The notes beneath the pieces are model-generated. The model did not search any database. It was not told where the DNA came from and worked only from the letters and a program-made list of their open reading frames with translations. From the NCBI GenBank assembly GCA_951640165.1, contig OX621234.1, positions 6,329,001-6,393,000 of the forward strand: a DNA stretch of 64,000 nt. Direction: 5' to 3'. This stretch comes from Pseudoips prasinana. Its lineage: Eukaryota > Arthropoda > Insecta > Lepidoptera > Nolidae. This document shows positions 1 to 64,000 of the stretch, piece after piece (within the stretch, counting starts at the first letter, position 1; every line of letters starts with the position of its first letter). Position numbers and translations under genes: made by a program.

Positions 1-744
1 CTTTAAAAAACGTCCTTCAAACAGTACAATGTGACTATAAAAAGATGTCTAAAACAACAACTAAACTATATTCGTGATAGCATGTCTCTCCTCTTAAATG
101 ACGTTCGTTTTATTTATACCTATTTAACCTGTATATAATATATGCGCGCGCGGGCAGACAAAGAGGTAAATAGGTACATGGAGAGGTGGTGGGGCGGGGC
201 TTAGTTTGTCTTCTGTGTAATATTTATACTAGCATTATGCAAAATGCGGAAGTAACTGAGTCCATGTGTTTGTTTTTCATGTCGAAGCCATAGAAGCAAT
301 CACAATGAAAGAATAGGAGATATGACTATATATTATAGTAACCTAGAGACATCCCTAGGTTATAATATATATACTTACAAAGGCTATATTCGTTCCAAAG
401 GTGGCGCTTTAGGTAGAAAGCGTTTAAAGTAAAAGAACTATAGTTTTAATAATACACTGTACTAACCCGTCTGCTGCCAAATCGGGCCACAAGTTCTAGA
501 TATGGATAGTTCAAGATTATCTTAACTTAAATATATATCCTACGGACGACTATTTAGTTCTTTAGGTCTTGATTCATTTGAGGGAGAGATAATATAAGAT
601 ATCTTTGCATTGTCTGGACCAATTTCAAGTTATCTTCGAATCTTTACAATTGTAAGTTTTGGTTGTAATGAATTTAGTCAGTTTCGACTTCATGAAGTTA
701 ACAAACACACATTGTTCTTCCCAGCTGATTTCGGCTATGATGAC
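1..744. other. No gene recognised
   Basis: AT-rich sequence with no convincing open frame, splice-bounded exon or recognisable repeat end. There is a short GC-rich alternating tract near 145-160. It is probably intergenic DNA. Confidence 0.5.
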
Positions 745-1128
745 TGCTACTGATTAGTTAAGGGGCTAGGGAGATCATTTCTCACATGCGCCCTTAGATG
801 ACTACAGTATCCAATCTTGTGAGTGAACGTGCGCAAACATTGGCTGCACGTGAGGCCACCGTCGACATAGTTGTAAAATATGACTGCTGGTGGTTTAGTC
901 TTAAGAGCATCGCGTTTCGCATCCAGCTCGGATTTTCTCTGCTCTTCAAAGTCATGAACCTTTTTGTTTACCAAACGCCTCTACTCAGGGCGGCATCTAG
1001 CCTTTTCCTCCCATTTCGGCGGATTAATAATGCACCTCTTTATGTGTCTTTTCTGAACATCTTTATAGCGTAAGAACTGGCCGCTCTGTTTCCGCCTGCC
1101 GTTCTGGAGTTCACAGAAGAAGATTCGT
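745..1128 (-). pseudogene. Retrotransposon-type ORF tail with a C2H2 finger
   Basis: Read on the minus strand, this stretch encodes [10 protein letters not shown], then a [10 protein letters not shown] segment, a stop, then VHDFEEQRKSE and CSQCLRTFTHKIGYCSHLRAH. This order (RYKD..KRH, WEE..R..WR, FEE, then a CxxC..H..H finger) matches what I recall of the C-terminal tail of ORFs in insect non-LTR retrotransposons. One in-frame stop separates the two halves. A minus-strand SINE lies just upstream, so the rest of the ORF is cut off. It is a relic. The clade is not certain. Confidence 0.5.
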
Positions 1129-1140
1129 TTAGCCACCCTT

Positions 1141-1325
1141 ACTAAGTAGAGCTTGTACTATGGAAACCAGATAACTGATATACTACATAATAATGTACTA
1201 CTTTTCTTTTGTAAACACATACTTATACTCAGGACAAACGCTGTTTACGCAGACAAATATCTGTGTTGGGGGGGAATTGAGCCCTGCGGCATGAAACGCG
1301 AGTATTTATCAACCACGCGAGTATT
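1141..1325 (-). repeat. tRNA-derived SINE, decayed copy
   Basis: This is a minus-strand relative of the SINE at 1511-1776. It shares the AGAGCTTGTACTATGGAAAC tail block, the paired CAGACAAATATCTG-type block and a degraded B box near 1275. The head is poorly preserved. Confidence 0.55.
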
Positions 1326-1510
1326 TTGCTAAGAAATAACTATTATGTGATTGCGCCAATATTTTCACGTAACTGTTTCTTTGACAACCCTATTGCCGCG
1401 CCTTTTCAGGGAACTCCTCATATTGGGCACAAATTTATTGTTTGTTTTACGCTGTTTTATTTCTTTGTCTTTGATATTATTATTTTTTCGTACGTTTTGA
1501 ATATTATCGA

Positions 1511-1776
1511 CGGTCACCGTAGCCGAGTTGGTAGTGCTCCTGCCTACGAAGCTGGTGGTCCTGGGTTCGAATCCCGGTAAGTGCAAATATTTGTGTGATG
1601 AGCACGAATATTTGTTTCTGAGTCATTGACGTTTTCTATGTATTTAAGTTTTTATCTATCTATATAAGTATGTATATCGTCGCCTAGTACCCATAGTACA
1701 AGCTTTGCTTAGTTTGGGGCTAGGATGATCTGTGTGATAATGTCCCCAGATATTATTATTATATTATATTATTATG
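1511..1776 (+). repeat. tRNA-derived SINE
   Basis: The head holds an A-box-like GTAGCCGAGTTGGTAG and a B box GGTTCGAATCCC at 1563-1574. A tRNA-unrelated body follows, with the tail blocks CCATAGTACAAGC and TTTGGGGCTAGGATGATCTG. It ends in an ATT-rich tract at about 1752-1776. The ends of the tRNA-like head do not pair into an acceptor stem, so this is a pol III SINE and not a tRNA gene. Relatives occur at 1141, 1925, 33580, 33985, 42330, 43285 and 63085. Confidence 0.75.
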
Positions 1777-1878
1777 AACAAATGGTGGTGATATAATTAT
1801 AGTCTTCCTCACAGGTCGACTGGGAATCTTGGGATAACTAATTCACTGTCATCTGATCCGAAACTATGCACAGCCATT

Positions 1879-1914
1879 ACCAAACAACTGATAAATGTTT
1901 ATCAGTTGTTTGGT
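1879..1914. repeat. Perfect short foldback
   Basis: Two 17-bp arms (ACCAAACAACTGATAAA and its complement) are separated by 2 nt. With mismatches the symmetry extends to about 1869-1924. It is one of several near-perfect hairpins in the window with tiny loops. Confidence 0.85.
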
Positions 1915-1924
1915 TGTGGTTGTG

Positions 1925-2120
1925 CTTAGCTTATATATATATACATCCATACTCACAAACTTTCGCATTTATAATATTAGTAGGATATATGCACATATTG
2001 ATAAATGACACCCAGACACAGAACAAATTATCGTGCTTATTATGCAAGGATATGTCGTAGGTGGGGTTCGAACCCACGATATATAGTTTAGGTCACTAAC
2101 CGCTATACCAACAGGCTAGT
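1925..2120 (-). repeat. tRNA-derived SINE, minus strand
   Basis: On the minus strand the head reads TTGGTATAGCGGTTAGTGAC (A box) and GGGTTCGAACCCC (B box). It is followed by the DNA shared with the other SINEs here (the ACACAGAACAAAT block) and an AT-rich tail. The flanks of the head do not form a cloverleaf acceptor stem. Confidence 0.65.
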
Positions 2121-3683
2121 AAAACAGACTTTACACCAGTCTCTACTTCGCCTTCCTGTGTGTTAGAATGGATCCATAATGTTCGTAAGATTGCCAGAGC
2201 TTATCGGGTTGGTGATATGGTTTAGCAATGCCTCACTATTTCGCCCGGTTTGGCAAACGTCAATAAGATACGAACACCATAAAGTAGACCTCGTATTTGG
2301 CGGACTTATCTTTAAAGCTTAATAAGCGCTAAGGTTGTACATGAATATTTTATAAGGTCTCTTGTACATTTGGATCCGTACAGCAAACCCAAATTTGTAT
2401 AGAAACAGAGGTGATGTTTCTCATCTTTGCTTCACGCTGCCATCTAGTGGAAAATAGTAGCATTGACATAGCATTCGAACTTGCGTACTTTTCTCTAGAC
2501 TAAAGACAGATTGACATGAAAAGTCTATTTATTTTAACGTAATTTAAATACAACACAAATGTAATACAAATGACTCTACCACCTAAAAAGTACTGAGATT
2601 GGCTATGAAAGCATCTTTCTGTGTTCATCGCATTACTGTTAGTGACACCTAGTAGGGACTAGCTGCATTAATATTAAGTCATCGCCAATAAGGGACGTAT
2701 TTTCAGAAGTCAACTGGCAGCAAACTATTTGTTTTATATGTAACTAGAGGGCGCAATGATTATATCATGACATGATATTATTAATTATTAGTAGGAGTAA
2801 CTTTAACTAAAAACAAGAACAATAAATAAGGCCCACTTGCACTAAAAGCTAGGCTAAAATAAACTAACTCGAGTTAAGTAACTTCGGGTTAATTCTTTAA
2901 AATTTTAACTCAACATTCTGTTGCGCCAATGAAAAATAACACCGAGTCAAATAACTTCGTGTTTTTCTATTTTACGTTGGTATCATTAAAGAGGTTTTGT
3001 TCCATAATGTAATCCAACCAAATATGAATGAGTGAACAATGAGTGAAATATTTATACACCTCTTTTTGTCGCTAGAAAACTTTGTATATGATTATCTCAT
3101 GTGTCAAGTTTTTTCAAAGACATTTCAATTTGATCGTTTGTGTTTGAAACCAATCTGTCAATTTCGAGTCGTTAAAATATTGTCATGGCAACGTTGACAT
3201 GATCGATCTTTCTGCAACTCTTCTTTTATAAAAGTCCGAGCTAATGTTATATTCTAAAATTTCTTCATCATCATCAGACAATAAAAAAACTTGTGTGTAC
3301 TTATGTACACGCGTTAGAAGTTATACTTCTTAATATACAACTTGAACATAGTTATCAATTTTCATACCACCTAGAACTAACTTCATGCTGTTAAATTTTT
3401 TGGTGTCGGTGTGCGCGCGCATCGTAAAAATTCACTTTCATCATTTTTCTCCATCGCGCCAAAAGAAGTATAACTTCAAAAATCACTTATAATTGTTTAG
3501 GAAACAAAACTGTTATAAAATATCTGACATTCCCTTCTGCAACCCAACATAACCTCTCAAACGAAACAAATTTGACATTACTAATCTGGAGTAGCTGGGT
3601 TATTTTTTTTATAAAATAACCCAAGGTTAGTTCCTAACTCTTGGTGGTGCAATACGCAATTGTAATTTAACCCCATAAATAAT
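2121..3683. other. No gene; possible degraded MITE
   Basis: No coding frame is seen. From about 2830 (GGCCCACTTGCACTAAAAGC) to about 3655 (TTGGTGGTGCAATACGC) the borders look like poorly conserved inverted ends, and GGTTAA/GAGTTAA motifs recur between them. This would fit an old MITE of about 0.8 kb, but the ends match too weakly to be sure. Confidence 0.3.
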
Positions 3684-3776
3684 TTATTTATTAGCCAATA
3701 ACTAATTGTGAGTTAATGCATTTAACCTACCCCAGGTTAAATGCATTAACTCAGAGTTAGTGGCTAAGATAAATAA
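3684..3776. repeat. Inverted repeat, about 42-bp arms
   Basis: The arms around GAGTTAATGCATTTAACCT are complementary with a few mismatches and a 5-nt centre (ACCCC) at about 3728-3732. It lies just upstream of the LINE. It may be a foldback MITE or part of the putative element to its left. Confidence 0.7.
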
Positions 3777-3999
3777 TATTTATCTTATTCGTTACAAAGA
3801 TTATTTTAAGGGTTCTTTTTAAAGCAATTTCATGATCATATTCAGTCGTAATAAATGGATAATGATTTCATTACAGCATTAGCGTTTTCGTTAATATCAC
3901 AGTCACCGCGTATGCGCTCGATGCGTGGACGTGTTCTTATCTAAGCCCCGTAATTACTCTATTTGAATACCTACTACCTACGTTATATCAATATAAAAA

Positions 4000-4923
4000 A
4001 TGGTGCAGTGTAAAAAGTGCAAATTATTTATATCAATGACTAAAGATGATGTAGTAAAATGCAAAGAAAAATGTGAGAGTGTGTTTCATAGGAAATGTAT
4101 GCGCAACAATAAAAAGTTCTTACAAACTGAGATATGTGAGGAATGTCAAGAAAATAAATCTCTGCCGCAGACACTGTCGTATACAATAAATATGGACCCT
4201 CAGAAGATTTCTGTAGAATCTCTTTTAATGGAGATGAACAAAAAACTGGAAGTTATCTTTAAGTTAGAGAAAAAAATTGATGAATTAACCGAAACTGTTG
4301 ATTTTTATGCCGAACAATACCAACAAATGTTAGAATTCCGAAAAAATACGGAAAATAAAATAAAAGCTTTAGAACAGAAAAATATTTACCTAGAAAAATG
4401 TAATATGGCCCTAGAAGAACGAGTTGTTACATTAGAAAAGAAGGAACTAGAGAAAAATATCGAAATTGGATGTTTACTAAAGAACAAAGAAAATGAAAAT
4501 ACCAAAGAGATTGTACGAGAACTTGCGGTGAAGCTAAACTTAGACCCAGATGATATTGAGACAGCGGAGAGGGTAGGCGCGAAAAAGATGGAGAATGATA
4601 GACCACCCCCCATCTTGGTTAAACTGCGCTCTCGTAATGCTCGAGATAAGTGGCTACTAAAACGAAAATCTAGAATGACGAATGGTGATTTATACTCAAA
4701 TGGCAATAAGAATCCTATCTACATCAACGAGCACCTAACTAAAGCTACAAGACAATTGTATTGGGAAACAAGAAACACGCTAAAATCATTATACAAGTTC
4801 ATTTGGATACAAAACTCTAACATACTTGTTAAAAAGAATGAAAGTGAAAAAATTGTTCGCATTAAATCGGAGAGAGACATTAAATCGCTATCCGAACTCA
4901 GCACGAACGACGACCACAAGTAG
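4000..4923 (+). CDS. LINE ORF1 protein: zinc finger plus coiled coil
   Basis: A 307-residue ORF1 of a CR1-type non-LTR retrotransposon. The first ~50 residues hold a PHD-like Cys/His cluster (CKKC, VKCKEKC, FHRKC, CEEC). Residues ~60-165 are rich in Glu and Lys and read as a coiled coil. Residues ~165-270 (LAVKLNLDPDDIETAERVG, then PPPILVKLRSRNARDKW) resemble the C-terminal RNA-binding fold shared by many LINE ORF1 proteins and baculovirus FP25K-like proteins. Its likely role is binding element RNA and assembling the RNP. It is complete, without stops, and lies 120 bp upstream of ORF2. The family is recognised by motif, not by search. Confidence 0.8.
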   Translation: MVQCKKCKLFISMTKDDVVKCKEKCESVFHRKCMRNNKKFLQTEICEECQENKSLPQTLSYTINMDPQKISVESLLMEMNKKLEVIFKLEKKIDELTETVDFYAEQYQQMLEFRKNTENKIKALEQKNIYLEKCNMALEERVVTLEKKELEKNIEIGCLLKNKENENTKEIVRELAVKLNLDPDDIETAERVGAKKMENDRPPPILVKLRSRNARDKWLLKRKSRMTNGDLYSNGNKNPIYINEHLTKATRQLYWETRNTLKSLYKFIWIQNSNILVKKNESEKIVRIKSERDIKSLSELSTNDDHK

Positions 4924-5043
4924 GCAAATATACTGCCAGAGCACACTACGTGATTATTTTTCGCTACAAAATTCAACGAACAAATCGATAATTTAAATTT
5001 ATGCGATATAGATTATAATAGGTACGATAATACAAAATTATGG

Positions 5044-7959
5044 ATGGAGCATTTATTAAACAATAATTTAAATATAATACATTTAAATATAAGATCTTTA
5101 CGAAAACAATTTAACCAGATGCTGGTTTTATTAGAAGATTGCATAGAGAATAAAAAACTAAGTGTAATCATTCTTACCGAAGTGAACGTAAGGTCTGAGG
5201 AGCTACCCTTATTTAATATACCAGGATTTGCAATGTTTCCGAATACTAGGGAAAACAGAAGAGGAGGCGGAATAATACTATATGTGAGGGACGACTTAAA
5301 ATTTAATTTAGAAAAACATAATATACAAGTGAAAGAGACAGAACTGACATACGGAAAGTTGAAAGTAAAAGGAAAAACCATAAATATTGTAGCTACGTAT
5401 AGACCGCCTAACACAAATAAACTACTATTTATCTCAGAACTGAACACATTGTTACATAAAATCCCAACTAATGAGGATGTATTATTGATTGGAGACATCA
5501 ACATCAATTTACTTGCAGAGACAGATGTGACCGTAACAAAATACAAAACCATGTTGTGTGAACACGGCCTGCAATGCGCTATTCCTACGACAGAAATCAC
5601 TCGCGATGCAATAGTGGACGGACGGCTAACTTCGTCGAATATTGACCACGTGTGGGTACGAGCCGCCCGCGGCCGAGCGCTCGACGCGCGCGCTTACCTA
5701 CTTACCTGTACGCTGTCCGATCATTATTTAGTGGGATTAGGTATAAATACGAATAATAAAGTAAACATTAAGTGTAAAAATCGAACCATATTTAATGAAA
5801 ACAGTATTACTAGAGAATTATTATCGTGTGACTGGAAGGAGCTGTTACAAGAAAATTGCCCAGTAGTTTTATACGAAAAAATGTATAATATTTTTATAAA
5901 TATTTATGGTAAATGTGAAATGCAACAACCGGTTAAAAGCAATAGAATAACTCAACCATGGGTAAATAATGGATTAAAAAAGAAGTTAGAATATAGAGAT
6001 ACTTTATTTCGACAGTGGAAATCGACACCCAAAAACATGAATAAAAGACTAGTATATACGAAATATAGAAATAAATTAAATAAACTTATTGATGAAGCTA
6101 AGAACCGATATAAATACGCGGAATTAGAAAAATGTAAAAAAGACTTTCGTAAAATATGGTTAAATATAAACAAATGGCTAGGTAAAACCAAAACCAGCTT
6201 AGACAGTGTTATATTAAAATATTTAGGCAATACGGATAATACGTTGAACATTTGTAACAACTTCTCCAATACTTTCACGGACGAAATAATGGGTATAAAA
6301 CATAACTGTAACAATATATTTTTATGCCGATCATCATATGTAACGCCAAGTAGTGTCACATTTCGTTATCAGCCTGTAGAAGCAAGTACTATTGAAAAAT
6401 ATATTAATACCTTAGATACAAATAAAGCTCAAGGTATTGATAAAATTAGAGCCAAAGATTTAAAAACTATTAAAAAAGAAATAAGCCCCATATTAGCTAA
6501 ATTTGTGAACTTGTGCATAGGTGGGGGGATCTACCCAGATTTGCTGAAAAAATCAATAATACGACCCATTTACAAACAAGGATGCCATTTAGATTACAGT
6601 AATTACAGACCAATCGCAATATTGTCTGTTATAAATAAATTAGTGGAAAAAGTTTTGATAAGTCAAATTAGCACTTTTCTAGAGAAAAACAACATCATAT
6701 CGGATGCGCAACACGGGTTCAGGAAGGGGCGCAGCACTGACACGGCACTCGCGCACTTTACCGATTACGTAAATCAGAGTCTAAATGAAGGTAAATTTGT
6801 TTTGGCTGTATTCATAGACTATAAGAAAGCTTTCGATACTCTAGAACACAACGTATTATTGAGAGCGATGGATGAATGTGGCATCAGGGGCCCAGTTAAC
6901 AAATGGTTTAAGAGCTACCTAGAAAACCGAAAGTTGCGCACCGTAGTTGATGGTACTATTGGGGACGAGGTAAAGGTGCACCAGGGAGTACCAACCGGGT
7001 CAGTATTTGCCCCAGTTGGATATATAATGCATGTAAACAGCGTCGCAAATGTAATACAGCATAGTGAAGTGTATATGTATGCAGATGATATGTGTCTATT
7101 ATACTCATCTAAAAATATTAGTATCGCGCAAAATAACATACAGGCCGATTTTGAAAATATTACAAAATGGGCGCATGACAATGGTATAATAATCAATTTA
7201 AAAAAAACTAATGTGATGCTTATTTGTTCGCCGTATAGTAAGTCTAAAGACGAGTTAAAAAATATAAACATATTGGGCCATACATACGAATGCTTACACA
7301 AAAATAAAGCTCTGTGTCGATGTGTTAATATAGAAAAAGTAGACAAATACAAGTACCTTGGGTTGACAGTGGACAGTAATTTAAATTGGAAATATCACAC
7401 GTCTGAGGTTTGCAGTAAATTAAGAACAATTCTGGGTAGATTTTATCACCTATCTGGTTTTCTTAATAAGAGAATATTGTACATATTATACTACGCACTT
7501 GCTGATTCAGTGGTATCTTATGGTCTTAGTAGCTATGGCTTTACATTTAAGACACAGCTTGATTACATTAAGCAATTACAAATAAGACTCTTAAAATACC
7601 TAGTGAATAAGAAAGTAAGACAAAAATGTAAACCTAACTATGACCAATTATTTAAGATATGTAAGATATTACCTGTTCAACTTAAAGCAGAATATTTAAT
7701 AGCGATTGAGCAATTCCATAGCACTGATTTCAAAACACAAAAAATACATAAATACAATACAAAAAATAGTAGAAAAGGTAAATTTTCTGTACCATTAGTT
7801 AAAAATTATTATGGGAAAAGAACCAGAAGGTATTTAACACCCGTGATCTACAATACATACGATTATTTAAGAAATGTAAATCCGAAAGAAACTAACATCA
7901 ATACAGTTAAAAAAAAATTACGAATGAATGTCATGCTCCAAATTATAGAACAAACCTAA
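5044..7959 (+). CDS. LINE ORF2 protein: endonuclease and reverse transcriptase
   Basis: An open 971-residue polyprotein. The N-terminal AP-like endonuclease (~1-235) shows NIIHLNIRSL, ILTEVN, YRPPN, LLIGDININ and the SDHYLVG box. The reverse transcriptase (~440-720) shows NKAQGIDKIRAKDLK, YRPIAILSVINKLVEK, HGFRKGRSTDTAL, FIDYKKAFDTLEH (motif A Asp), QGVPTGSVFAPVGY (motif B) and MYADDMCLLY (catalytic YADD). The C-terminal tail has YGKRTRRYLTP. All expected catalytic motifs are present and no stop interrupts the frame. The frame is open upstream to 4954, so translation could begin by reinitiation before the ATG used here. It makes the nick and cDNA for target-primed insertion. It belongs to the CR1/Daphne-like group; the exact clade is uncertain. 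Confidence 0.9.
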   Translation: MEHLLNNNLNIIHLNIRSLRKQFNQMLVLLEDCIENKKLSVIILTEVNVRSEELPLFNIPGFAMFPNTRENRRGGGIILYVRDDLKFNLEKHNIQVKETELTYGKLKVKGKTINIVATYRPPNTNKLLFISELNTLLHKIPTNEDVLLIGDININLLAETDVTVTKYKTMLCEHGLQCAIPTTEITRDAIVDGRLTSSNIDHVWVRAARGRALDARAYLLTCTLSDHYLVGLGINTNNKVNIKCKNRTIFNENSITRELLSCDWKELLQENCPVVLYEKMYNIFINIYGKCEMQQPVKSNRITQPWVNNGLKKKLEYRDTLFRQWKSTPKNMNKRLVYTKYRNKLNKLIDEAKNRYKYAELEKCKKDFRKIWLNINKWLGKTKTSLDSVILKYLGNTDNTLNICNNFSNTFTDEIMGIKHNCNNIFLCRSSYVTPSSVTFRYQPVEASTIEKYINTLDTNKAQGIDKIRAKDLKTIKKEISPILAKFVNLCIGGGIYPDLLKKSIIRPIYKQGCHLDYSNYRPIAILSVINKLVEKVLISQISTFLEKNNIISDAQHGFRKGRSTDTALAHFTDYVNQSLNEGKFVLAVFIDYKKAFDTLEHNVLLRAMDECGIRGPVNKWFKSYLENRKLRTVVDGTIGDEVKVHQGVPTGSVFAPVGYIMHVNSVANVIQHSEVYMYADDMCLLYSSKNISIAQNNIQADFENITKWAHDNGIIINLKKTNVMLICSPYSKSKDELKNINILGHTYECLHKNKALCRCVNIEKVDKYKYLGLTVDSNLNWKYHTSEVCSKLRTILGRFYHLSGFLNKRILYILYYALADSVVSYGLSSYGFTFKTQLDYIKQLQIRLLKYLVNKKVRQKCKPNYDQLFKICKILPVQLKAEYLIAIEQFHSTDFKTQKIHKYNTKNSRKGKFSVPLVKNYYGKRTRRYLTPVIYNTYDYLRNVNPKETNINTVKKKLRMNVMLQIIEQT

Positions 7960-8253
7960 CAATAGTTATACAGTGTATTTGTGTATAATACCTATTTATC
8001 ATTATTATTATTTTTCTTTTTTTGTTCATGTTTAATTGTTGTTGTTATTTTTTTATTATTACCTGTTGTCTTGTGTTATTATTTTTTATTTTAAGTCAAA
8101 GGATGTATGTAGCTGTAGTATTTAAGTAGTATTTAAGTAAAACTGAGTGCCTATTTCGCCAACAAACTGTGTAATGCAGTTTGGCGAATACTAATATTAA
8201 TTTAATGTGTATTCCTTATTTTTATAATAAATAAATAAAAAAAAAAAAAAAAA
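7960..8253 (+). mobile_element. 3' UTR and poly(A) end of the CR1-type LINE
   Basis: Untranslated tail of the element whose ORFs start at 4000 and 5044. It ends in TAATAAATAAAT and a run of A at about 8237-8253. The 5' end of the element is probably near 3880-3990 but is not visible, because no clear target duplication is found. Confidence 0.7.
8155..8188 (+). other. Stem-loop in the LINE 3' UTR
   Basis: TTCGCCA pairs with TGGCGAA (7 bp); after a 3-nt bulge AACTG pairs with CAGTT (5 bp), closing a 7-nt loop. It lies about 50 bp before the poly(A). Such 3' hairpins are recognition sites for the reverse transcriptase in several LINE groups. The structure is read from sequence only. Confidence 0.6.
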
Positions 8254-8520
8254 CGTCAAAGTCCCAGTAAGGCAGTGGTTACTTTATTAGAGGCTTCTAT
8301 GGAGTGTTCTAATCAACACGGAAACCCATAATTTACCGCAACATAACACTTTCCTTCATTCCACGTTGTTCAAAGATGTTATGTCTAAAATTCCACAATA
8401 TTTGCACATAAAACCTCGATTTTACACCAGTTTTAGAAAATAGAACAATGCTTAGATGCGTAGATTGGCGCCAAAACTCAATTCACTATTAAAAATATTT
8501 TTATTGAATTATATAGCAGA
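8254..8520. other. No gene recognised
   Basis: Short AT-rich spacer between the LINE and the RTE fragment, with no open frame or repeat that I can name. Confidence 0.5.
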
Positions 8521-8895
8521 ATACGGCTCAAGGTCACCCAAAGAGCAATGGAAAAGGCTATGCTTAGAGTTTCCCTTCGAGATCGAATCAGAAATGTTGA
8601 GATCCGCAGGCGAACCAAAGTAACCGACATAGCCGTAATAATTGCCGAGATGAAGTGGCAGTGGGCAGGGCACATAGCTCGTACAGCCGACGGCCGCTGG
8701 GGCAGAGAGGTTCTCGAGTGGCGACCACGAACCGGAAGACGCAGCGTGGGCAGGCCCCCTACAAGATGGACCGATGATCTTGTGCGGGTCGCTGGAAATC
8801 GATGGATGCGGATAGCGCAAGACCGACAATTGTGGAGATCCTTGCGGGAGGCCTTTGTCCAGCAGTGGACGTCTTTCGGCTGATATGATGATATA
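8521..8895 (+). pseudogene. RTE-type LINE, 3' end of ORF (5'-truncated)
   Basis: The 111-residue frame from 8548 reads MEKAMLRVSLRDRIRNVEIR, RRTKVTDIAVIIAEMKWQWA, GHIAR, GRPPTRWTDDLVRVAG and FVQQWTSFG. This is the characteristic C-terminal region of lepidopteran RTE-like retrotransposons. The reverse transcriptase is absent, so it is a 5'-truncated insertion. Other scraps of the family are at 30770, 34880, 44410, 56540, 62228 and 63000. Confidence 0.75.
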
Positions 8896-8993
8896 GCAGA
8901 AGTAAGTTTGTTAGTCCCCCTAAGGAAGTCAAAGTAATTTATTTATTTGGTAAAGGGACAGCAACGGCATTAATAACTAGACTTAAATACTTA

Positions 8994-9106
8994 TAAGCTT
9001 AATCTACTTTGTGTATCCTCCGAGGATAGCTGTTATAGGGCTTTTGTAGAACACAAAAGGCCACTAACAGCTATCCTCGGAGGATAAACAAAGTGGATTA
9101 AGCTTA
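8994..9106. repeat. Long foldback (about 50-bp arms)
   Basis: AAGCTTAATCTACTTTG and TATCCTCCGAGGATAGCTGT in the left arm are mirrored by ACAGCTATCCTCGGAGGATA and AAAGTGGATTAAGCTT in the right arm, with only small differences. The centre is a short unpaired segment near 9045-9055. It is either a foldback MITE or an inverted duplication. Confidence 0.85.
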
Positions 9107-9375
9107 ACTAAAAGTAAATGATTCGGTAAAGTGCCATTACATAGAAAAGATGTAATAAATAGATACAGGCGTACTTAAATTAACAAACAATACATATATA
9201 ATTATGTGAAATACTACATATAAATAGATGATACTAAAATAAATAAATAATATTCCATAACATGCAAGAAGTGATATTAAATAGACCCTTTAAAAAGGTC
9301 AAATTAAACAATCCTGTGGTAAAAAAAAATATAATGATAACGATTTCTTGAGTTACAATACGCAAAGACAATGGG

Positions 9376-10208
9376 TTAACGTGTTCTTAAATTAAGACAG
9401 TTTCTCCACGATTCACTAACAAGCCAGGGATTGCTTTCACGACTATTGTCCATCTTCAACCACGAGAGACATGGAACGTGGAGTTCTTTTGTGATATTCA
9501 TGCAATTATTGCTGCTAAATTCATCAGATCCTGATTTTTTTCCAGAGAGCGTAACTTTCAGTCTTCCGAATGGCTTGATATCCTCACCATCATCAAAATC
9601 TTTGAAGCCAGTATGTTTTTCTATAATACCAAATTTGTGCAACTTGGAAGATGTTAGAGATGTTGTATAATCATAACTTGTTATTGTATCAAGTGATTGC
9701 ATTGGGGATTCATCAAGGTTCGAGTGCTCGATCTCTGCAGTTTTCTTTTTAACTAATTTGAAAGATGAGACTGCTTGCGTCATATCTGATTTAGTTTCTG
9801 TAACTTCTTTATGGCCCATCCACTTGTAAAGTACAACATAAGGATTTAAGAATGCTTTATCATCGTTTGAACTTATATCTGACTGCGCAAGAGACAGGTT
9901 ATTTCGTCTCTTGACTTGAGCACTAGTTTCACCGTTGTTCATCTTACGTGATACAGATGCAATATTGAATTCGTCTGGTGGCGACCATGACTTTAACTGA
10001 ACTTCTGTATCATTTAGCATCATATCTGTGTCAATTTGACCTGTTTGTTCAGTGTTACAAGAGAAGTACCTAGTTGTTTGCTTGGGAAACACATTTTCCG
10101 TGGATATGGGCACCGAAGTAGATTTTTGCTGCTTACATACACACATGTGGCTTCTTATAACCTTTTTTGTACTCATACAACCATAGTCACTGCAGTAGAT
10201 CTTGTTAT
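9376..10208 (-). CDS. Gene 1, exon 6 (last coding exon)
   Basis: C-terminal 277 residues of gene 1. On the minus strand a TTGTTTTAG acceptor precedes 10208. The frame enters in phase 1, reads NKIYCSDYGCMSTKKVIRSH and stops at 9376. It aligns with exon 6 of gene 2 (57398-58383): KADACGCTGDKKG, KSDMTQAVSSFKLVKKK beside KSDLTHTTSGFKFTKKK, and RLKVTLSGKKSGSDEF beside GIKFSIGGKGSGTKGL. It differs from gene 2 in a longer Ser/Thr-rich middle and in lacking the LADAVRYYTLMHPE segment. The function is unknown. The acceptor and the paralogy make the exon call firm. Confidence 0.8.
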
Positions 10209-10508
10209 CTAAAACAATATTAGCTAAAATAAAATTAGATGATCTGTAATAAAATTGTTGGTGATCAGCGCTCTATACTTTGGATGAGGTTGACACGTCA
10301 GTATTTTTCTTTAAAGGGGATTTTATATTACTGCAGTTTAAGCGATAGTTATTTCGAAAGCAAGATTATAGGTAGAAAGCTATTGCGTTATCAATAGAGT
10401 TTTTGGAACGAACTTTCTTATCGCGCGTTGTGAAAGGGGGCTAGACGGAAAAAATTGTTACGAAAAGTTGTCACGACACTTTTTGCAGCTGTGCGGCGTG
10501 CGCATGTT

Positions 10509-10552
<44 letters not shown>

Positions 10553-10762
10553 AGGAAGCAAGCCAGATATTCATCATTTCATTTCTATTTCGCATTGAAC
10601 AGTGTGATGTCGCGACGATTATTTTTGTTGAGTGTATACAGGTTTATTGTTCATAATAAATAATAAGAAATAACTTCGTTCCATCCATTTTTTTTATGTT
10701 AAACATACAAGGAGCTATTTAAATAACTATTGAATTATAACAAACAAATACTAGTTATTTAC
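10209..10762 (-). other. Gene 1 intron 5, with a (TC)n microsatellite
   Basis: Intron between exons 5 and 6. It is bounded on the minus strand by a GTAAATAA donor next to 10763 and a TTTTAG acceptor before 10208. It contains an uninterrupted TC dinucleotide run at about 10515-10549. Confidence 0.7.
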
Positions 10763-10828
10763 CTTCTTCCTGTGAGGCATACATTGGTGGGTTGACGCTC
10801 GATACATTACTAGGAGATTTTTTATGAC
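10763..10828 (-). CDS. Gene 1, exon 5 (66-nt mini exon)
   Basis: Minus-strand acceptor TGTATTTTCAG before 10828 and donor GAAGAAG/GTAAATAA after 10763. It enters and leaves in phase 1 and encodes about 22 residues, including SPSNVSSVNPPMYASQEE. The matching exon of gene 2 (56746-57153) is 408 nt and contains TPSSHDPPMPKQT at the equivalent place, so the two have diverged six-fold in length. It is too short to be found as a stand-alone ORF. It is called from splice signals, phase and paralogy. Confidence 0.7.
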
Positions 10829-10902
10829 CTGAAAATACATTATCAAGACATAGTTTTAGCAATATTCAACTAACTTACTTTCGATGTAAATTTTTACGTT
10901 TA

Positions 10903-11226
10903 GAGCGCCTTTACACTAGCGTTTGTCCAGTGTAGGCGTTCGATAAATGGATGCGCAGCGCAGAAGCTGCGACTACGCGGCGCTGGCGCTGTGTTACTGC
11001 GGCGTCAGTGCAAGGGTAAATGAATTTGCTGCGTTAGGTTACTACGGACTAACTACGGAGTACAACGCAATTGTGTGACATCTGCGCCGCGTTAGCGTAG
11101 CGCTCAATCGACTCCAGAGGAAACGCCGCAACAAGCCGACGCCTACGCCGCGTTGTCGCGGCCTCTGCGCTGCGCATACGTTTATCGAACGCCTACGCTG
11201 GACAAACGCTAGTGTGAAGAGAGCCC
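10903..11226. mobile_element. MITE with ~60-bp inverted ends and TA duplication
   Basis: The left end begins GAGCGCCTTTACACTAGCG and the right end is its near complement (CGCTAGTGTGAAGAGAGCCC). The match continues for about 60 bp through GTTTGTCCAG, AGGCGTTCGAT and GCGCAGCGCAG. TA flanks both sides (10901-10902 and 11227-11228). It sits in intron 4 of gene 1 and ends 15 bp from the exon 4 donor. It has no coding capacity and is much more GC-rich than the surroundings. Confidence 0.85.
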
Positions 11227-11241
11227 TACATTTATTTTTAC

Positions 11242-11631
11242 CTTCCAAAGCAAGGCCCCTCATAATAGCAGATGGATTTAACTTTGATAGGGCTGTATAA
11301 ATAGGCGGCTTCCATTTTACACATTTGGACTTCTCTGATTGTTCTAAGTTATGGTCTATTATGATAGGTTCACAACAACATGGTCTATGTGTTGTGTCAG
11401 TGGTCGCTTCCCGTGTTATTACGGCGGGAGACACTAAATGTTTCACTTTGTTGTGTGTAGTAATCTGACAGACCTTGTTTTTTGTCTCTTTTCTTTTTAC
11501 AGAGCACATGGTAAATTTATTCTCGCAAGGTGGTGTGACGCTTAAACTTGTGGAAGCTACTTGAGGATCTCCTGACTTCTTGCCTCTTCTACAAAATTTT
11601 ATTCCCATGCACCTAGTTTTTTGTCTAAAAC
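11242..11631 (-). CDS. Gene 1, exon 4
   Basis: Minus-strand acceptor TTTCACAG before 11631 and donor GGAAG/GTAAAA after 11242; phase 1 in, phase 1 out, 390 nt. It reads FRQKTRCMGIKFCRRGKK, then TTDTTHRPCCCEPI and ends near IMRGLALEG. It aligns with gene 2 exon 4 (55098-55493), which reads FSHKLEPRGMKICTRGKR, ATDTTADRPCCCAVP and MGMRG. The basic GxKxCxRGKK patch and the Cys triplet are the most conserved parts. An apparent open frame continuing to 11042 runs into the MITE and is not part of the gene. Confidence 0.8.
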
Positions 11632-11876
11632 CTGTGAAATGTTGTTATTATTCTTATGTTCAAGATCTTACTTTCACCTAAAGGGAAAGGGATGTGCGTT
11701 AAAGTTCATTTGCATTTGCTTGTGGCTAAATTATATTATAAAAATTGGTTTTATGTTGACTATACGTAACCGCTAGACTTCCACTGGAGCGATAACCCAT
11801 TCAACAACTAAGATATGAAAGAGTAGCAGGACTAATTAAAATAATGCATATAATAGGGTTCGATTATATTGCTCAC

Positions 11877-12026
11877 ATTTTTCAGATCGCGTCGATTTTA
11901 TAACTGAAGACCTCTCAGCTCCGGCGTCTAGTTCAATAAATGCTTTTGGTTTCGCTGCACAGCATTTACAAGAGTCATCAGTTATGATTTGTTTCTTATT
12001 TTCGTGACCTGTTGATGACTCACACA
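11877..12026 (-). CDS. Gene 1, exon 3 (tentative)
   Basis: Minus-strand acceptor TATTTTTCCAG before 12026 and donor GAAAAAT/GTGAGC after 11877; 150 nt, phase 1 on both sides, so it joins exon 2 and exon 4 without breaking the frame. It encodes CESSTGHENKKQI, then a Cys cluster DDSCKCCAAKPKAF and ERSSVIKSTRSEK. The gene 2 counterpart is uncertain (see 54443). The splice signals and phase support it; there is no homology proof. Confidence 0.55.
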
Positions 12027-12247
12027 CTGGAAAAATAGATTTGATGATACCAAACTGAGTTAAGGGACATTTCAAAAATAAAAAATCGCAGATTATTCGG
12101 CGATGATTTTAGGATCGGGCGTGAAGCAAGCCCACCTATTAAAAATGGAGTATAAAATTAATCCTACAGGTGAATCATAGATTAGGTAGCAAACTAATAA
12201 AATTGGCCTCTCTGTAGAAATCGTGTATTGTATTGATTAGAAAATAC

Positions 12248-12891
12248 CTTCCATCTGACACGTATCCATCTGAGGTCCAATCAAACGTGGAATTAATTCC
12301 GACTTAACATTAGCAATATCACGATCATGGCCAATAAAACTATTACTAAGCTTAATAGGTGAACATAAAAGATTTTCAGAAGTATCGGTACCCACTTCAT
12401 GAGGTTTAGACTTCACCATTTGTATTTCGTTTTTAGACATATGCGTCATACAATTCTTGTCATTGTTTTCATCCTCATTGTTATAATCGTTTTGACAATT
12501 TGAATTTCCTGTAGTTGCTATTTCTTTTCTACATTTGGAATTGTTTGTTTTTTCCGATAATGCAAAACACTCTAAGGAATCGACTTTATTTCCGGAATAT
12601 TCTTCATCGCAGTCATCAGAAGAGGGAACTATCAAAAATATTGAGGAAGCTGATAACTTCGCTTCTATAAGTAACTTGTTGATTATTGTGACTAAATCAC
12701 GTTTACTTTTCAAATGGTTTGAGATGACATCTGTTTCTCGGCTTTTAAAAAACTGTTCTTTTTGTTCTTGTGGTTGCTTACTTCTATTTGGTAAAGATAA
12801 TTGACAAATCGTAAAATCATTGTGATTAAAGACAAAATCGTCATTTTGGTGCGTTTCGTAGAAGTTTATGATCTTGTCGTTGATACTAGTG
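12248..12891 (-). CDS. Gene 1, exon 2
   Basis: Minus-strand acceptor TTTTTTTCAG before 12891 and donor GATGGAAG/GTATTT after 12248; 644 nt, entering in phase 2 and leaving in phase 1. It reads TSINDKIINFYETHQND and later SSIFLIVPSSDDCDEEYSG. Gene 2 exon 2 (46597-46988) has SSIYLLVSSDDTGYSADDV in the same place and the same phases. The frame runs into a stop only at 12237-12239, beyond the donor, so that stop is probably intronic. If the donor is unused, the protein ends here. The exon is acidic and Ser/Asn-rich. Confidence 0.7.
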
Positions 12892-13377
12892 CTGAAAAAA
12901 AAGTAATATTTGAATTCTTAAGTCTTATTACGTAGGTATTATTAATCTGTTGACGAGGGAAAATATGCGATTCTTGCCAGGCGTTTGGCAAGATTATTTT
13001 CCGTTCCATTTTGCGTTCTTTGGTCAATGAGTAGTCGGAAGTAGGTACTTCTTTATTCTAGAAGACATTCCAGGTATTAGCATAAATAATGTTAATGATA
13101 TGATTCTGCTTATAGAGAAGGGAGCGAAAGTCAACAACACTGAGTGGCATAATATCGCAAATGTAAATGTAACCACGTTCCATCAGATGGGCCGTATGAT
13201 TATTTCGCTTATTAAAGAAAGTAACAGTAAAATCATAGAGGGCTCCAATAAAACTAAACTATGAAATAGAAAGCCATCTGAAAATAATGAAACAATATGT
13301 ATCCAGAAGATAGAAAATAATTTAAGAGCTCAGGATTTATTTTCAATACTAGGAAAAGGTTACGATGTGTCATTTAA
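12892..13377 (+). pseudogene. Unrecognised open stretch in gene 1 intron 1 (plus strand)
   Basis: From 13031 to 13260 a plus-strand frame reads YFFILEDIPGISINNVNDMI, LLIEKGAKVNNTEWHN and IISLIKESNSKIIEG. After one TGA it stays open to the edge of the Helitron at 13378 (ICIQKIENNLRAQDLFSILG). The composition looks protein-like. I do not recognise the protein. It may be a relic of a mobile element ORF or of a retrocopy. The rest of the interval is plain AT-rich intron. Confidence 0.3.
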
Positions 13378-13616
13378 TCTATATATATAAAAATCAATGC
13401 CACTTTTCGTTGTCAAGTTATAACTCTACAACGCCTTTACCGATTTGGCAAATTTTGGTCTTGAATTATTCGTGGAAGTCCAGGGAAGGTTTGTACGTAG
13501 AGAAAATTAAAAAAAAGTCTTGAAAAAGTGTAAAATAAACATCTTTCTATACTCCCATATACAAACAATTTGTACTAATACTTAAAAGCGTAGCGAAGCA
13601 CGTACCGGGCCGCTAG
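13378..13616 (+). mobile_element. Short non-autonomous Helitron
   Basis: It starts TCTATATATATAAAAATC directly after an A and ends GGGCCGCTAG directly before a T, as expected for Helitron insertion between A and T with 5' TC and 3' CTRR ends. The body is near-identical in its first half to 52126-52394 (AACGCCTTTACCGATTTGGC, AGTCCAGGGAAGGTTTGTAC). It has no coding capacity. Confidence 0.8.
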
Positions 13617-14099
13617 TTATTTATAAAATATTGTATATCTTATAAAAATTCATCATCATTCCTAAGCCTCCAAAAGAACTTTTAGCTAGTTATCAAATTA
13701 TTTTTGTTATTATTTATTACTAGCTAAAACTTTCCTAGAAAAAAGCAGTCACGACAACGTTTGTTTCTTTTTTGTCCTACCGAGTTCTCTGGCAGTGCTT
13801 TTCAGTAGCTGCCACGTCATGCACTGCATAGTAGAGTGAAACATAATGACGATTCCACATAAATGTAATTATTTTTCACTTTCTCTTTAAAAGTAAAATC
13901 CCCTTTCATGACCACCATGAACTGTTATGTATTTATAACCTTGGAATTGAAGAAGTAATTCTAAATACCTCACCATAATTGTAAAATAATAAAATTCCTT
14001 TCGAGAATTTGCTTTCTTTCATTTGTATTCAGTGAAAAAACAAAATATAAAACTATTGAAAGTCGTAAATCGCGATAATATGTACATATATATTTTTAA
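13617..14099. other. Gene 1 intron 1, no feature recognised
   Basis: AT-rich intronic sequence without open frames, obvious repeat ends or foldbacks that I could identify. Confidence 0.4.
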
Positions 14100-14474
14100 C
14101 AGACAGTCGGAAGGAGTTAGGATCAATCTCCAAAACGGGCGTATTCGTGTGATCGCTCTGGTGCTTTTCAGTTATTGATAATTGATGGTAATTATGTATC
14201 TCCTTAAAAAGAATGATTTTCAAATAGTAAATTTTTACTATTGGCCTTCAATTTACTCAAACAGTTATGGAAATATTTAAGTTCAAAAAATTTCACGACC
14301 AGAGCAATCATAATTGGTGCCTGAGCGATCATAAATGGTGAAAGTAGCGAAACAAAAAAAATAAAATCGATAAAATATTATTTATTTAGCCGTTATCAGT
14401 CATATTCAGTGTACGTGTAACAAGATTATATGTAAGAAAAAATTATTATTTTAGAAAAAGGCCAGGGCATATAA

Positions 14475-14680
14475 GGCCTCGTACAGACGAGCAGCATGTT
14501 TCCGACGACAGAGCCAACTTCAGCTGTCAACAGTGGCAACTGCAGCTGCCAACATTGGTCGACGTTTGCCATCGACACGTGGACAGCAAACGCCGACCAA
14601 TGACGATAGCTGCAGGCGCCCCTGTCGACAGCTGAAGTTGGCTCTGTCGACAGCAAAGTACTGCTTATCTGTTTGACGCC
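14475..14680. mobile_element. MITE with TAA target duplication
   Basis: A 206-bp foldback element. The left end GGCCTCGTACAGACGAGCAG is matched by the complement of the right end (CTGCTTATCTGTTTGACGCC). The inner arms GACAGAGCCAACTTCAGCTG and CAGCTGAAGTTGGCTCTGTC are perfect complements, and the rest of the arms is about 80% complementary. TAA flanks both ends. A 3-bp TAA duplication suits PIF/Harbinger-type MITEs. Confidence 0.8.
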
Positions 14681-14777
14681 TAAGACGTCAAGCTGCCTAT
14701 ATCGTCGTCTTAAAAAAAAACTGTTTTATATATTTTATTAACTGTTGTTTTACGTATGTATTATTTATTGTTGATTA

Positions 14778-15618
14778 TCTTAGCTTGAAGATAAAACCAA
14801 CATTTTTCTTTCTAAATGTTCACTTTCTTTACTTTGATTTTTTAACCTATTCATCTGTCTTCTAATACGTTCATTACTTATTTTCATTTCTTGATTTTTT
14901 TGTTTTGATTTTGAAACCCTATTAGCTCTATATTTCATCTTTCTTAATAAGGTTGTATATAGATATATTCATTATGATGAATAATGAATATATCTAAACT
15001 TTTTTGAGACGTATGTGATATGTTGCTAATTGAGCTTTGCGGACTACCGGGACAGATGATGGAGGAAGCACTTCCAATGCATGTTAGTGCGTTTGTCCGT
15101 TCAGTAGATCTTGTTATTTTTCGGTGAGACGGGTGAATCAAAATAAGACACATTTTCGTATTCTTTAAAGGTCTCTGGAAGACAGGAACTTGTCTGACAA
15201 TGAACTTTTACACGATTAATAATTTTTAAACTCATTTCAACATCTTGTTTTACAGTTTGCAGTATATCTCTATATTTTGTTACATTGTTGGTGCTTAAGG
15301 CTAGAGATGATTGAGGAACATTCGAAAGAGGATGACGGTTCTCGGATATATCTATTGCTGGCAACTTATCCAATAATTTTCTTTAAATAATACCGTCGAG
15401 AACTTTGCCTACTTTTCTTCCTGTGAATCGTTTGCTGGCTTGTAGTCAAATCACTCATTGGTAGTACTGTGCCCCGAGCTTATTCCTTTGTTAATCTCTC
15501 TTGACTTTACAAGCCATTTTGCGTATAGATCTGGATCGTTTTTTATCTTGACCACTCTACGCTCAGCCAATTTCTTCTTAAGACGTTTTTCTTCTATGGA
15601 TAATCGGTTTCGAGGCAT
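14778..15618 (-). pseudogene. Broken basic/coiled-coil protein gene
   Basis: Three minus-strand pieces seem to belong together. At 15618-15451 an ATG starts MPRNRLSIEEKRLKKKLAER followed by KNDPDLYAKWLVKSRE. At ~15373-15101 there is NNVTKYRDILQTVKQDVEMS, ending in a stop. At ~14940-14778 there is MKYRANRVSKSKQKNQEMKI followed by a Lys/Glu-rich helix. The frames do not join and stops intervene, so it is decayed or spliced in a way I cannot see. The N-terminal pattern (basic, KNDP-LY) is one I associate with repetitive animal genes, probably transposon-borne. No function is assigned. Confidence 0.35.
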
Positions 15619-16839
15619 GATTTCAATCTGCAACAATAGTTGCTATAAAATTTTAGAGAAGAGTTTTCTTATGTAAAATTAAAGTTGTGTTAGCTAAATG
15701 CCAATATAAAATCTGATAAAATACGACATAATCCGTTAATGGACCAAAGAAACCCAGGAAAGGTTATAATTAAAGGTTCTATGCATAGTTCATCGTTTGT
15801 CATTGTAACAGTGCGGTACTACTATTTCTTAAAATAGATTTATGACGTACAATTAATGCAAAATATCATCGCTATGGTCTTATTGGACAGAGCAATCACT
15901 GCCATAGCGATCAGAAAAAGTCACAAAATCATAAATATAGCCCTATTTAAAAGCAGTAGAAAATTGTGATTACGTCTCATAAAAAACATCATAACGATCA
16001 CTTAATTCATATAAGAAACACATTCACAAGCTTATTATTTAATTTAAGTAACGTGCCATAGCAATCATAAAATTCGAGAACCAAATCCAGAGCAATCATA
16101 AAGTTACCTTCGTAATGTTGGAGCTAGGGAACGTGGAACACAGGTATCCTCCTCGGCGATTAGACCACTGCTGGTGTTGCTCCAGGGAAGGGGAATAGAG
16201 TGTCTATAACGCGTTACTAGGGATGAGCGCGATCTTTTGCGTCCGCGCAGAGCGAAGAGATAACATGCCCGGTCACGTTTTTAAATTCAAATTGTGGCAA
16301 AAGTATTATTAATATAAGTAAAAATATTTTATGACTATGAAAATTAACTATTTGTTATGTAATCTAAATAAGTGGTTTCATATAAACATTCTCATTAAAA
16401 AGTTAAAGAATATTTTTTTCATTCAAGCGGGAGTTGGGTCAACCCAGAGCGATCAGGATTTTAGGGTTTAAGATATATTTTTTTATATTTAAAATAAACT
16501 TATTCATAATATTAGCCTTGTATCACATAGATTAGACATCGAACTGTATACAAAAAAATATTTTGAAAACGTTTTTCGATTTTAAAATGGGTTTATCCAG
16601 CCCGACACGAAAAAAAAAGCCTCTGAAGATCGACCCGTTAAGGACATGCAGATGGATGGACTAAGTCATACTATACTCGAGAGTAATAAATCCGGGTCAC
16701 ATAAAGAAACCTATAAATCTCCGAAACTAACAATTTGTAAAAAAGGAGACTTGTGATTGTGCAACTTCGAAATTACTGCATTTGATTTTGCTTTTATATC
16801 TAACCTGTCATTTAAATCAATACTAATATTATAAAGAGG

Positions 16840-16933
16840 AAAGGTTTGTATGTATGTTTGTAACGAAGAGGCTCAAAAAGTACGGTCCAGTACTTTTTGA
16901 GCCTCTTCGTTACAAACATACATACAAACCTTT
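16840..16933. repeat. Perfect 44-bp-arm palindrome
   Basis: The left arm (AAAGGTTTGTATGTATGTTT onward, to AAAAAGTAC) and the right arm (GTACTTTTTGAGCCTC onward) are exact complements around a 6-nt centre, GGTCCA. The arm sequence resembles a common lepidopteran repeat, but the exact symmetry points to a recent inverted duplication. Confidence 0.9.
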
Positions 16934-17429
16934 TAAAAATTCTTTCACCATTTGAATGCTACATTATCACTGATTACTATAAGCTATTTTTATTTGCAAG
17001 AAAAAATAAGGACAAAAACTATAATAATGTTACCCAAGGCGTAAAAAAATATCTTATATCGCATACGCTGCGAAAACTATTGATGATAGAACAAAACAAT
17101 GTTGCACAATATTTAAGTGAAATGTTGCGATAGCATGTGTCTAACTATTGTAGTTATGTCACTATAACCACTTTTGAACATTTTAAAATTTTATATAAAT
17201 TCCGACCTAAATCAGACCATGTTTTTTATACCTTTGCCTTAATTATTACCTAAATAAATGATTTCTCAAGTAAGGTTTACATACCTATAAATTACTTTTT
17301 AGTTTAGTAAAATCGGGTATTCCATTCAAAAGATATTACGAGCTTAATAAAATTGAAATAAAATTAATTCGCCGCTACGTCGCCACCGTAACGCGCCGGA
17401 GCGCCGCGCCTGGGCTCCGGCCCAGGACA

Positions 17430-17635
17430 GGTGGAAATCCTGGTATAAAAAATGATGCGGCATTGGGAAGAGTGTACAGCGTTTTTCCTGATTTTTACCT
17501 CAGGGTATTCCTTCACCATGTACGAGGGCCAACATCGTTCCAGAACTTAAAAACAGTTGACGGAGTTACTAAAGAAACTTACCAAGCCGCTTGCCGAGAT
17601 AGAGGTTTATGTTATGCCATAAATGTTTAAAAAAT
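17430..17635 (+). pseudogene. Helitron helicase fragment
   Basis: A plus-strand frame reads ALGRVYSVFPDFYLRVFLHH, VRGPTSFQNLKTVDGVTKET and YQAACRDRGL before a stop. The series GR-Y-V-P, FYLR-LLHHV-GPTSF, LRTVDGV, T-AC--RGL is diagnostic of the Pif1-like helicase half of the Helitron Rep/Hel protein. Only this short piece survives, on the opposite strand to gene 1 within its first intron. Confidence 0.7.
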
Positions 17636-17671
17636 AAATGTCCACCATGTTGATAGTTTTCAATATTTATT

Positions 17672-18612
17672 ATTTATGCTGAAACCACGCCGCTTACACC
17701 TGAAGAATGGACCAGAACTCTCACAACGCTGGAAACAGTACAAAGAGTTCTGCAACTATTACGAGGAAACTGGGTCTTACCTGCACAAGACTAGGAACAG
17801 GCAGAACCAGGTGCGCAACACCAGCATGAGAAGATCGATACATAGTGAACACCATGTTTCGTCATCGCTGTCGCAAAGCAACTGAACTTACAAATCGGCA
17901 TTCAACGTCTCGGAGGAAGTTACCCAAGCGCATGGATAGTAAAACTGTTACTTATTGAAACAAACAACTGAAACCACTAAGACATGCAAATGGCCCTAAA
18001 TGACCAAGACTGATATATGCCCAAAACCACTTAATTTGTACTATTAAACATTGGTCAAAAGATATGTTTTCCGACGAATCAAATTTTATGCTCTACAAGC
18101 ACGATGGAAGATGCAGAGTGTATAGAAGACCAGAGGAAAGATTCAAGCATGCAACGAAGAAAAAGTAGCCTACGGTGGCGGGTCTGTACTTGTGTGGGCC
18201 GGAATTTTAACTGAAAGTGACTTTCAGAACTCTCAGAACTGGTGTTCATAGAAAACGGCTTTCTAACTAGCGTAAGATACCTATGTGGAAGAAATCCTTA
18301 ATGAACGCGTTTGGCCATTTATGGTCCATTTGGGTGAGGATGCTATATTTAGGCATGACAATGCCCGACCACATACAGGTTGGATTAGATAAACATGACT
18401 TGTATGGAGTGGCCAGCACGCAGCCTAGATATCAACCCGGGCGAGAATACTTGAGAGATGCGTAATACAAAAAAAGCCTCCCCAAATCACGCTTCGTCAG
18501 TTCAAGATTGTTCTCACAGAGAAATGGAGGAATATTCCCCAAAAACGTATAAAGAAGTGTACAGAATGCCAAATCACGTAAACGCGGTAATGGAAGCACG
18601 AGTACGCAATAC
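17672..18612 (+). pseudogene. Decayed Tc1-like transposase
   Basis: Plus-strand frames encode SDESNFMLYKHDGR, VYRRPEERF, GGGSVLVWAGILTE, VEEILNERVWPF and RHDNARPHTG (catalytic-region Asp-Asn), then a degenerate QIRNWRNIPQKRI-like C-terminus. These are Tc1/mariner superfamily landmarks in the right order. Frameshifts and stops break the frame several times. Terminal repeats are not visible. It lies in intron 1 of gene 1. Confidence 0.7.
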
Positions 18613-18615
18613 AAA

Positions 18616-18660
18616 GTTGTTCAAAACTGTAATGTAGGAAACATTACAGTTTTGAACAAC
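18616..18660. repeat. Perfect 20-bp-arm hairpin
   Basis: The arm GTTGTTCAAAACTGTAATGT and its exact complement flank a 5-nt loop, AGGAA. It adjoins the 3' end of the Tc1-like relic. Confidence 0.9.
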
Positions 18661-18951
18661 CTTTTGTTGTAAAGGCGAGATTTTTTTTCTTATGTAATTT
18701 GTAGTGAAATAAATGCAGTAACTCATAAATTTTATTACTATCATTTAAAATTTATTATATTGTAACACAATTTATTTCACTAAGCTAGCTGTCTAAGTTT
18801 CTGAGATTCACAGGTTCCTATAAGTGACGCAGATTAATGTAAGTTCTTGAGTGTATAAAGTTTATTTTATACTATTCGCGTACAGTACTCAAAGACCAGA
18901 TCAGATTAAACTGTGTATTACAAAAGTTATTAAAAGGTATAAAATTCTTAC

Positions 18952-21900
18952 CTGCTTGTGGTGTCTATGTCAATTTCATTTGATGCTTGTATTTTCATAT
19001 CAGTTTTGAAAATATAATTTGTCTCCGGATAGTATAAATAATGTGCAAACTCTGAATCAGTGCTATTTGTAAAAGACGTTTCACTAATATTATTTAAGCA
19101 TTCACTTGATGTTGTAGATAGACTTAATGATGTTTCACTCTTTATTATAACAATTGATTTAATACTGCTAGATACTGATAAAAGACCCGATGTGTCATAA
19201 AATCTTGAAGATTTATGAAAGTTTCTATTCTTATTGTGGTATTTATTTTCATTATTATTCGACCAACGTTTATCAGAATTTGAGGCGTTAGGATCACAGC
19301 TTATAAATCTATTTATTTTAGCAGATGTTGGATCATCAAACTCGTATATTTTGTATATATTCTCCGATTTATATTTTTTCATTGTGTTCAAACGTGAAAT
19401 ACTTTTAGTATATGATATTTTACTGTAATTTCTATTTCTGATTGGCAAACTATGCTCCGAATTATTTGAATAAGTTGGGATCAAGGTACTTTCAAAAGAA
19501 AGTGTAGGTATACCAATAGCTTGTCCAATAGTAACTTTTATACCTTCATTATCAGTGACGACTCCCGGTTTTGGTTTTGGTAAACATTCATCAGGACAAG
19601 GACAATATTCCGATAAATCTAGTGATGTGACTCTAATTTTAACATAACTGTGTTTAAATTTTATTTTCTTTTTATCACAGCCACAGGCACGTTCACAAGT
19701 TTTTTTAGCTTCATCTTCATATGCTTCTGCAGCGGCCCCTACTTTTTTAGTTTTTGTTTTTATTTTTCCTCTTTTTTCAGATGGTGTTGGTTCAAGTGGT
19801 AATCCAGCTTCAGCTCTAACTTTCTTTACTAAAGCCTTTTCTGATTCGGTTTTACCTAAAGGTAACGGCAAACCAGCTTCAGCAAGTCCTCTTAAGATCC
19901 TTTCCTTTTCTTCTGGTCTTTTTCCTGTGAGAGGAGTGAATAATCCATCTGCTTTTGCTTTACGAACTACCTCTTTTTCCGATCGTGTTTTAGCTGGAGG
20001 AGGTACACCCAATTCAGTTCTTATTTTATGTATTAATGATTTTTCTGATGGTGTTTTACCTTCTGGCAAAGGTAAACCAGCTTGGGCTAAACCTCTTAAA
20101 ATTTTTTCTTTTTGATCTGGCGTTTTACCATCTAAAGGAGTAAGTAACCCAGCAGCTTTTGCTTTGCGTAATTTCTCTGATGGTATTACTGTGGGTCCTA
20201 ATTCAGCTTTAATTTTTGATATAAGTGCTTTTTCGGATGCTGTCCTTCCTTCAGGAAGTGGAAGACCTAAGTCCGCCTGGGCCCGTAATTTTTTTTCTTT
20301 GTCTTCTGGAGACATGCCTTCTAAAGGTTTAACTACGCCAGCAGCTACTCCTCTGTCGTATTTTTCTCTCATTGACGGAGTTTTTGGTTCAGGTGGTAGA
20401 CCAAATTCTTTACGAATCTTATCGGCTATATTTCTTTCGGATTCTGTACTACTTTCGGGTAGTGCTTGGCCATTTTTAATGTAGTCTTTTATAATTTTTT
20501 CCTTCTCTTCTGGAGTTTTGCCTTTTAAAGACGGCAGTAATGTTTTCTTAAGCTTCTCAGATTTTCCTTGTTCAGCCTTTATTTTTTTAATCATTGCTTT
20601 CTCAGAAGCTGTCCTTCCTTCTGGGAGAGGGATTCCAGCAGCAGCCAAAGCCTTCAAAATTTTTTCTTTTTCTGAGGGTGTTTTACCTTCCAGTGGTGTT
20701 ATGATACCTGCCGCGTATGCTTTGCTCATTTTTTCTTTTAAAGATGCTGTTTTTGGTTCTGGGGGTAATCCCATTTCATTCCGTATCTTTTTTATTAGAG
20801 ATTTTTCAGATGACGTTTTACCTTCAGGAAGGGGCATTCCTGACTTAATTAATCCCTTCAAAATTTTTTCTTTTTGTTCCGGAGTCTTGCCTTCTAAAGG
20901 TGTCATAAAACCACCAGCTTTTGCTATTCTTGCTTTCTCGGATGGTGTTTTAGGCTTAACAGCTTTTAGTCTTTTAATTAATGATTTCTCTGTAGGTGTT
21001 CGACCTTCAGGTAAAGGTAAACCTGCTTCCTGAAGGTTTTTCAATATTTTCTCTTTTTCTGATGGTGTTTTACCTTCTAAAGGTGTAATCAGACCAGCAG
21101 CTAGAGCCTTATTGTATTTCCCTTTTAATGACGGTGTCGTTGGTTCGGGAGGCAATCCCATCTCATTTCTGACTCGATTTATCAATTTTTGTTCAGATTC
21201 AGTTTTTGCTTCGGGAAATGGGAGACCAGCCTTCGCTAGGTTTCTGAGTATATTTTCTTTTCGTTCTGGAGATTTATCCCCTAATGGAGTCAACATGCCA
21301 GCAGCTTTTGCATGTTTGAATTTTTCTGACATAGTTTTTCCTTTTAGCGGTGATACACTAGGTTCAGACGTCAGATTTTTTATAATTTCTTTTTCCGATG
21401 GAGTTTTACCTTCTGCTATCGGTAGCCCTGCAGCCAACATATTTCTAAGAATTTTTTCTTTTTGTGACGGTGATTTTCCTTCTAAAGGGGTAATGAGTCC
21501 TGCAATTTTGCCTCTTCTCAATCTTTCTGACGGTGATGGTGTAACGAATCCTGCAGATTTTTTAATGTTCTCTATCAAAGCTCTTTCTGATGGTGACCTT
21601 CCAGCAGGTAGAGGAAGACCAGCTGCTACTCTTCCTCTTAATATCTTTTCTTTCTTTTCTGGCGTCTTGCCTTCTAATGGTGTTAAAAGCCCTGCAATTT
21701 TAGCGTGACGTACTTTTTCAGACGGGCTCGCTTCAGGTACTCCAAATTCCGATTTGACATGTTTAATCAACGATTTTTCTGAGGCTGTTTTTCCTTCCGG
21801 TAAAGGAAATCCAGCTTTGACTAATTTTTTTAAAATGCTTGCTTTTTGTTCGGGCGTTTTGCCTTCCAAAGGCGTCAATAGTCCCGCTGCTTTAACTTTT

Positions 21901-24900
21901 TGCACCATATCAGTTGTTATTGATGGTAGTACGCCCTTGGATGCCTTTTCAGTTTTCACTTTAGCAATCAAAGATTTCTCTGATGGCGTTCGTCCTTCGG
22001 GTAAAGAAATTCCTAAGTCAGCTAAACCACGTAGTATCTTTTCTTTTTCTTTAGGGGACTTTCCTTCTAATGGTTGCAAAATACCTGCTTTAGCCGCTTT
22101 CGCATGTCTATATCTCATATCTGAAGTCTTTGGTTCAGGTGGTAGGGCTAACTCTTTTCGAACCTTGTCTATTAATTTCTTCTCAGATTCTGTCTTACCT
22201 TCTGGTAAAGGAATACCTTGCGATGCAAGACCTCTCAATATTTTTTCCTTTTGTTCAGGAGTTTTTCCTTCGAATGGTGTTAAGAGCCCTGCTGCTTTAG
22301 CTCTACGCAGTTCTGAGGGTGCTAAAAAAGAATACATTGGACCAGTTTTTACTTTGGCTATTAGGGCCTTTTCTGAAGGTGTTTTGCCTTCTGGTAAAGG
22401 TATGCCCATACTAAGTAAACCTTTTAATATATTTTCTTTTTGCTGTGGAGTTTTTCCTTCAAGTGGCGTTAATAATCCGGCTGCCTTAGCTTTTCGCATT
22501 TTTTCAGACATTTTGACTGATGGTAAAGGTTCTGCTTTTACTTTAGCTATTAGCGATTTTTCGGAAGGTGTGCGACCTTCTGGCAAGGGAATGCCCATTT
22601 TGGCTAAGCCACGTAAAATGTGCTGTTTTTGTTGCGGTGTTTTACCCTCTAGTGGCTGTAAAAAACCAGCGTGAGCCGCTTGAGCATATTTATCCCTCAT
22701 ATCTGGAGTCTTAGGTTCAGGAGGTAGACCAAGATCAGCCCGGACCTTGTCGATTAATTTCTTTTCTGATGGTGTTTTACCTTCTGGAAGTGGAATACCA
22801 TGCATTGCGAGGCCTCTTAAAATGTTCTCTTTCTTGGCAGGAGTTTTACCCTCTAAGGGCGTTATAAATCCTGCAGCTTTAGCCTTTTTAATTTTTTCAG
22901 ATGGGGTTAATATTTCCAGTGGTGTTTTAGCTTTAATTTTAGCTATCAGAGATTTTTCTGAAGCTGTTCTTCCCTCAGGCAATGGTATACCCATATTGGC
23001 TAAGCCATTTAGTATTCTTTCTTTTTCTTTTGGAGTCTTGCCTTCAAGTGGCTCTAAAATTCCAGCATTGGCCGCCTTAATATGTTTTTGTCTCATGTCC
23101 TCAGTCTTAGGTTCTGGTGGCAAACCTAAATCTGCACGAACCTTGTCAATAAGTTTTTTTTGCGACGTTGTTTTAGCTTCTGGAAGAGGTAAACCATGCA
23201 CCGCAAGTCCTTTTAATATTTTTTCTTTTTGCTCGGGATTTTTTCCATCCAATGGAGTTAAAAATCCAGCTTCTTTAGCACGACGCAGTCTCTCTGAGGG
23301 TGCTAAAGCTTTTTTAAGTTTAGGTTTTATCGTACTTATGAGTGCTTTTTCTGAAGGCGTTCTTCCTTCAGGCAGTGGTATTCCTATATCTGCCAAACCC
23401 TGTAAGATTTTTTCTTTTTCCTTTGGCGTTTTACCTTCCAACGGTTGCAGTAAGCCGGCTTCGGCAGCCTTAGCGTATTTATCTTTCATTTCTGGAGTCT
23501 TAGGCTCAGGAGGTAGACCGAGATCAGCACGAACCTTATCAATTAATTTCTTTTCAGATGCTGATTTTCCTTCCGGAAGTGGAATACCATGCATTGCGAG
23601 TCCTTTCAATATTTTTTCTTTTTGTTTGGGTGTTTTTCCTTCCAATGGTGTTAATAGTCCTGCGGCCTTAGCTCTGCGCATTTTTTCAGACATTTTTATT
23701 GGAGGAGATGGTTCTGCTTTTATTTTAGCTATAAGAGATTTTTCTGAAGGCGTTCGTCCTTCTGGCAAAGGAATCCCCAAGTTAGCTAAGCCTCGTAATA
23801 TTTGTTGCTTTTGTTTAGGTGTTTTTCCTTCTAATGGCTGTAAAAATCCCGCATCGGCCGCATTAGCATATTTATCTTTCATTTCTGGAGTCTTAGGTTC
23901 AGGAGGTAGACCTAGATCCGCACGAACCTTATCAATTAATTTTTTTTCAGATGTTGTTTTTCCTTCTGGAAGTGGAATACCGTGCATTGCGAGACCTCTC
24001 AAAATGTTTTCTTTCTTTTCAGGAGTTTTGCCTTCCAAAGGTGTAATCAATCCTGCAGCTTTAGCTCTTTTCATTTTTTCAGATGGGGTTAATATTTCTA
24101 AAGGCTTTTCAATCTTTGCTTTAATTTTAGCTACCAGGGATTTTTCTGAAGCTGTTCTTCCCTCAGGCAATGGTATACCCATGTTGGCTAAGCCATTTAG
24201 TATTCTTTCTTTTTCTTTTGGAGTCTTGCCTTCAAGTGGTTCTAAAAGTCCAGCATTGGCCGCCTTGATATGTTTTTGCCTCATGTCCTCAGTCTTAGGT
24301 TCTGGTGGCAAACCTAAATCTGCACGAAGCTTATCAATAAGATTTTTATCAGACGGTGTTTTACCTTCCGGAAGAGGCAGACCATGCGTGGCTAGTCCTT
24401 TCAATATTTTTTCTTTTTGCTCGGGAGTTTTTCCTTTGAGTGGCGTTAACAATCCTGCTGCCTTAGCTTGTCGAAGTTTTTCCGAAGGAGCTAACGGTTT
24501 CTCTCGTTTTGGTCTTATAGAAGCTATAAGTGCTTTCTCTGAAGGTGTTCGTCCTACAGGCAATGGTATTCCCATGTCTGCCAAACCCTGTAAGATTGTT
24601 TCTTTTTCCTTTGGCGTTTTACCTTCCAACGGTTGCAATAAGCCGGCTTCGGCAGCCGTAGCGTAATTATCTTTCATTTCTGGAGTCGTAGGCTCAGGAG
24701 GTAGGCCGAGATCAGCACGAACCTTATCAATTAATTTCTTTTCAGATACTGATTTTCCTTCCGGAAGTGGAATACCGTGCATTGCTAGTCCTTTCAATAT
24801 GTTTTCTTTTTGTTTGGGGGTTTTGCCTTCTAGCGGTGTTAGTAGCCCTGTGGTCTTAGCTCTGCGCATTTTTTCAGACATTTTTATTGGTGGAGATGGT

Positions 24901-27900
24901 TCTGCTTTAATTTTAGCTATAAGAGATTTTTCTGAAGGGGTTCGCCCTTCTGGTAAAGGAATACCCAAGTTGGCTAAGCCTCGTAATATTTGTTGTTTTT
25001 GTTGAGGTGTTTTGCCTTCTAATGGCTGTAAAAAACCAGCATCGGCGGCTTTAGCATATTTATCTTTCATTTCTGGAGTTTTAGGTTCAGGAGGTAGACC
25101 GAGATCAGCACGAACCTTATCAGTTAATTTCTTTTCAGATGCTGTTTTTCCTTCTGGAAGTGGAATACCATACATCGCGAGACCTCTCAAAATGTTTTCT
25201 TTCTTTTCGGGAGTTTTGCCCTCCAAAGGTGTAATTAATCCTGCCGCTTTAGCTTTTTTCATTTTTTCAGGTGGAGTTAATATCTCTAAGGGCTTTTCAA
25301 TCTTTGCTTTAATTTTAGCTATCAGAGATTTTTCAGAAGGCGTTCTTCCTTCTGGCAATGGTATATCCATGCTAGCTAAGCCGTTAAGTATATTTTCTTT
25401 TTCTTTGGGCGTCTTTCCTTCCAGTGGCTCCAAAAATCCAGCATTAGCAGCCTTGATATGTTTCTGTTTCATAACTTCAGTCTTAGGTTCAGGTGGTAAG
25501 CCTAGATCTGCACGAACCTTAGCAATAAGATTTTTATCAGATGGTGTTTTACCTTCTGGAAGAGGCAGACCATGCGTGGCTAGTCCTTTCAATATTTTTT
25601 CTTTTTGCTCGGGAGTTTTTCCTTTGAGGGGCGTTAAAAATCCTGCTGCCTTGGCTCGTCGTAGTTTTTCCGAAGGAGCTAACGGTTTCTCTCGTTTTGG
25701 TCTTATAGAAGCTATAAGTGCTTTCTCTGAAGGTGTTCGTCCTACAGGCAATGGTATTCCCATGTCTACCAAACCCTGCAAAATTATTTCTTTTTGTTTT
25801 GGTGTTTTCCCTTCTAGTGGCTGCAATAAGCCAGCGTCAGCAGCTCTAGCGTGTTTATCTCTCATATCAGGACTATCTGGCTCAGGTGGCAATGCTAGGT
25901 CGAACCGAACCTTGAGAATCAGGTTTTTTTCAGATTCCGTTTTACCTTCTGGAAGGGGAATACCATGCATTGCAAGTCCTTTCAAAATGTTTTCTTTTTC
26001 TTTGGGTGATTTACCGGTAAGTGGCGTTAAGAATCCCGCTGCTTTTGCACGTCGCAATTTTTCCGAAGGAGCTAAAGGTTTCTCAAGTTGAGGTTTTATA
26101 GTGGCTATGAGTGCCTTTTCAGAAGGAGTTCTTCCTTCAGGCAATGGTATTCCCATGTCTGCCAAACCCTGTAAGATTCTTTCTTTTTCCTTTGGCGTTT
26201 TACCTTCCAACGGCTGCAAAAAACCGGCTTCAGCAGCCTTAGCATGTTTATCTTTCATATCTGGGGTATTGGGCTCGGGGGGCAGTGCTAGATCAGCACG
26301 AATCTTACCAATTAACTTTTTTTCTGATTCCGTTTTGCCTTCTGGCAGAGGAATCCCATGCATGGCAAGTCCTTTTAATATGTTTTCTTTTTGTTTAGGT
26401 GTTTTTCCTTCAAGTGGTGTTAATAACCCAGCGGCTTTAGCTCTGCGCATTTTTTCAGACATTTTTATTGGTGGAGACGGTTCCGCTTTTATTCTAGCTA
26501 CGAGAGATTTTTCTGAAGGTGTTCGTCCTTCTGGTAAAGGAATACCCATATCAGCTAAGCCACGTAATATTTGTTGTTTTTGTAGAGGTGTTTTACCTTC
26601 TAGTGGCTGTAAAAAACCAGCGTCAGCTGCCTTAGCATATTTATCTCTCATATCTGGAGTCTTAGGTTCAGGTGGTAGGCCAAGATCAGCACGTACCTTG
26701 TCAATTAACTTCTTTTCTGATGTCGATTTGCCCTCCGGCAATGGAATACCATGCATTGCAAGACCTCTTAAAATGTTTTCTTTCTTTTCAGGAGTTTTTC
26801 CTTCCAAAGGCGTTATAAATCCAGCAGCTTTGGCTTTTTTCATTTTTTCAGACGGAGTCAATATTTCTAAAGGTTTTTCCGCTTTAGCTTTGATTTTAGC
26901 AATCAGAGATTTTTCTGAAGCAGTTCTTCCTTCAGGCAGAGGTATACCCATATTTGCTAGGCCGTTTAAAATCTTTTCCTTTTCTTTTGGCGTTTTCCCT
27001 TCTAATGGTTGTAATAATCCAGCATTGGCTGCTTTTACATGTCTTTCTCTCATTGCTGGAGTTTGGGGTTCCGGAGGTAATCCTAGTTCGGCGCGTACCT
27101 TTTCAATAAGTTTTTTTTCCGATGCTGTTTTTCCCTCAGGGAGGGGAAGACCATTATTTGCAAGTCCTTTTAATATTTTTTCTTGTGTTTGTGGTGGTTT
27201 TCCTGTAAGAGAAGTAAGGAGTCCTGCATCTCTTGCTCTTCGCAGTTTTTCTGAGGGTGCCAGTATGGAAGGTTCATGACTTTTTATTTTCGCTATAAGG
27301 GATTTCTCTGAAGGAGTTCGCCCTTCAGGCAATGGTATACCCATATTACGTAAGGATTGTAATATTTTCTGTTTCTGTTGGGGAGTTTTACCTTCTAATG
27401 GTTGTAATATTCCAGCATTTGCTGCTTTCTCATGTTTATTTCGCATTTTTGATGTTCGTGGTTCAGGAGGAAGACCAAGATCCAAGCGTACTTTAACAAT
27501 GAGCTTTTTCTCAGACGGTGTTTTTCCTTCTGGAAGTGGAATCCCTTGCATAGCTAGTCCTCTTAGTATTTTTTCTTTCTTTTCGTTAGTCTTTCCTTCA
27601 AGAGGTGTAATAAAGCCTCCAGCTTTTGCCTTTCTCATTTTCTCTGATGGCGTTATCACTTCAAGAGGAGTTCCGGTTGTAGCTTTTATTTTGTCTATAA
27701 GAGATTTCTCTGAAGGAGTTCGTCCTTCAGGCAATGGTATACCAATATTTGCTAAACCTTGGAGGATCTTCTCTTTTTGTGACTGACTTTTACCTTCCAA
27801 AGGTTGTATCAACCCAGCATTAGCAGCGTGAGCATATTTTTTTCTCATGTCTTCATTTGTTGGTTCGGGAGGTAATCCAAGGTCAGCACGTACTTTGTCA

Positions 27901-29066
27901 AGTAATTTTCTTACAGAAGGTGTTTTTCCTTCTGGCAATGGAAGATTGTTCATAGCTAGACCTCTTAAAATCTTTTCTTGTTGTTCTGGAGATTTTCCTT
28001 CAATCGGGGTTAAAATTCCAGCTTCTTGAGCTTTACGTAGTTTTTCTGATGATATGCCTGGTGGTATTCCTGTTTCTGCCTTAACTTTATCAATTAATAC
28101 TTTTTCAGATAGAGTTCTGCCTTCGGGTAACGGAATGCCCATTTTCAATTGAGCTTTTAGAATGTTCTCTTTTTGCGGGTTTGTTTTTCCTTCTAAAGGT
28201 GTTATTATACCTGCAGCTTCAGCTTTTTTCATCCTTAACTTTTCGGCAGCATTCTTGGGTGTCGGGGGAAGACCTAAGTCTTTTCTTACTTTGTCGATTA
28301 ATGATTTTTCAGACGTTGTTCTTCCCTCTGGTAAAGGGACACCAGACATGGCAAGATTTCTCAAAATAATTTCTTTTTCGGCAGGCGATTTGCCTTCCAT
28401 TTCTTTCAAAGCTTTCTTTAATTCTTCTTTCTGTACCTTTCCTGTATCCACTCCAACAGAAGCTAATGATTTCTGTATCTTTCCTAGTTCCCTCTCTTCT
28501 CTACCTAGGTGACTACAAAGTATACATTTGCATCCATCGCAATTTTTCTTTTTATAGCAGTCATAAAGACCTTTCATAACTTCGAACATTGCATCAGAGT
28601 TGCATGAACAACAGCAAGTTTCGTCTTGAGAGAAAATTTGACACCGGTAAATTTTACATTTCTTATCTTTCGGGTAGTTAAACGGATTCAAACATTCAGC
28701 GAACCGATGTTCTGACACGAGACAGACGACGTATTTTGAGTGATAAGGATATTCTTGCTTTGGAATTGCATTAGAGCTTTTGGTACGAAATCGATGAATA
28801 TCGTGCTTTTTAATATCAGGAAAACTAGTGAATATCCGATGGTTTAAATCTGTATTTTTTCCTTTGGGGTCATTATTATTAGGTAAATCAATTAAACTTT
28901 GTTGAATTTCACCATGGTTATACATTTTAACTAGTTTACGATTTTTATTTTTTTTCTTATGAACAATTATGCTTATATTTTTAACACCTGTGCAAGGGCC
29001 TTCATACTGATCTCCATACGCCGGGTAATAATTTATATAATTGTCAATACATCCAGATTTTTCCAT
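18952..29066 (-). CDS. Gene 1, exon 1: giant tandem-repeat protein
   Basis: A single uninterrupted 10.1 kb exon of about 3371 codons. The ATG at 29066 (MEKSGCIDNYINYY) is preferred over an upstream TTG because gene 2 starts MEEARIFYNN at the same point. Residues ~1-220 are unique: GVKNISIIVHKKKNKNRK and a Cys-rich patch (KIYRCQIFSQDETCCCSC). Residues ~222-3095 are about 44 tandem 65-residue modules. The tail has CERACGCDKKKIKFKHSYVK, GIKVTIGQAIGIPTL and SIVIIKSETSLSLSTTSS. It leaves in phase 2 at a perfect donor, AAGCAG/GTAAGA; the TAA ending the frame lies in that donor. There is no signal peptide or membrane segment, and no enzyme motif. The modules look helical with Pro/Gly turns, suggesting a long structural or scaffold protein (inference). 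Automatic pipelines may call such proteins titin-like. Joined to exons 2-6 the product is about 4065 residues. Confidence 0.85.
19780..28400 (-). repeat. Coding tandem array, ~44 modules of ~197 bp
   Basis: Within exon 1 of gene 1. The module consensus includes GKTPEQKEKILKGLA, HGIPLPEG(K/R)TPSEKKLI, KVRADLGLPPEP and KAADAGFLQPLE. Modules alternate between two types (…EGK…VRADLGLPPEP and …EGR…IKA-variable-PSEK). Higher-order blocks of six modules recur: the PLEILTPSEK marker lies at about 22901, 24083 and 25271 (1182 and 1188 bp apart) and again at 26852 (eight modules on). Modules at both edges are more divergent than central ones. Confidence 0.9.
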
Positions 29067-29090
29067 TATTCTGTATAACAGCTCATACAA

Positions 29091-29475
29091 TTTTAATATG
29101 AAATCGGCTTTAATAGGTTTAAGTACTGAATTGTGTTTTCTTATTATAGTGTATTATGGTACCAGGAATTCATTTCTTTATATATATATTTAAACACTGA
29201 AAGAGAAACACATAAAAGTACAGATTAAAACTGATCTATGTGAAGAAGGTGGTCATGATGTCGGTCTTGGTTGTAGACAATAATCATGACGTTCCACGCC
29301 ACACCTCGACTCGGATCGTTTAGGTTTGAAATCACAAGTGTATTAATATGTAACGGTAAAATTGTAAATACCGTTAGAATTTAATCTATTTGGCAAAAGA
29401 TTGTAATCTCATAAAATGCGAACCGTAACTAGGTATGTTAAAATTTTTTGGCTAATTAATTAGATTAATCTGTGA
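29091..29475. other. 5' flank of gene 1, nothing recognised
   Basis: Sequence upstream of the gene 1 start. A possible acceptor (GTTATACAG) lies 4 bp before the ATG, so a 5' non-coding exon may exist further up. No promoter element could be called with confidence. Confidence 0.35.
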
Positions 29476-29790
29476 TAATTCAGGCGCGAAGGCGAGCAAA
29501 TGAAGCGGCGGCCGAGCTATCGAAAAATGCGTTAAATTACTTACTTAGCGTATGGACAGTGCTTACCCTAGTGTCAGAGTTATTCAAGCCGTCCAGTACA
29601 ACTCTTACATGGGTTAACGACTGTTGTCTAATGACTACAACCAGGAGCGACAGCTTAACGTGCCATCCGAAGCACAGATATGCTCAGAAATTAAACCACT
29701 TTGGCGGTCAGCCATCTATGTACTGACCTCGAGTCTAGTTGCTTTACATCACTGATCACCTACGGACCGGCGAGAGCATCTATATCTATA
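29476..29790. repeat. Interspersed repeat of lepidopteran type
   Basis: It contains GGGTTAACGACTGTTGTCTA, CAACCAGGAGCGACAGCTTAA and GTGCCATCCGAAGCAC, a block I associate with dispersed repeats in moth genomes. The open frame crossing it is not protein-like. The class is not determined. Confidence 0.4.
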
Positions 29791-30625
29791 GCTTAATTGT
29801 AAGCAGTATGTAACAGTTCATAATGCTTCCACAGTTCACAACCTCATTTACAACTTTACGGTGATATATATAAGATACATATATTTATTTACCTATTCAT
29901 AGGACACCGTTGGCATTTAAAATAAAACAATGCGTTGCTTTTTTTTCAAAAGAAACGACAACGACGATAATATACAATTGCAACAATCATCAAATAACAA
30001 ATCCTTTAGATATTATCATAATCAATGTTTGGAAACGTGCAAAATTCCAATTTATATTCTTTACCCTGGACAGCATTTCTTATCAGATTCAAATCACCTG
30101 TTCACGCATGTCTTTTAGAATTACGAGTATATACTTACGATTTTTTAAAGAAAATATTATAGGCCTCGACTCTAATGGAATCTACTTATAGTTATGCTCA
30201 AAAAAGGTCTTCTTAGTCAGTTTCTTAGTTAATATTTGCTTTAGGCATATCTATAGTTATTGCAATAGTAATATACTTTAAGACTTGATTCTATGCTCCA
30301 ATTATTATAAATGGATTTATACCATTCTTAATAAAATAGTTTTTATTCACCTTTCATGTCCGGTTTGCAGTATTTTTATCCTTTAAATTATATTACACAT
30401 TATTTTTATTATTTATACAAAATTTACATTATGAAATTGACATTTATATTTACAGTGTGTCAAGTTATAATTTTGTTAGCGTCATTCACGACAAAATATT
30501 CAAATCATAGATACAATCAAAATTTTGATTTGACCATAAGTGGTATAATTCTTTTTTTTGTGTATCGATATATGGTTCACCTAGGATATTTTTAATTTAC
30601 TTATTATATTTTATTTCTAATTAAT
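29791..30625. other. AT-rich intergenic DNA, no gene recognised
   Basis: Several short AT-rich open frames occur but none has splice-bounded structure, a recognisable motif or a coding-like composition. Confidence 0.4.
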
Positions 30626-30840
30626 GTGACGGGGTATGATATCTTCACCCCATCTCATCCCGTGGGGGGCGTAGAAATCGACCGAGGGAATACCTACCAG
30701 AGAACGGACAGCAGCGTTTTTCTGTTAAATGACCATCAAACTGCAATCGCAAACCCATTTGCGAAGCGTGGCATGGCATAGCCCCCCCATTCTTTGGGGA
30801 GGCCTTAGTTCAACAGTGGACATATTTTGGCTGACCACCA
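30626..30840 (+). repeat. Dispersed repeat ending in an RTE-type 3' tail
   Basis: A head with CCCCATCTCATCCCGTGG and GGACAGCAGCG is followed by a tail, GAGGCCTTAGTTCAACAGTGG, then ATTTTGGCTGA. The tail matches the 3' end of the RTE fragment at 8521-8895 (GAGGCCTTTGTCCAGCAGTG). A related copy is at 54560-54800. Confidence 0.5.
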
Positions 30841-30879
30841 AAACTCTAATATAAAAAAATTTTATTCAACTATGTACTG

Positions 30880-31045
30880 ACAAAGTTACAGTTCCAAGGT
30901 TTTTATTTACTTAGACTTATAAATAGTCAGAACATAATTGTAGTCATATAGTTAACTATACTTACATAATTACAGGTACTAGGTACATATAAATGTAAGT
31001 GTAAGGTAAGTAAATGTAAGGTACATATTTAGTGGATTGCTAACA
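30880..31045. repeat. Dispersed repeat shared with 63250-63400
   Basis: It shares GGTTTTTATT and TTATAAATAGTCAGAACAT-type blocks, then a run of GTAAGT/TAGGTAC-like motifs, with the block near 63255. It is probably the 3' end of an unidentified retroelement. Confidence 0.4.
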
Positions 31046-31049
31046 ATAT

Positions 31050-31450
31050 ATATTAGACATGCAAGCTAAGATAGTCGATTCTTTCTCAATCGGAGGGAAA
31101 CTGGATTTCAGTCCTTCATGTTAAATTGATCCAAAATCATTTTAGTGTAGGACTTTAGACCAATGTAGACAGAACCACCTTGGGATCGCTAAATTTCCAG
31201 TCCTAAATAAAATGAAGCTGGTTGACTTGTTATTTCAAGACGTAACTGTAGGTCATTACATCCAACAAAACTCTTTGCTGTAGCTTCATCCGACGCAGCT
31301 GCAACCAATCCATAGTCAACATATAGTGCTATAAGCACCTTCTTGTGTCCCATATTCTGTTGTTCACTAGAGTTTGAATACTTTCCGGAGTAAAATGTTC
31401 TGAGTAAATCACACTGGTTCTTGTGTGATTTACTCGTATTCAAGTTTGAA
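31050..31450 (-). pseudogene. copia-type reverse transcriptase fragment
   Basis: The minus-strand frame reads VLIALYVDYGLVAAASDEAT, RLEITSQPASFYLGLEI and, past a stop, GSVYIGLKSYTKMILDQFNM. This is the YVDD-to-FLG region of Ty1/copia reverse transcriptases. The usual YVDD is YVDY here, so an invariant catalytic Asp is lost. No LTRs or other pol domains are seen. It is a dead LTR-retrotransposon fragment. Confidence 0.75.
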
Positions 31451-32101
31451 TGTTGACCACAAAATTTTCTTCATAGTTCATTAAGCTTTGGATTCTTCGG
31501 AAACCTGTTAAAATGTAATAAAGTTTGTCGTTGAAATATTCGAAAATAAGATAAATTTAGGAAGAAAAAATACCTAAAATAGTTCGAACAAAAATTCTAA
31601 AACAACTTCTAATTCGTTCCAAAACAAGAATCCAATATGTACTAACTACTAACTCGGCATTTTAAAACCATGTTACGTTCATTCAATCATTCATTTCGGA
31701 CAGTTTGTCCCCGCACTACGCCTTCTACCAAGATACTGGCATCTTAGAATTGTCGCTAATCTGTCGCAACTGGTAGTTCATTTCAATCAATATTATGAAA
31801 CATTACAAATACAATTGACAGAAATAACACTTACTTGTGATAAGAAATACTGTATTATCGTAAGTTTGATGTCACTGACCGCCTTTTACACGAAAATACC
31901 GCCCAATTCATCATTTTTACGGAGCACTATTTCGCGACACCAAATGGCCGAGTTTCGGGTGAAACAGTTTTATATAACGTGTATGGCCAAGGGGCACCGT
32001 ATGGCCAGCAGAGGGGTACCCCTTACGTTAACGTCTCCATTGACAGCTAAATGCTCGAAGGGATAAAGCCACGGGGCAAAAGAAAACCTTAGCAGGATAA
32101 C
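31451..32101. other. No gene recognised
   Basis: Intergenic sequence directly left of the piggyBac element. Short open frames occur on both strands without supporting features. Confidence 0.4.
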
Positions 32102-32105
32102 TTAA

Positions 32106-33079
32106 CCCGGCGAGCATGAGGTGAAAAAAAGTTACTTCAAGAATGTGGCAGGGTGGGACATACCCTTATCTTAATGTACTGTAAAATAATTCTTATTATA
32201 TATTTTTGAATTTTTTTGATTTATTTTGTTTAATAATGATATAATTAGTTAATTTAAATGAAAGAAGCTCCATATAAAATAATTATTATTTATTCATTTG
32301 CGTTTTTCTCATACTCTAATAACTATAGGTACAAATATTTGGGGTTTTACAAAAATTCAAAATTTTACAAAAATATTTATCTTTGGAATGTAAATCAAAT
32401 TAAAACTAAAAGATAATGAGATCCTTCTCGTAATTTAACTTGTTATTATTTTTTTAATTGAAAATAGGACTAATCGGTACTGTTGAAATACTGACGATTG
32501 TTGAGCACAATTTTCGCAAATAAATTTTGCATGCAAACATTTTTGCAATGCTTGTGCCAAGCCCATATGTTTGGCTTGGCACAAGCATTGCAAGAATGTT
32601 TGGTTTTTTTATCCTTCATATATGGAAAATTCTGGCATCTGACATATCGTCCGGATACATTTGCATGTCTAGGTGAGGGCTCACCGAGCTAATAATAATT
32701 GAATGTTTAATAAATAAACTAATAACAAAACCATATAATATAATAAGAGAAATAATTAAATGCTATAACAAGTAACAAAAACAAACAAACAACAAAGTCA
32801 ACAAACAAAAACGAATAAAACAGTTAAAATATATAATAACATCAATACGTAAAAAAAATACGTCAGAAATGAGGCAGGGTATATCATGCCCGAGACAAGT
32901 TAGCGCACGTATATTTCGGCTGGTAATTTGCTCCACACTGCGATCATGCCACTACCCCGTCCCGCACACCTCTGCCTTCAGCTACTGAGCGAGCTAGTGC
33001 CACCAGACGAGGATTTTGAATGATACACTACTTTTAAATTTTACCAGGGTGTGAGATACCCTGCCTCATGCTCGCCGGG
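32106..33079 (-). mobile_element. piggyBac element, yabusame-like, internally deleted
   Basis: TTAA flanks both ends (32102-32105 and 33080-33083). Both termini read CCCGGCGAGCATGAGG inward. The right end continues CAGGGTATCTCACACCCTGG on the minus strand, which I recognise as the end type of the silkworm yabusame piggyBac family. At 974 bp it is far shorter than an autonomous copy. Minus-strand remnants of the transposase Cys-rich domain survive at about 32700-32460 (RHANVSGRYVRCQNF, TKHSCNACAKP, CENCAQQS). It is non-autonomous. Confidence 0.85.
32543..32593. repeat. Perfect 21-bp-arm hairpin inside the piggyBac relic
   Basis: TTGCAATGCTTGTGCCAAGCC and its exact complement flank a 9-nt loop, CATATGTTT. 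It falls within the relic Cys-rich domain: one arm encodes the CNACAKP segment, so the other arm is an inverted duplicate of coding sequence. Confidence 0.85.
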
Positions 33080-33083
33080 TTAA

Positions 33084-33575
33084 GAAGATTAAACGTATTC
33101 GCTATGCTTACTGACGTTGTTTGTTAAATTCTCTTTGTGCTTACATCACAGAGTACTTTTGTATATAATATGCCTTACATACTCTCTGGGCATAAGCTAA
33201 TGTCGTTATAATTAGGTATAGCGATTTCGGTTAAATTAAAATAATTAAATTCATGTTTCTAGTTGCATAAAATCAGCCTTCAATGAAAATAGGGTATAAA
33301 ACGTAGTTTAGAACAAAATCAAAATATGTTGATTTCTTAACACTATTGTTAAAGTTTGATTTCGCAGATATCAACGAGTGTCTTCTATATTATGTTGTGT
33401 TTAGAAATCATCCAGAGCTTTGGAAATTGTGAACGGTGAAGATATTTAAATCTTAAAGAAGTTTTTGCTTGCCACAGCTATTGCGTAAGTTGCCTGCCTA
33501 ATTCTACTTATCAAGGTGATAAATTTCGGCAATCATCTATAAAACATATATTGTAGGACATTATTCACACACGGT
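33084..33575. other. No gene recognised
   Basis: AT-rich intergenic DNA to the right of the piggyBac element; nothing recognised. Confidence 0.4.
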
Positions 33576-33700
33576 CATCTGATCCCAAACTAAGCAGAGC
33601 TTGTACTATGGAAACATGATAATTCTACATATACTACTTTTCTTTTGTAAATACGTAGATACTTGTATAGTATTACGCACTCGGAGGTTTTTCACGAGAT
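33576..33700 (-). repeat. SINE tail fragment
   Basis: It matches the tail of the SINE at 1511-1776 in reverse: GGTCATCTGATCCCAAACTA, AGAGCTTGTACTATGGAAAC, CTACTTTTCTTTTGTAAA. The tRNA-like head is missing. Confidence 0.55.
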
Positions 33701-33984
33701 ATTTTCCAAACACAATATTTAATCGAACAGGGTAACGTTCTCATCTACCGTCGTACAAAGAATGCCTCTTTAATAATTCTCCTATACTATTTATATTTTT
33801 ATCAGTGACAACCATTTGAAAGTCTAATATCGATTAATAATAGTTTTAAGATGTAAAATTATTATAGTAATTAATAAAATGATAATCACTAATTAAATAA
33901 ATAATCACCATGTAAATATATTATTATAACATAGCAGCTACGTCATAACCGTTGCGCGGTTACTGAGTACTTGATAACAATAGT

Positions 33985-34365
33985 TAATAACACCCAGACT
34001 CGGGACAAACAGATATGTTTATGCATACAAATATCTGTCCTGGGGCTCTACCGGCTAAGTCGCCGAACATCGATTTCTTAAATGGCGTTTAAATAAATAA
34101 AGGATAAAAATGAGTGAATCAATCGTTAAATCGGCTTCAATGCGCACATGTGACGTCATAAATGGTCCGGAATCGATTGTCAGCGTTGAAGCCCATTTAA
34201 CGATTCATTAAGTAATTTTTAACCTTTATTTATTTGATTGCCAGTTATGAAATCGATGTTCGGCGACTTAGCCGGTAAAGCCCCTGGGTGGGAATGGAAC
34301 CCATGACCTGTGGCGTGCAAAGCAAGCATTTACCAACCAGGCTACAGGCTCGTATCATCATATAA
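33985..34365 (-). repeat. SINE split by a nested MITE
   Basis: The left part (33985-34042: CACCCAGACTCGGGACAAAC, ATACAAATATCTGTCC) and right part (34285-34365: TGGGTGGGAATGGAACCC, ACCAACCAGGCTACAGG) together form one minus-strand tRNA-headed SINE. The joint across the MITE restores the usual GTCCTGGGTGGGAA string seen in the 43376-43555 copy. Confidence 0.7.
34043..34284. mobile_element. MITE nested in a SINE
   Basis: Near-complementary ends of about 95 bp: GGGCTCTACCGGCTAAGTCG on the left and CGACTTAGCCGGTAAAGCCC on the right, with inner blocks AACATCGATTTC, AATAAATAAAGG and AATCGTTAAAT also mirrored. The SINE sequence is interrupted with CTG duplicated (possibly CCTGG, since the junction Gs are ambiguous). 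It has no coding capacity. Confidence 0.8.
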
Positions 34366-34879
34366 AAACACCTATCTATTGTTACACCTATCTACCCTGT
34401 TTTCCCTTTCCTTCGTCTATCCATTCCATAATTGGTTGTCTGGAATCGCAGTAGCGATAAGACCGCCCTTTGTACCTAATAAAATAAAAAAATTAAATAA
34501 TAATAAAAAAGCCTTTTATTCCATGCACATTTAAAAAAAACATTTAGTTACACAATTAGGATTTATAGTTTGACATTCATTATATACTACTAGCAAGAAA
34601 AATTGATAGTGTTAGTGAAAAAAAATAATTATAATAAGTTATTAATATATTGCAAGCAGTTAGGTAAGTATGTTAATTAATAAAAGATTTTGCATTGACC
34701 CCTCTCAGGTGAAGGCCTCCTCCAGAGATTTCCATTTTTCTTTTTTTCTCATTCTTTGTACCTAATTAATGTATGCTAATTTTAATTTTAAGTTATGGTG
34801 TACAATAACGAGTGTTTTACTTTACTTTAAACCTAAAGACCACAACTCTCCACAACTGGTCTGGCGCTGCCAGTATCCA
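34366..34879. other. No gene recognised
   Basis: AT-rich intergenic sequence. A T-rich block with ACCCCTCTCAGGTGAAGG near 34700 may be repeat-derived, but I cannot classify it. Confidence 0.35.
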
Positions 34880-35270
34880 ATTGCATCTTTGTAAAATTGT
34901 CGGTATATCCTATGAGGGGCTTGCCCATGCAGCGTCTTCCGGTTCGTGGTCGTTACTCAAGAATCTTTCTAAAAAAAGCGCTATGTGCCCCGCAATTGTA
35001 ACTTCAGATTGGCAATCGTTTGGGCTATGTCGATTACTGTAGTTAGTTTGTAGATTTCGACATTTCTGATTTGATCTCTGTCTCTCTCTCTCTCTCTCCG
35101 AGCATAACCCTCTCCATTGCTCTTGGGGTCACCTTGAGCCACGTCTTTGTTTCATAAGTCATCACTGGTCAAAGTTTTCGACTTTAGGCACTGCGGTATT
35201 TGAGATGAGGAGACGTTGCATAGCTTCCCGAACGCTGCCCAGCCGAGTTAGATTCTATTATTGATTTCTC
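34880..35270 (-). pseudogene. Degraded RTE-type LINE 3' fragment
   Basis: On the minus strand the decayed frames read VMTYETKTWLKVTPRAMEKV, then a TC-microsatellite expansion (about 35077-35098 on plus), then DQIRNVEIYKLTTVIDIAQT and NLKLQ. These follow the order of the intact RTE tail at 8521. Stops and the microsatellite break the frame. Confidence 0.6.
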
Positions 35271-35802
35271 AAAGATGTTGCAACACATTAGTTTATAAAA
35301 ATTCATTGAATAGGAAATCGAATGATGCACTATGTTATCAAAATAGCATAAAGAATATCGTTACATGAAGATATATACACGCGCGAATAATTAAGAGGGA
35401 CTAATTGGTATTTAAATTTTATATCAGCTTTGCTGATGCGGCTTTGAGAAACTTAAAGGCCGTTCATTCAAATTCTGTACGCAGGTTCTATCAGAAACTG
35501 TATACAGTAAAAACCCCGGCCTTTTAAAGCATATTTTCCCTATAAAATGTTTCACTGACTCACTATTTAACACATACTAAGTTTAGGATAATTTTCCATT
35601 GGTCTACAATTTTGAAATTTGGCATCAAGAGATAAAGGAAAAAAAGAGCTTATTATCCATTTTTGATCAAGTCAAGCCAGTGTCAACGTAAAACTGAGCT
35701 TCTCACTCTGTAAGACCAAAAGCATACACATGCAATAGATGTCAAATTGGGCATGTATAGACTGTACCTATCAAAGAGTATAAATAAGCATTATTTATAA
35801 TA
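35271..35802. other. No gene recognised
   Basis: Intergenic sequence between the RTE relic and the first mariner; nothing recognised. Confidence 0.4.
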
Positions 35803-37084
35803 GGTCTTTACCTATGAAATTGCCGTTTTGTATGAAAAAATTTAAACGAATTTTTTTCATGAATTTTTTTATTTGTATTAATCGAAGTAATCACCCATGC
35901 AATCAATGCATCTTTGCCATCGCAGTGGCAGTTTATTGATGCCCTTCTTAAAGAAATCAGCTGGACGGGAGGCAACAAATTCTTCAAAGGCATTTTGTAC
36001 TGCCTCTCGGGTATTGAATTTTTTTCCCGCCAAGAAGTTATCCAAATTCTGGAAAAAGTAGTAGTCTGTAGGCGCAAGGTCTGGTGAGTAGGGCGGATGA
36101 CGGAGAGCTTCCAACCCCAGTTCTTGCAACTTGGAGACCGTCTGCTGTGCAGTATGAGGTCGCGCGTTGTCGTGCAGGAGCAGCGGAGACGAGCGATTGA
36201 CCAATGCTGGTTGGAGATGCGCCAGCTTCTCCATCATTGTGCTCAGTTCTTCACAGTACACATCTGCAGTAATGATCACCCCGTTTGGTAAGAAGCTGTG
36301 ATGAATCACACCGGCGCTAGACCACCAAACAGTGACCATCACTTTTCTAGGGGTAAGTTTTCGTTTAGGGCATTGTTTAGGTGCTGAACCAGGATCCAAC
36401 CAACTTGCTGAGCGCTTGCGGTTATCAAACAGAATCCATTTTTCATCGCAGGTAACAATGCGGTTCAAAATTCCTTCATTTGTGTGTCTGTTGAGCAGTG
36501 CAAGGCACGTCTCGACGCGTACTTCGCGCTGGCGATCATTGAGTTCGTGGGGCACCCATTTGTCAAGCTTTTTTACCTTGCCAATTTGACGCAAATGGAC
36601 CAATATTGTTTTGACGCTAACGTCGAAAGCTGCTGCTAATTCAGCCGTAGATTGTGTATCATCAGCTTCCACAACCGCCTTTAATTCGTCATTGTCGACC
36701 AAAGTCTTCGGACGACCGCGAGGTTCATTTTTCAGGTCGAAATTTCCAGAACGGAAGCGAGCAAACCAATAACAGGTGGTGCGTTGGTTTGTAGTGTTAG
36801 CTCCGTAAACGTCGTTGATGTTGCGTGCCGCTTGTGCCGCGTTGCTGCCACGACGGTACTCATATTCCATAATTACTCGAATTTTTAACGTATCCATGAT
36901 GACGAAAAAGATTGAAATGCGATGAAAATGTAACACTAATCAATAAAGAAATGACTACTTTTGGAAAAAAGAATCCATGTTTTTAAAATAAAATTAATTT
37001 GAAATTAGAATTCTTAGCCAAACAAAAATTATTTTGATTTGAAATGGCCAGTACTGCAGAACGGCAATTTCATAGGTAAAGACC
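35803..37084 (-). mobile_element. mariner element, copy 1
   Basis: 1282 bp with 28-bp inverted ends (GGTCTTTACCTATGAAATTG… on both sides, one mismatch) and TA duplications at 35801-35802 and 37085-37086. It encodes an uninterrupted transposase. Copies 2 (38488) and 3 (58751) are almost identical, showing recent activity. Confidence 0.95.
35878..36897 (-). CDS. mariner transposase, copy 1
   Basis: 339 residues from MDTLKIRVIMEYEYRRG (the in-frame ATG 13 codons upstream is probably leader). The N-terminal paired-like HTH is at ~1-110 (NAAQAARNINDVYG, STAELAAAFDVSVKTILVHL). The linker WVPHEL is conserved. Catalytic-core motifs are TCDEKWILFDNR (first Asp), LLHDNARPHTA (second Asp) and PPYSPDLAPTDYYFF (third Asp, D34D spacing class). 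The sequence is closest in my memory to the cecropia subfamily that includes human Hsmar1. Full length with no stops, so potentially functional. It would excise and insert the element at TA. Confidence 0.92.
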   Translation of the reverse strand: MDTLKIRVIMEYEYRRGSNAAQAARNINDVYGANTTNQRTTCYWFARFRSGNFDLKNEPRGRPKTLVDNDELKAVVEADDTQSTAELAAAFDVSVKTILVHLRQIGKVKKLDKWVPHELNDRQREVRVETCLALLNRHTNEGILNRIVTCDEKWILFDNRKRSASWLDPGSAPKQCPKRKLTPRKVMVTVWWSSAGVIHHSFLPNGVIITADVYCEELSTMMEKLAHLQPALVNRSSPLLLHDNARPHTAQQTVSKLQELGLEALRHPPYSPDLAPTDYYFFQNLDNFLAGKKFNTREAVQNAFEEFVASRPADFFKKGINKLPLRWQRCIDCMGDYFD

Positions 37085-37086
37085 TA

Positions 37087-37179
37087 ATATTAATACACTT
37101 CTAATCAACCCTACATGATAAGAGCAAGGAAACAATAATTGATTTTTCAACACTTCTTTGTACATGATGTTCCTTACAG
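37087..37179. other. Spacer, nothing recognised
   Basis: Short segment between the mariner and the Helitron relic. Confidence 0.3.
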
Positions 37180-37560
37180 TTTTAGGAGGTCGTACCAGAA
37201 CTACCGGACTACTAGACTGTGGGGTGAACTCACACGTGAGCACGCCACGTGAACGTGCCCATGGCAGACACAGTCTTGCCTCAAGTCAATTCCAGCGAAC
37301 TTAAGAGTTTGACTTTGCGATTTGTTGATAGTCATCGCGAAACGCACTTCTAAAGGGAACTACAGTCTTTTAAACTGAAAAGGGAGATCATTTGGGACTA
37401 ACGGAATACGTGGCGCAAACACTGTTTCTAGTGCGGATCCAGTCATAATAGTAGCCTCTATAACATGACGCAAAGTTTTGACTTGAGGCCTAGTGCCTTT
37501 ACAAAGTTTGGGTGGCTTGAAATTCCTCAGCAACATTATAGGAGTACCCACACGCAACAT
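37180..37560 (-). pseudogene. Helitron Pif1-like helicase, C-terminal relic
   Basis: The minus-strand frame reads MLRVGTPIMLLRNFKPPKLC, GTRPQVKTLRHVIEATIMTG and VFAPRIPLVPNDLPFQFKRL. Beyond a stop, degraded frames echo the following DDYQQIAKS and RGVLTCEF. The LRVG-PIMLLRN-PPKLCNGTR and PRIPL-PSD-PF-FKR strings are diagnostic of the Helitron helicase C-terminus. Further coding sequence is lost. Confidence 0.8.
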
Positions 37561-38135
37561 ACATGCCCTATTTTACGCCCTTAGGGATGGAATTTCCAAA
37601 AATCCTGAAATACATATTTTATTTTTAACGAAAAGGCCAAATACCAATTTTCGTGCGTTTAACTTAACAAATGTCACATACAAACTTACATCCTTTATTT
37701 TATGCCCTTCGGGGTGGATTTACAAAAATCCTGAAATATATTTTATTTATTTTTTACTGAAAGGCCAAATATACCAATTTTCATGCGTATCACTTTAAAA
37801 ATTACATACTTTTCATACAAACTTACATCACATATTTTACACACATGGTGTGGAATTTTCAAAAATTATACAATACTTTTGTTTTTATTTTTAACTGAAA
37901 GGCCAAAAATCATGACTTTCTTCCTTCATGAAGCCTTTTACACTAAAAATGACTGATTTTTATAATATCTTTCATCCCCTATTGTACCCCCTTAGGGCTG
38001 GTATTTTCAAAACCCTGCCTTAGTGGAAGCCTACGTCATAAATACCTACCGTCAAAATTTCAAGTCTCTAGCCCCATCCGTTTAGGCTGTGCGTTGATAT
38101 GTCTGTCAGTCAGTTTCCTCTTTTGTACATAAAGA
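37561..38135 (-). mobile_element. Helitron 5' portion with minisatellite-like repeats
   Basis: It holds repeats of ACGCCCTTAGGG(A)TGGAATTT, CCAAAAATCCTGAAATA and AAAGGCCAAATACCAATTTT at ~125-135 bp spacing, then the block GGCTGTGCGTTGATATGTCTG and GTCAGTCAGTTTCCTC. It is the same unit as in 40004-42248 but more degraded. Together with the helicase relic to its left it forms one minus-strand Helitron remnant. Confidence 0.65.
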
Positions 38136-38487
38136 TTTGTGCTAAGAAAAATTATGAGAGACAGGTTACTTTCGCATTTAAAATATTTAATTAATAAAAT
38201 ATTTTTTTTTTATTCATTTAAAACACATTTTTTATTAACCAATTTTGGACAACAACAAACTTCTAGGCAACCAAGACCTTATTTCGAAAAATTCAAAACC
38301 CTTTGTAACTCATGCAATCAACAAATACGGGCAAACCTTAACACCGCGAGTCAGAATAAATGACGTCACATGCACAACGACATCTATCTAAATTAAAATC
38401 AACTTTCAACGTTAGTTCATTCAGAAAAGAGACGTCATAACATAATATACACAATGTCATCTATCGAACAGTATAGTATATATAATA
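38136..38487. other. No gene recognised
   Basis: AT-rich spacer between the Helitron relic and mariner copy 2, with no recognisable feature. Confidence 0.4.
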
Positions 38488-39769
38488 GGTCTTTACCTAT
38501 GAAATTGCCGTTTTGTATGAAAAAATTTAAACGAATTTTTTTCATGATTTTTTTTATTTGTATTAATCGAAGTAATCACCCATGCAATCAATGCATCTTT
38601 GCCATCGCAGTGGCAGTTTATTGATGCCCTTCTTAAAGAAATCAGCTGGACGGGAGGCAACAAATTCTTCAAAGGCATTTTGTACTGCCTCTCGGGTATT
38701 GAATTTTTTTCCCGCCAAGAAGTTATCCAAATTCTGGAAAAAGTAGTAGTCTGTAGGCGCAAGGTCTGGTGAGTAGGGCGGATGACGGAGAGCTTCCAAC
38801 CCCAGTTCTTGCAACTTGGAGACCGTCTGCTGTGCAGTATGAGGTCGCGCGTTGTCGTGCAGGAGGAGCGGAGACGAGCGATTGACCAATGCTGGTTGGA
38901 GATGCGCCAGCTTCTCCATCATTGTGCTCAGTTCTTCACAGTACACATCTGCAGTAATGCTCACCCCGTTTGGTAAGAAGCTGTGATGAATCACACCGGC
39001 GCTAGACCACCAAACAGTGACCATCACTTTTCTAGGGGTAAGTTTTCGTTTAGGGCATTGTTTAGGTGCTGAACCAGGATCCAACCAACTTGCTGAGCGC
39101 TTGCGGTTATCAAACAGAATCCATTTTTCATCGCAGGTAACAATGCGGTTCAAAATTCCTTCATTTGTGTGTCTGTTGAGCAGTGCAAGGCACGTCTCGA
39201 CGCGTACTTCGCGCTGGCGATCATTGAGTTCGTGGGGCACCCATTTGTCAAGCTTTTTTACCTTGCCAATTTGACGCAAATGGACCAATATTGTTTTGAC
39301 GCTAACGTCGAAAGCTGCTGCTAATTCAGCCGTAGATTGTGTATCATCAGCTTCCACAACCGCCTTTAATTCGTCATTGTCGACCAAAGTCTTCGGACGA
39401 CCGCGAGGTTCATTTTTCAGGTCGAAATTTCCCGAACGGATGCGAGCAAACCAATAACAGGTGGTGCGTTGGTTTGTAGTGTTAGCTCCGTAAACGTCGT
39501 TGATGTTGCGTGCCGCTTGTGCCGCGTTGCTGCCACGACGGTACTCATATTCCATAATTACTCGAATTTTTAACGTATCCATGATGACGAAAAAGATTGA
39601 AATGCGATGAAAATGTAACACTAATCAATAAAGAAATGACTACTTTTGGAAAAAAGAATCCATGTTTTTAAAATAAAATTAATTTGAAATTAGAATTCTT
39701 AGCCAAACAAAAATTATTTTGATTTGAAATGGCCAGTACTGCAGAACGGCAATTTCATAGGTAAAGACC
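38488..39769 (-). mobile_element. mariner element, copy 2
   Basis: 1282 bp with the same inverted ends as copy 1; TA duplications at 38486-38487 and 39770-39771. It differs from copy 1 at only a few positions by eye. It lies 1.4 kb from copy 1 in the same orientation. Confidence 0.95.
38563..39582 (-). CDS. mariner transposase, copy 2
   Basis: 339 residues without stops. It carries the same HTH, WVPHEL linker and three catalytic-Asp motifs as copy 1. Visible residue changes are ARIRSGNF (ARFRSGNF in copies 1 and 3) and NGVSITAD (NGVIITAD in copy 1). Confidence 0.92.
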   Translation of the reverse strand: MDTLKIRVIMEYEYRRGSNAAQAARNINDVYGANTTNQRTTCYWFARIRSGNFDLKNEPRGRPKTLVDNDELKAVVEADDTQSTAELAAAFDVSVKTILVHLRQIGKVKKLDKWVPHELNDRQREVRVETCLALLNRHTNEGILNRIVTCDEKWILFDNRKRSASWLDPGSAPKQCPKRKLTPRKVMVTVWWSSAGVIHHSFLPNGVSITADVYCEELSTMMEKLAHLQPALVNRSSPLLLHDNARPHTAQQTVSKLQELGLEALRHPPYSPDLAPTDYYFFQNLDNFLAGKKFNTREAVQNAFEEFVASRPADFFKKGINKLPLRWQRCIDCMGDYFD

Positions 39770-39771
39770 TA

Positions 39772-40003
39772 ATTCATAGGTAAGCTAATATCTTTTGATA
39801 GACCGAACCGATTGCAATCAAACAAAAACTAAACGTTACTTCAAGTTACGCTAAATCGTTGTAAATAAAAGTTATCTACATTACTTTCGTACATTTTACG
39901 TGATACTCGAACAAATAAACAGGCAAACTGACAAACAGACAAAAATTCTAAAAATGCTGGAAATGGGTTGGTTATTTTGATGTACAAAAACAAATATTCT
40001 ACA
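39772..40003. other. Spacer, nothing recognised
   Basis: Sequence between mariner copy 2 and the Helitron. It begins with ATTCATAGGTAA, echoing the mariner end by chance or as a scar. Confidence 0.3.
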
Positions 40004-42248
40004 CTAGCTGGTGACCGCGACTTCGTCCGCGACAATTTTGAATGATGACCAATGTAACTACTTACTTCTAGCTTAATCTAAAAAATGTAACATTTAAAAC
40101 AATCAAGCAATATGAATTTAAGAAAACCTAACCTATAAATAACCCAACTAAGAAAGAAACTAAGGACTACTTTGCTACTTTTATTTAAAAAAAAAGGAAG
40201 AATCCATAGCAATTGTCCTTATTGCCAGTAAGTCAAATAAAGTAAAATAAGAATCAACCATGCATAAATCACAAAGGTAACTCCCATTAGATTAGGTTGC
40301 GACCACGGCATTGATATCACATTTTGTGAACGAAACCATAACGCGATTTAAAACGATGATTACGCCATCTACTAACAAAACTATAAACTCGCAAAGCGGT
40401 AAAATTAAGATGTGTGCATATTTATGGGTGAGATTTATTCGATCAACTATTGATTCAGTTTTGGACTACGTTTTATTTCAAGCATTTATTTATTATAACC
40501 GATATGCCAAATAAGTCCCGCGATCTGAAACGAACGAACGCCATCTAGTTACAAAATTGTGAACTTGTAGATGAGTAAAAATAAGATGATATTTTTACTG
40601 ATCTACAAGTTCACAATTTTGTGAGTTGGCGTAAATTTTTGGTGTCGATCTATTGAATCAGTATTACCCTTTTTAACAACAAATTATTCCCTGAATTTTG
40701 GTTTAAAAACATATATTGCTTTATTTTTAACTGAAAGACCAAATACCAATTTTCATACGTTTAACTCCAAAAAATAACAGATTTTCATACCAACTCACAA
40801 CCCCTATTTTACGTCCTTACGGGTGGTATTTCCAAAAATCCTGAACTATATATTTATAATTTTTTACTGGAAGGCCAAATACAGATTTTACCTTTAAAAT
40901 GTCACATTTTTCATACAAACTTACATCCCCTATTTGTCACCCTTAGGGGTGGACTTCTCAAAAATCCTGAAATATATATTTTTAATTTATTACTGAAATG
41001 CCAAATACCAATTTGCATGCGATTAACTTAAAACTTGTCACATTTTTCATACAAACTTACATCCCAATTTTACGCCCTTGGGGGTGAAATTTTCAAAAAA
41101 CCCAAAATACACTTTAATTTTTAACTGCAAGGACAAATACAAAGCCAAAAAATGACAGAATTTCATATAACCTTTATCCCTTATTTTACTCCCTTAGGTG
41201 ATATTTTCAAAAACCCTTCTTTTGTGGATGCCTTCGTCATAAAAGCCGTGTAGGCTGTGCCTTGATATGTCAGTCAGTATAAACCTACATCCCCTATTTT
41301 ACGCCCGCGGTGGTGGAATTTCAAAAAATCCTGAAATAAATATTTCATAATTTTTAACAGAAAAGCAAACTACTAATTTTCATGAGTTTAACTTCAAAAA
41401 TATTGCACATTTCATACAAACTTACATTCCCTATTTTGTGCCCTTCGGGGTGGAATTTTCAAAAATCCTGGAATATATATAGGTATTTTTAATTATTTAC
41501 TGAAATTTCAAATACCAATTTACATGCGTTTAACTTCAAGTCGTAGTTTACATAGAAACTTACGCACTTAGGGGTGGAATTCGCAAAAATTATGAAAAAT
41601 ATATTTTTAATTTTCAACTGAAATACCAATTTCATGCGTCTAACTTAAAAATTGTCACATTTTTGATACACACTTACATCCTCTATTTTAAGCCCTTACG
41701 GGTGGAATTCTCAAAAATTCTGAAATATATATTTTTAATTTTCAACTGAAATACCAATTTAATGCGTCTAACTTAAAAATTGTCACATTTTTCATACAAA
41801 CTTAAACCCCCTATTTTACGCTCTTGGGACTGGAATTTCCAAAAATCCTGAAATACATATTTTTTATTTTTAACTAAAAGGCTTAATCCTAATTTTCATG
41901 CGTGTAACTTAAAAATTGTCACATTTTTCGTACAAACTTACATCCCCTATTTTTCGCCCTTGGGGGTGGAATTTCCAAAAATCCTGAAACACGTATTTTT
42001 TTATTTTTTACTGGTAGGCCGAATACCAATTTTCATGCTTTTAACTTAAAAAACGGCAAAGTTTCATACTAACTTTGCACCCCCGTTTTACCCGTTGGAG
42101 GTCGAATTTCGAAAAATCCTTCCTTATTCCTTGTCTACATTATAAATAAAACATTTGTGCAAAATATCAGCTATCTAGATCCAAGGGTTTGGGCTGGGCG
42201 TTGATGAGTCGGTCAATCAGTCAGGACTTCTCTTTTTATTTATATAGA
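40004..42248 (-). mobile_element. Helitron with internal minisatellite
   Basis: On the minus strand it begins TCTATATAAATAAAAAGAG after an A (at 42249), continues through CCTGACTGATTGACCGACTC and ends CGCGGTCACCAGCTAG before a T (at 40003). This is the usual lepidopteran Helitron end pair. The middle (about 40690-42130) is a head-to-tail array of a ~122-137 bp unit (ACGCCCTTAGGGGTGGA, AAATCCTGAAATATATATTT, GGCCAAATACCAATTTTCA, CATACAAACTTACATCC). No helicase ORF is present. Confidence 0.75.
40551..40622. repeat. 33-bp-arm hairpin
   Basis: ACAAAATTGTGAACTTGTAG onward to AGTAAAAATA is mirrored with one mismatch around a 6-nt loop, AGATGA. It lies within the Helitron interval. Confidence 0.88.
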
Positions 42249-42329
42249 TTTTAAAAGACAACGCTGCGGGCGGCTAGGGAATTTAATTCCTTTGTCGCGG
42301 GGTACTTTACAAAAATATAATTGACAGAC

Positions 42330-42425
42330 ACAAAGTACATCCAGGCTCAGTACAACTATTTATGAGTCACACAAATAGCTGTCCTGCGCGGGATTCGAAT
42401 CCGGGACACGTGCATTTACATCTTC
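42330..42425 (-). repeat. SINE head fragment
   Basis: A minus-strand relative of the other SINEs: ACACAAATAGCTGTCCTG followed by the B box complement GGGATTCGAATCC. Confidence 0.55.
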
Positions 42426-43284
42426 TTGAAATGATTTGATTGAAACGATAATAAATATTAATATAACGTCATAATCACAGACCGTGAATGTGCAGGTAGG
42501 TGCTGAGGGCCAGACGTACACCTTTAATATGGGACTTACTTGTTTAAAAATTTATTTCTCATTTTATTTGTTTTCTCTGCCTAATGCTCAGATATAAGCA
42601 ACTAGTCGTTAATCCGCCTTCCACTACCAAGAGAAAGGCAAATTTCCAAAATGATTCATCTGCTCTTGCTTGGAGTATTGTAAATATTATAACATTACAA
42701 GAAATTATAACATGAGTTAAGTATGAAAAAGTAATAATTGAAAAATATTTATCCACTCATTATAGAGCGCGGCCAGATCGCAAGAATTTACTCTTCATTT
42801 TTATCTTAGTACTATATAATCCTCATCAATACCACCTTACTAACTAACTACCAACAAATTATTAAAACAACATCCTTATTTCGTAGGCGTTTAGAACCAT
42901 ATTCATAAAAATCAGAGTAAGCTTTTCGATGATGTCGCAACATACGTACACATACGTGTATTGCGTTACAATCGCTATCGAACCATCCTTCATGAACTAT
43001 ATATATATGAAATTTTATATTCTTTACATAGAACACATCACCTTTATAAGGGGATGGTTCCATTCAAAAAATTACCATTATGTGACATGCATTATTGCTT
43101 AATTTCATCAATTCCATTCTGGGTATACCTTAAAGTCGTGTAACGAAACCATTGCGACTTCTAATTCGAAGGCAACGCCATCTAATGAGGGCTTTCGAAA
43201 CAAATATTCTTATGATGGGAACTGATTAAATAAGAAAGCTTTTAACTGCAAAAACCTATACATATATACGTAGGTATATTTAGA
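42426..43284. other. No gene recognised
   Basis: Two minus-strand open frames (42559-42756 and 42848-43063) exist. Neither has a recognisable motif or splice-consistent neighbours, and the first is merely hydrophobic. I treat the interval as non-coding. Confidence 0.35.
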
Positions 43285-43555
43285 AATGATTTGACTGGTA
43301 TGTTGGCCAGAGGTTGTGGGTTCAATCCGGGATAAATCTTTGTGTGATGAGCACTATTATTTCTTCTGTGTCTGGGTATAAGTTGGCGTGGTTGGTACAT
43401 ACTTGTCTTTGAAGCCCCAGTATATGGGTTCGATTCCCACCCAGGACAGATATTTGTGTGCATGAATATGTCGGTTTGTCCTGTGTCTGGATGTAATTAC
43501 CTATATATGTATGTATTTACACAATTAAAATCAGTTATCTGATTTCCATAGTACA
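43285..43555 (+). repeat. Two tandem tRNA-headed SINE units
   Basis: The first head is at about 43293-43374 (GTGGGTTCAATCCGGG). The second is at 43376-43555, with an A-box-like GGCGTGGTTGGTACATAC, a B box GGGTTCGATTCCCACCC and the body AGGACAGATATTTGTGTGCA. The second closely resembles 63085-63240. Confidence 0.65.
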
Positions 43556-44143
43556 ATTGATACACACTTACATCCTCTATTTTAAGCCCTTACGGGTGGA
43601 ATTCTCAAAAATTCTGAAATATATATTTTTAATTTTCAACTGAAATACCAATTTCATGCGTCTAACTTAAAAATTGACACATTTTTCATACAAACTTAAA
43701 CCCCCTATTTTACGCTCTTGGGACTGGAATTTCCAAAAATCCTGAAATACATATTTTTTATTTTTAACTAAAAGGCTAAATCCTAATTTTCATGCGTGTA
43801 ACTTAATAATTGTCACATTTTTCGTACATACTTACATCCCCTATTTTCCACCCTTGGGGGTGAAATTTCCAAAAATCCTGAAACACGTATTTTTTTATTT
43901 TTTACTGGTAGGCCGAATACCAATTTTCATGCCTTTAACTTAAAAAACGGCAAAGTTTCATACTAACTTTGCACCCCCGTTTTACCTCCTTGGGGGTTGA
44001 ATTTCGAAAAATCCTTCCTTATTCCTTGTCTACATTATAAAGAAAACATTTGTGCAAAATTTCAGCTTTCTAGGTCCAAGGGTTTGGGCTGGGCGTTGAT
44101 GAGTCAGTCAATCAGTCAGGACTTCTCTTTTTATTTATATAGA
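43556..44143 (-). mobile_element. Duplicated Helitron segment
   Basis: Almost identical to about 41664-42244 of the neighbouring Helitron, sharing GATACACACTTACATCCTCT at one border and the TCTATATAAATAAAAAGAG end at the other. The 3' part of the element is missing. It lies about 1.9 kb from the matching segment. Confidence 0.75.
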
Positions 44144-44409
44144 GTAAATATGTATAGATTCAGGATTTTAAAAAATATATGTAACGAAACAGACTGCACG
44201 AACCGGCTAATAAAATTTATGTCCACGCTGTTTTCAATATAATTTATGTATGTTTTCAATATAAGCTGATTCTATACAACGCTAGATCAGCTTATACTGC
44301 AAATATATGTTATAGCTTGATAATGTAGACGCGCGTACTGCATCGTGAGCTTACAAGTTCAAGTGTAATACCCAAGTGGTGAAAAATATTCATTATTTCA
44401 TTACCATTT
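44144..44409. other. Spacer, nothing recognised
   Basis: AT-rich intergenic sequence upstream of gene 2; nothing recognised. Confidence 0.3.
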
Positions 44410-44632
44410 CATATCGTCATATCATATCAATCGAAAGACGTCCACAGCTGGACAGAGGCCTTTCCAAGTTTTGCCACAATAGTTAGTCCTGCGCTGCCCG
44501 CACCCAGCGGCTTCCCGCGACCCTTGCAAGATCGTCGGTCCACCTTGTAGGGGTCTGCCCTCACTGCGTCTTCCGGTTCGTGGTCACCACCCAAGAACCT
44601 GTCTGCCTCCTTCCTCAACAGCTCATCTCGTT
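44410..44632 (-). pseudogene. RTE-type LINE 3' fragment
   Basis: On the minus strand it carries the end block CCAGCTGTGGACGTCTTTCG and degraded codons for the KWRW-to-GRPPTRWTDD region (GGACCGACGATCTTGCAAG, ACCACGAACCGGAAGACGC). It lies immediately upstream of gene 2, less than 100 bp from its start codon. Confidence 0.65.
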
Positions 44633-44712
44633 ACTTTTAGCATGTGTAGCATTAGTTGGAATTAAATAAAAGAATTTCCTTTTTATGAACAGGTTTTTGA
44701 AAAATAATTTAA

Positions 44713-46274
44713 ATGGAAGAAGCACGTATATTTTATAATAACGAAGACAATAGTCCTTGTAAGGACACAGAAAACGTGAGCTTTATCATTCGTAAGAAGA
44801 AGAAGAATAATAGAAAACCAATTAAAGATCCTAGATATGATGAACATTTACAAATAGAATTTCACTTATTCAATAGTCCTATAACGAATATGAAGGAATC
44901 TAAAGACGAAGTGTACATGAGTATGCCGGATATAAATAAAGCAAATACAAAACCTCAACAATTCACAAATAAGAATTACACAAAGGGTAGTTGGAGAGTT
45001 TACAAATGTTATCTAAACTCTCAAGAACAGACTTGTCCATGCACATCTAATACCATGTTAAAATTAATGAAGAACATTTACAATAGCTATCAAAAGAAAT
45101 TAGCAAGGAAAGCAGTTTCTAAAAACAAATTTTGTAATACAAACACAGCAGGTTCAAATAAAATTATTGATGGTGATATATTAGAGGATACTGAGAAAAT
45201 GAATCGAGAGTTATCCACAGTGATTTCATTGCTCCATGAAATCAGAACTGAACTAGGAATTGAATCACCTACAAGAGTTTTAACAAAATCTGACCTAGTC
45301 CATAAAGTCAAACAATACTTCATACGCAAAACAAATTCGGAAAAGAAAGAGATACTTAAGAAACTTGATGTTATACCATCATTTTTACGCAAAGCAGCCT
45401 CAGAAAGATCATTCCTAGTAAAACTGAGTTCCAGAGCTTGTTTTCCAAAAGACTCTCATAAGAGCAACGGTCTGAAAAAAACTAGCACTACGGAATATAA
45501 TGAATTTGAAAATAATATGAATGGGAAAAAGATTAAAGATATTACCAAAACAAGAACTTTTGATCGGAGTGCTTATGTGAAAATTCGAGATTCTTTATCA
45601 GATACAACAAGTGGTCACTTTAGCTCGCATATAAATTTACAAAATATAAACCACGGTTTTACTGCCTGTACTGAAGTTACGATTGGAAGAGCAGGTGTAC
45701 CTACTTTTCCGGTAGAACCAAGTACAATCTCGAATGAAATTGAAGTTGATACAAAAGGGAGTACACCAATCTGTGGTAGTTTAGAAATTAACAAAAAAAG
45801 TCATTTGAAAGGCCGTAAAAGTGCCACATGTGTTTTAAATTTACGTAATAATCCAATAAAAAGTTCAGTAAGTCTTACCTATCCCCAGAATGATAAAATA
45901 GATAGTGTCACAAAGTGCCTACACGACACTCCACTACCAGTTGCGATGGGCGATGATTGTGATGATGATTATAGTCTATTATATTATGTACCTTTTGATT
46001 TGTATGAATATGTGAATCCTGTTTCACTTTGCTATATTTCAAATACCAGTACTGATCTCGATTCTCGAAATAGTTTTGATTCTGTTGTGGTGATCAAAAG
46101 TGAATCATCCTTAAGTTTATCAACAAATTCTAGCAAAACTCGACGTACTACTAGTGAGTTCTGTTTTACAAACATTGAGTCAGATACTACTCTTTATCTG
46201 GGTTACACTGCTTCAAACGATGGAACCGATGAGAAATTAAGCAATAGTACCAGTGGAGACCGTAAAAAACCGAG
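44713..46274 (+). CDS. Gene 2, exon 1
   Basis: 520 codons from ATG (MEEARIFYNNEDNSPC), paralogous to exon 1 of gene 1. Matched pairs are NVSFIIRKKKKNNRK with NISIIVHKKKNKNRK; RVYKCYLNSQEQTCPC with KIYRCQIFSQDETCCC; SAYVKIRDS with HSYVKIRVT; VTIGRAGVPTF with VTIGQAIGIPT; and VVVIKSESSLSLSTNSS with IVIIKSETSLSLSTTSS. At residues ~190-240, NSEKKEILKKLDVIPSFLRK and AASERSFLVKL are one decayed copy of the gene 1 module. It leaves in phase 2 at CCGAG/GTACAT; the frame would otherwise stop four codons on (46287). An acceptor-like ATGAACAG 18 bp upstream suggests a 5' non-coding exon. Function unknown. Confidence 0.8.
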
Positions 46275-46596
46275 GTACATTGTTTAATTTTATGGAAAAT
46301 TATTTAATTTAAAGTTGATTCTCAGTTATAATTAGTTCTGAGAAAGGCTTTATTTCCAAAGTTATATATGTTAATTATTTCCAAAGTTAGCATACTTTTC
46401 ATTTCATCGAGTGAAATGATATCAATTTCTAAAACTCTTTCCTTGTATAAAATAAAGGGAACATAGTAAGATGAAGTATTATTACACTGACATTTATGCT
46501 CAATAAATAATAACATACACTCATAGACAACTTTAACTTAGTGTTAAGTTTAATAGCCACTGATAATTTTGTTAAGTTGTTTTTTTTTTCTTTTAG
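46275..46596 (+). other. Gene 2 intron 1
   Basis: 322-nt intron, from GTACAT to a long T tract ending TTCTTTTAG. It contrasts with the 6 kb first intron of gene 1. Confidence 0.65.
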
Positions 46597-46988
46597 TGAA
46601 GTCATTGATTGCTGCAACATTCAGTTCCATAATCCAAGAGAGAAAAAATATAAAAGAAAAGACAAATTAGCAAACTCAGATCAGGTCACAGTACTTCGAA
46701 TGTCAGAAATGAAATTGAGTATACAACAGGCCCAATCAAAAGACAATGAGTATCCAGATAATTATCCAGACAATGAGTATGCAAAAACTGACACAAAAAA
46801 AATTAATAATAAATATGATATCGGAGAAATAGTCGATGAGCCTCTTATAAACGCCGAATCACCCACGAATTCATCTATATATCTCTTGGTATCTTCTGAT
46901 GATACAGGGTACTCTGCAGATGATGTCATATGCATTGGAATATCAGAAAACTTAAGCAACTGGAAACGTCATAATATAGGAGACTCTT
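46597..46988 (+). CDS. Gene 2, exon 2
   Basis: 392 nt, phase 2 in and phase 1 out, donor GACTCTT/GTAAGT. It reads EVIDCCNIQFHNPREKKYK and SSIYLLVSSDDTGYSADDV, the latter matching gene 1 exon 2. Without the donor the frame would run to a stop at 47023, adding 11 residues. Polar and acidic with a repeated NEYPDNYPDNEY stretch. Confidence 0.7.
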
Positions 46989-48594
46989 GTAAGTCTTCCA
47001 ATAACCTTTTTAGTAAACTATAAGTATCCGTTAAAGTTGCGTATCGCAATATATTTAAGGCATGTATTTAAATCTATATCTGTATATTCCCTTTTTGCTA
47101 ACAAAATATTTCAAAGTTATATCAAAAATACTGACACACACTGCACACTAATTATGCACACTAACTAAATCAAATTAAGTATACTGTTTAATCATATGTG
47201 CAGAACTGTTTTACTGAATGAATAACTATTATCAAAATAGTTATCTAACAATTCTATAGTTCAACAAACTTAATAAAACTTTTTCAAGGAAAACCATCAC
47301 CTAATTTACTTTTAGGAACACCGTTTATTCTAAATAAAACCCAATTTAATCAGTCATCTTTATATAATTAAGTACACAAAAAAATAATCAAGTGCTTACT
47401 TAACATGCAGTAAACACATGCACACTGAGCGGTAACTAAGTGTAGAAACAATAAGTAGAAGTTTAGGAACAATAATAGAACTTAAATATAAAGATAATTA
47501 TTATTACTACCTGTAATAATAATCATCTTCATATTTAAGTTCTATTGAATGATTAGGGCTGGTCTTGCTTTACTAGGATGTCCGCGTTTACGTTTAATGC
47601 CGATAGGAATGTTTTTAGCCTGGGTACACATTAATACGAAAAACTTTATTCCAACAGTCACAAATACAAATTTCAAAATACCGATTTTCATAATTCCGAA
47701 TGGTAGAAAAATCCGAATATTACAACTCCGACTTATCATTACTCCTAGTTTTATAATTCCTAAATTTCAATATTCCTAACGTTTATAATTACTATTCTCA
47801 AAATACCGAGCTTCAATAGATCGAATAACAAAAAGTCCGACTTAATGATAATTCGAAACATCAACAATACGAATAAAAATATTAATCCCCGGTCAATGAT
47901 TCACCAACAATAGAGGGAATCTGGCACTCGGTCGCTGCATGCAACATGCTAGCTGGCAGGCATGCAACATGCAAGCAGGCATTGTTTCTGTCACGGCTCC
48001 GGCGCTGCGGGGTTTGGGCGGGCCCACGCGAGCTTATCGTCGCAGATGGTTTTAACGCTCACCGCCGCAGCTGAGGCTGGCCGACGAAGCCGGCCAGCAA
48101 GCCGAACTGGGCCTTGAAACCACCTACTCCTGCTGCTCGCGGGCCGCCCCACCCCTCCGCGCCTACGCGGGCTTACATTACACTCTAGAGGTAGTGCAAA
48201 CAAGACTACGTGAAGTCGGTTTTGCAGCGATTCGTTTCTGTCACAAAATTAAAGAAAAAAGTTACAAAAAAAGAAAGCGCAGTTTCGAACACCTTCCTTC
48301 ATATGAAAATCTTCTTTTCGTTCAGAAGTACCAGACCGTTTGCTTACTTCGTGTCGCTCGGTCTCCCTCACACTCACGTTAGATGCTAAAGAGCGAGCGC
48401 GGCGTTAGATGTGCAGGTGCCAACAAGTTTTTCAGTAAAATAAAGAATCAAAATCTAAATAAAGTTAGGTTTAATATATTTTAGTTGCACTATTAGTCAA
48501 TTTGTAGAGTTTCATTTGATAAAATAAACTTACTTTATAGTGGTACACCTTTAGTTAACAATTTTAGAAATTCCGTTGTAAGATTGTACAATTT
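46989..48594 (+). other. Gene 2 intron 2, first part
   Basis: AT-rich intronic DNA holding the hairpin at 47474-47546. A GC-rich block at about 47930-48190 (minus-strand frame CNVSPRRRGGVGRPASSRSR) looks like a dispersed repeat and not an exon. Confidence 0.5.
47474..47546. repeat. 34-bp-arm hairpin, two mismatches
   Basis: AATAGAACTTAAATATAAAG onward is mirrored by the sequence ending CATATTTAAGTTCTATT, around a 5-nt centre (TACCT). Confidence 0.88.
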
Positions 48595-48700
48595 AGAGTG
48601 AAAGTTATTATTCTTATTCTTCTGGTTGCGGCTATTTCCAGTCTCCGGAGGTCCTGGTAACACTGCGTCCAGTGATGAACTATTGTGCTCGCCGCTCCAA

Positions 48701-50065
48701 CTAAACTTCCCTGTCTAAACCTGCAACATAGATAAATTGCAGAATCTTTTTGGCAGGAGTGTCGATAACATCGTCCTGGTGCAAGAAGTGTTGGCCCAGG
48801 ACGGTGTTACGTTTATGCATCAGTGGCTCACAGTGGCAGAGCAGGTGTAGAGGTGTTTCGTCTGCGTTATTGCAGAATCTGCACACTCTACAGTCTCCGA
48901 TGCCCACCGTGGATAGGTGTTTCCTGAGACGGCAATGTCCCGTTAGCATCCTAGTTATGATGCATAAGTTTCTCCTATTAAGCGCGAGGACTTCGTTCGC
49001 AGTTTTGCGGTCGTAGCCCTTGATAGCTTTTTTGGAGTGGGTTAAACCTGGAAGTTTGTGCCAGCGTTTAACAGCTTCTTGATTGCAATGGTTCCTTAGG
49101 GTGAGTTGGACTGTGCTTTTTGGTATTCCGCATATCGGCTCAGGGCCGTATTGGACCAGTTTAGCTCCAGCCCGTGCAAGTTCGTCGGCACTTTCGTTGC
49201 CCTCGATACCCGCATGACCCGGTACCCATCGAAGTATCACCTTGTTCCTAAGGCACAGGGTATTGAGACTGTCAATGCAGTTCATAACCAGCCTTGACGT
49301 TATAGTGTCAGAATTCAAGGCTAGGAGGGCCGCTTGACTGTCTGAATGGATGTAGATTGTATGATTGACATAGTCATTTTGCAGGTTGGCTTCTGCACAT
49401 ACAATGATGGCATAAACCTCTGCCTGGAAAATTGAGGCGTATTTACCCAGATTTTTACTGGCTTTGAATCTGGGTCGTTCCCCAAAAACTCCACAGCCTA
49501 CGTCATTTCCCATTTTGGAGCCATCGGTGTACCAAATTAGGCTCCCCTTCTTCCAGGATACTTTGTTGTTAGTCCAGTCGTCCCTGGAAGGTATCTCCAC
49601 ACAATAATTCTTGGTGCTATTATATTGTGGGGACAAAAAGTCTAGTTTCATGCCTAGTATGGGGTCCTGTTGCACTTGGTCACATAAAGCCCTCAGTGCC
49701 TTTGAGAGCCACGTCTCGGTCCCCTGTGCGGCTGCTCTCAGCATGCCGGCCTTCGCCTCAGACTGTATGAACAGTGAAAGAGGCGGCAGATTCAGCAATG
49801 CCTCAAGTGACGCTCCAGGAGTGGAGGACATGGCTCCCGTGACTACCATAGATGCAGATCTTTGCAGGCTATTGAGCCTGTTTATTACTGTCGTTTGGCT
49901 GGTTTTACTCCACCAAACTACGGAGCCGTACGCGATGGCGCTATAGCAGTGTACAACCATAGGAGAAGTTTGGGGTGGGATCCCCACCTTCTCCCTACCA
50001 GGCGACGCCCTATACCTAAGGCAATTTTTGCCTTTTGTATAGTTTTCTTTATATGTGGGTTCCAT
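48701..50065 (-). pseudogene. LINE ORF2 part: RNase H and C-terminal zinc cluster
   Basis: About 454 residues. The RNase H domain has YTDGSKMGNDVGCG (first Asp), IFQAEVYAI (Glu), IHSDSQAALLAL (second Asp) and WVPGHAGIEGNESADELAR (His/Asp). A CHxC-like cluster follows (GDCRVCRFCNN, LHLLCHCEPLM). An RNase H downstream of the RT places it in the I/R1/Loa-type LINEs. The frame overlaps the RT frame by about 150 bp, meaning one frameshift since insertion. Confidence 0.8.
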
Positions 50066-50700
50066 GTGAGCTTTTGGTCAAAAATTATTCCCAAATATTT
50101 AACCTCATTGGAAAACTGTATCTCGCTGCCGTTCATTACTGAAGGGGCTAATTTGTCTAGAGCCCTCTTTCGAGTAAACGGTACGATAACTGTTTTGTTA
50201 GCATTTACGGATAGCTGATTCGCTCTACACCATCGATTGACAATGTTAAGAGCGTTCTGCATCAGTGACGACAACAAGCTTTGACAGAATCCCCGTATAA
50301 TAACTACAAGGTCATCAGCGTATCCCAAGGTGTCGATTCTTTGTTCTGCTAGCTTGTATAAAAGCTCATCTATTGCTAAGGTCCACAGGAGTGGGGATAG
50401 TACACCTCCCTGTGGACAGCCTCTCGTTGTTGCAACCTCCAAGGAAGTTCCATGCAGCGAGACCAGAGCTTTACGGTTTGAAAGCATTGCCTTTACCCAT
50501 TTGACAGTTGTTTGATCAATGTTCTTGTTTGTTAGTCCATTGATCAACGTGCCTGTCGGGGTGTTATCAAAGGCACCTTCAATATCCAAGAATGCACAGA
50601 GTGCTATCTGTTTGTCCTCCAGTGCTCTTTCGACCCTGTCTGTCAATTGCAGCAGGGCGGTTTCCGTAGACCTGCCTCTACAGTATGCGTGCAAGAAGTG
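49918..50700 (-). pseudogene. LINE ORF2 part: reverse transcriptase
   Basis: From the truncation point it reads CRGRSTETALLQLTDRVERA, ALCAFLDIEGAFDNT (motif A Asp), RGCPQGGVLSPLLWTLAIDE (motif B) and TLGYADDLVVIIRG (YADD), then the thumb (VKYLGIIFDQKLTWNPHIK). The open frame continues past 50700 into the older element, which is not part of this ORF. The endonuclease and the 5' part of the RT are absent. Confidence 0.85.
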
Positions 50701-50713
50701 AGAGTGAAAGTTA

Positions 50714-51660
50714 GTAATTTTGATAAACATTTCGAACTTTTGTTTTATAAATCGTATATCCAATATTGTACGAACCACATTTTCAATTCAATTCAATTCA
50801 ATTTTATTTGCTCAATACAGGTATTACAGAGAACTAAGGCATGCAAATTGTTTTTTGTTTTGTTTCATGTACAAATTTAAACAAACAAGAATTAGTTACA
50901 TTGATTTCGACGAGTGCAATTATTAAACTTATATATATGTATATATATATATATATATATAAATATAATTAGATCACAATATAATCAATTAATTAAGTAA
51001 ATGTTTCAATGTCAGATAAGATATAGAATTTTATCAATGTCAAATAGTATTGTACAATGTCACGTTAATAGAAGTAAATGTCAAAATAATATATAAGATT
51101 CTAAAATACAACAATTATATAGGTACCAAAAATACAATTAGCATTACTTTCAATTTAAAATTTATCATTTAGGAATTCAGTCACACTATAATAATTTTTA
51201 TTAACAAGAAATTGCTTCAATTCTTTTTTGAAAATCTTGTCATTACTTCCTTTAAACGCTTTGGGCAGTTTGTTAAATATTAGTGGCCCCATATAGAACA
51301 CGCTTTTATGCATCAGAGTAGTTTTTGATTTCCTAAGACAAAGACGATACTCGTCTCGTTGCCGTCTGTTACTACTCTCTAAAGCTACATTATACAGGTA
51401 TAAATGAAGTTTAACAAACACAGCAATTTCATATATATAAAGACAAGGTAGTGGTAGTATTTTATACTTGCGGAAAAATGGTGCACAACTCTCAATGGTT
51501 TTTAACCCAAACATGGCCCTTAAACATCTTTTCTGTGCTTTGAAAATTCGATCTCGGTCTGTGGAGTTCCCCCAAAAAATCAAGCCATATCTCAAGATAG
51601 AGGATACCATTTTTGATGTGAATTCAATAAAAAAGGCCATCTCAGTTTGTGTGGTTTTTT
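50714..51660 (-). pseudogene. CR1/Jockey-type LINE 3' end
   Basis: The minus-strand frame at 51640-51155 reads MVSSILRYGLIFWGNSTDRD, FKAQKRCLRAMFGL, YIYEIAVFVKLHLYLYNVAL and GPLIFNKLPKAFKG, the thumb and C-terminal tail typical of CR1/Jockey-like reverse transcriptases. The 3' end has a TTGAA pentamer tail (about 50783-50803 on plus). An AT dinucleotide run lies at about 50935-50960. It is 5'-truncated and was split by the I-type LINE. Confidence 0.75.
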
Positions 51661-52125
51661 AATATTTTTTGTAGGTCATGTTTAGTTATTCAATTAGTTT
51701 TTTTTGCACAGCATTCATACTTCTGGTATGCATTCAGTTAAATAGTGGAGTTACGTAGTGTGCTGAAAAACTATACAGATGTGCATTTAAAAATATCCCT
51801 ATATTTAATAAGGCCATCAATACTAAAAGAGACTGGTTGTTTTTTATATTATATCCAACCTTAATTTTGAATCTACACGTTGTTGGAGATAGTCATATTT
51901 AACTGCATATGTATTCTTATAGCGACTACGGTAAGGTGTTCTACCTAAAATTGGGCAACCACTGCTTGGAACTCTCACAACTCCTAAAAGATAAAAATAG
52001 ACATGACAGGAGGTAACAAACAGATAAATTGATCAACTATATCAAGAATAGTAAAGGTATAAGCTAAGGAAAGTTGAAATTTGGATAGGCTTGTTGCATG
52101 TTATTATTTGACAGCATTATCCATA
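51661..52125. other. Gene 2 intron 2, no feature recognised
   Basis: AT-rich intronic sequence between the CR1 tail and the Helitron; nothing recognised. Confidence 0.35.
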
Positions 52126-52394
52126 TCTATATATATAAAAATCAATGCCACTTTTCGTTGTAATGTTATAACTCAACAACGCCTTTACCGATTTGGCTAA
52201 TTTTGGTCTTGAATTACTCGTGAAAGTCCAGGGAAGGTTTGTACGTAGAGAAAATTTAAAAAAAGTCTTGAAAAAGTGTAAAATCAACATCTTTTAGCAA
52301 TTAAAAATATTTTTTGTTTGAATAAATGAACTTAATAATCATTTTTTTTTATTACTATGCCTTATACGTAGCGAAGCACGTACAGGGCCGCTAG
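52126..52394 (+). mobile_element. Short non-autonomous Helitron
   Basis: Same type as 13378-13616: 5' TCTATATATATAAAAATC after A, 3' GGGCCGCTAG before T, and a near-identical first 150 bp. The inner right half differs in length. Confidence 0.8.
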
Positions 52395-52912
52395 TTATTT
52401 ATATATTATTTACCATAGTTACGAATCGCAAAACATATTCAATACGTCCTGTACTTCTCTTCCTAAAACTATTTCTACTTATCGCCTTACTGTATACCAT
52501 TTTTTTTTTACGTGGTGGAAATGCCATTCGCACGTTGTGTAGGGCCCACCCACTAAAACCACCACGGTAGCCAGCCTCACAGCGCCTGTAGCGGGGGCTC
52601 TGGGTACTCGTGAACGATCTCACCAGTGCCCCCGCCGTACACTGAGTGTCTGAGACTCTCACCCGGGGACGGGAGGGGCCCGAATGCCTGCCATCACGCA
52701 CGAGCGCGTTTAGGCAACCTGAGCTACAGCAGGTTACCTCTTCCCGGGACCGCTTATACAAGACGAGTGGAGTGCCCTTCCTGCAAACGCCAGCGACCCC
52801 AGGGGCGGCGCCTAGCCGGGGAGAAGCCGGCTGGACGCCGCATACTCTCTCGCGCTGAGATTAGCTCCCAGCGCCGGCGCCGATGAAGCGGACATTAGCG
52901 TCAATGTCCAGT

Positions 52913-53551
52913 TCATCGGCGCCGTCTCGTTCTCCTACGGGAGGGATCGTTGCGCTCCCTCTCGCGCTCGGCGGCCTCCTTCTTGAGCATAACAGCTTCA
53001 CAGAAGGAGGCCACCACGTTCCATCCGGTTGTCGCCGTCAGCATGGCCGAAACCACTGCTGGCAGTGAGAGGTCCAATCCTATTTCAGCGACCAGGACTC
53101 GTCTCTCGGGGGCCCAAGCTGGGCACTCCTCGAGTGTATGTTGGGCCGAGTCCGGGCCGCCGCCACAATGGTGACACGTCGGTGTCGCCTCTCTACCTAT
53201 TCGACAAAGGTACTCACCGAAGCAGCCGTGTCCGGTGAGTATCTGTGTCAACCAGAAGGTTAGGCTGCCCCGTTTCCGGAGCAGCCATGCGTCAAACCAC
53301 GGCAGGACCGCACCGACAGAGCGTTGACGCAAGCCTCTCGGCAATTCAAGCCGCTCGCGCCAAATCTCTAAGGCCTGTCGGTGCGCGTCCCGCCGTACGT
53401 TTGTCCAGTCCGGTATTTGGCCCCCGGCATCCGAGCGGGCACGGACGAGATCGTAAACTCTCGCGTCCATGTCCGCCAGGATGTCCAGTGGCGGGAATCG
53501 TCCTAGTAAAGTCGCCGCCTCAAAGGAGATCGTCCGGTATCCACGGACCAC
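52913..53551 (-). pseudogene. R1-type LINE, ORF2 C-terminus
   Basis: About 212 residues: LPWFDAWLLRKRGSLTFWLT, QILTGHGCFGEYLCRIGRE and the zinc cluster CHHCGGGPDSAQHTLEECPA, then WAPERRVLVAEIG and a basic end. This CxxC..H..C cluster after TGHG.F..YL is typical of the C-terminus of R1-clade elements. It is in a different frame from the preceding RT part. Confidence 0.75.
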
Positions 53552-53590
53552 TCTGATGGAACCACCCGCTGCACGCTATTCAAAAGAGCT

Positions 53591-54060
53591 TCAAGTCAAG
53601 AGTCCAGAAGACCAGACGGGAGCGCCGTATAGGGCCATAGACCGGATAACCCCACAGTAGAGGCGGCGGACTTCTTCCCGGGGTCCCCCGAGGTTGGGCA
53701 GCAGACGCTGGAGTGCGCCCGTCGGTCCGCGAAGTCGGGGGACCAGCTGGACAAAGTGGGTGTCAAAAGCCCACCTACTGTCCAGCGTCAGCCCGAGGTA
53801 TTTGAGGGTTTGCCCAACTGGGACCGCCTCACCACACACCTGAATCCGCGTGCTGGAAGGTTCCCTGCCCCGACGGAGGCTGTGGAAACAAAGCGCCTCA
53901 GTTTTATGAGGCGCTACCTGAAGGCCGAGCCCGCGGACACTGCCGACGACACAGGCTACTCCCAGTTCGGCAAGCCGTGCCAAATCCGTGAAATTGCTCC
54001 CCCTGGCCAACACGAGAGTGTCATCTGCATAGCAAACGACATCTACGCCGAGGGGGAGCC
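53591..54060 (-). pseudogene. R1-type LINE, RT C-terminal part
   Basis: The frame begins near the truncation with VDVVCYADDTLVLARGSNFT (catalytic YADD) and continues APHKTEALCFHSL, LKYLGLTLDSRWAFDTHF and YCGVIRSMALYGAPVWSS. It is separated from the C-terminal part by a frameshift near 53560-53590. Confidence 0.8.
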
Positions 54061-54067
54061 TCGTTCT

Positions 54068-54442
54068 TTACTGTATACCTACTCTGTTAAGTATATGCAT
54101 ACACGCATACCCCCGGGTTTCCCTTGTGCTTCCTCTTTTGTTTAAAATGGTTAACCTAATACTTTATCTGTTTTATAAAATTTTGCACAATATGACGGAA
54201 GATCAACAATTAAACATATGGCCATGGTAAACTTTAAAGGGTATCCACACTAAACATTATTATGTCAGAATAAAGGAATGTTCTCCTGGTAAAACTTCAA
54301 CCGAGGTGGCCAGTGTATATGGGAAATATACATTAGCAGAACACGGAACAGTAGCAGAACACATGAAAGACCCATGTCTGAAATTTAATTTACCACTGGT
54401 AGATAAACGAGCTCAACTACTACTAATACATTCAAGTTTTAG
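54068..54442 (+). other. Intron 2 end, with an unexplained open frame
   Basis: A plus-strand frame open from about 54225 to 54489 reads KHYYVRIKECSPGKTSTEVA and LKFNLPLVDKRAQLLLIHSS. YVRIK recalls the YVKIR motif of exon 1 of both genes, but its phase does not fit the flanking exons. It could be a relic or chance. Confidence 0.3.
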
Positions 54443-54496
54443 TGACTTCCCACGATCCAACTGGTTGTTCACTGAAAATACTTTTTTTCACCTTAA
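54443..54496 (+). CDS. Gene 2, exon 3 (very tentative)
   Basis: A 54-nt interval with acceptor AAGTTTTAG and donor TTAA/GTAAGT, phase 1 in and out, so it joins exons 2 and 4 in frame. It reads TSHDPTGCSLKILFFTL, faintly like CESSTGHENKK of gene 1 exon 3. The gene 1 exon is 150 nt and Cys-rich, so this may be the wrong exon or a truncated one. Skipping it also keeps the frame, since it is a multiple of three. Confidence 0.3.
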
Positions 54497-54559
54497 GTAA
54501 GTCGTGTATCGCTATTACAAATAATCTTAATCTTTTCTAACCTTGCCAGACTTAGTTTT

Positions 54560-54800
54560 AACGATATCAAAAAGAAGGATATCCGTGTGGTTTCCGGCTC
54601 AGAAAGAATAACAGTCACCCCATACCATCCCGTGTCATAAAAGATGACTTAGGTATACATCAGGTAGACGGGCAGCAGTGCCACCTGTGTAATAGCTACG
54701 CGGTGACTACGGCAAACCCGTGAAAACGGAAACGTTATAAAAATCTTTGGGAAAGGCCTACATATGTCCAACAGTGGAAAATATCAGGCTGTTGATGTAA
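54560..54800 (+). repeat. Dispersed repeat with an RTE-like tail
   Basis: A relative of 30626-30840: CCCCATACCATCCCGTGTCA, GGCAGCAGTGCC, GAAAACGGAAACG, then GGGAAAGGCCTACATATGTC and CAACAGTGGAAAATATCAGG. Confidence 0.5.
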
Positions 54801-55097
54801 AAGGGAGGAATGGTTCCGAAATGCTTTAACAAGTATACATATTCCTTTTTGAATATAGAGGAAATTTTCTTTCGTGAATAAAATGTCACCCTTTCCCCCA
54901 TTCTATAACTAAAACCTGGCCTTGACACCTGACAATTTCCACGTGTGACTAATATGACATGAGTATTATGTGTGGTTCGGCCTGCCCAACCCAGTCCAAT
55001 GTTACTTCATTATCAAAAGTTGGTCGGAATGATTTTGCGATGTTCAATGATGCGAATAATTATACTAACCTAATGAACGTAATATTTATTTTAACAG

Positions 55098-55493
55098 CTT
55101 TCTCACACAAACTAGAACCCCGTGGTATGAAAATATGTACAAGAGGAAAACGTATTGTCATGGAAGAAATTCCAAAAGAGGAGAAGGATCACAATATTGC
55201 AAATAAAAAGGGCCAATTACAACCTGTTCCTAATATGAATATACGAACAAAAGATAAGAAAAATCATAAGTATAAACAGATAAAAACAACTAACAAAGTG
55301 GTCCCTATTACGGTAAAAAAACATGTAGCAGCTACCGACACGACTGCTGATAGACCATGTTGTTGTGCTGTGCCAAAAACAGTTGCATCCCGCAAATTGA
55401 GTTGGAAACGTGTTCCTCACAATCAGAAATGTGTTGCAAACGTAGTTTCGCAAGTTATTACTCCTGCGTTACAGGATCAGATGGGTATGCGAG
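55098..55493 (+). CDS. Gene 2, exon 4
   Basis: Acceptor TATTTTAACAG and donor GCGAG/GTATTT; 396 nt, phase 1 in and out. It reads FSHKLEPRGMKICTRGKR, a long Lys-rich middle (IRTKDKKNHKYKQIKTTNK) and VAATDTTADRPCCCAVPKTV, aligned with gene 1 exon 4. The open frame continues on both sides into introns. Basic overall. Confidence 0.8.
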
Positions 55494-55624
55494 GTATTTC
55501 TGATAATTATTATTTACATATATTTAGACAATATATACTTTTTACTTAAATAAACAAATTGTAAGTCGTGTTATTGATCTCATGTTTTCACTTGAGAACT
55601 CCAATGTTGAAATTATTATCGCAG

Positions 55625-56030
55625 GATTCCACCATTATTCTTATCTTTCTGTGGACGACACGCTTCTCGAAGTAGTTCTGGGTGCATTAGGGCATAGTAT
55701 CTGACTGCATCAGCTAGGCTTACATCAACATCAGGAATACGCTTAGGTCGTGGCTTCTTTTCCTTAGTAAATTTAAACCCTGATGTTGTATGCGTTAAAT
55801 CCGATGTCAGTTTTGTATCAATTTTGTTATCATCCCAATATTAAGCAAAATAGTCTTCTTCAGGTTTTTGTGATTCAGGTTCAAAAGAGGGACTTTCTTT
55901 CTTTATCTCTCTATTCCTTTTCTTTTTTACTCATTTTCTCATGACATTCGCAATCCTTCAATCCTTTATTAACGGTACCATCTGTATAATCAACCTGACC
56001 CTGATTAATAGTTGCTTCAGTATAAATGGC
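55625..56030 (-). pseudogene. Inverted partial copy of gene 2 exon 6
   Basis: On the minus strand it closely matches about 57687-58078 of exon 6: CAGGTTGATTATACAGAT, AAAGGATTGAAGGATTGCGA, TCGGATTTAACGCATACAAC, TTCCTGATGTTGATGTAAG and GCTGATGCAGTCAGATACTA are shared. Frameshifting changes around 55900, a TAG and a TAA (in TTTTGCTTAATATTGG) destroy the frame. It is a relic of an additional family copy, lying antisense inside the gene's own intron. Confidence 0.85.
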
Positions 56031-56104
56031 AATAATAAGCTCTTGTTTGTTTGCTGAGTTTTACTCAAGTTAAATCAATAAATAAATAAAAACTTTCGGT
56101 GAAA

Positions 56105-56240
56105 AGCAAACCTGGAGGGTTATTTTATATAACCTTATAGGCAACGCTCTTGCGGCTTCTCTGGTGTTCTCTGGCGATCACTTACCATCAGGTGTCCCAG
56201 TGGCTCGTTTTCCTTGCTATCATATCAATTATATGCTTGC
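56105..56240. repeat. Dispersed lepidopteran repeat
   Basis: It contains CTTGCGGCTTCTCTGGTGTT and GATCACTTACCATCAGGTGT, followed by GGCTCGTTTTCC, a block I associate with common dispersed moth repeats. The class is not certain. Confidence 0.45.
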
Positions 56241-56539
56241 TATCATATAAATATGATTTATTACCGTATTTAATATAAGGATCCATTCAATTCTACTATA
56301 TTTTATGTTGTTTCCTTTAACGATTGCGATGGGTTTTCTCTAGTTTTGAGACTCGATATTGAAAATTATTTTTTGATTCGATAACCAATGGCTTTGAAAT
56401 GATCCCGTACGTACTTATCCAAATCGCTTATCATACAAACAAATTGAATTTGGTTCTATGTTTTTAAAACAGTATTTTTAGGATGAATATAATATACAAA
56501 TTAATAAACATAAAAATGTGTATTATGACCATCATACTG

Positions 56540-56660
56540 TCGCCAGCCCGACTTTCAAGCGTGGCAATGATGGCATGATAGCCCTCAAGACAACTCTATT
56601 GTGGAAATCTTTTAGGGAGAACTTTGTCCAGCAGTGGACGTTGTTTGGCTGACATCCAAT
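56540..56660 (+). repeat. RTE-type 3' tail
   Basis: It shares GCCAGCCCGACTTTCAAGCG and TTTGTCCAGCAGTGGACGTT, then GTTTGGCTGA, with the 3' end of the RTE fragment at 8521. The coding part is gone. Confidence 0.55.
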
Positions 56661-56745
56661 TATTGCCTACGTGTTTGTTTTATAAAAATAAATGTATTAT
56701 CTCCTCGTCGTTTATATTTAGATGATGATGTTGATTTTTTTTCAG

Positions 56746-57153
56746 GTCTATCACCGTACTTTTCCATATCACCTTGCCAAATACCTCCGTGTCACGGTAC
56801 TCCATCTAGCCACGACCCTCCTATGCCAAAACAGACGGCTATATCTGACTGTAGAGGGAGACCACTTAATCCTCATTTGGAGTGTGAACGTATCAACAGG
56901 AATCTAAGTCCAGTTAAGTTAACAGGGCAGTGGGTACCATGTCAACCAAAAACAGCTGCCAAAAATATTAACGTTAGTTTTCGTCCGGAGATCAAATTAC
57001 CACAAAAAATGAATGGAGGGTATAAACTTTGTTCAGAAATCATACAAACACTACCAGAGACAGTACCCTGTGTTAATATGCAATCCCAATGTGTTGGTGG
57101 AGTCCCTATAGAAGATAAAGGAAATGATCCAGCAGTGATAACCTTAGCAAAGG
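56746..57153 (+). CDS. Gene 2, exon 5
   Basis: Acceptor TTTTTTTTCAG and donor AAAGG/GTAAAT; 408 nt, phase 1 in and out. It reads LSPYFSISPCQIPPCHG, SSHDPPMPKQTAISDCRGRP, then a Cys-containing tail (TVPCVNMQSQCVGG). The matching exon of gene 1 is only 66 nt. The Pro/Cys-rich character suggests an extended segment. Confidence 0.75.
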
Positions 57154-57397
57154 GTAAATAATGTCTAATTTTATGTTTAACATTTATTCTTCGTGAATCT
57201 GTCAATCTGTTGTGCATCACCTCATATATAGCAATACTGTGGAACTCTGTAATTGGCTTATTATATTATTATGTTAGTGTATAATTAGGAATAGTACGGG
57301 GTTCAAAAAGCTGTCGAGTTTCCTAAATAAAAAAGTCTGCTAGACCAAATTGGTACTGATACAATTCTAATAAGAGAACTTACGACTTTTCTTTCAG
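57154..57397 (+). other. Gene 2 intron 5
   Basis: 244-nt intron, GTAAAT to TTTTCTTTCAG. Confidence 0.7.
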
Positions 57398-58383
57398 ACC
57401 ATTGTACCAAATGCTATGTTAAGGCTGACGCTTGTGGCTGTACGGGTGATAAGAAAGGGGTCAAACTTCGACCTTTGTGCCCTTGCGAAATGTACAAACC
57501 ACTTATATCCATGACAGAAATGGGACCCAAGAAAGGAACTAGATCTTTTGGTTGTGACCCTGGCTGTCCCTATTCTCGAGCAAATCGGGCAAAATTATGG
57601 TACGCCTCAGACCCAAAAGCAAGAGGGGATAAAATTATTCGACGATTAGGAGGAAGTTTATCAAGAATAAGAAAAGGTGGCGTAAATACTGAAGCAACTC
57701 AGGATCAGGTTGATTATACAGATAGTAACGTTAATAAAGGATTGAAGGATTGCGAATGTCATGAGAAACGAGTAAAAAATAATAAAGTTATATGCGAATG
57801 TCCCCCTTCTGAACCAGAACCACAAGAAAGTGAAGAAGCTGAAAATTATGAGCATGACTTTTCAGAATATTTTGCTTATTATTGGGATGACAACAAACTT
57901 GATGCAAAACTTAAATCGGATTTAACGCATACAACATCAGGGTTTAAATTTACTAAGAAAAAGAAGCCACGACCTGAGCCTATTCCTGATGTTGATGTAA
58001 GTCTAGCTGATGCAGTCAGATACTATACCCTAATGCACCCAGAAATACTTCGAGAGGTGTGTCCTCTACGGAAAGAAAACATTTCAAAGCCGTGTACATG
58101 TGACACTGGCGAATCATGGTTCAAATTTCCAAAGAAAACGAAAAGAGTTTTATTACCAGCCGAAGAAAACAATACTTACGAAGATGATATGAATGTTGAG
58201 CCTTTACTTAATCAGCCAGCTGAACAGTTTTATGAACAGCCTTCCGATCAGTTACCTATCCAACTCGAAGAAGACGAACCACGGGGGATAAAATTTTCTA
58301 TTGGAGGTAAAGGATCAGGCACCAAAGGTCTATCTGGTATATGTTGTTTCGATGTGACCCAATCTGTGACTTATCAAAATTAA
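57398..58383 (+). CDS. Gene 2, exon 6 (last coding exon)
   Basis: Phase 1 in; 327 residues to the TAA at 58381-58383. It begins HCTKCYVKADACGCTGDKKG, then PLCPCEMYKPLISMTE and a second Cys cluster (SFGCDPGCPYSRANRAKLWY). The middle is DCECHEKRV, ICECPPSEPEP, KSDLTHTTSGFKFTKKKKPR and DVSLADAVRYYTLMHPEILR. The end is RGIKFSIGGKGSGTKGLSG and ICCFDVTQ. It aligns with gene 1 exon 6 along its length. The repeated CxC and CxxC pairs suggest metal binding or disulfides (inference). Possibly the DUF4776-type part of the protein; unverified. Confidence 0.82.
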
Positions 58384-58750
58384 TGAAGTACCTAACTCTT
58401 GACTGTATAGATTTTCTAGCAAATCTTATGTATTTTTGTATTTACGTTATATTGTAATTTGATGTTTATTGTTTTTCTGTAAATTATATTTTTAATTTTT
58501 TTACTCCATAACGGAAAATATTTGTTTTATTTATGTTTTATAAGTAGGTAGGTACCTTGATGGTAAATTCCGTAATGTTTTTGCAAAGAGCACAAAAACT
58601 TCTTCAGAACATTAAAACCCAACATTGATTGATTAAGAACCCCCGATAACCATTGTTGTAGATTCACCCAAATTTACGAATAGTCACGCTCTCTTGCCTG
58701 CAACTACGTCCATACTACACTTTTATACAACAAAAATAAAAATAGTAATA
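58384..58750 (+). other. 3' flank of gene 2
   Basis: Presumed 3' UTR and spacer. No canonical AATAAA is obvious in the first 200 bp. The third mariner begins 367 bp after the stop codon. Confidence 0.4.
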
Positions 58751-60024
58751 GGTCTTTACCTATGAAATTGCCGTTTTGTATGAAAAAATTTAAACGATTT
58801 TTTTCATGAATTTTTTTATTTGTATTAATCGAAGTAATCACCCATGCAATCAATGCATCTTTGCCATCGCAGTGGCAGTTTATTGATGCCCTTCTTAAAG
58901 AAATCAGCTGGACGGGAGGCAACAAATTCTTCAAAGGCATTTTGTACTGCCTCTCGGGTATTGAATTTTTTTCCCGCCAAGAAGTTATCCAAATTCTGGA
59001 AAAAGTAGTAGTCTGTAGGCGCAAGGTCTGGTGAGTAGGGCGGATGACGGAGAGCTTCCAACCCCAGTTCTTGCAACTTGGAGACCGTCTGCTGTGCAGT
59101 ATGAGGTCGCGCGTTGTCGTGCAGGAGCAGCGGAGACGAGCGATTGACCAATGCTGGTTGGAGATGCGCCAGCTTCTCCATCATTGTGCTCAGTTCTTCA
59201 CAGTACACATCTGCAGTAATGCTCACCCCGTTTGGTAAGAAGCTGTGATGAATCACACCGGCGCTAGACCACCAAACAGTGACCATCACTTTTCTAGGGG
59301 TAAGTTTTCGTTTAGGGCATTGTTTAGGTGCTGAACCAGGATCCAACCAACTTGCTGAGCGCTTGCGGTTATCAAACAGAATCCATTTTTCATCGCAGGT
59401 AACAATGCGGTTCAAAATTCCTTCATTTGTGTGTCTGTTGAGCAGTGCAAGGCACGTCTCGACGCGTACTTCGCGCTGGCGATCATTGAGTTCGTGGGGC
59501 ACCCATTTGTCAAGCTTTTTTACCTTGCCAATTTGACGCAAATGGACCAATATTGTTTTGACGCTAACGTCGAAAGCTGCTGCTAATTCAGCCGTAGATT
59601 GTGTATCATCAGCTTCCACAACCGCCTTTAATTCGTCATTGTCGACCAAAGTCTTCGGACGACCGCGAGGTTCATTTTTCAGGTCGAAATTTCCAGAACG
59701 GAAGCGAGCAAACCAATAACAGGTGGTGCGTTGGTTTGTAGTGTTAGCTCCGTAAACGTCGTTGATGTTGCGTGCCGCTTGTGCCGCGTTGCTGCCACGA
59801 CGGTACTCATATTCCATAATTACTCGAATTTTTAACGTATCCATGATGACGAAAAAGATTGAAATGCGATGAAAATGTTACACTAATCAATAGACTACTT
59901 TTGGAAAAAAGAATCCATGTTTTTAAAATAAAATTAATTTGAAATTAGAATTCTTAGCCAAACAAAAATTATTTTGATTTGAAATGGCCAGTACTGCAGA
60001 ACGGCAATTTCATAGGTAAAGACC
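58751..60024 (-). mobile_element. mariner element, copy 3
   Basis: 1274 bp with the same ends as copies 1 and 2 and TA at 58749-58750 and 60025-60026. It is 8 bp shorter, with a deletion around 59890 in the region before the transposase start and small A/T indels near the left end. The coding part is intact. Confidence 0.95.
58825..59844 (-). CDS. mariner transposase, copy 3
   Basis: 339 residues from MDTLKIRVIMEYEYRRG, without stops. The HTH, WVPHEL, TCDEKW, HDNARPHTA and YSPDLAPTDYYFF motifs are as in copy 1. The upstream in-frame leader seen in copies 1 and 2 is absent here, supporting MDTLK as the true start. Confidence 0.92.
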   Translation of the reverse strand: MDTLKIRVIMEYEYRRGSNAAQAARNINDVYGANTTNQRTTCYWFARFRSGNFDLKNEPRGRPKTLVDNDELKAVVEADDTQSTAELAAAFDVSVKTILVHLRQIGKVKKLDKWVPHELNDRQREVRVETCLALLNRHTNEGILNRIVTCDEKWILFDNRKRSASWLDPGSAPKQCPKRKLTPRKVMVTVWWSSAGVIHHSFLPNGVSITADVYCEELSTMMEKLAHLQPALVNRSSPLLLHDNARPHTAQQTVSKLQELGLEALRHPPYSPDLAPTDYYFFQNLDNFLAGKKFNTREAVQNAFEEFVASRPADFFKKGINKLPLRWQRCIDCMGDYFD

Positions 60025-60026
60025 TA

Positions 60027-60929
60027 ATATATTTCGGTATCTTATACCTACTACTACAATTTATCTTACATAGGGGTCTCCTTTAAGTATATTAAATACT
60101 TGTGATAGGAGGCCCCGCTCTTCACAGATCGTTCAAATGGTATTTGAGTAAGTCATGTGTGTGTATGTGTGTGTGTGTGGGGGGGGGGGGTTGTGAGTGT
60201 GTGTTCGTGTGTAGGAGAGTGAAGGATGTTTTAGTATAATTAGGCAATAGTATGTAGTACGGCTCCTATAGGTCCTAAGTTTTAATCATTCGGTTAAGCA
60301 CTTTTTACATACAAAAAGGACAATAACAAGGACATACCCTGGTATTCCAGGGTTTAAAATTATCGTGTTTAATTATTTAGCTAGCTTTATAGTAGTATTT
60401 CTCGATACTCCATTATGGATGTTAAGAAACAACAAAATTCTGCAAAAGAAAAGAATGTACAACGGTATAGGTAGTGAGTCAAATAAACCGGACAACGAGG
60501 GAAAAACAAGACTATTGCGAAAATATCCGACAGTAAATTAATATTACGCCTTACGAGACAAAGTTTCCTATGCAGCGTGGTTTCATAAAATCACACAATG
60601 CATTTTTTTAAATTATAACAAGAGGATAAGAACATCAGTATTTGAAGGATTGATTGCGCAACTGCCCTTCTCACCCAAAGAAAGTATACATAACAAAGAA
60701 AACAGAATGCAGTAGTAGTACAGTCCGGCAAAGTTTTCTGACCCGGTGGCAGCGTCGCTGTTATCGCATTTAGTGTTGCTAGTAAATATTTTTTGCAATA
60801 AAGTGGGTAAAAATAATATACACATTGTAACGTAAATGTTACTTCACTAAAAAGCAAACAAATACTGTCATGACTAATCTTTATAACATCTTTATATTTT
60901 TATACAATAATTATGATCATTTACATAAA
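60027..60929. other. No gene; GT and poly-G simple repeat
   Basis: It contains a GT-rich microsatellite with a run of G at about 60155-60192. Other open frames are short and lack motifs. Confidence 0.45.
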
Positions 60930-61501
60930 ATGTATGCTATGTGTTCTCTAACGGAGATGCTCCAGGTATTATTATGTGACCGGAATGGTTTAATTCAGAA
61001 GTCATTTCATCATCATCATTATCGCAATCACTGCTTTCACTTTCACTATCACTACCATGAATGATGAAAGGCTCGTCTAAGTATCCATCCCTTTTTCGAT
61101 ACACATTTTCAATATTTTTGTACATTATTGCAATGCTTTTGCCATTCATTGACTATTATTTTATCAAAAGCTTCTGCACTGAATGATAGGATTTCAGAAT
61201 TCTATCTACCATGCTCTTTTTCTTTCACAAGTTTTCTTACACATCACTCCCAGACACCTACAAAGGAAACAGCAAAAATTAAATAAATAATGAATATTTT
61301 AAAATATGTATTTTAATTTAAAGAGCGAGGGGGAATTTCGTATTTTTTCAGAAGCTGACAACACTAACCTGTAGCAGCAGCTACGCATTCATACAACTTA
61401 TTGAAGGGTATAATTGGTGCCCGAAGGCGTTATTCTTCCTTCATATAATTCAATACTTGTAATATAACGTTCCCCGCATCAATTTTTAAAGCTTTCGGCA
61501 T
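60930..61501 (-). pseudogene. Internally deleted DDE transposase gene
   Basis: Two minus-strand pieces. From ATG at 61501: MPKALKIDAGNVILQVLNYM, KEE, an in-frame TAA, then RLRAPIIPFNKLYECVAAAT up to a donor GGTTAG at 61369/61368. From about 61190 to 60937: LSFSAEAFDKIIVNEWQKHC, then, after a frame change, NIENVYRKRDGYLDEPFIIH and an acidic Ser tail. Similar N-terminal HTH (RAPIIPL..V..RVAAATG) and C-terminal (W..HC..V.KIE..Y...DG..D..FII..) strings occur in insect IS630/Tc1- or pogo-like transposases. The catalytic core is missing. Confidence 0.5.
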
Positions 61502-61886
61502 TTTTCACAATTAAAAACCACAAAGAGAAAAATAAATACGCGTACCTAACAAACAATCAATGGCAGGAATGTCATGGATTGACATTTCAAACTGGCGTCA
61601 TTAGTTCTACTTTTGGCTACCGGGCCAGATAAGTTTGTAGCACAGTACTACTACACGCTGTCTCTTTCGGACGTGACGTGTTGTTGTCAGGGTATCGAAC
61701 ATGTTCGCGATTCTTTGCGAATTATTATTAAGAACTGGCAATACTTAGTCGTGTACTGTCATATATATATAGGGTTAAAAACTAACTTATGTTTTATTAA
61801 AATACTAACTTTTCCCGTGGTGCCACACACGCTTTACGCGCTTATGATTTCGAGATCACTCCTATAGGTTGGAGCGTGATGTTTAA
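61502..61886. other. No gene recognised
   Basis: Probable upstream region of the deleted transposase gene; no independent feature recognised. Confidence 0.35.
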
Positions 61887-62045
61887 GGGCCTATGAATAC
61901 CACGTCTTTTAAACGCGCCGACGACGCGCGTTTTAAAAACGCGAGTCGATGACGCGCTTTTATCCTACAGAGCAGTTTGGTGTTTGTTTGAATCGGTACA
62001 AACGCGCGTGTGTATCGCTAAAACGTCAACGGCGCGAATAGGCTC
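61887..62045. mobile_element. CpG-rich MITE with TAA duplication
   Basis: The ends GGGCCTATGAAT and GCGAATAGGCTC are imperfect inverted repeats, flanked by TAA at 61884-61886 and 62046-62048. The interior is full of CGCG blocks (ACGACGCGCGTTTTAAAA). The TAA duplication suits PIF/Harbinger-type MITEs. Confidence 0.6.
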
Positions 62046-62585
62046 TAAAACCCTACAACTTTTCCTAATAGGAAGCTTTTCAACGCAAAAGAATTTTATA
62101 ACCGGAATGGTAGTTGCTGAGATTAGCTCATTCAAATAAACCAACTCTTCAGATTTTTCATTAATTTTTTTTTACTGAGACTAAGATTACCGGAGCAATT
62201 AACTATCTATAAATTAATTTAAGATTGGTATATTACTATGTCCATCATACTGCGATCGCCAACCCGACTGTCTAGCGTGGCTATTATGGGAAGTGGTCAC
62301 ATAAAACGGTTGGAATTTCTTTATTTCTCAAAGTTTTACAATCACTTCGAGGAGAAATAAGATATTTGTACATAATTAAACTATAAATATTACATAACTG
62401 AAAAGTTCACACTGCGCATAATATAAAATAATTTGCTAAACAACGTAACATTAACATTTGGTAAATAATATAGTTGTGTAGGTAGAGGTGCATACCTAAT
62501 AACCGGCGCGCTGCGCTTACGCCCTTTGTCCGATGTAAGTAAGTGAACAAATTTTAAGAGGCATTTACACTGAGTGTGAATTTGT
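62046..62585. other. Intergenic, with a short RTE-like block
   Basis: 62228-62292 carries CATACTGCGATCGCCAACCC and GACTGTCTAGCGTGGC, the same block as 56540-56580, otherwise AT-rich DNA without genes. Confidence 0.4.
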
Positions 62586-62589
62586 CTAC

Positions 62590-62985
62590 CATTTTTTTTT
62601 TCTTGTTATTTTTGTTCGGTGGAGCCTTTGGACATGTGTTGTTTTAATAATTTTTTGTAAATATATGTTGTCTTAGCGTTTTTTATATGGTTAGGTAATG
62701 TATTAAAATATTGTGCTCCTTGGTATACAATTGTCCTTTTACCATAATTGGTTCTTGGTATGTATACTATTATATTGTGTGCCCTTCTTGAACTTCGTGT
62801 TTGTCCTTGTATCTTCTTTATAAGTTTTATTTCTGTGTGGATGTCTTTGTTTAATATTTTATGTATCAAAATTGCTGTATTGTATTGGTAAATTTGTGTA
62901 ATATATAATAATTTGGTTTCAGTATAAAGCTTTTGTGTTGGAGTAAAATAATTGTAATGAAATAGAACTTTTGTTAATTTAACAC
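62590..62985 (-). pseudogene. LINE 3' end (CR1/Jockey-like C-terminus)
   Basis: The minus-strand frame reads LFHYNYFTPTQKLYTETKLL, YITQIYQYNTAILIHKILNK, then IPRTNYGKRTIVYQGAQYFN and TLPNHIKNAKTTYIYKKLLK before a stop at 62606. This is the usual C-terminal tail of CR1/Jockey-type ORF2. A poly(A) (T run near 62592-62601 on plus) ends it. It is 5'-truncated. Confidence 0.7.
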
Positions 62986-62999
62986 ATTCTTGGAGGTGG

Positions 63000-63045
63000 T
63001 TATAGGCCTGCAGTGGATATTATTTGGCTGACATAATGATGACGT
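63000..63045 (+). repeat. RTE-type 3' tail scrap
   Basis: TATAGGCCTGCAGTGGATAT followed by TTTGGCTGACATAATGATGA resembles the last 40 bp of the RTE fragment at 8521. Confidence 0.4.
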
Positions 63046-63084
63046 AGTGTGTTGAGAATGATGTGAGTTAGCCTCGATGTCACT

Positions 63085-63240
63085 GCGGCGGGCCGGTCGG
63101 ACTGGTTGGTCAATGCTTGCCTTTTACGCCGCAGGTCGTGGGTTCGATCCCCAACCAGGACAGATATTTGTGTGCATGAACATGTCTGTTTGTCCTGAGT
63201 TTGAGTGTAATTATCTATATAAGTATGTATTTATAAAATA
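63085..63240 (+). repeat. tRNA-derived SINE
   Basis: A-box-like GGACTGGTTGGTCAATGC, B box GGGTTCGATCCCCA, then ACCAGGACAGATATTTGTG, GAACATGTCTGTTTGTCC and ATCTATATAAGTATGTATTT. Closely related to 43376-43555. The head lacks a paired acceptor stem, so it is not a tRNA gene. Confidence 0.7.
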
Positions 63241-63249
63241 AAATATAAA

Positions 63250-63405
63250 ATAAAAAAGGTTTTTATTCACGAACACATTAAAAAAGCGCTTGTAAATAGT
63301 CAGAACATGTTCGAAGTAATATATAATTAATTTATAATTATTTCTAGGTATATATAGATATTTAGGTACACGGATTGTAGGAAATAATTTACAATAAGGT
63401 TTATT
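63250..63405. repeat. Dispersed repeat shared with 30880-31045
   Basis: It shares GGTTTTTATTCACGAACAC and CTTGTAAATAGTCAGAACAT-type blocks with the region near 30885. Confidence 0.4.
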
Positions 63406-64000
63406 TTATAATAGTAACGATATTTAGCTAACTTAAATTAAGTAAGTGTCTTTCATATTATAAATTATTAATAACATTGATTATCAATTTGTATTGGTCA
63501 AATTCATCCGTCTGTACGAAGTTCTCAAACAGATAAGATATGAGAACAATATTCATACTCAGAGTTAGGATACTAGCTAGAAACAACCCGAAAGTAACCG
63601 ATTTTAAATCTAGATATTTATGATAGATGAAGGGAATAACGTTTCTAGGATATTAATGGGCTGTTCTTAGTTATCTGAGCACTACTATACACACAAAGAT
63701 CTTAAGTATAGATAATACAATAGTTTCAATAACTCATGCGTTTTTGCCTCTATGGATAATGCTGTACCGTACCATGTACCCTTACCGAACTTCCTATTTC
63801 CTAGTGCTTACATACTCTCTGGTATTCCTCTTTGAATATCTGTCAAGACTTTGGCCACGACAAGGACATTAATTTTTTATGCAGCATGTAATGCCAATAA
63901 TCACAATTCAAATAGCAACAAATCCGAAACAATAATAAATGTTTGAAGATGACGTGAATGGTAAGTGAAATATAGTAGCCATAGTTAATCTTTCTTAAAA
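63406..64000. other. No gene recognised
   Basis: AT-rich sequence to the end of the window with no open frame or repeat that I can identify. Confidence 0.4.

Follow-up and report, generated by a model that had tools for sequence, protein, structure and literature searches.

The 64-kb window analysed here (the whole stretch of DNA, 31–41% GC in 30 of its 32 2-kb bins) carries two predicted multi-exon genes arranged head to head, gene 1 on the minus strand and gene 2 on the plus strand (Table 1); the DNA is probably that of an insect. We regard the two gene models and the paralogy between them, taken together, as highly probable. The intergenic distance is 15.6 kb and includes two mariner elements and a minisatellite, and a promoter common to both genes is therefore unlikely. 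Rfam and tRNA scans were empty.

Table 1. Window positions of the predicted exons of the two genes and of their repeat-related features
Feature	Position	Strand	Description
Gene 1 exon 1	18952..29066	-	10,115 bp; cysteine-rich N part, 44-unit array, C part; phase 2 at donor CAG|GTAAGA
Gene 1 repeat array	19749..28394	-	aa 225-3106 (2882 aa); 44 units of 55-68 aa each
Gene 1 exon 2	12248..12891	-	644 bp; donor phase 1
Gene 1 exon 3	11877..12026	-	150 bp; phase 1 to phase 1; without acceptable gene 2 counterpart
Gene 1 exon 4	11242..11631	-	390 bp
Gene 1 exon 5	10763..10828	-	66 bp; placement from splice signals and frame only
Gene 1 exon 6	9376..10208	-	weak acceptor; stop at 9376
Gene 2 exon 1	44713..46274	+	1562 bp; apparent decayed repeat remnant at aa 131-260
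Gene 2 exon 2	46597..46988	+	392 bp; donor phase 1
Gene 2 exon homologous to gene 1 exon 4	55098..55493	+	
Gene 2 penultimate exon	56746..57153	+	408 bp; in position of gene 1 exon 5, similarity at chance level
Gene 2 last exon	57398..58383	+	includes stop
Inverted decayed copy of part of gene 2 last exon	55644..56027	-	inside a gene 2 intron; in-frame stop

The model of gene 1 starts from a stop-free stretch of 3401 codons on the minus strand, in which translation would begin at the ATG at 29066 and the first exon would end at a strong donor, 18952. From splice signals, with the junctions read in three frames, we obtain six exons with phases 2,1,1,1,1 and a product of 4065 aa (~446 kDa) with one terminal stop. 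Scored with a generic splice matrix, three donors perform poorly (1.3–1.4), and the weakest junction is the exon 6 acceptor (−0.1), with the exon 4 acceptor at 0.9. By our own reading, an in-frame alternative acceptor 15 bases upstream would move the first base of exon 6 to 10223.

For gene 2 we find five supported exons (1247 aa; phases 2,1,1,1). An equivalent of gene 1 exon 3 was sought in its second intron, which spans 8.1 kb and contains LINE remnants, and no candidate was acceptable; since exon 3 is 150 bp long and runs from phase 1 to phase 1, a gene may drop it with the frame intact. The first exon of gene 2 seems to retain a decayed trace of the gene 1 repeat, most like the last two array units. 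Aligned to the array, this remnant scores 105, as compared to a mean of 40.7 (sd 6.0) and a maximum of 75 over 200 shuffles; its best two-unit window is the last of 43 (score 100), the next two scoring 81 and 80 and the remaining 40 between 37 and 71. A profile of the array unit finds the remnant weakly, with a best domain of 3.9 bits. The inverted copy of part of the gene 2 last exon is 92% identical to its source in a 213-bp block and 94% in one of 82 bp; in the longer block, 6 of 71 sites are mismatched at each codon position.

The sequence-only reading of this locus had proposed that the genes are paralogues with collinear exons and matching phases, and our comparison bears this out. Exons 1, 2, 4 and 6 are collinear, each finding its best match in its own partner in the other gene, and the phases of gene 2 agree with those after gene 1 exons 1, 2, 4 and 5. 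The two predicted proteins also align, as that reading anticipated: the same amino acid is encoded at 206 of 638 aligned codons (about 32% identity) in five blocks drawn from outside the array and outside exons 3 and 5, and mismatches by codon position are 0.51, 0.40 and 0.57. On this comparative evidence, the interpretation of gene 1 and gene 2 as old, distantly related paralogues of one multi-exon gene is well supported. Two elements of the proposal need amendment. Six matching exons had been claimed for both genes, but gene 2 has five, with no acceptable exon 3, and its penultimate exon matches gene 1 exon 5 by place only, the two not being alignable. The claim of an inverted duplication of one ancestral gene agrees with the opposite orientation of the pair, but an identity of ~32% cannot separate it from a tandem duplication followed by inversion.

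Each array unit, ~66 aa long, consists of three ~22-aa sub-repeats that are alike (mean pair scores 32.7, 23.3 and 22.6, as compared to 17.5, 16.8 and 16.8 for shuffled sequence) and that follow roughly the pattern GxPLPxGKTPxEKxxI. The array is strongly basic (net charge +202, pI 9.9) and contains no cysteine in its 2882 aa; in the flanking parts of exon 1, cysteine makes up 6.7% of the N part and 4.0% of the C part. Long and short units alternate, mostly of 68 and 63 aa, with a 2-unit and a 6-unit higher-order periodicity, a pattern broken by the outer units and by unit lengths from about unit 30 on. Over units 6–32, amino acid identity is 0.81 at offset 6 (21 pairs) versus 0.58–0.59 at odd offsets. 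The best-partner identity within the array is 0.81–0.95 for units 8–30 and 0.56–0.78 for outer units. Judged from the unit sequences, this is the pattern of growth, or homogenisation, in the middle of the array; gene conversion can homogenise units, and close partners need not be recent copies.

AlphaFold2 predicts three helices per unit, one for each ~22-aa sub-repeat, both for two units (pLDDT 77.0, pTM 0.48) and for four (pLDDT 82.9, pTM 0.56). The low pTM indicates predicted helices without confident overall packing, and may itself stem from an alignment built on one array's own units. With these models (pTM 0.48–0.56), fold comparison yielded nothing usable, and Foldseek gave no match at E 0.001 or better.

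Domain searches returned little. The sequence-only reading had named DUF4776 as a family to test; it was absent from the Pfam-A results for spliced gene 2, three parts of gene 1, nine exon ORFs and the 44 array units, at limits of E 0.1 to 10, where HMMER filters drop most very weak matches and spliced gene 1 is represented by its parts. Neither product contains a Pfam domain above cut-off as a single stretch, and spliced gene 2 and the three gene 1 parts yield no credible family. On the giant ORF, DUF4129 (1.2e-28), Ad_Cy_reg (1.4e-27) and DUF7167 (24.6 bits versus 24.4) pass the whole-sequence cut-off; we read them as summed chance-level matches over a repetitive protein, because no single stretch passes alone and single units reach E 0.013 at best. 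At E 0.1, eight Pfam families are listed for the 44 units: DUF4129 matches six units (best E 0.013), and the seven others match one unit each. None of the eight is a nebulin, WH2/thymosin or tau repeat. A PLP-K-EK resemblance led us to consider beta-thymosin/WH2, an identity that finds no Pfam support. A match of the exon 4 ORF to SMRP1 (spermatid manchette), at E 0.014, lies below cut-off in one of nine queries, and we have left this weak hint unused.

Searches of PDB sequences gave no relative for four array units, one insignificant tautomerase (E 0.13) for the unit profile, and, for gene 2 exon 1, seven sequences of S100-A9 of which none was significant (E 0.28 to 0.58). Pattern searches of prokaryote genomes and of viral contigs, in which genes of insects would be unexpected anyway, retrieved 102 and 56 stretches, none of them a relative by tblastn. 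Literature searches gave no match for DUF4776 and nothing for giant repeat proteins of Lepidoptera testis. Judging by titles, nothing related appeared for the sperm proteome or for a Bombyx giant repeat protein, and among the matches listed for giant or longest exons, titles and the start of abstracts pointed to nothing on such genes. The two products have the look of large structural proteins for which the domain libraries searched offer no name, and annotated orthologues may well exist as uncharacterised proteins.

The closest parallel in gene build that we can offer is the S100 fused-type group, described as clustered paralogues with a common exon plan and one large tandem-repeat exon (PMC2668185). 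These genes of vertebrate epidermis (filaggrin, filaggrin-2, repetin, trichohyalin) resemble the present pair in the shared exon plan, and gene 1 in the large repeat exon, but they have three exons, as compared to six in gene 1 and five in gene 2. They also carry an S100/EF-hand before the repeats, whereas no such Pfam family is found in the gene 1 parts, the exon ORFs or gene 2. Since the domains differ, we take the analogy to be a likeness of build, not membership. Among proteins, nebulin and titin are giant filament proteins with very long arrays of short units organized in super-repeats. The gene 1 array is similarly long, short-unit and super-repeated; unlike theirs, its repeat is without a credible Pfam or PDB relative and without a Foldseek match at the above threshold.

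We propose that the common ancestor of the two genes had at least one repeat unit, and that unequal exchange of 2-unit and 6-unit blocks may then have lengthened the gene 1 array; loss from gene 2 would fit equally. The product of gene 1 would be a structural, non-secreted scaffold. Its N-terminus and that of gene 2 are, on reading the sequence, charged and polar, and no obvious membrane helix is present in either product (KD19 maximum 1.4 and 0.7). Extrapolated from the models at three helices per unit, the array would form an extended, flexible chain of about 130 short helices rich in lysine. Such a basic chain, predicted with low pTM (0.48–0.56) and lying between cysteine-rich ends, suggests a flexible, multivalent scaffold, in which the array could engage a negatively charged polymer, either a cytoskeletal filament or nucleic acid, at many points along its length. 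The cysteine-rich N and C parts, common to gene 2, might anchor or cross-link the scaffold, and gene 2 would be the short form of the family, consisting of the anchoring parts alone. We lean modestly towards the gene models, the paralogy and the scaffold role as a joint reading; the binding of an acidic polymer by the array in particular is a tentative suggestion that we rate as less likely than not.

The giant exon could be a separate single-exon gene and exons 2–6 another gene, as ORF-by-ORF annotation would have it and as the 6-kb intron parting exon 1 from exon 2 might suggest; we think this quite improbable. It is just as improbable that the array is a minisatellite open by chance, with a protein role limited to the flanking parts. 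Unequal exchange in satellites makes higher-order structure such as the 2-unit and 6-unit order seen here, and gene 2 manages without a long array; but all 44 units lie in a single frame without a stop, and array substitutions spare the protein. The dN/dS ratio is 0.12–0.14 in frame (0.14 at offset 6; dS at offsets 2 and 4 is ~1.5, near saturation), as compared to 1.28 and 2.69 in the shifted frames, and most changes fall at the third codon position (0.39 versus 0.16 and 0.10).

If the array was already long in the ancestor, gene 1 would represent the old state and gene 2 would have lost all but a trace. A remnant that is correctly placed but decayed to 3.9 bits is consistent with such loss, which we nonetheless judge unlikely: units 8–30 of gene 1 are 81–95% identical to their array partners versus 32% between the genes, which makes much of the array look more recent than the divergence of the two genes, barring homogenisation by gene conversion. 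Lengthening in gene 1 remains our preferred reading of how the array arose. As to its function, nebulin super-repeats act as a ruler per filament subunit or repeat, and the alternation of mostly 68- and 63-aa units within a 6-unit super-period could likewise reflect a molecular ruler, in which each filament subunit or repeat would be matched by a block of either 2 units (131 aa) or 6 units (about 395 aa). We find this very doubtful, as unequal exchange alone also yields super-periods, the models lack confident regular packing, and the pattern fails in the outer units and, as regards unit length, from about unit 30 onwards. Equally speculative is the broader idea of an undescribed family of giant insect scaffolds built on an unlisted 22-aa helix-loop repeat, one paralogue having turned into a filament ruler with blocks of 2 and 6 units that correspond to periodicities of the filament.

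The pair lends itself to a before-and-after view of how a giant repeat protein is made, since exon plan and flanking parts are common and one decayed unit trace stands against 44 units. If gene 1 is expressed, it would open to experiment a large structural protein that no domain entry covers. Annotators should note that an ORF-based model might break gene 1 apart at the 6-kb intron; the splitting of both genes by ORF-by-ORF annotation, as the sequence-only reading expected, is plausible.

The window is also rich in mobile and repeated elements. Three mariner copies with long transposase ORFs (35792–37090, 38477–39773 and 58742–60030), one of which was covered by the Pfam scan, are 98.9–99.5% identical and are probably young insertions; the third starts about 360 bp past the gene 2 stop. 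Minisatellite blocks with a period of about 126–137 bp lie between the genes at 37556–37908, 40705–42120 and 43557–44143; the repeat, of about 128 bp, contains the string CCCTATTTTACGCCCTTAGGGGTGGAATTT, and we take it to resemble a repeat of butterfly genomes. A LINE on the plus strand (3997–7959) has an ORF1 that matches Pfam Baculo_FP and Baculo_FP_2nd, and its ORF2 encodes an endonuclease and a reverse transcriptase. The LINE remnants in the second intron of gene 2 occupy 48701–54067 on the minus strand, with reverse transcriptase and RNase H ORFs at 48701–50787; the segment 52001–54000 is GC-rich (54%), and a reverse transcriptase match below the Pfam cut-off at 53594–54067 is R1-like by our own reading. 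A 170-bp element, 95% identical between copies, occurs in introns of both genes (13377–13546 and 52125–52294), and an inverted 189-bp element (81%) lies beyond the end of gene 1 (8701–8889) and just before the start of gene 2 (44421–44607). Just past the exon 4 donor, intron 4 of gene 1 holds two 80-bp inverted arms, 89% identical and ~150 bp apart (10909–11219), that look like a MITE.
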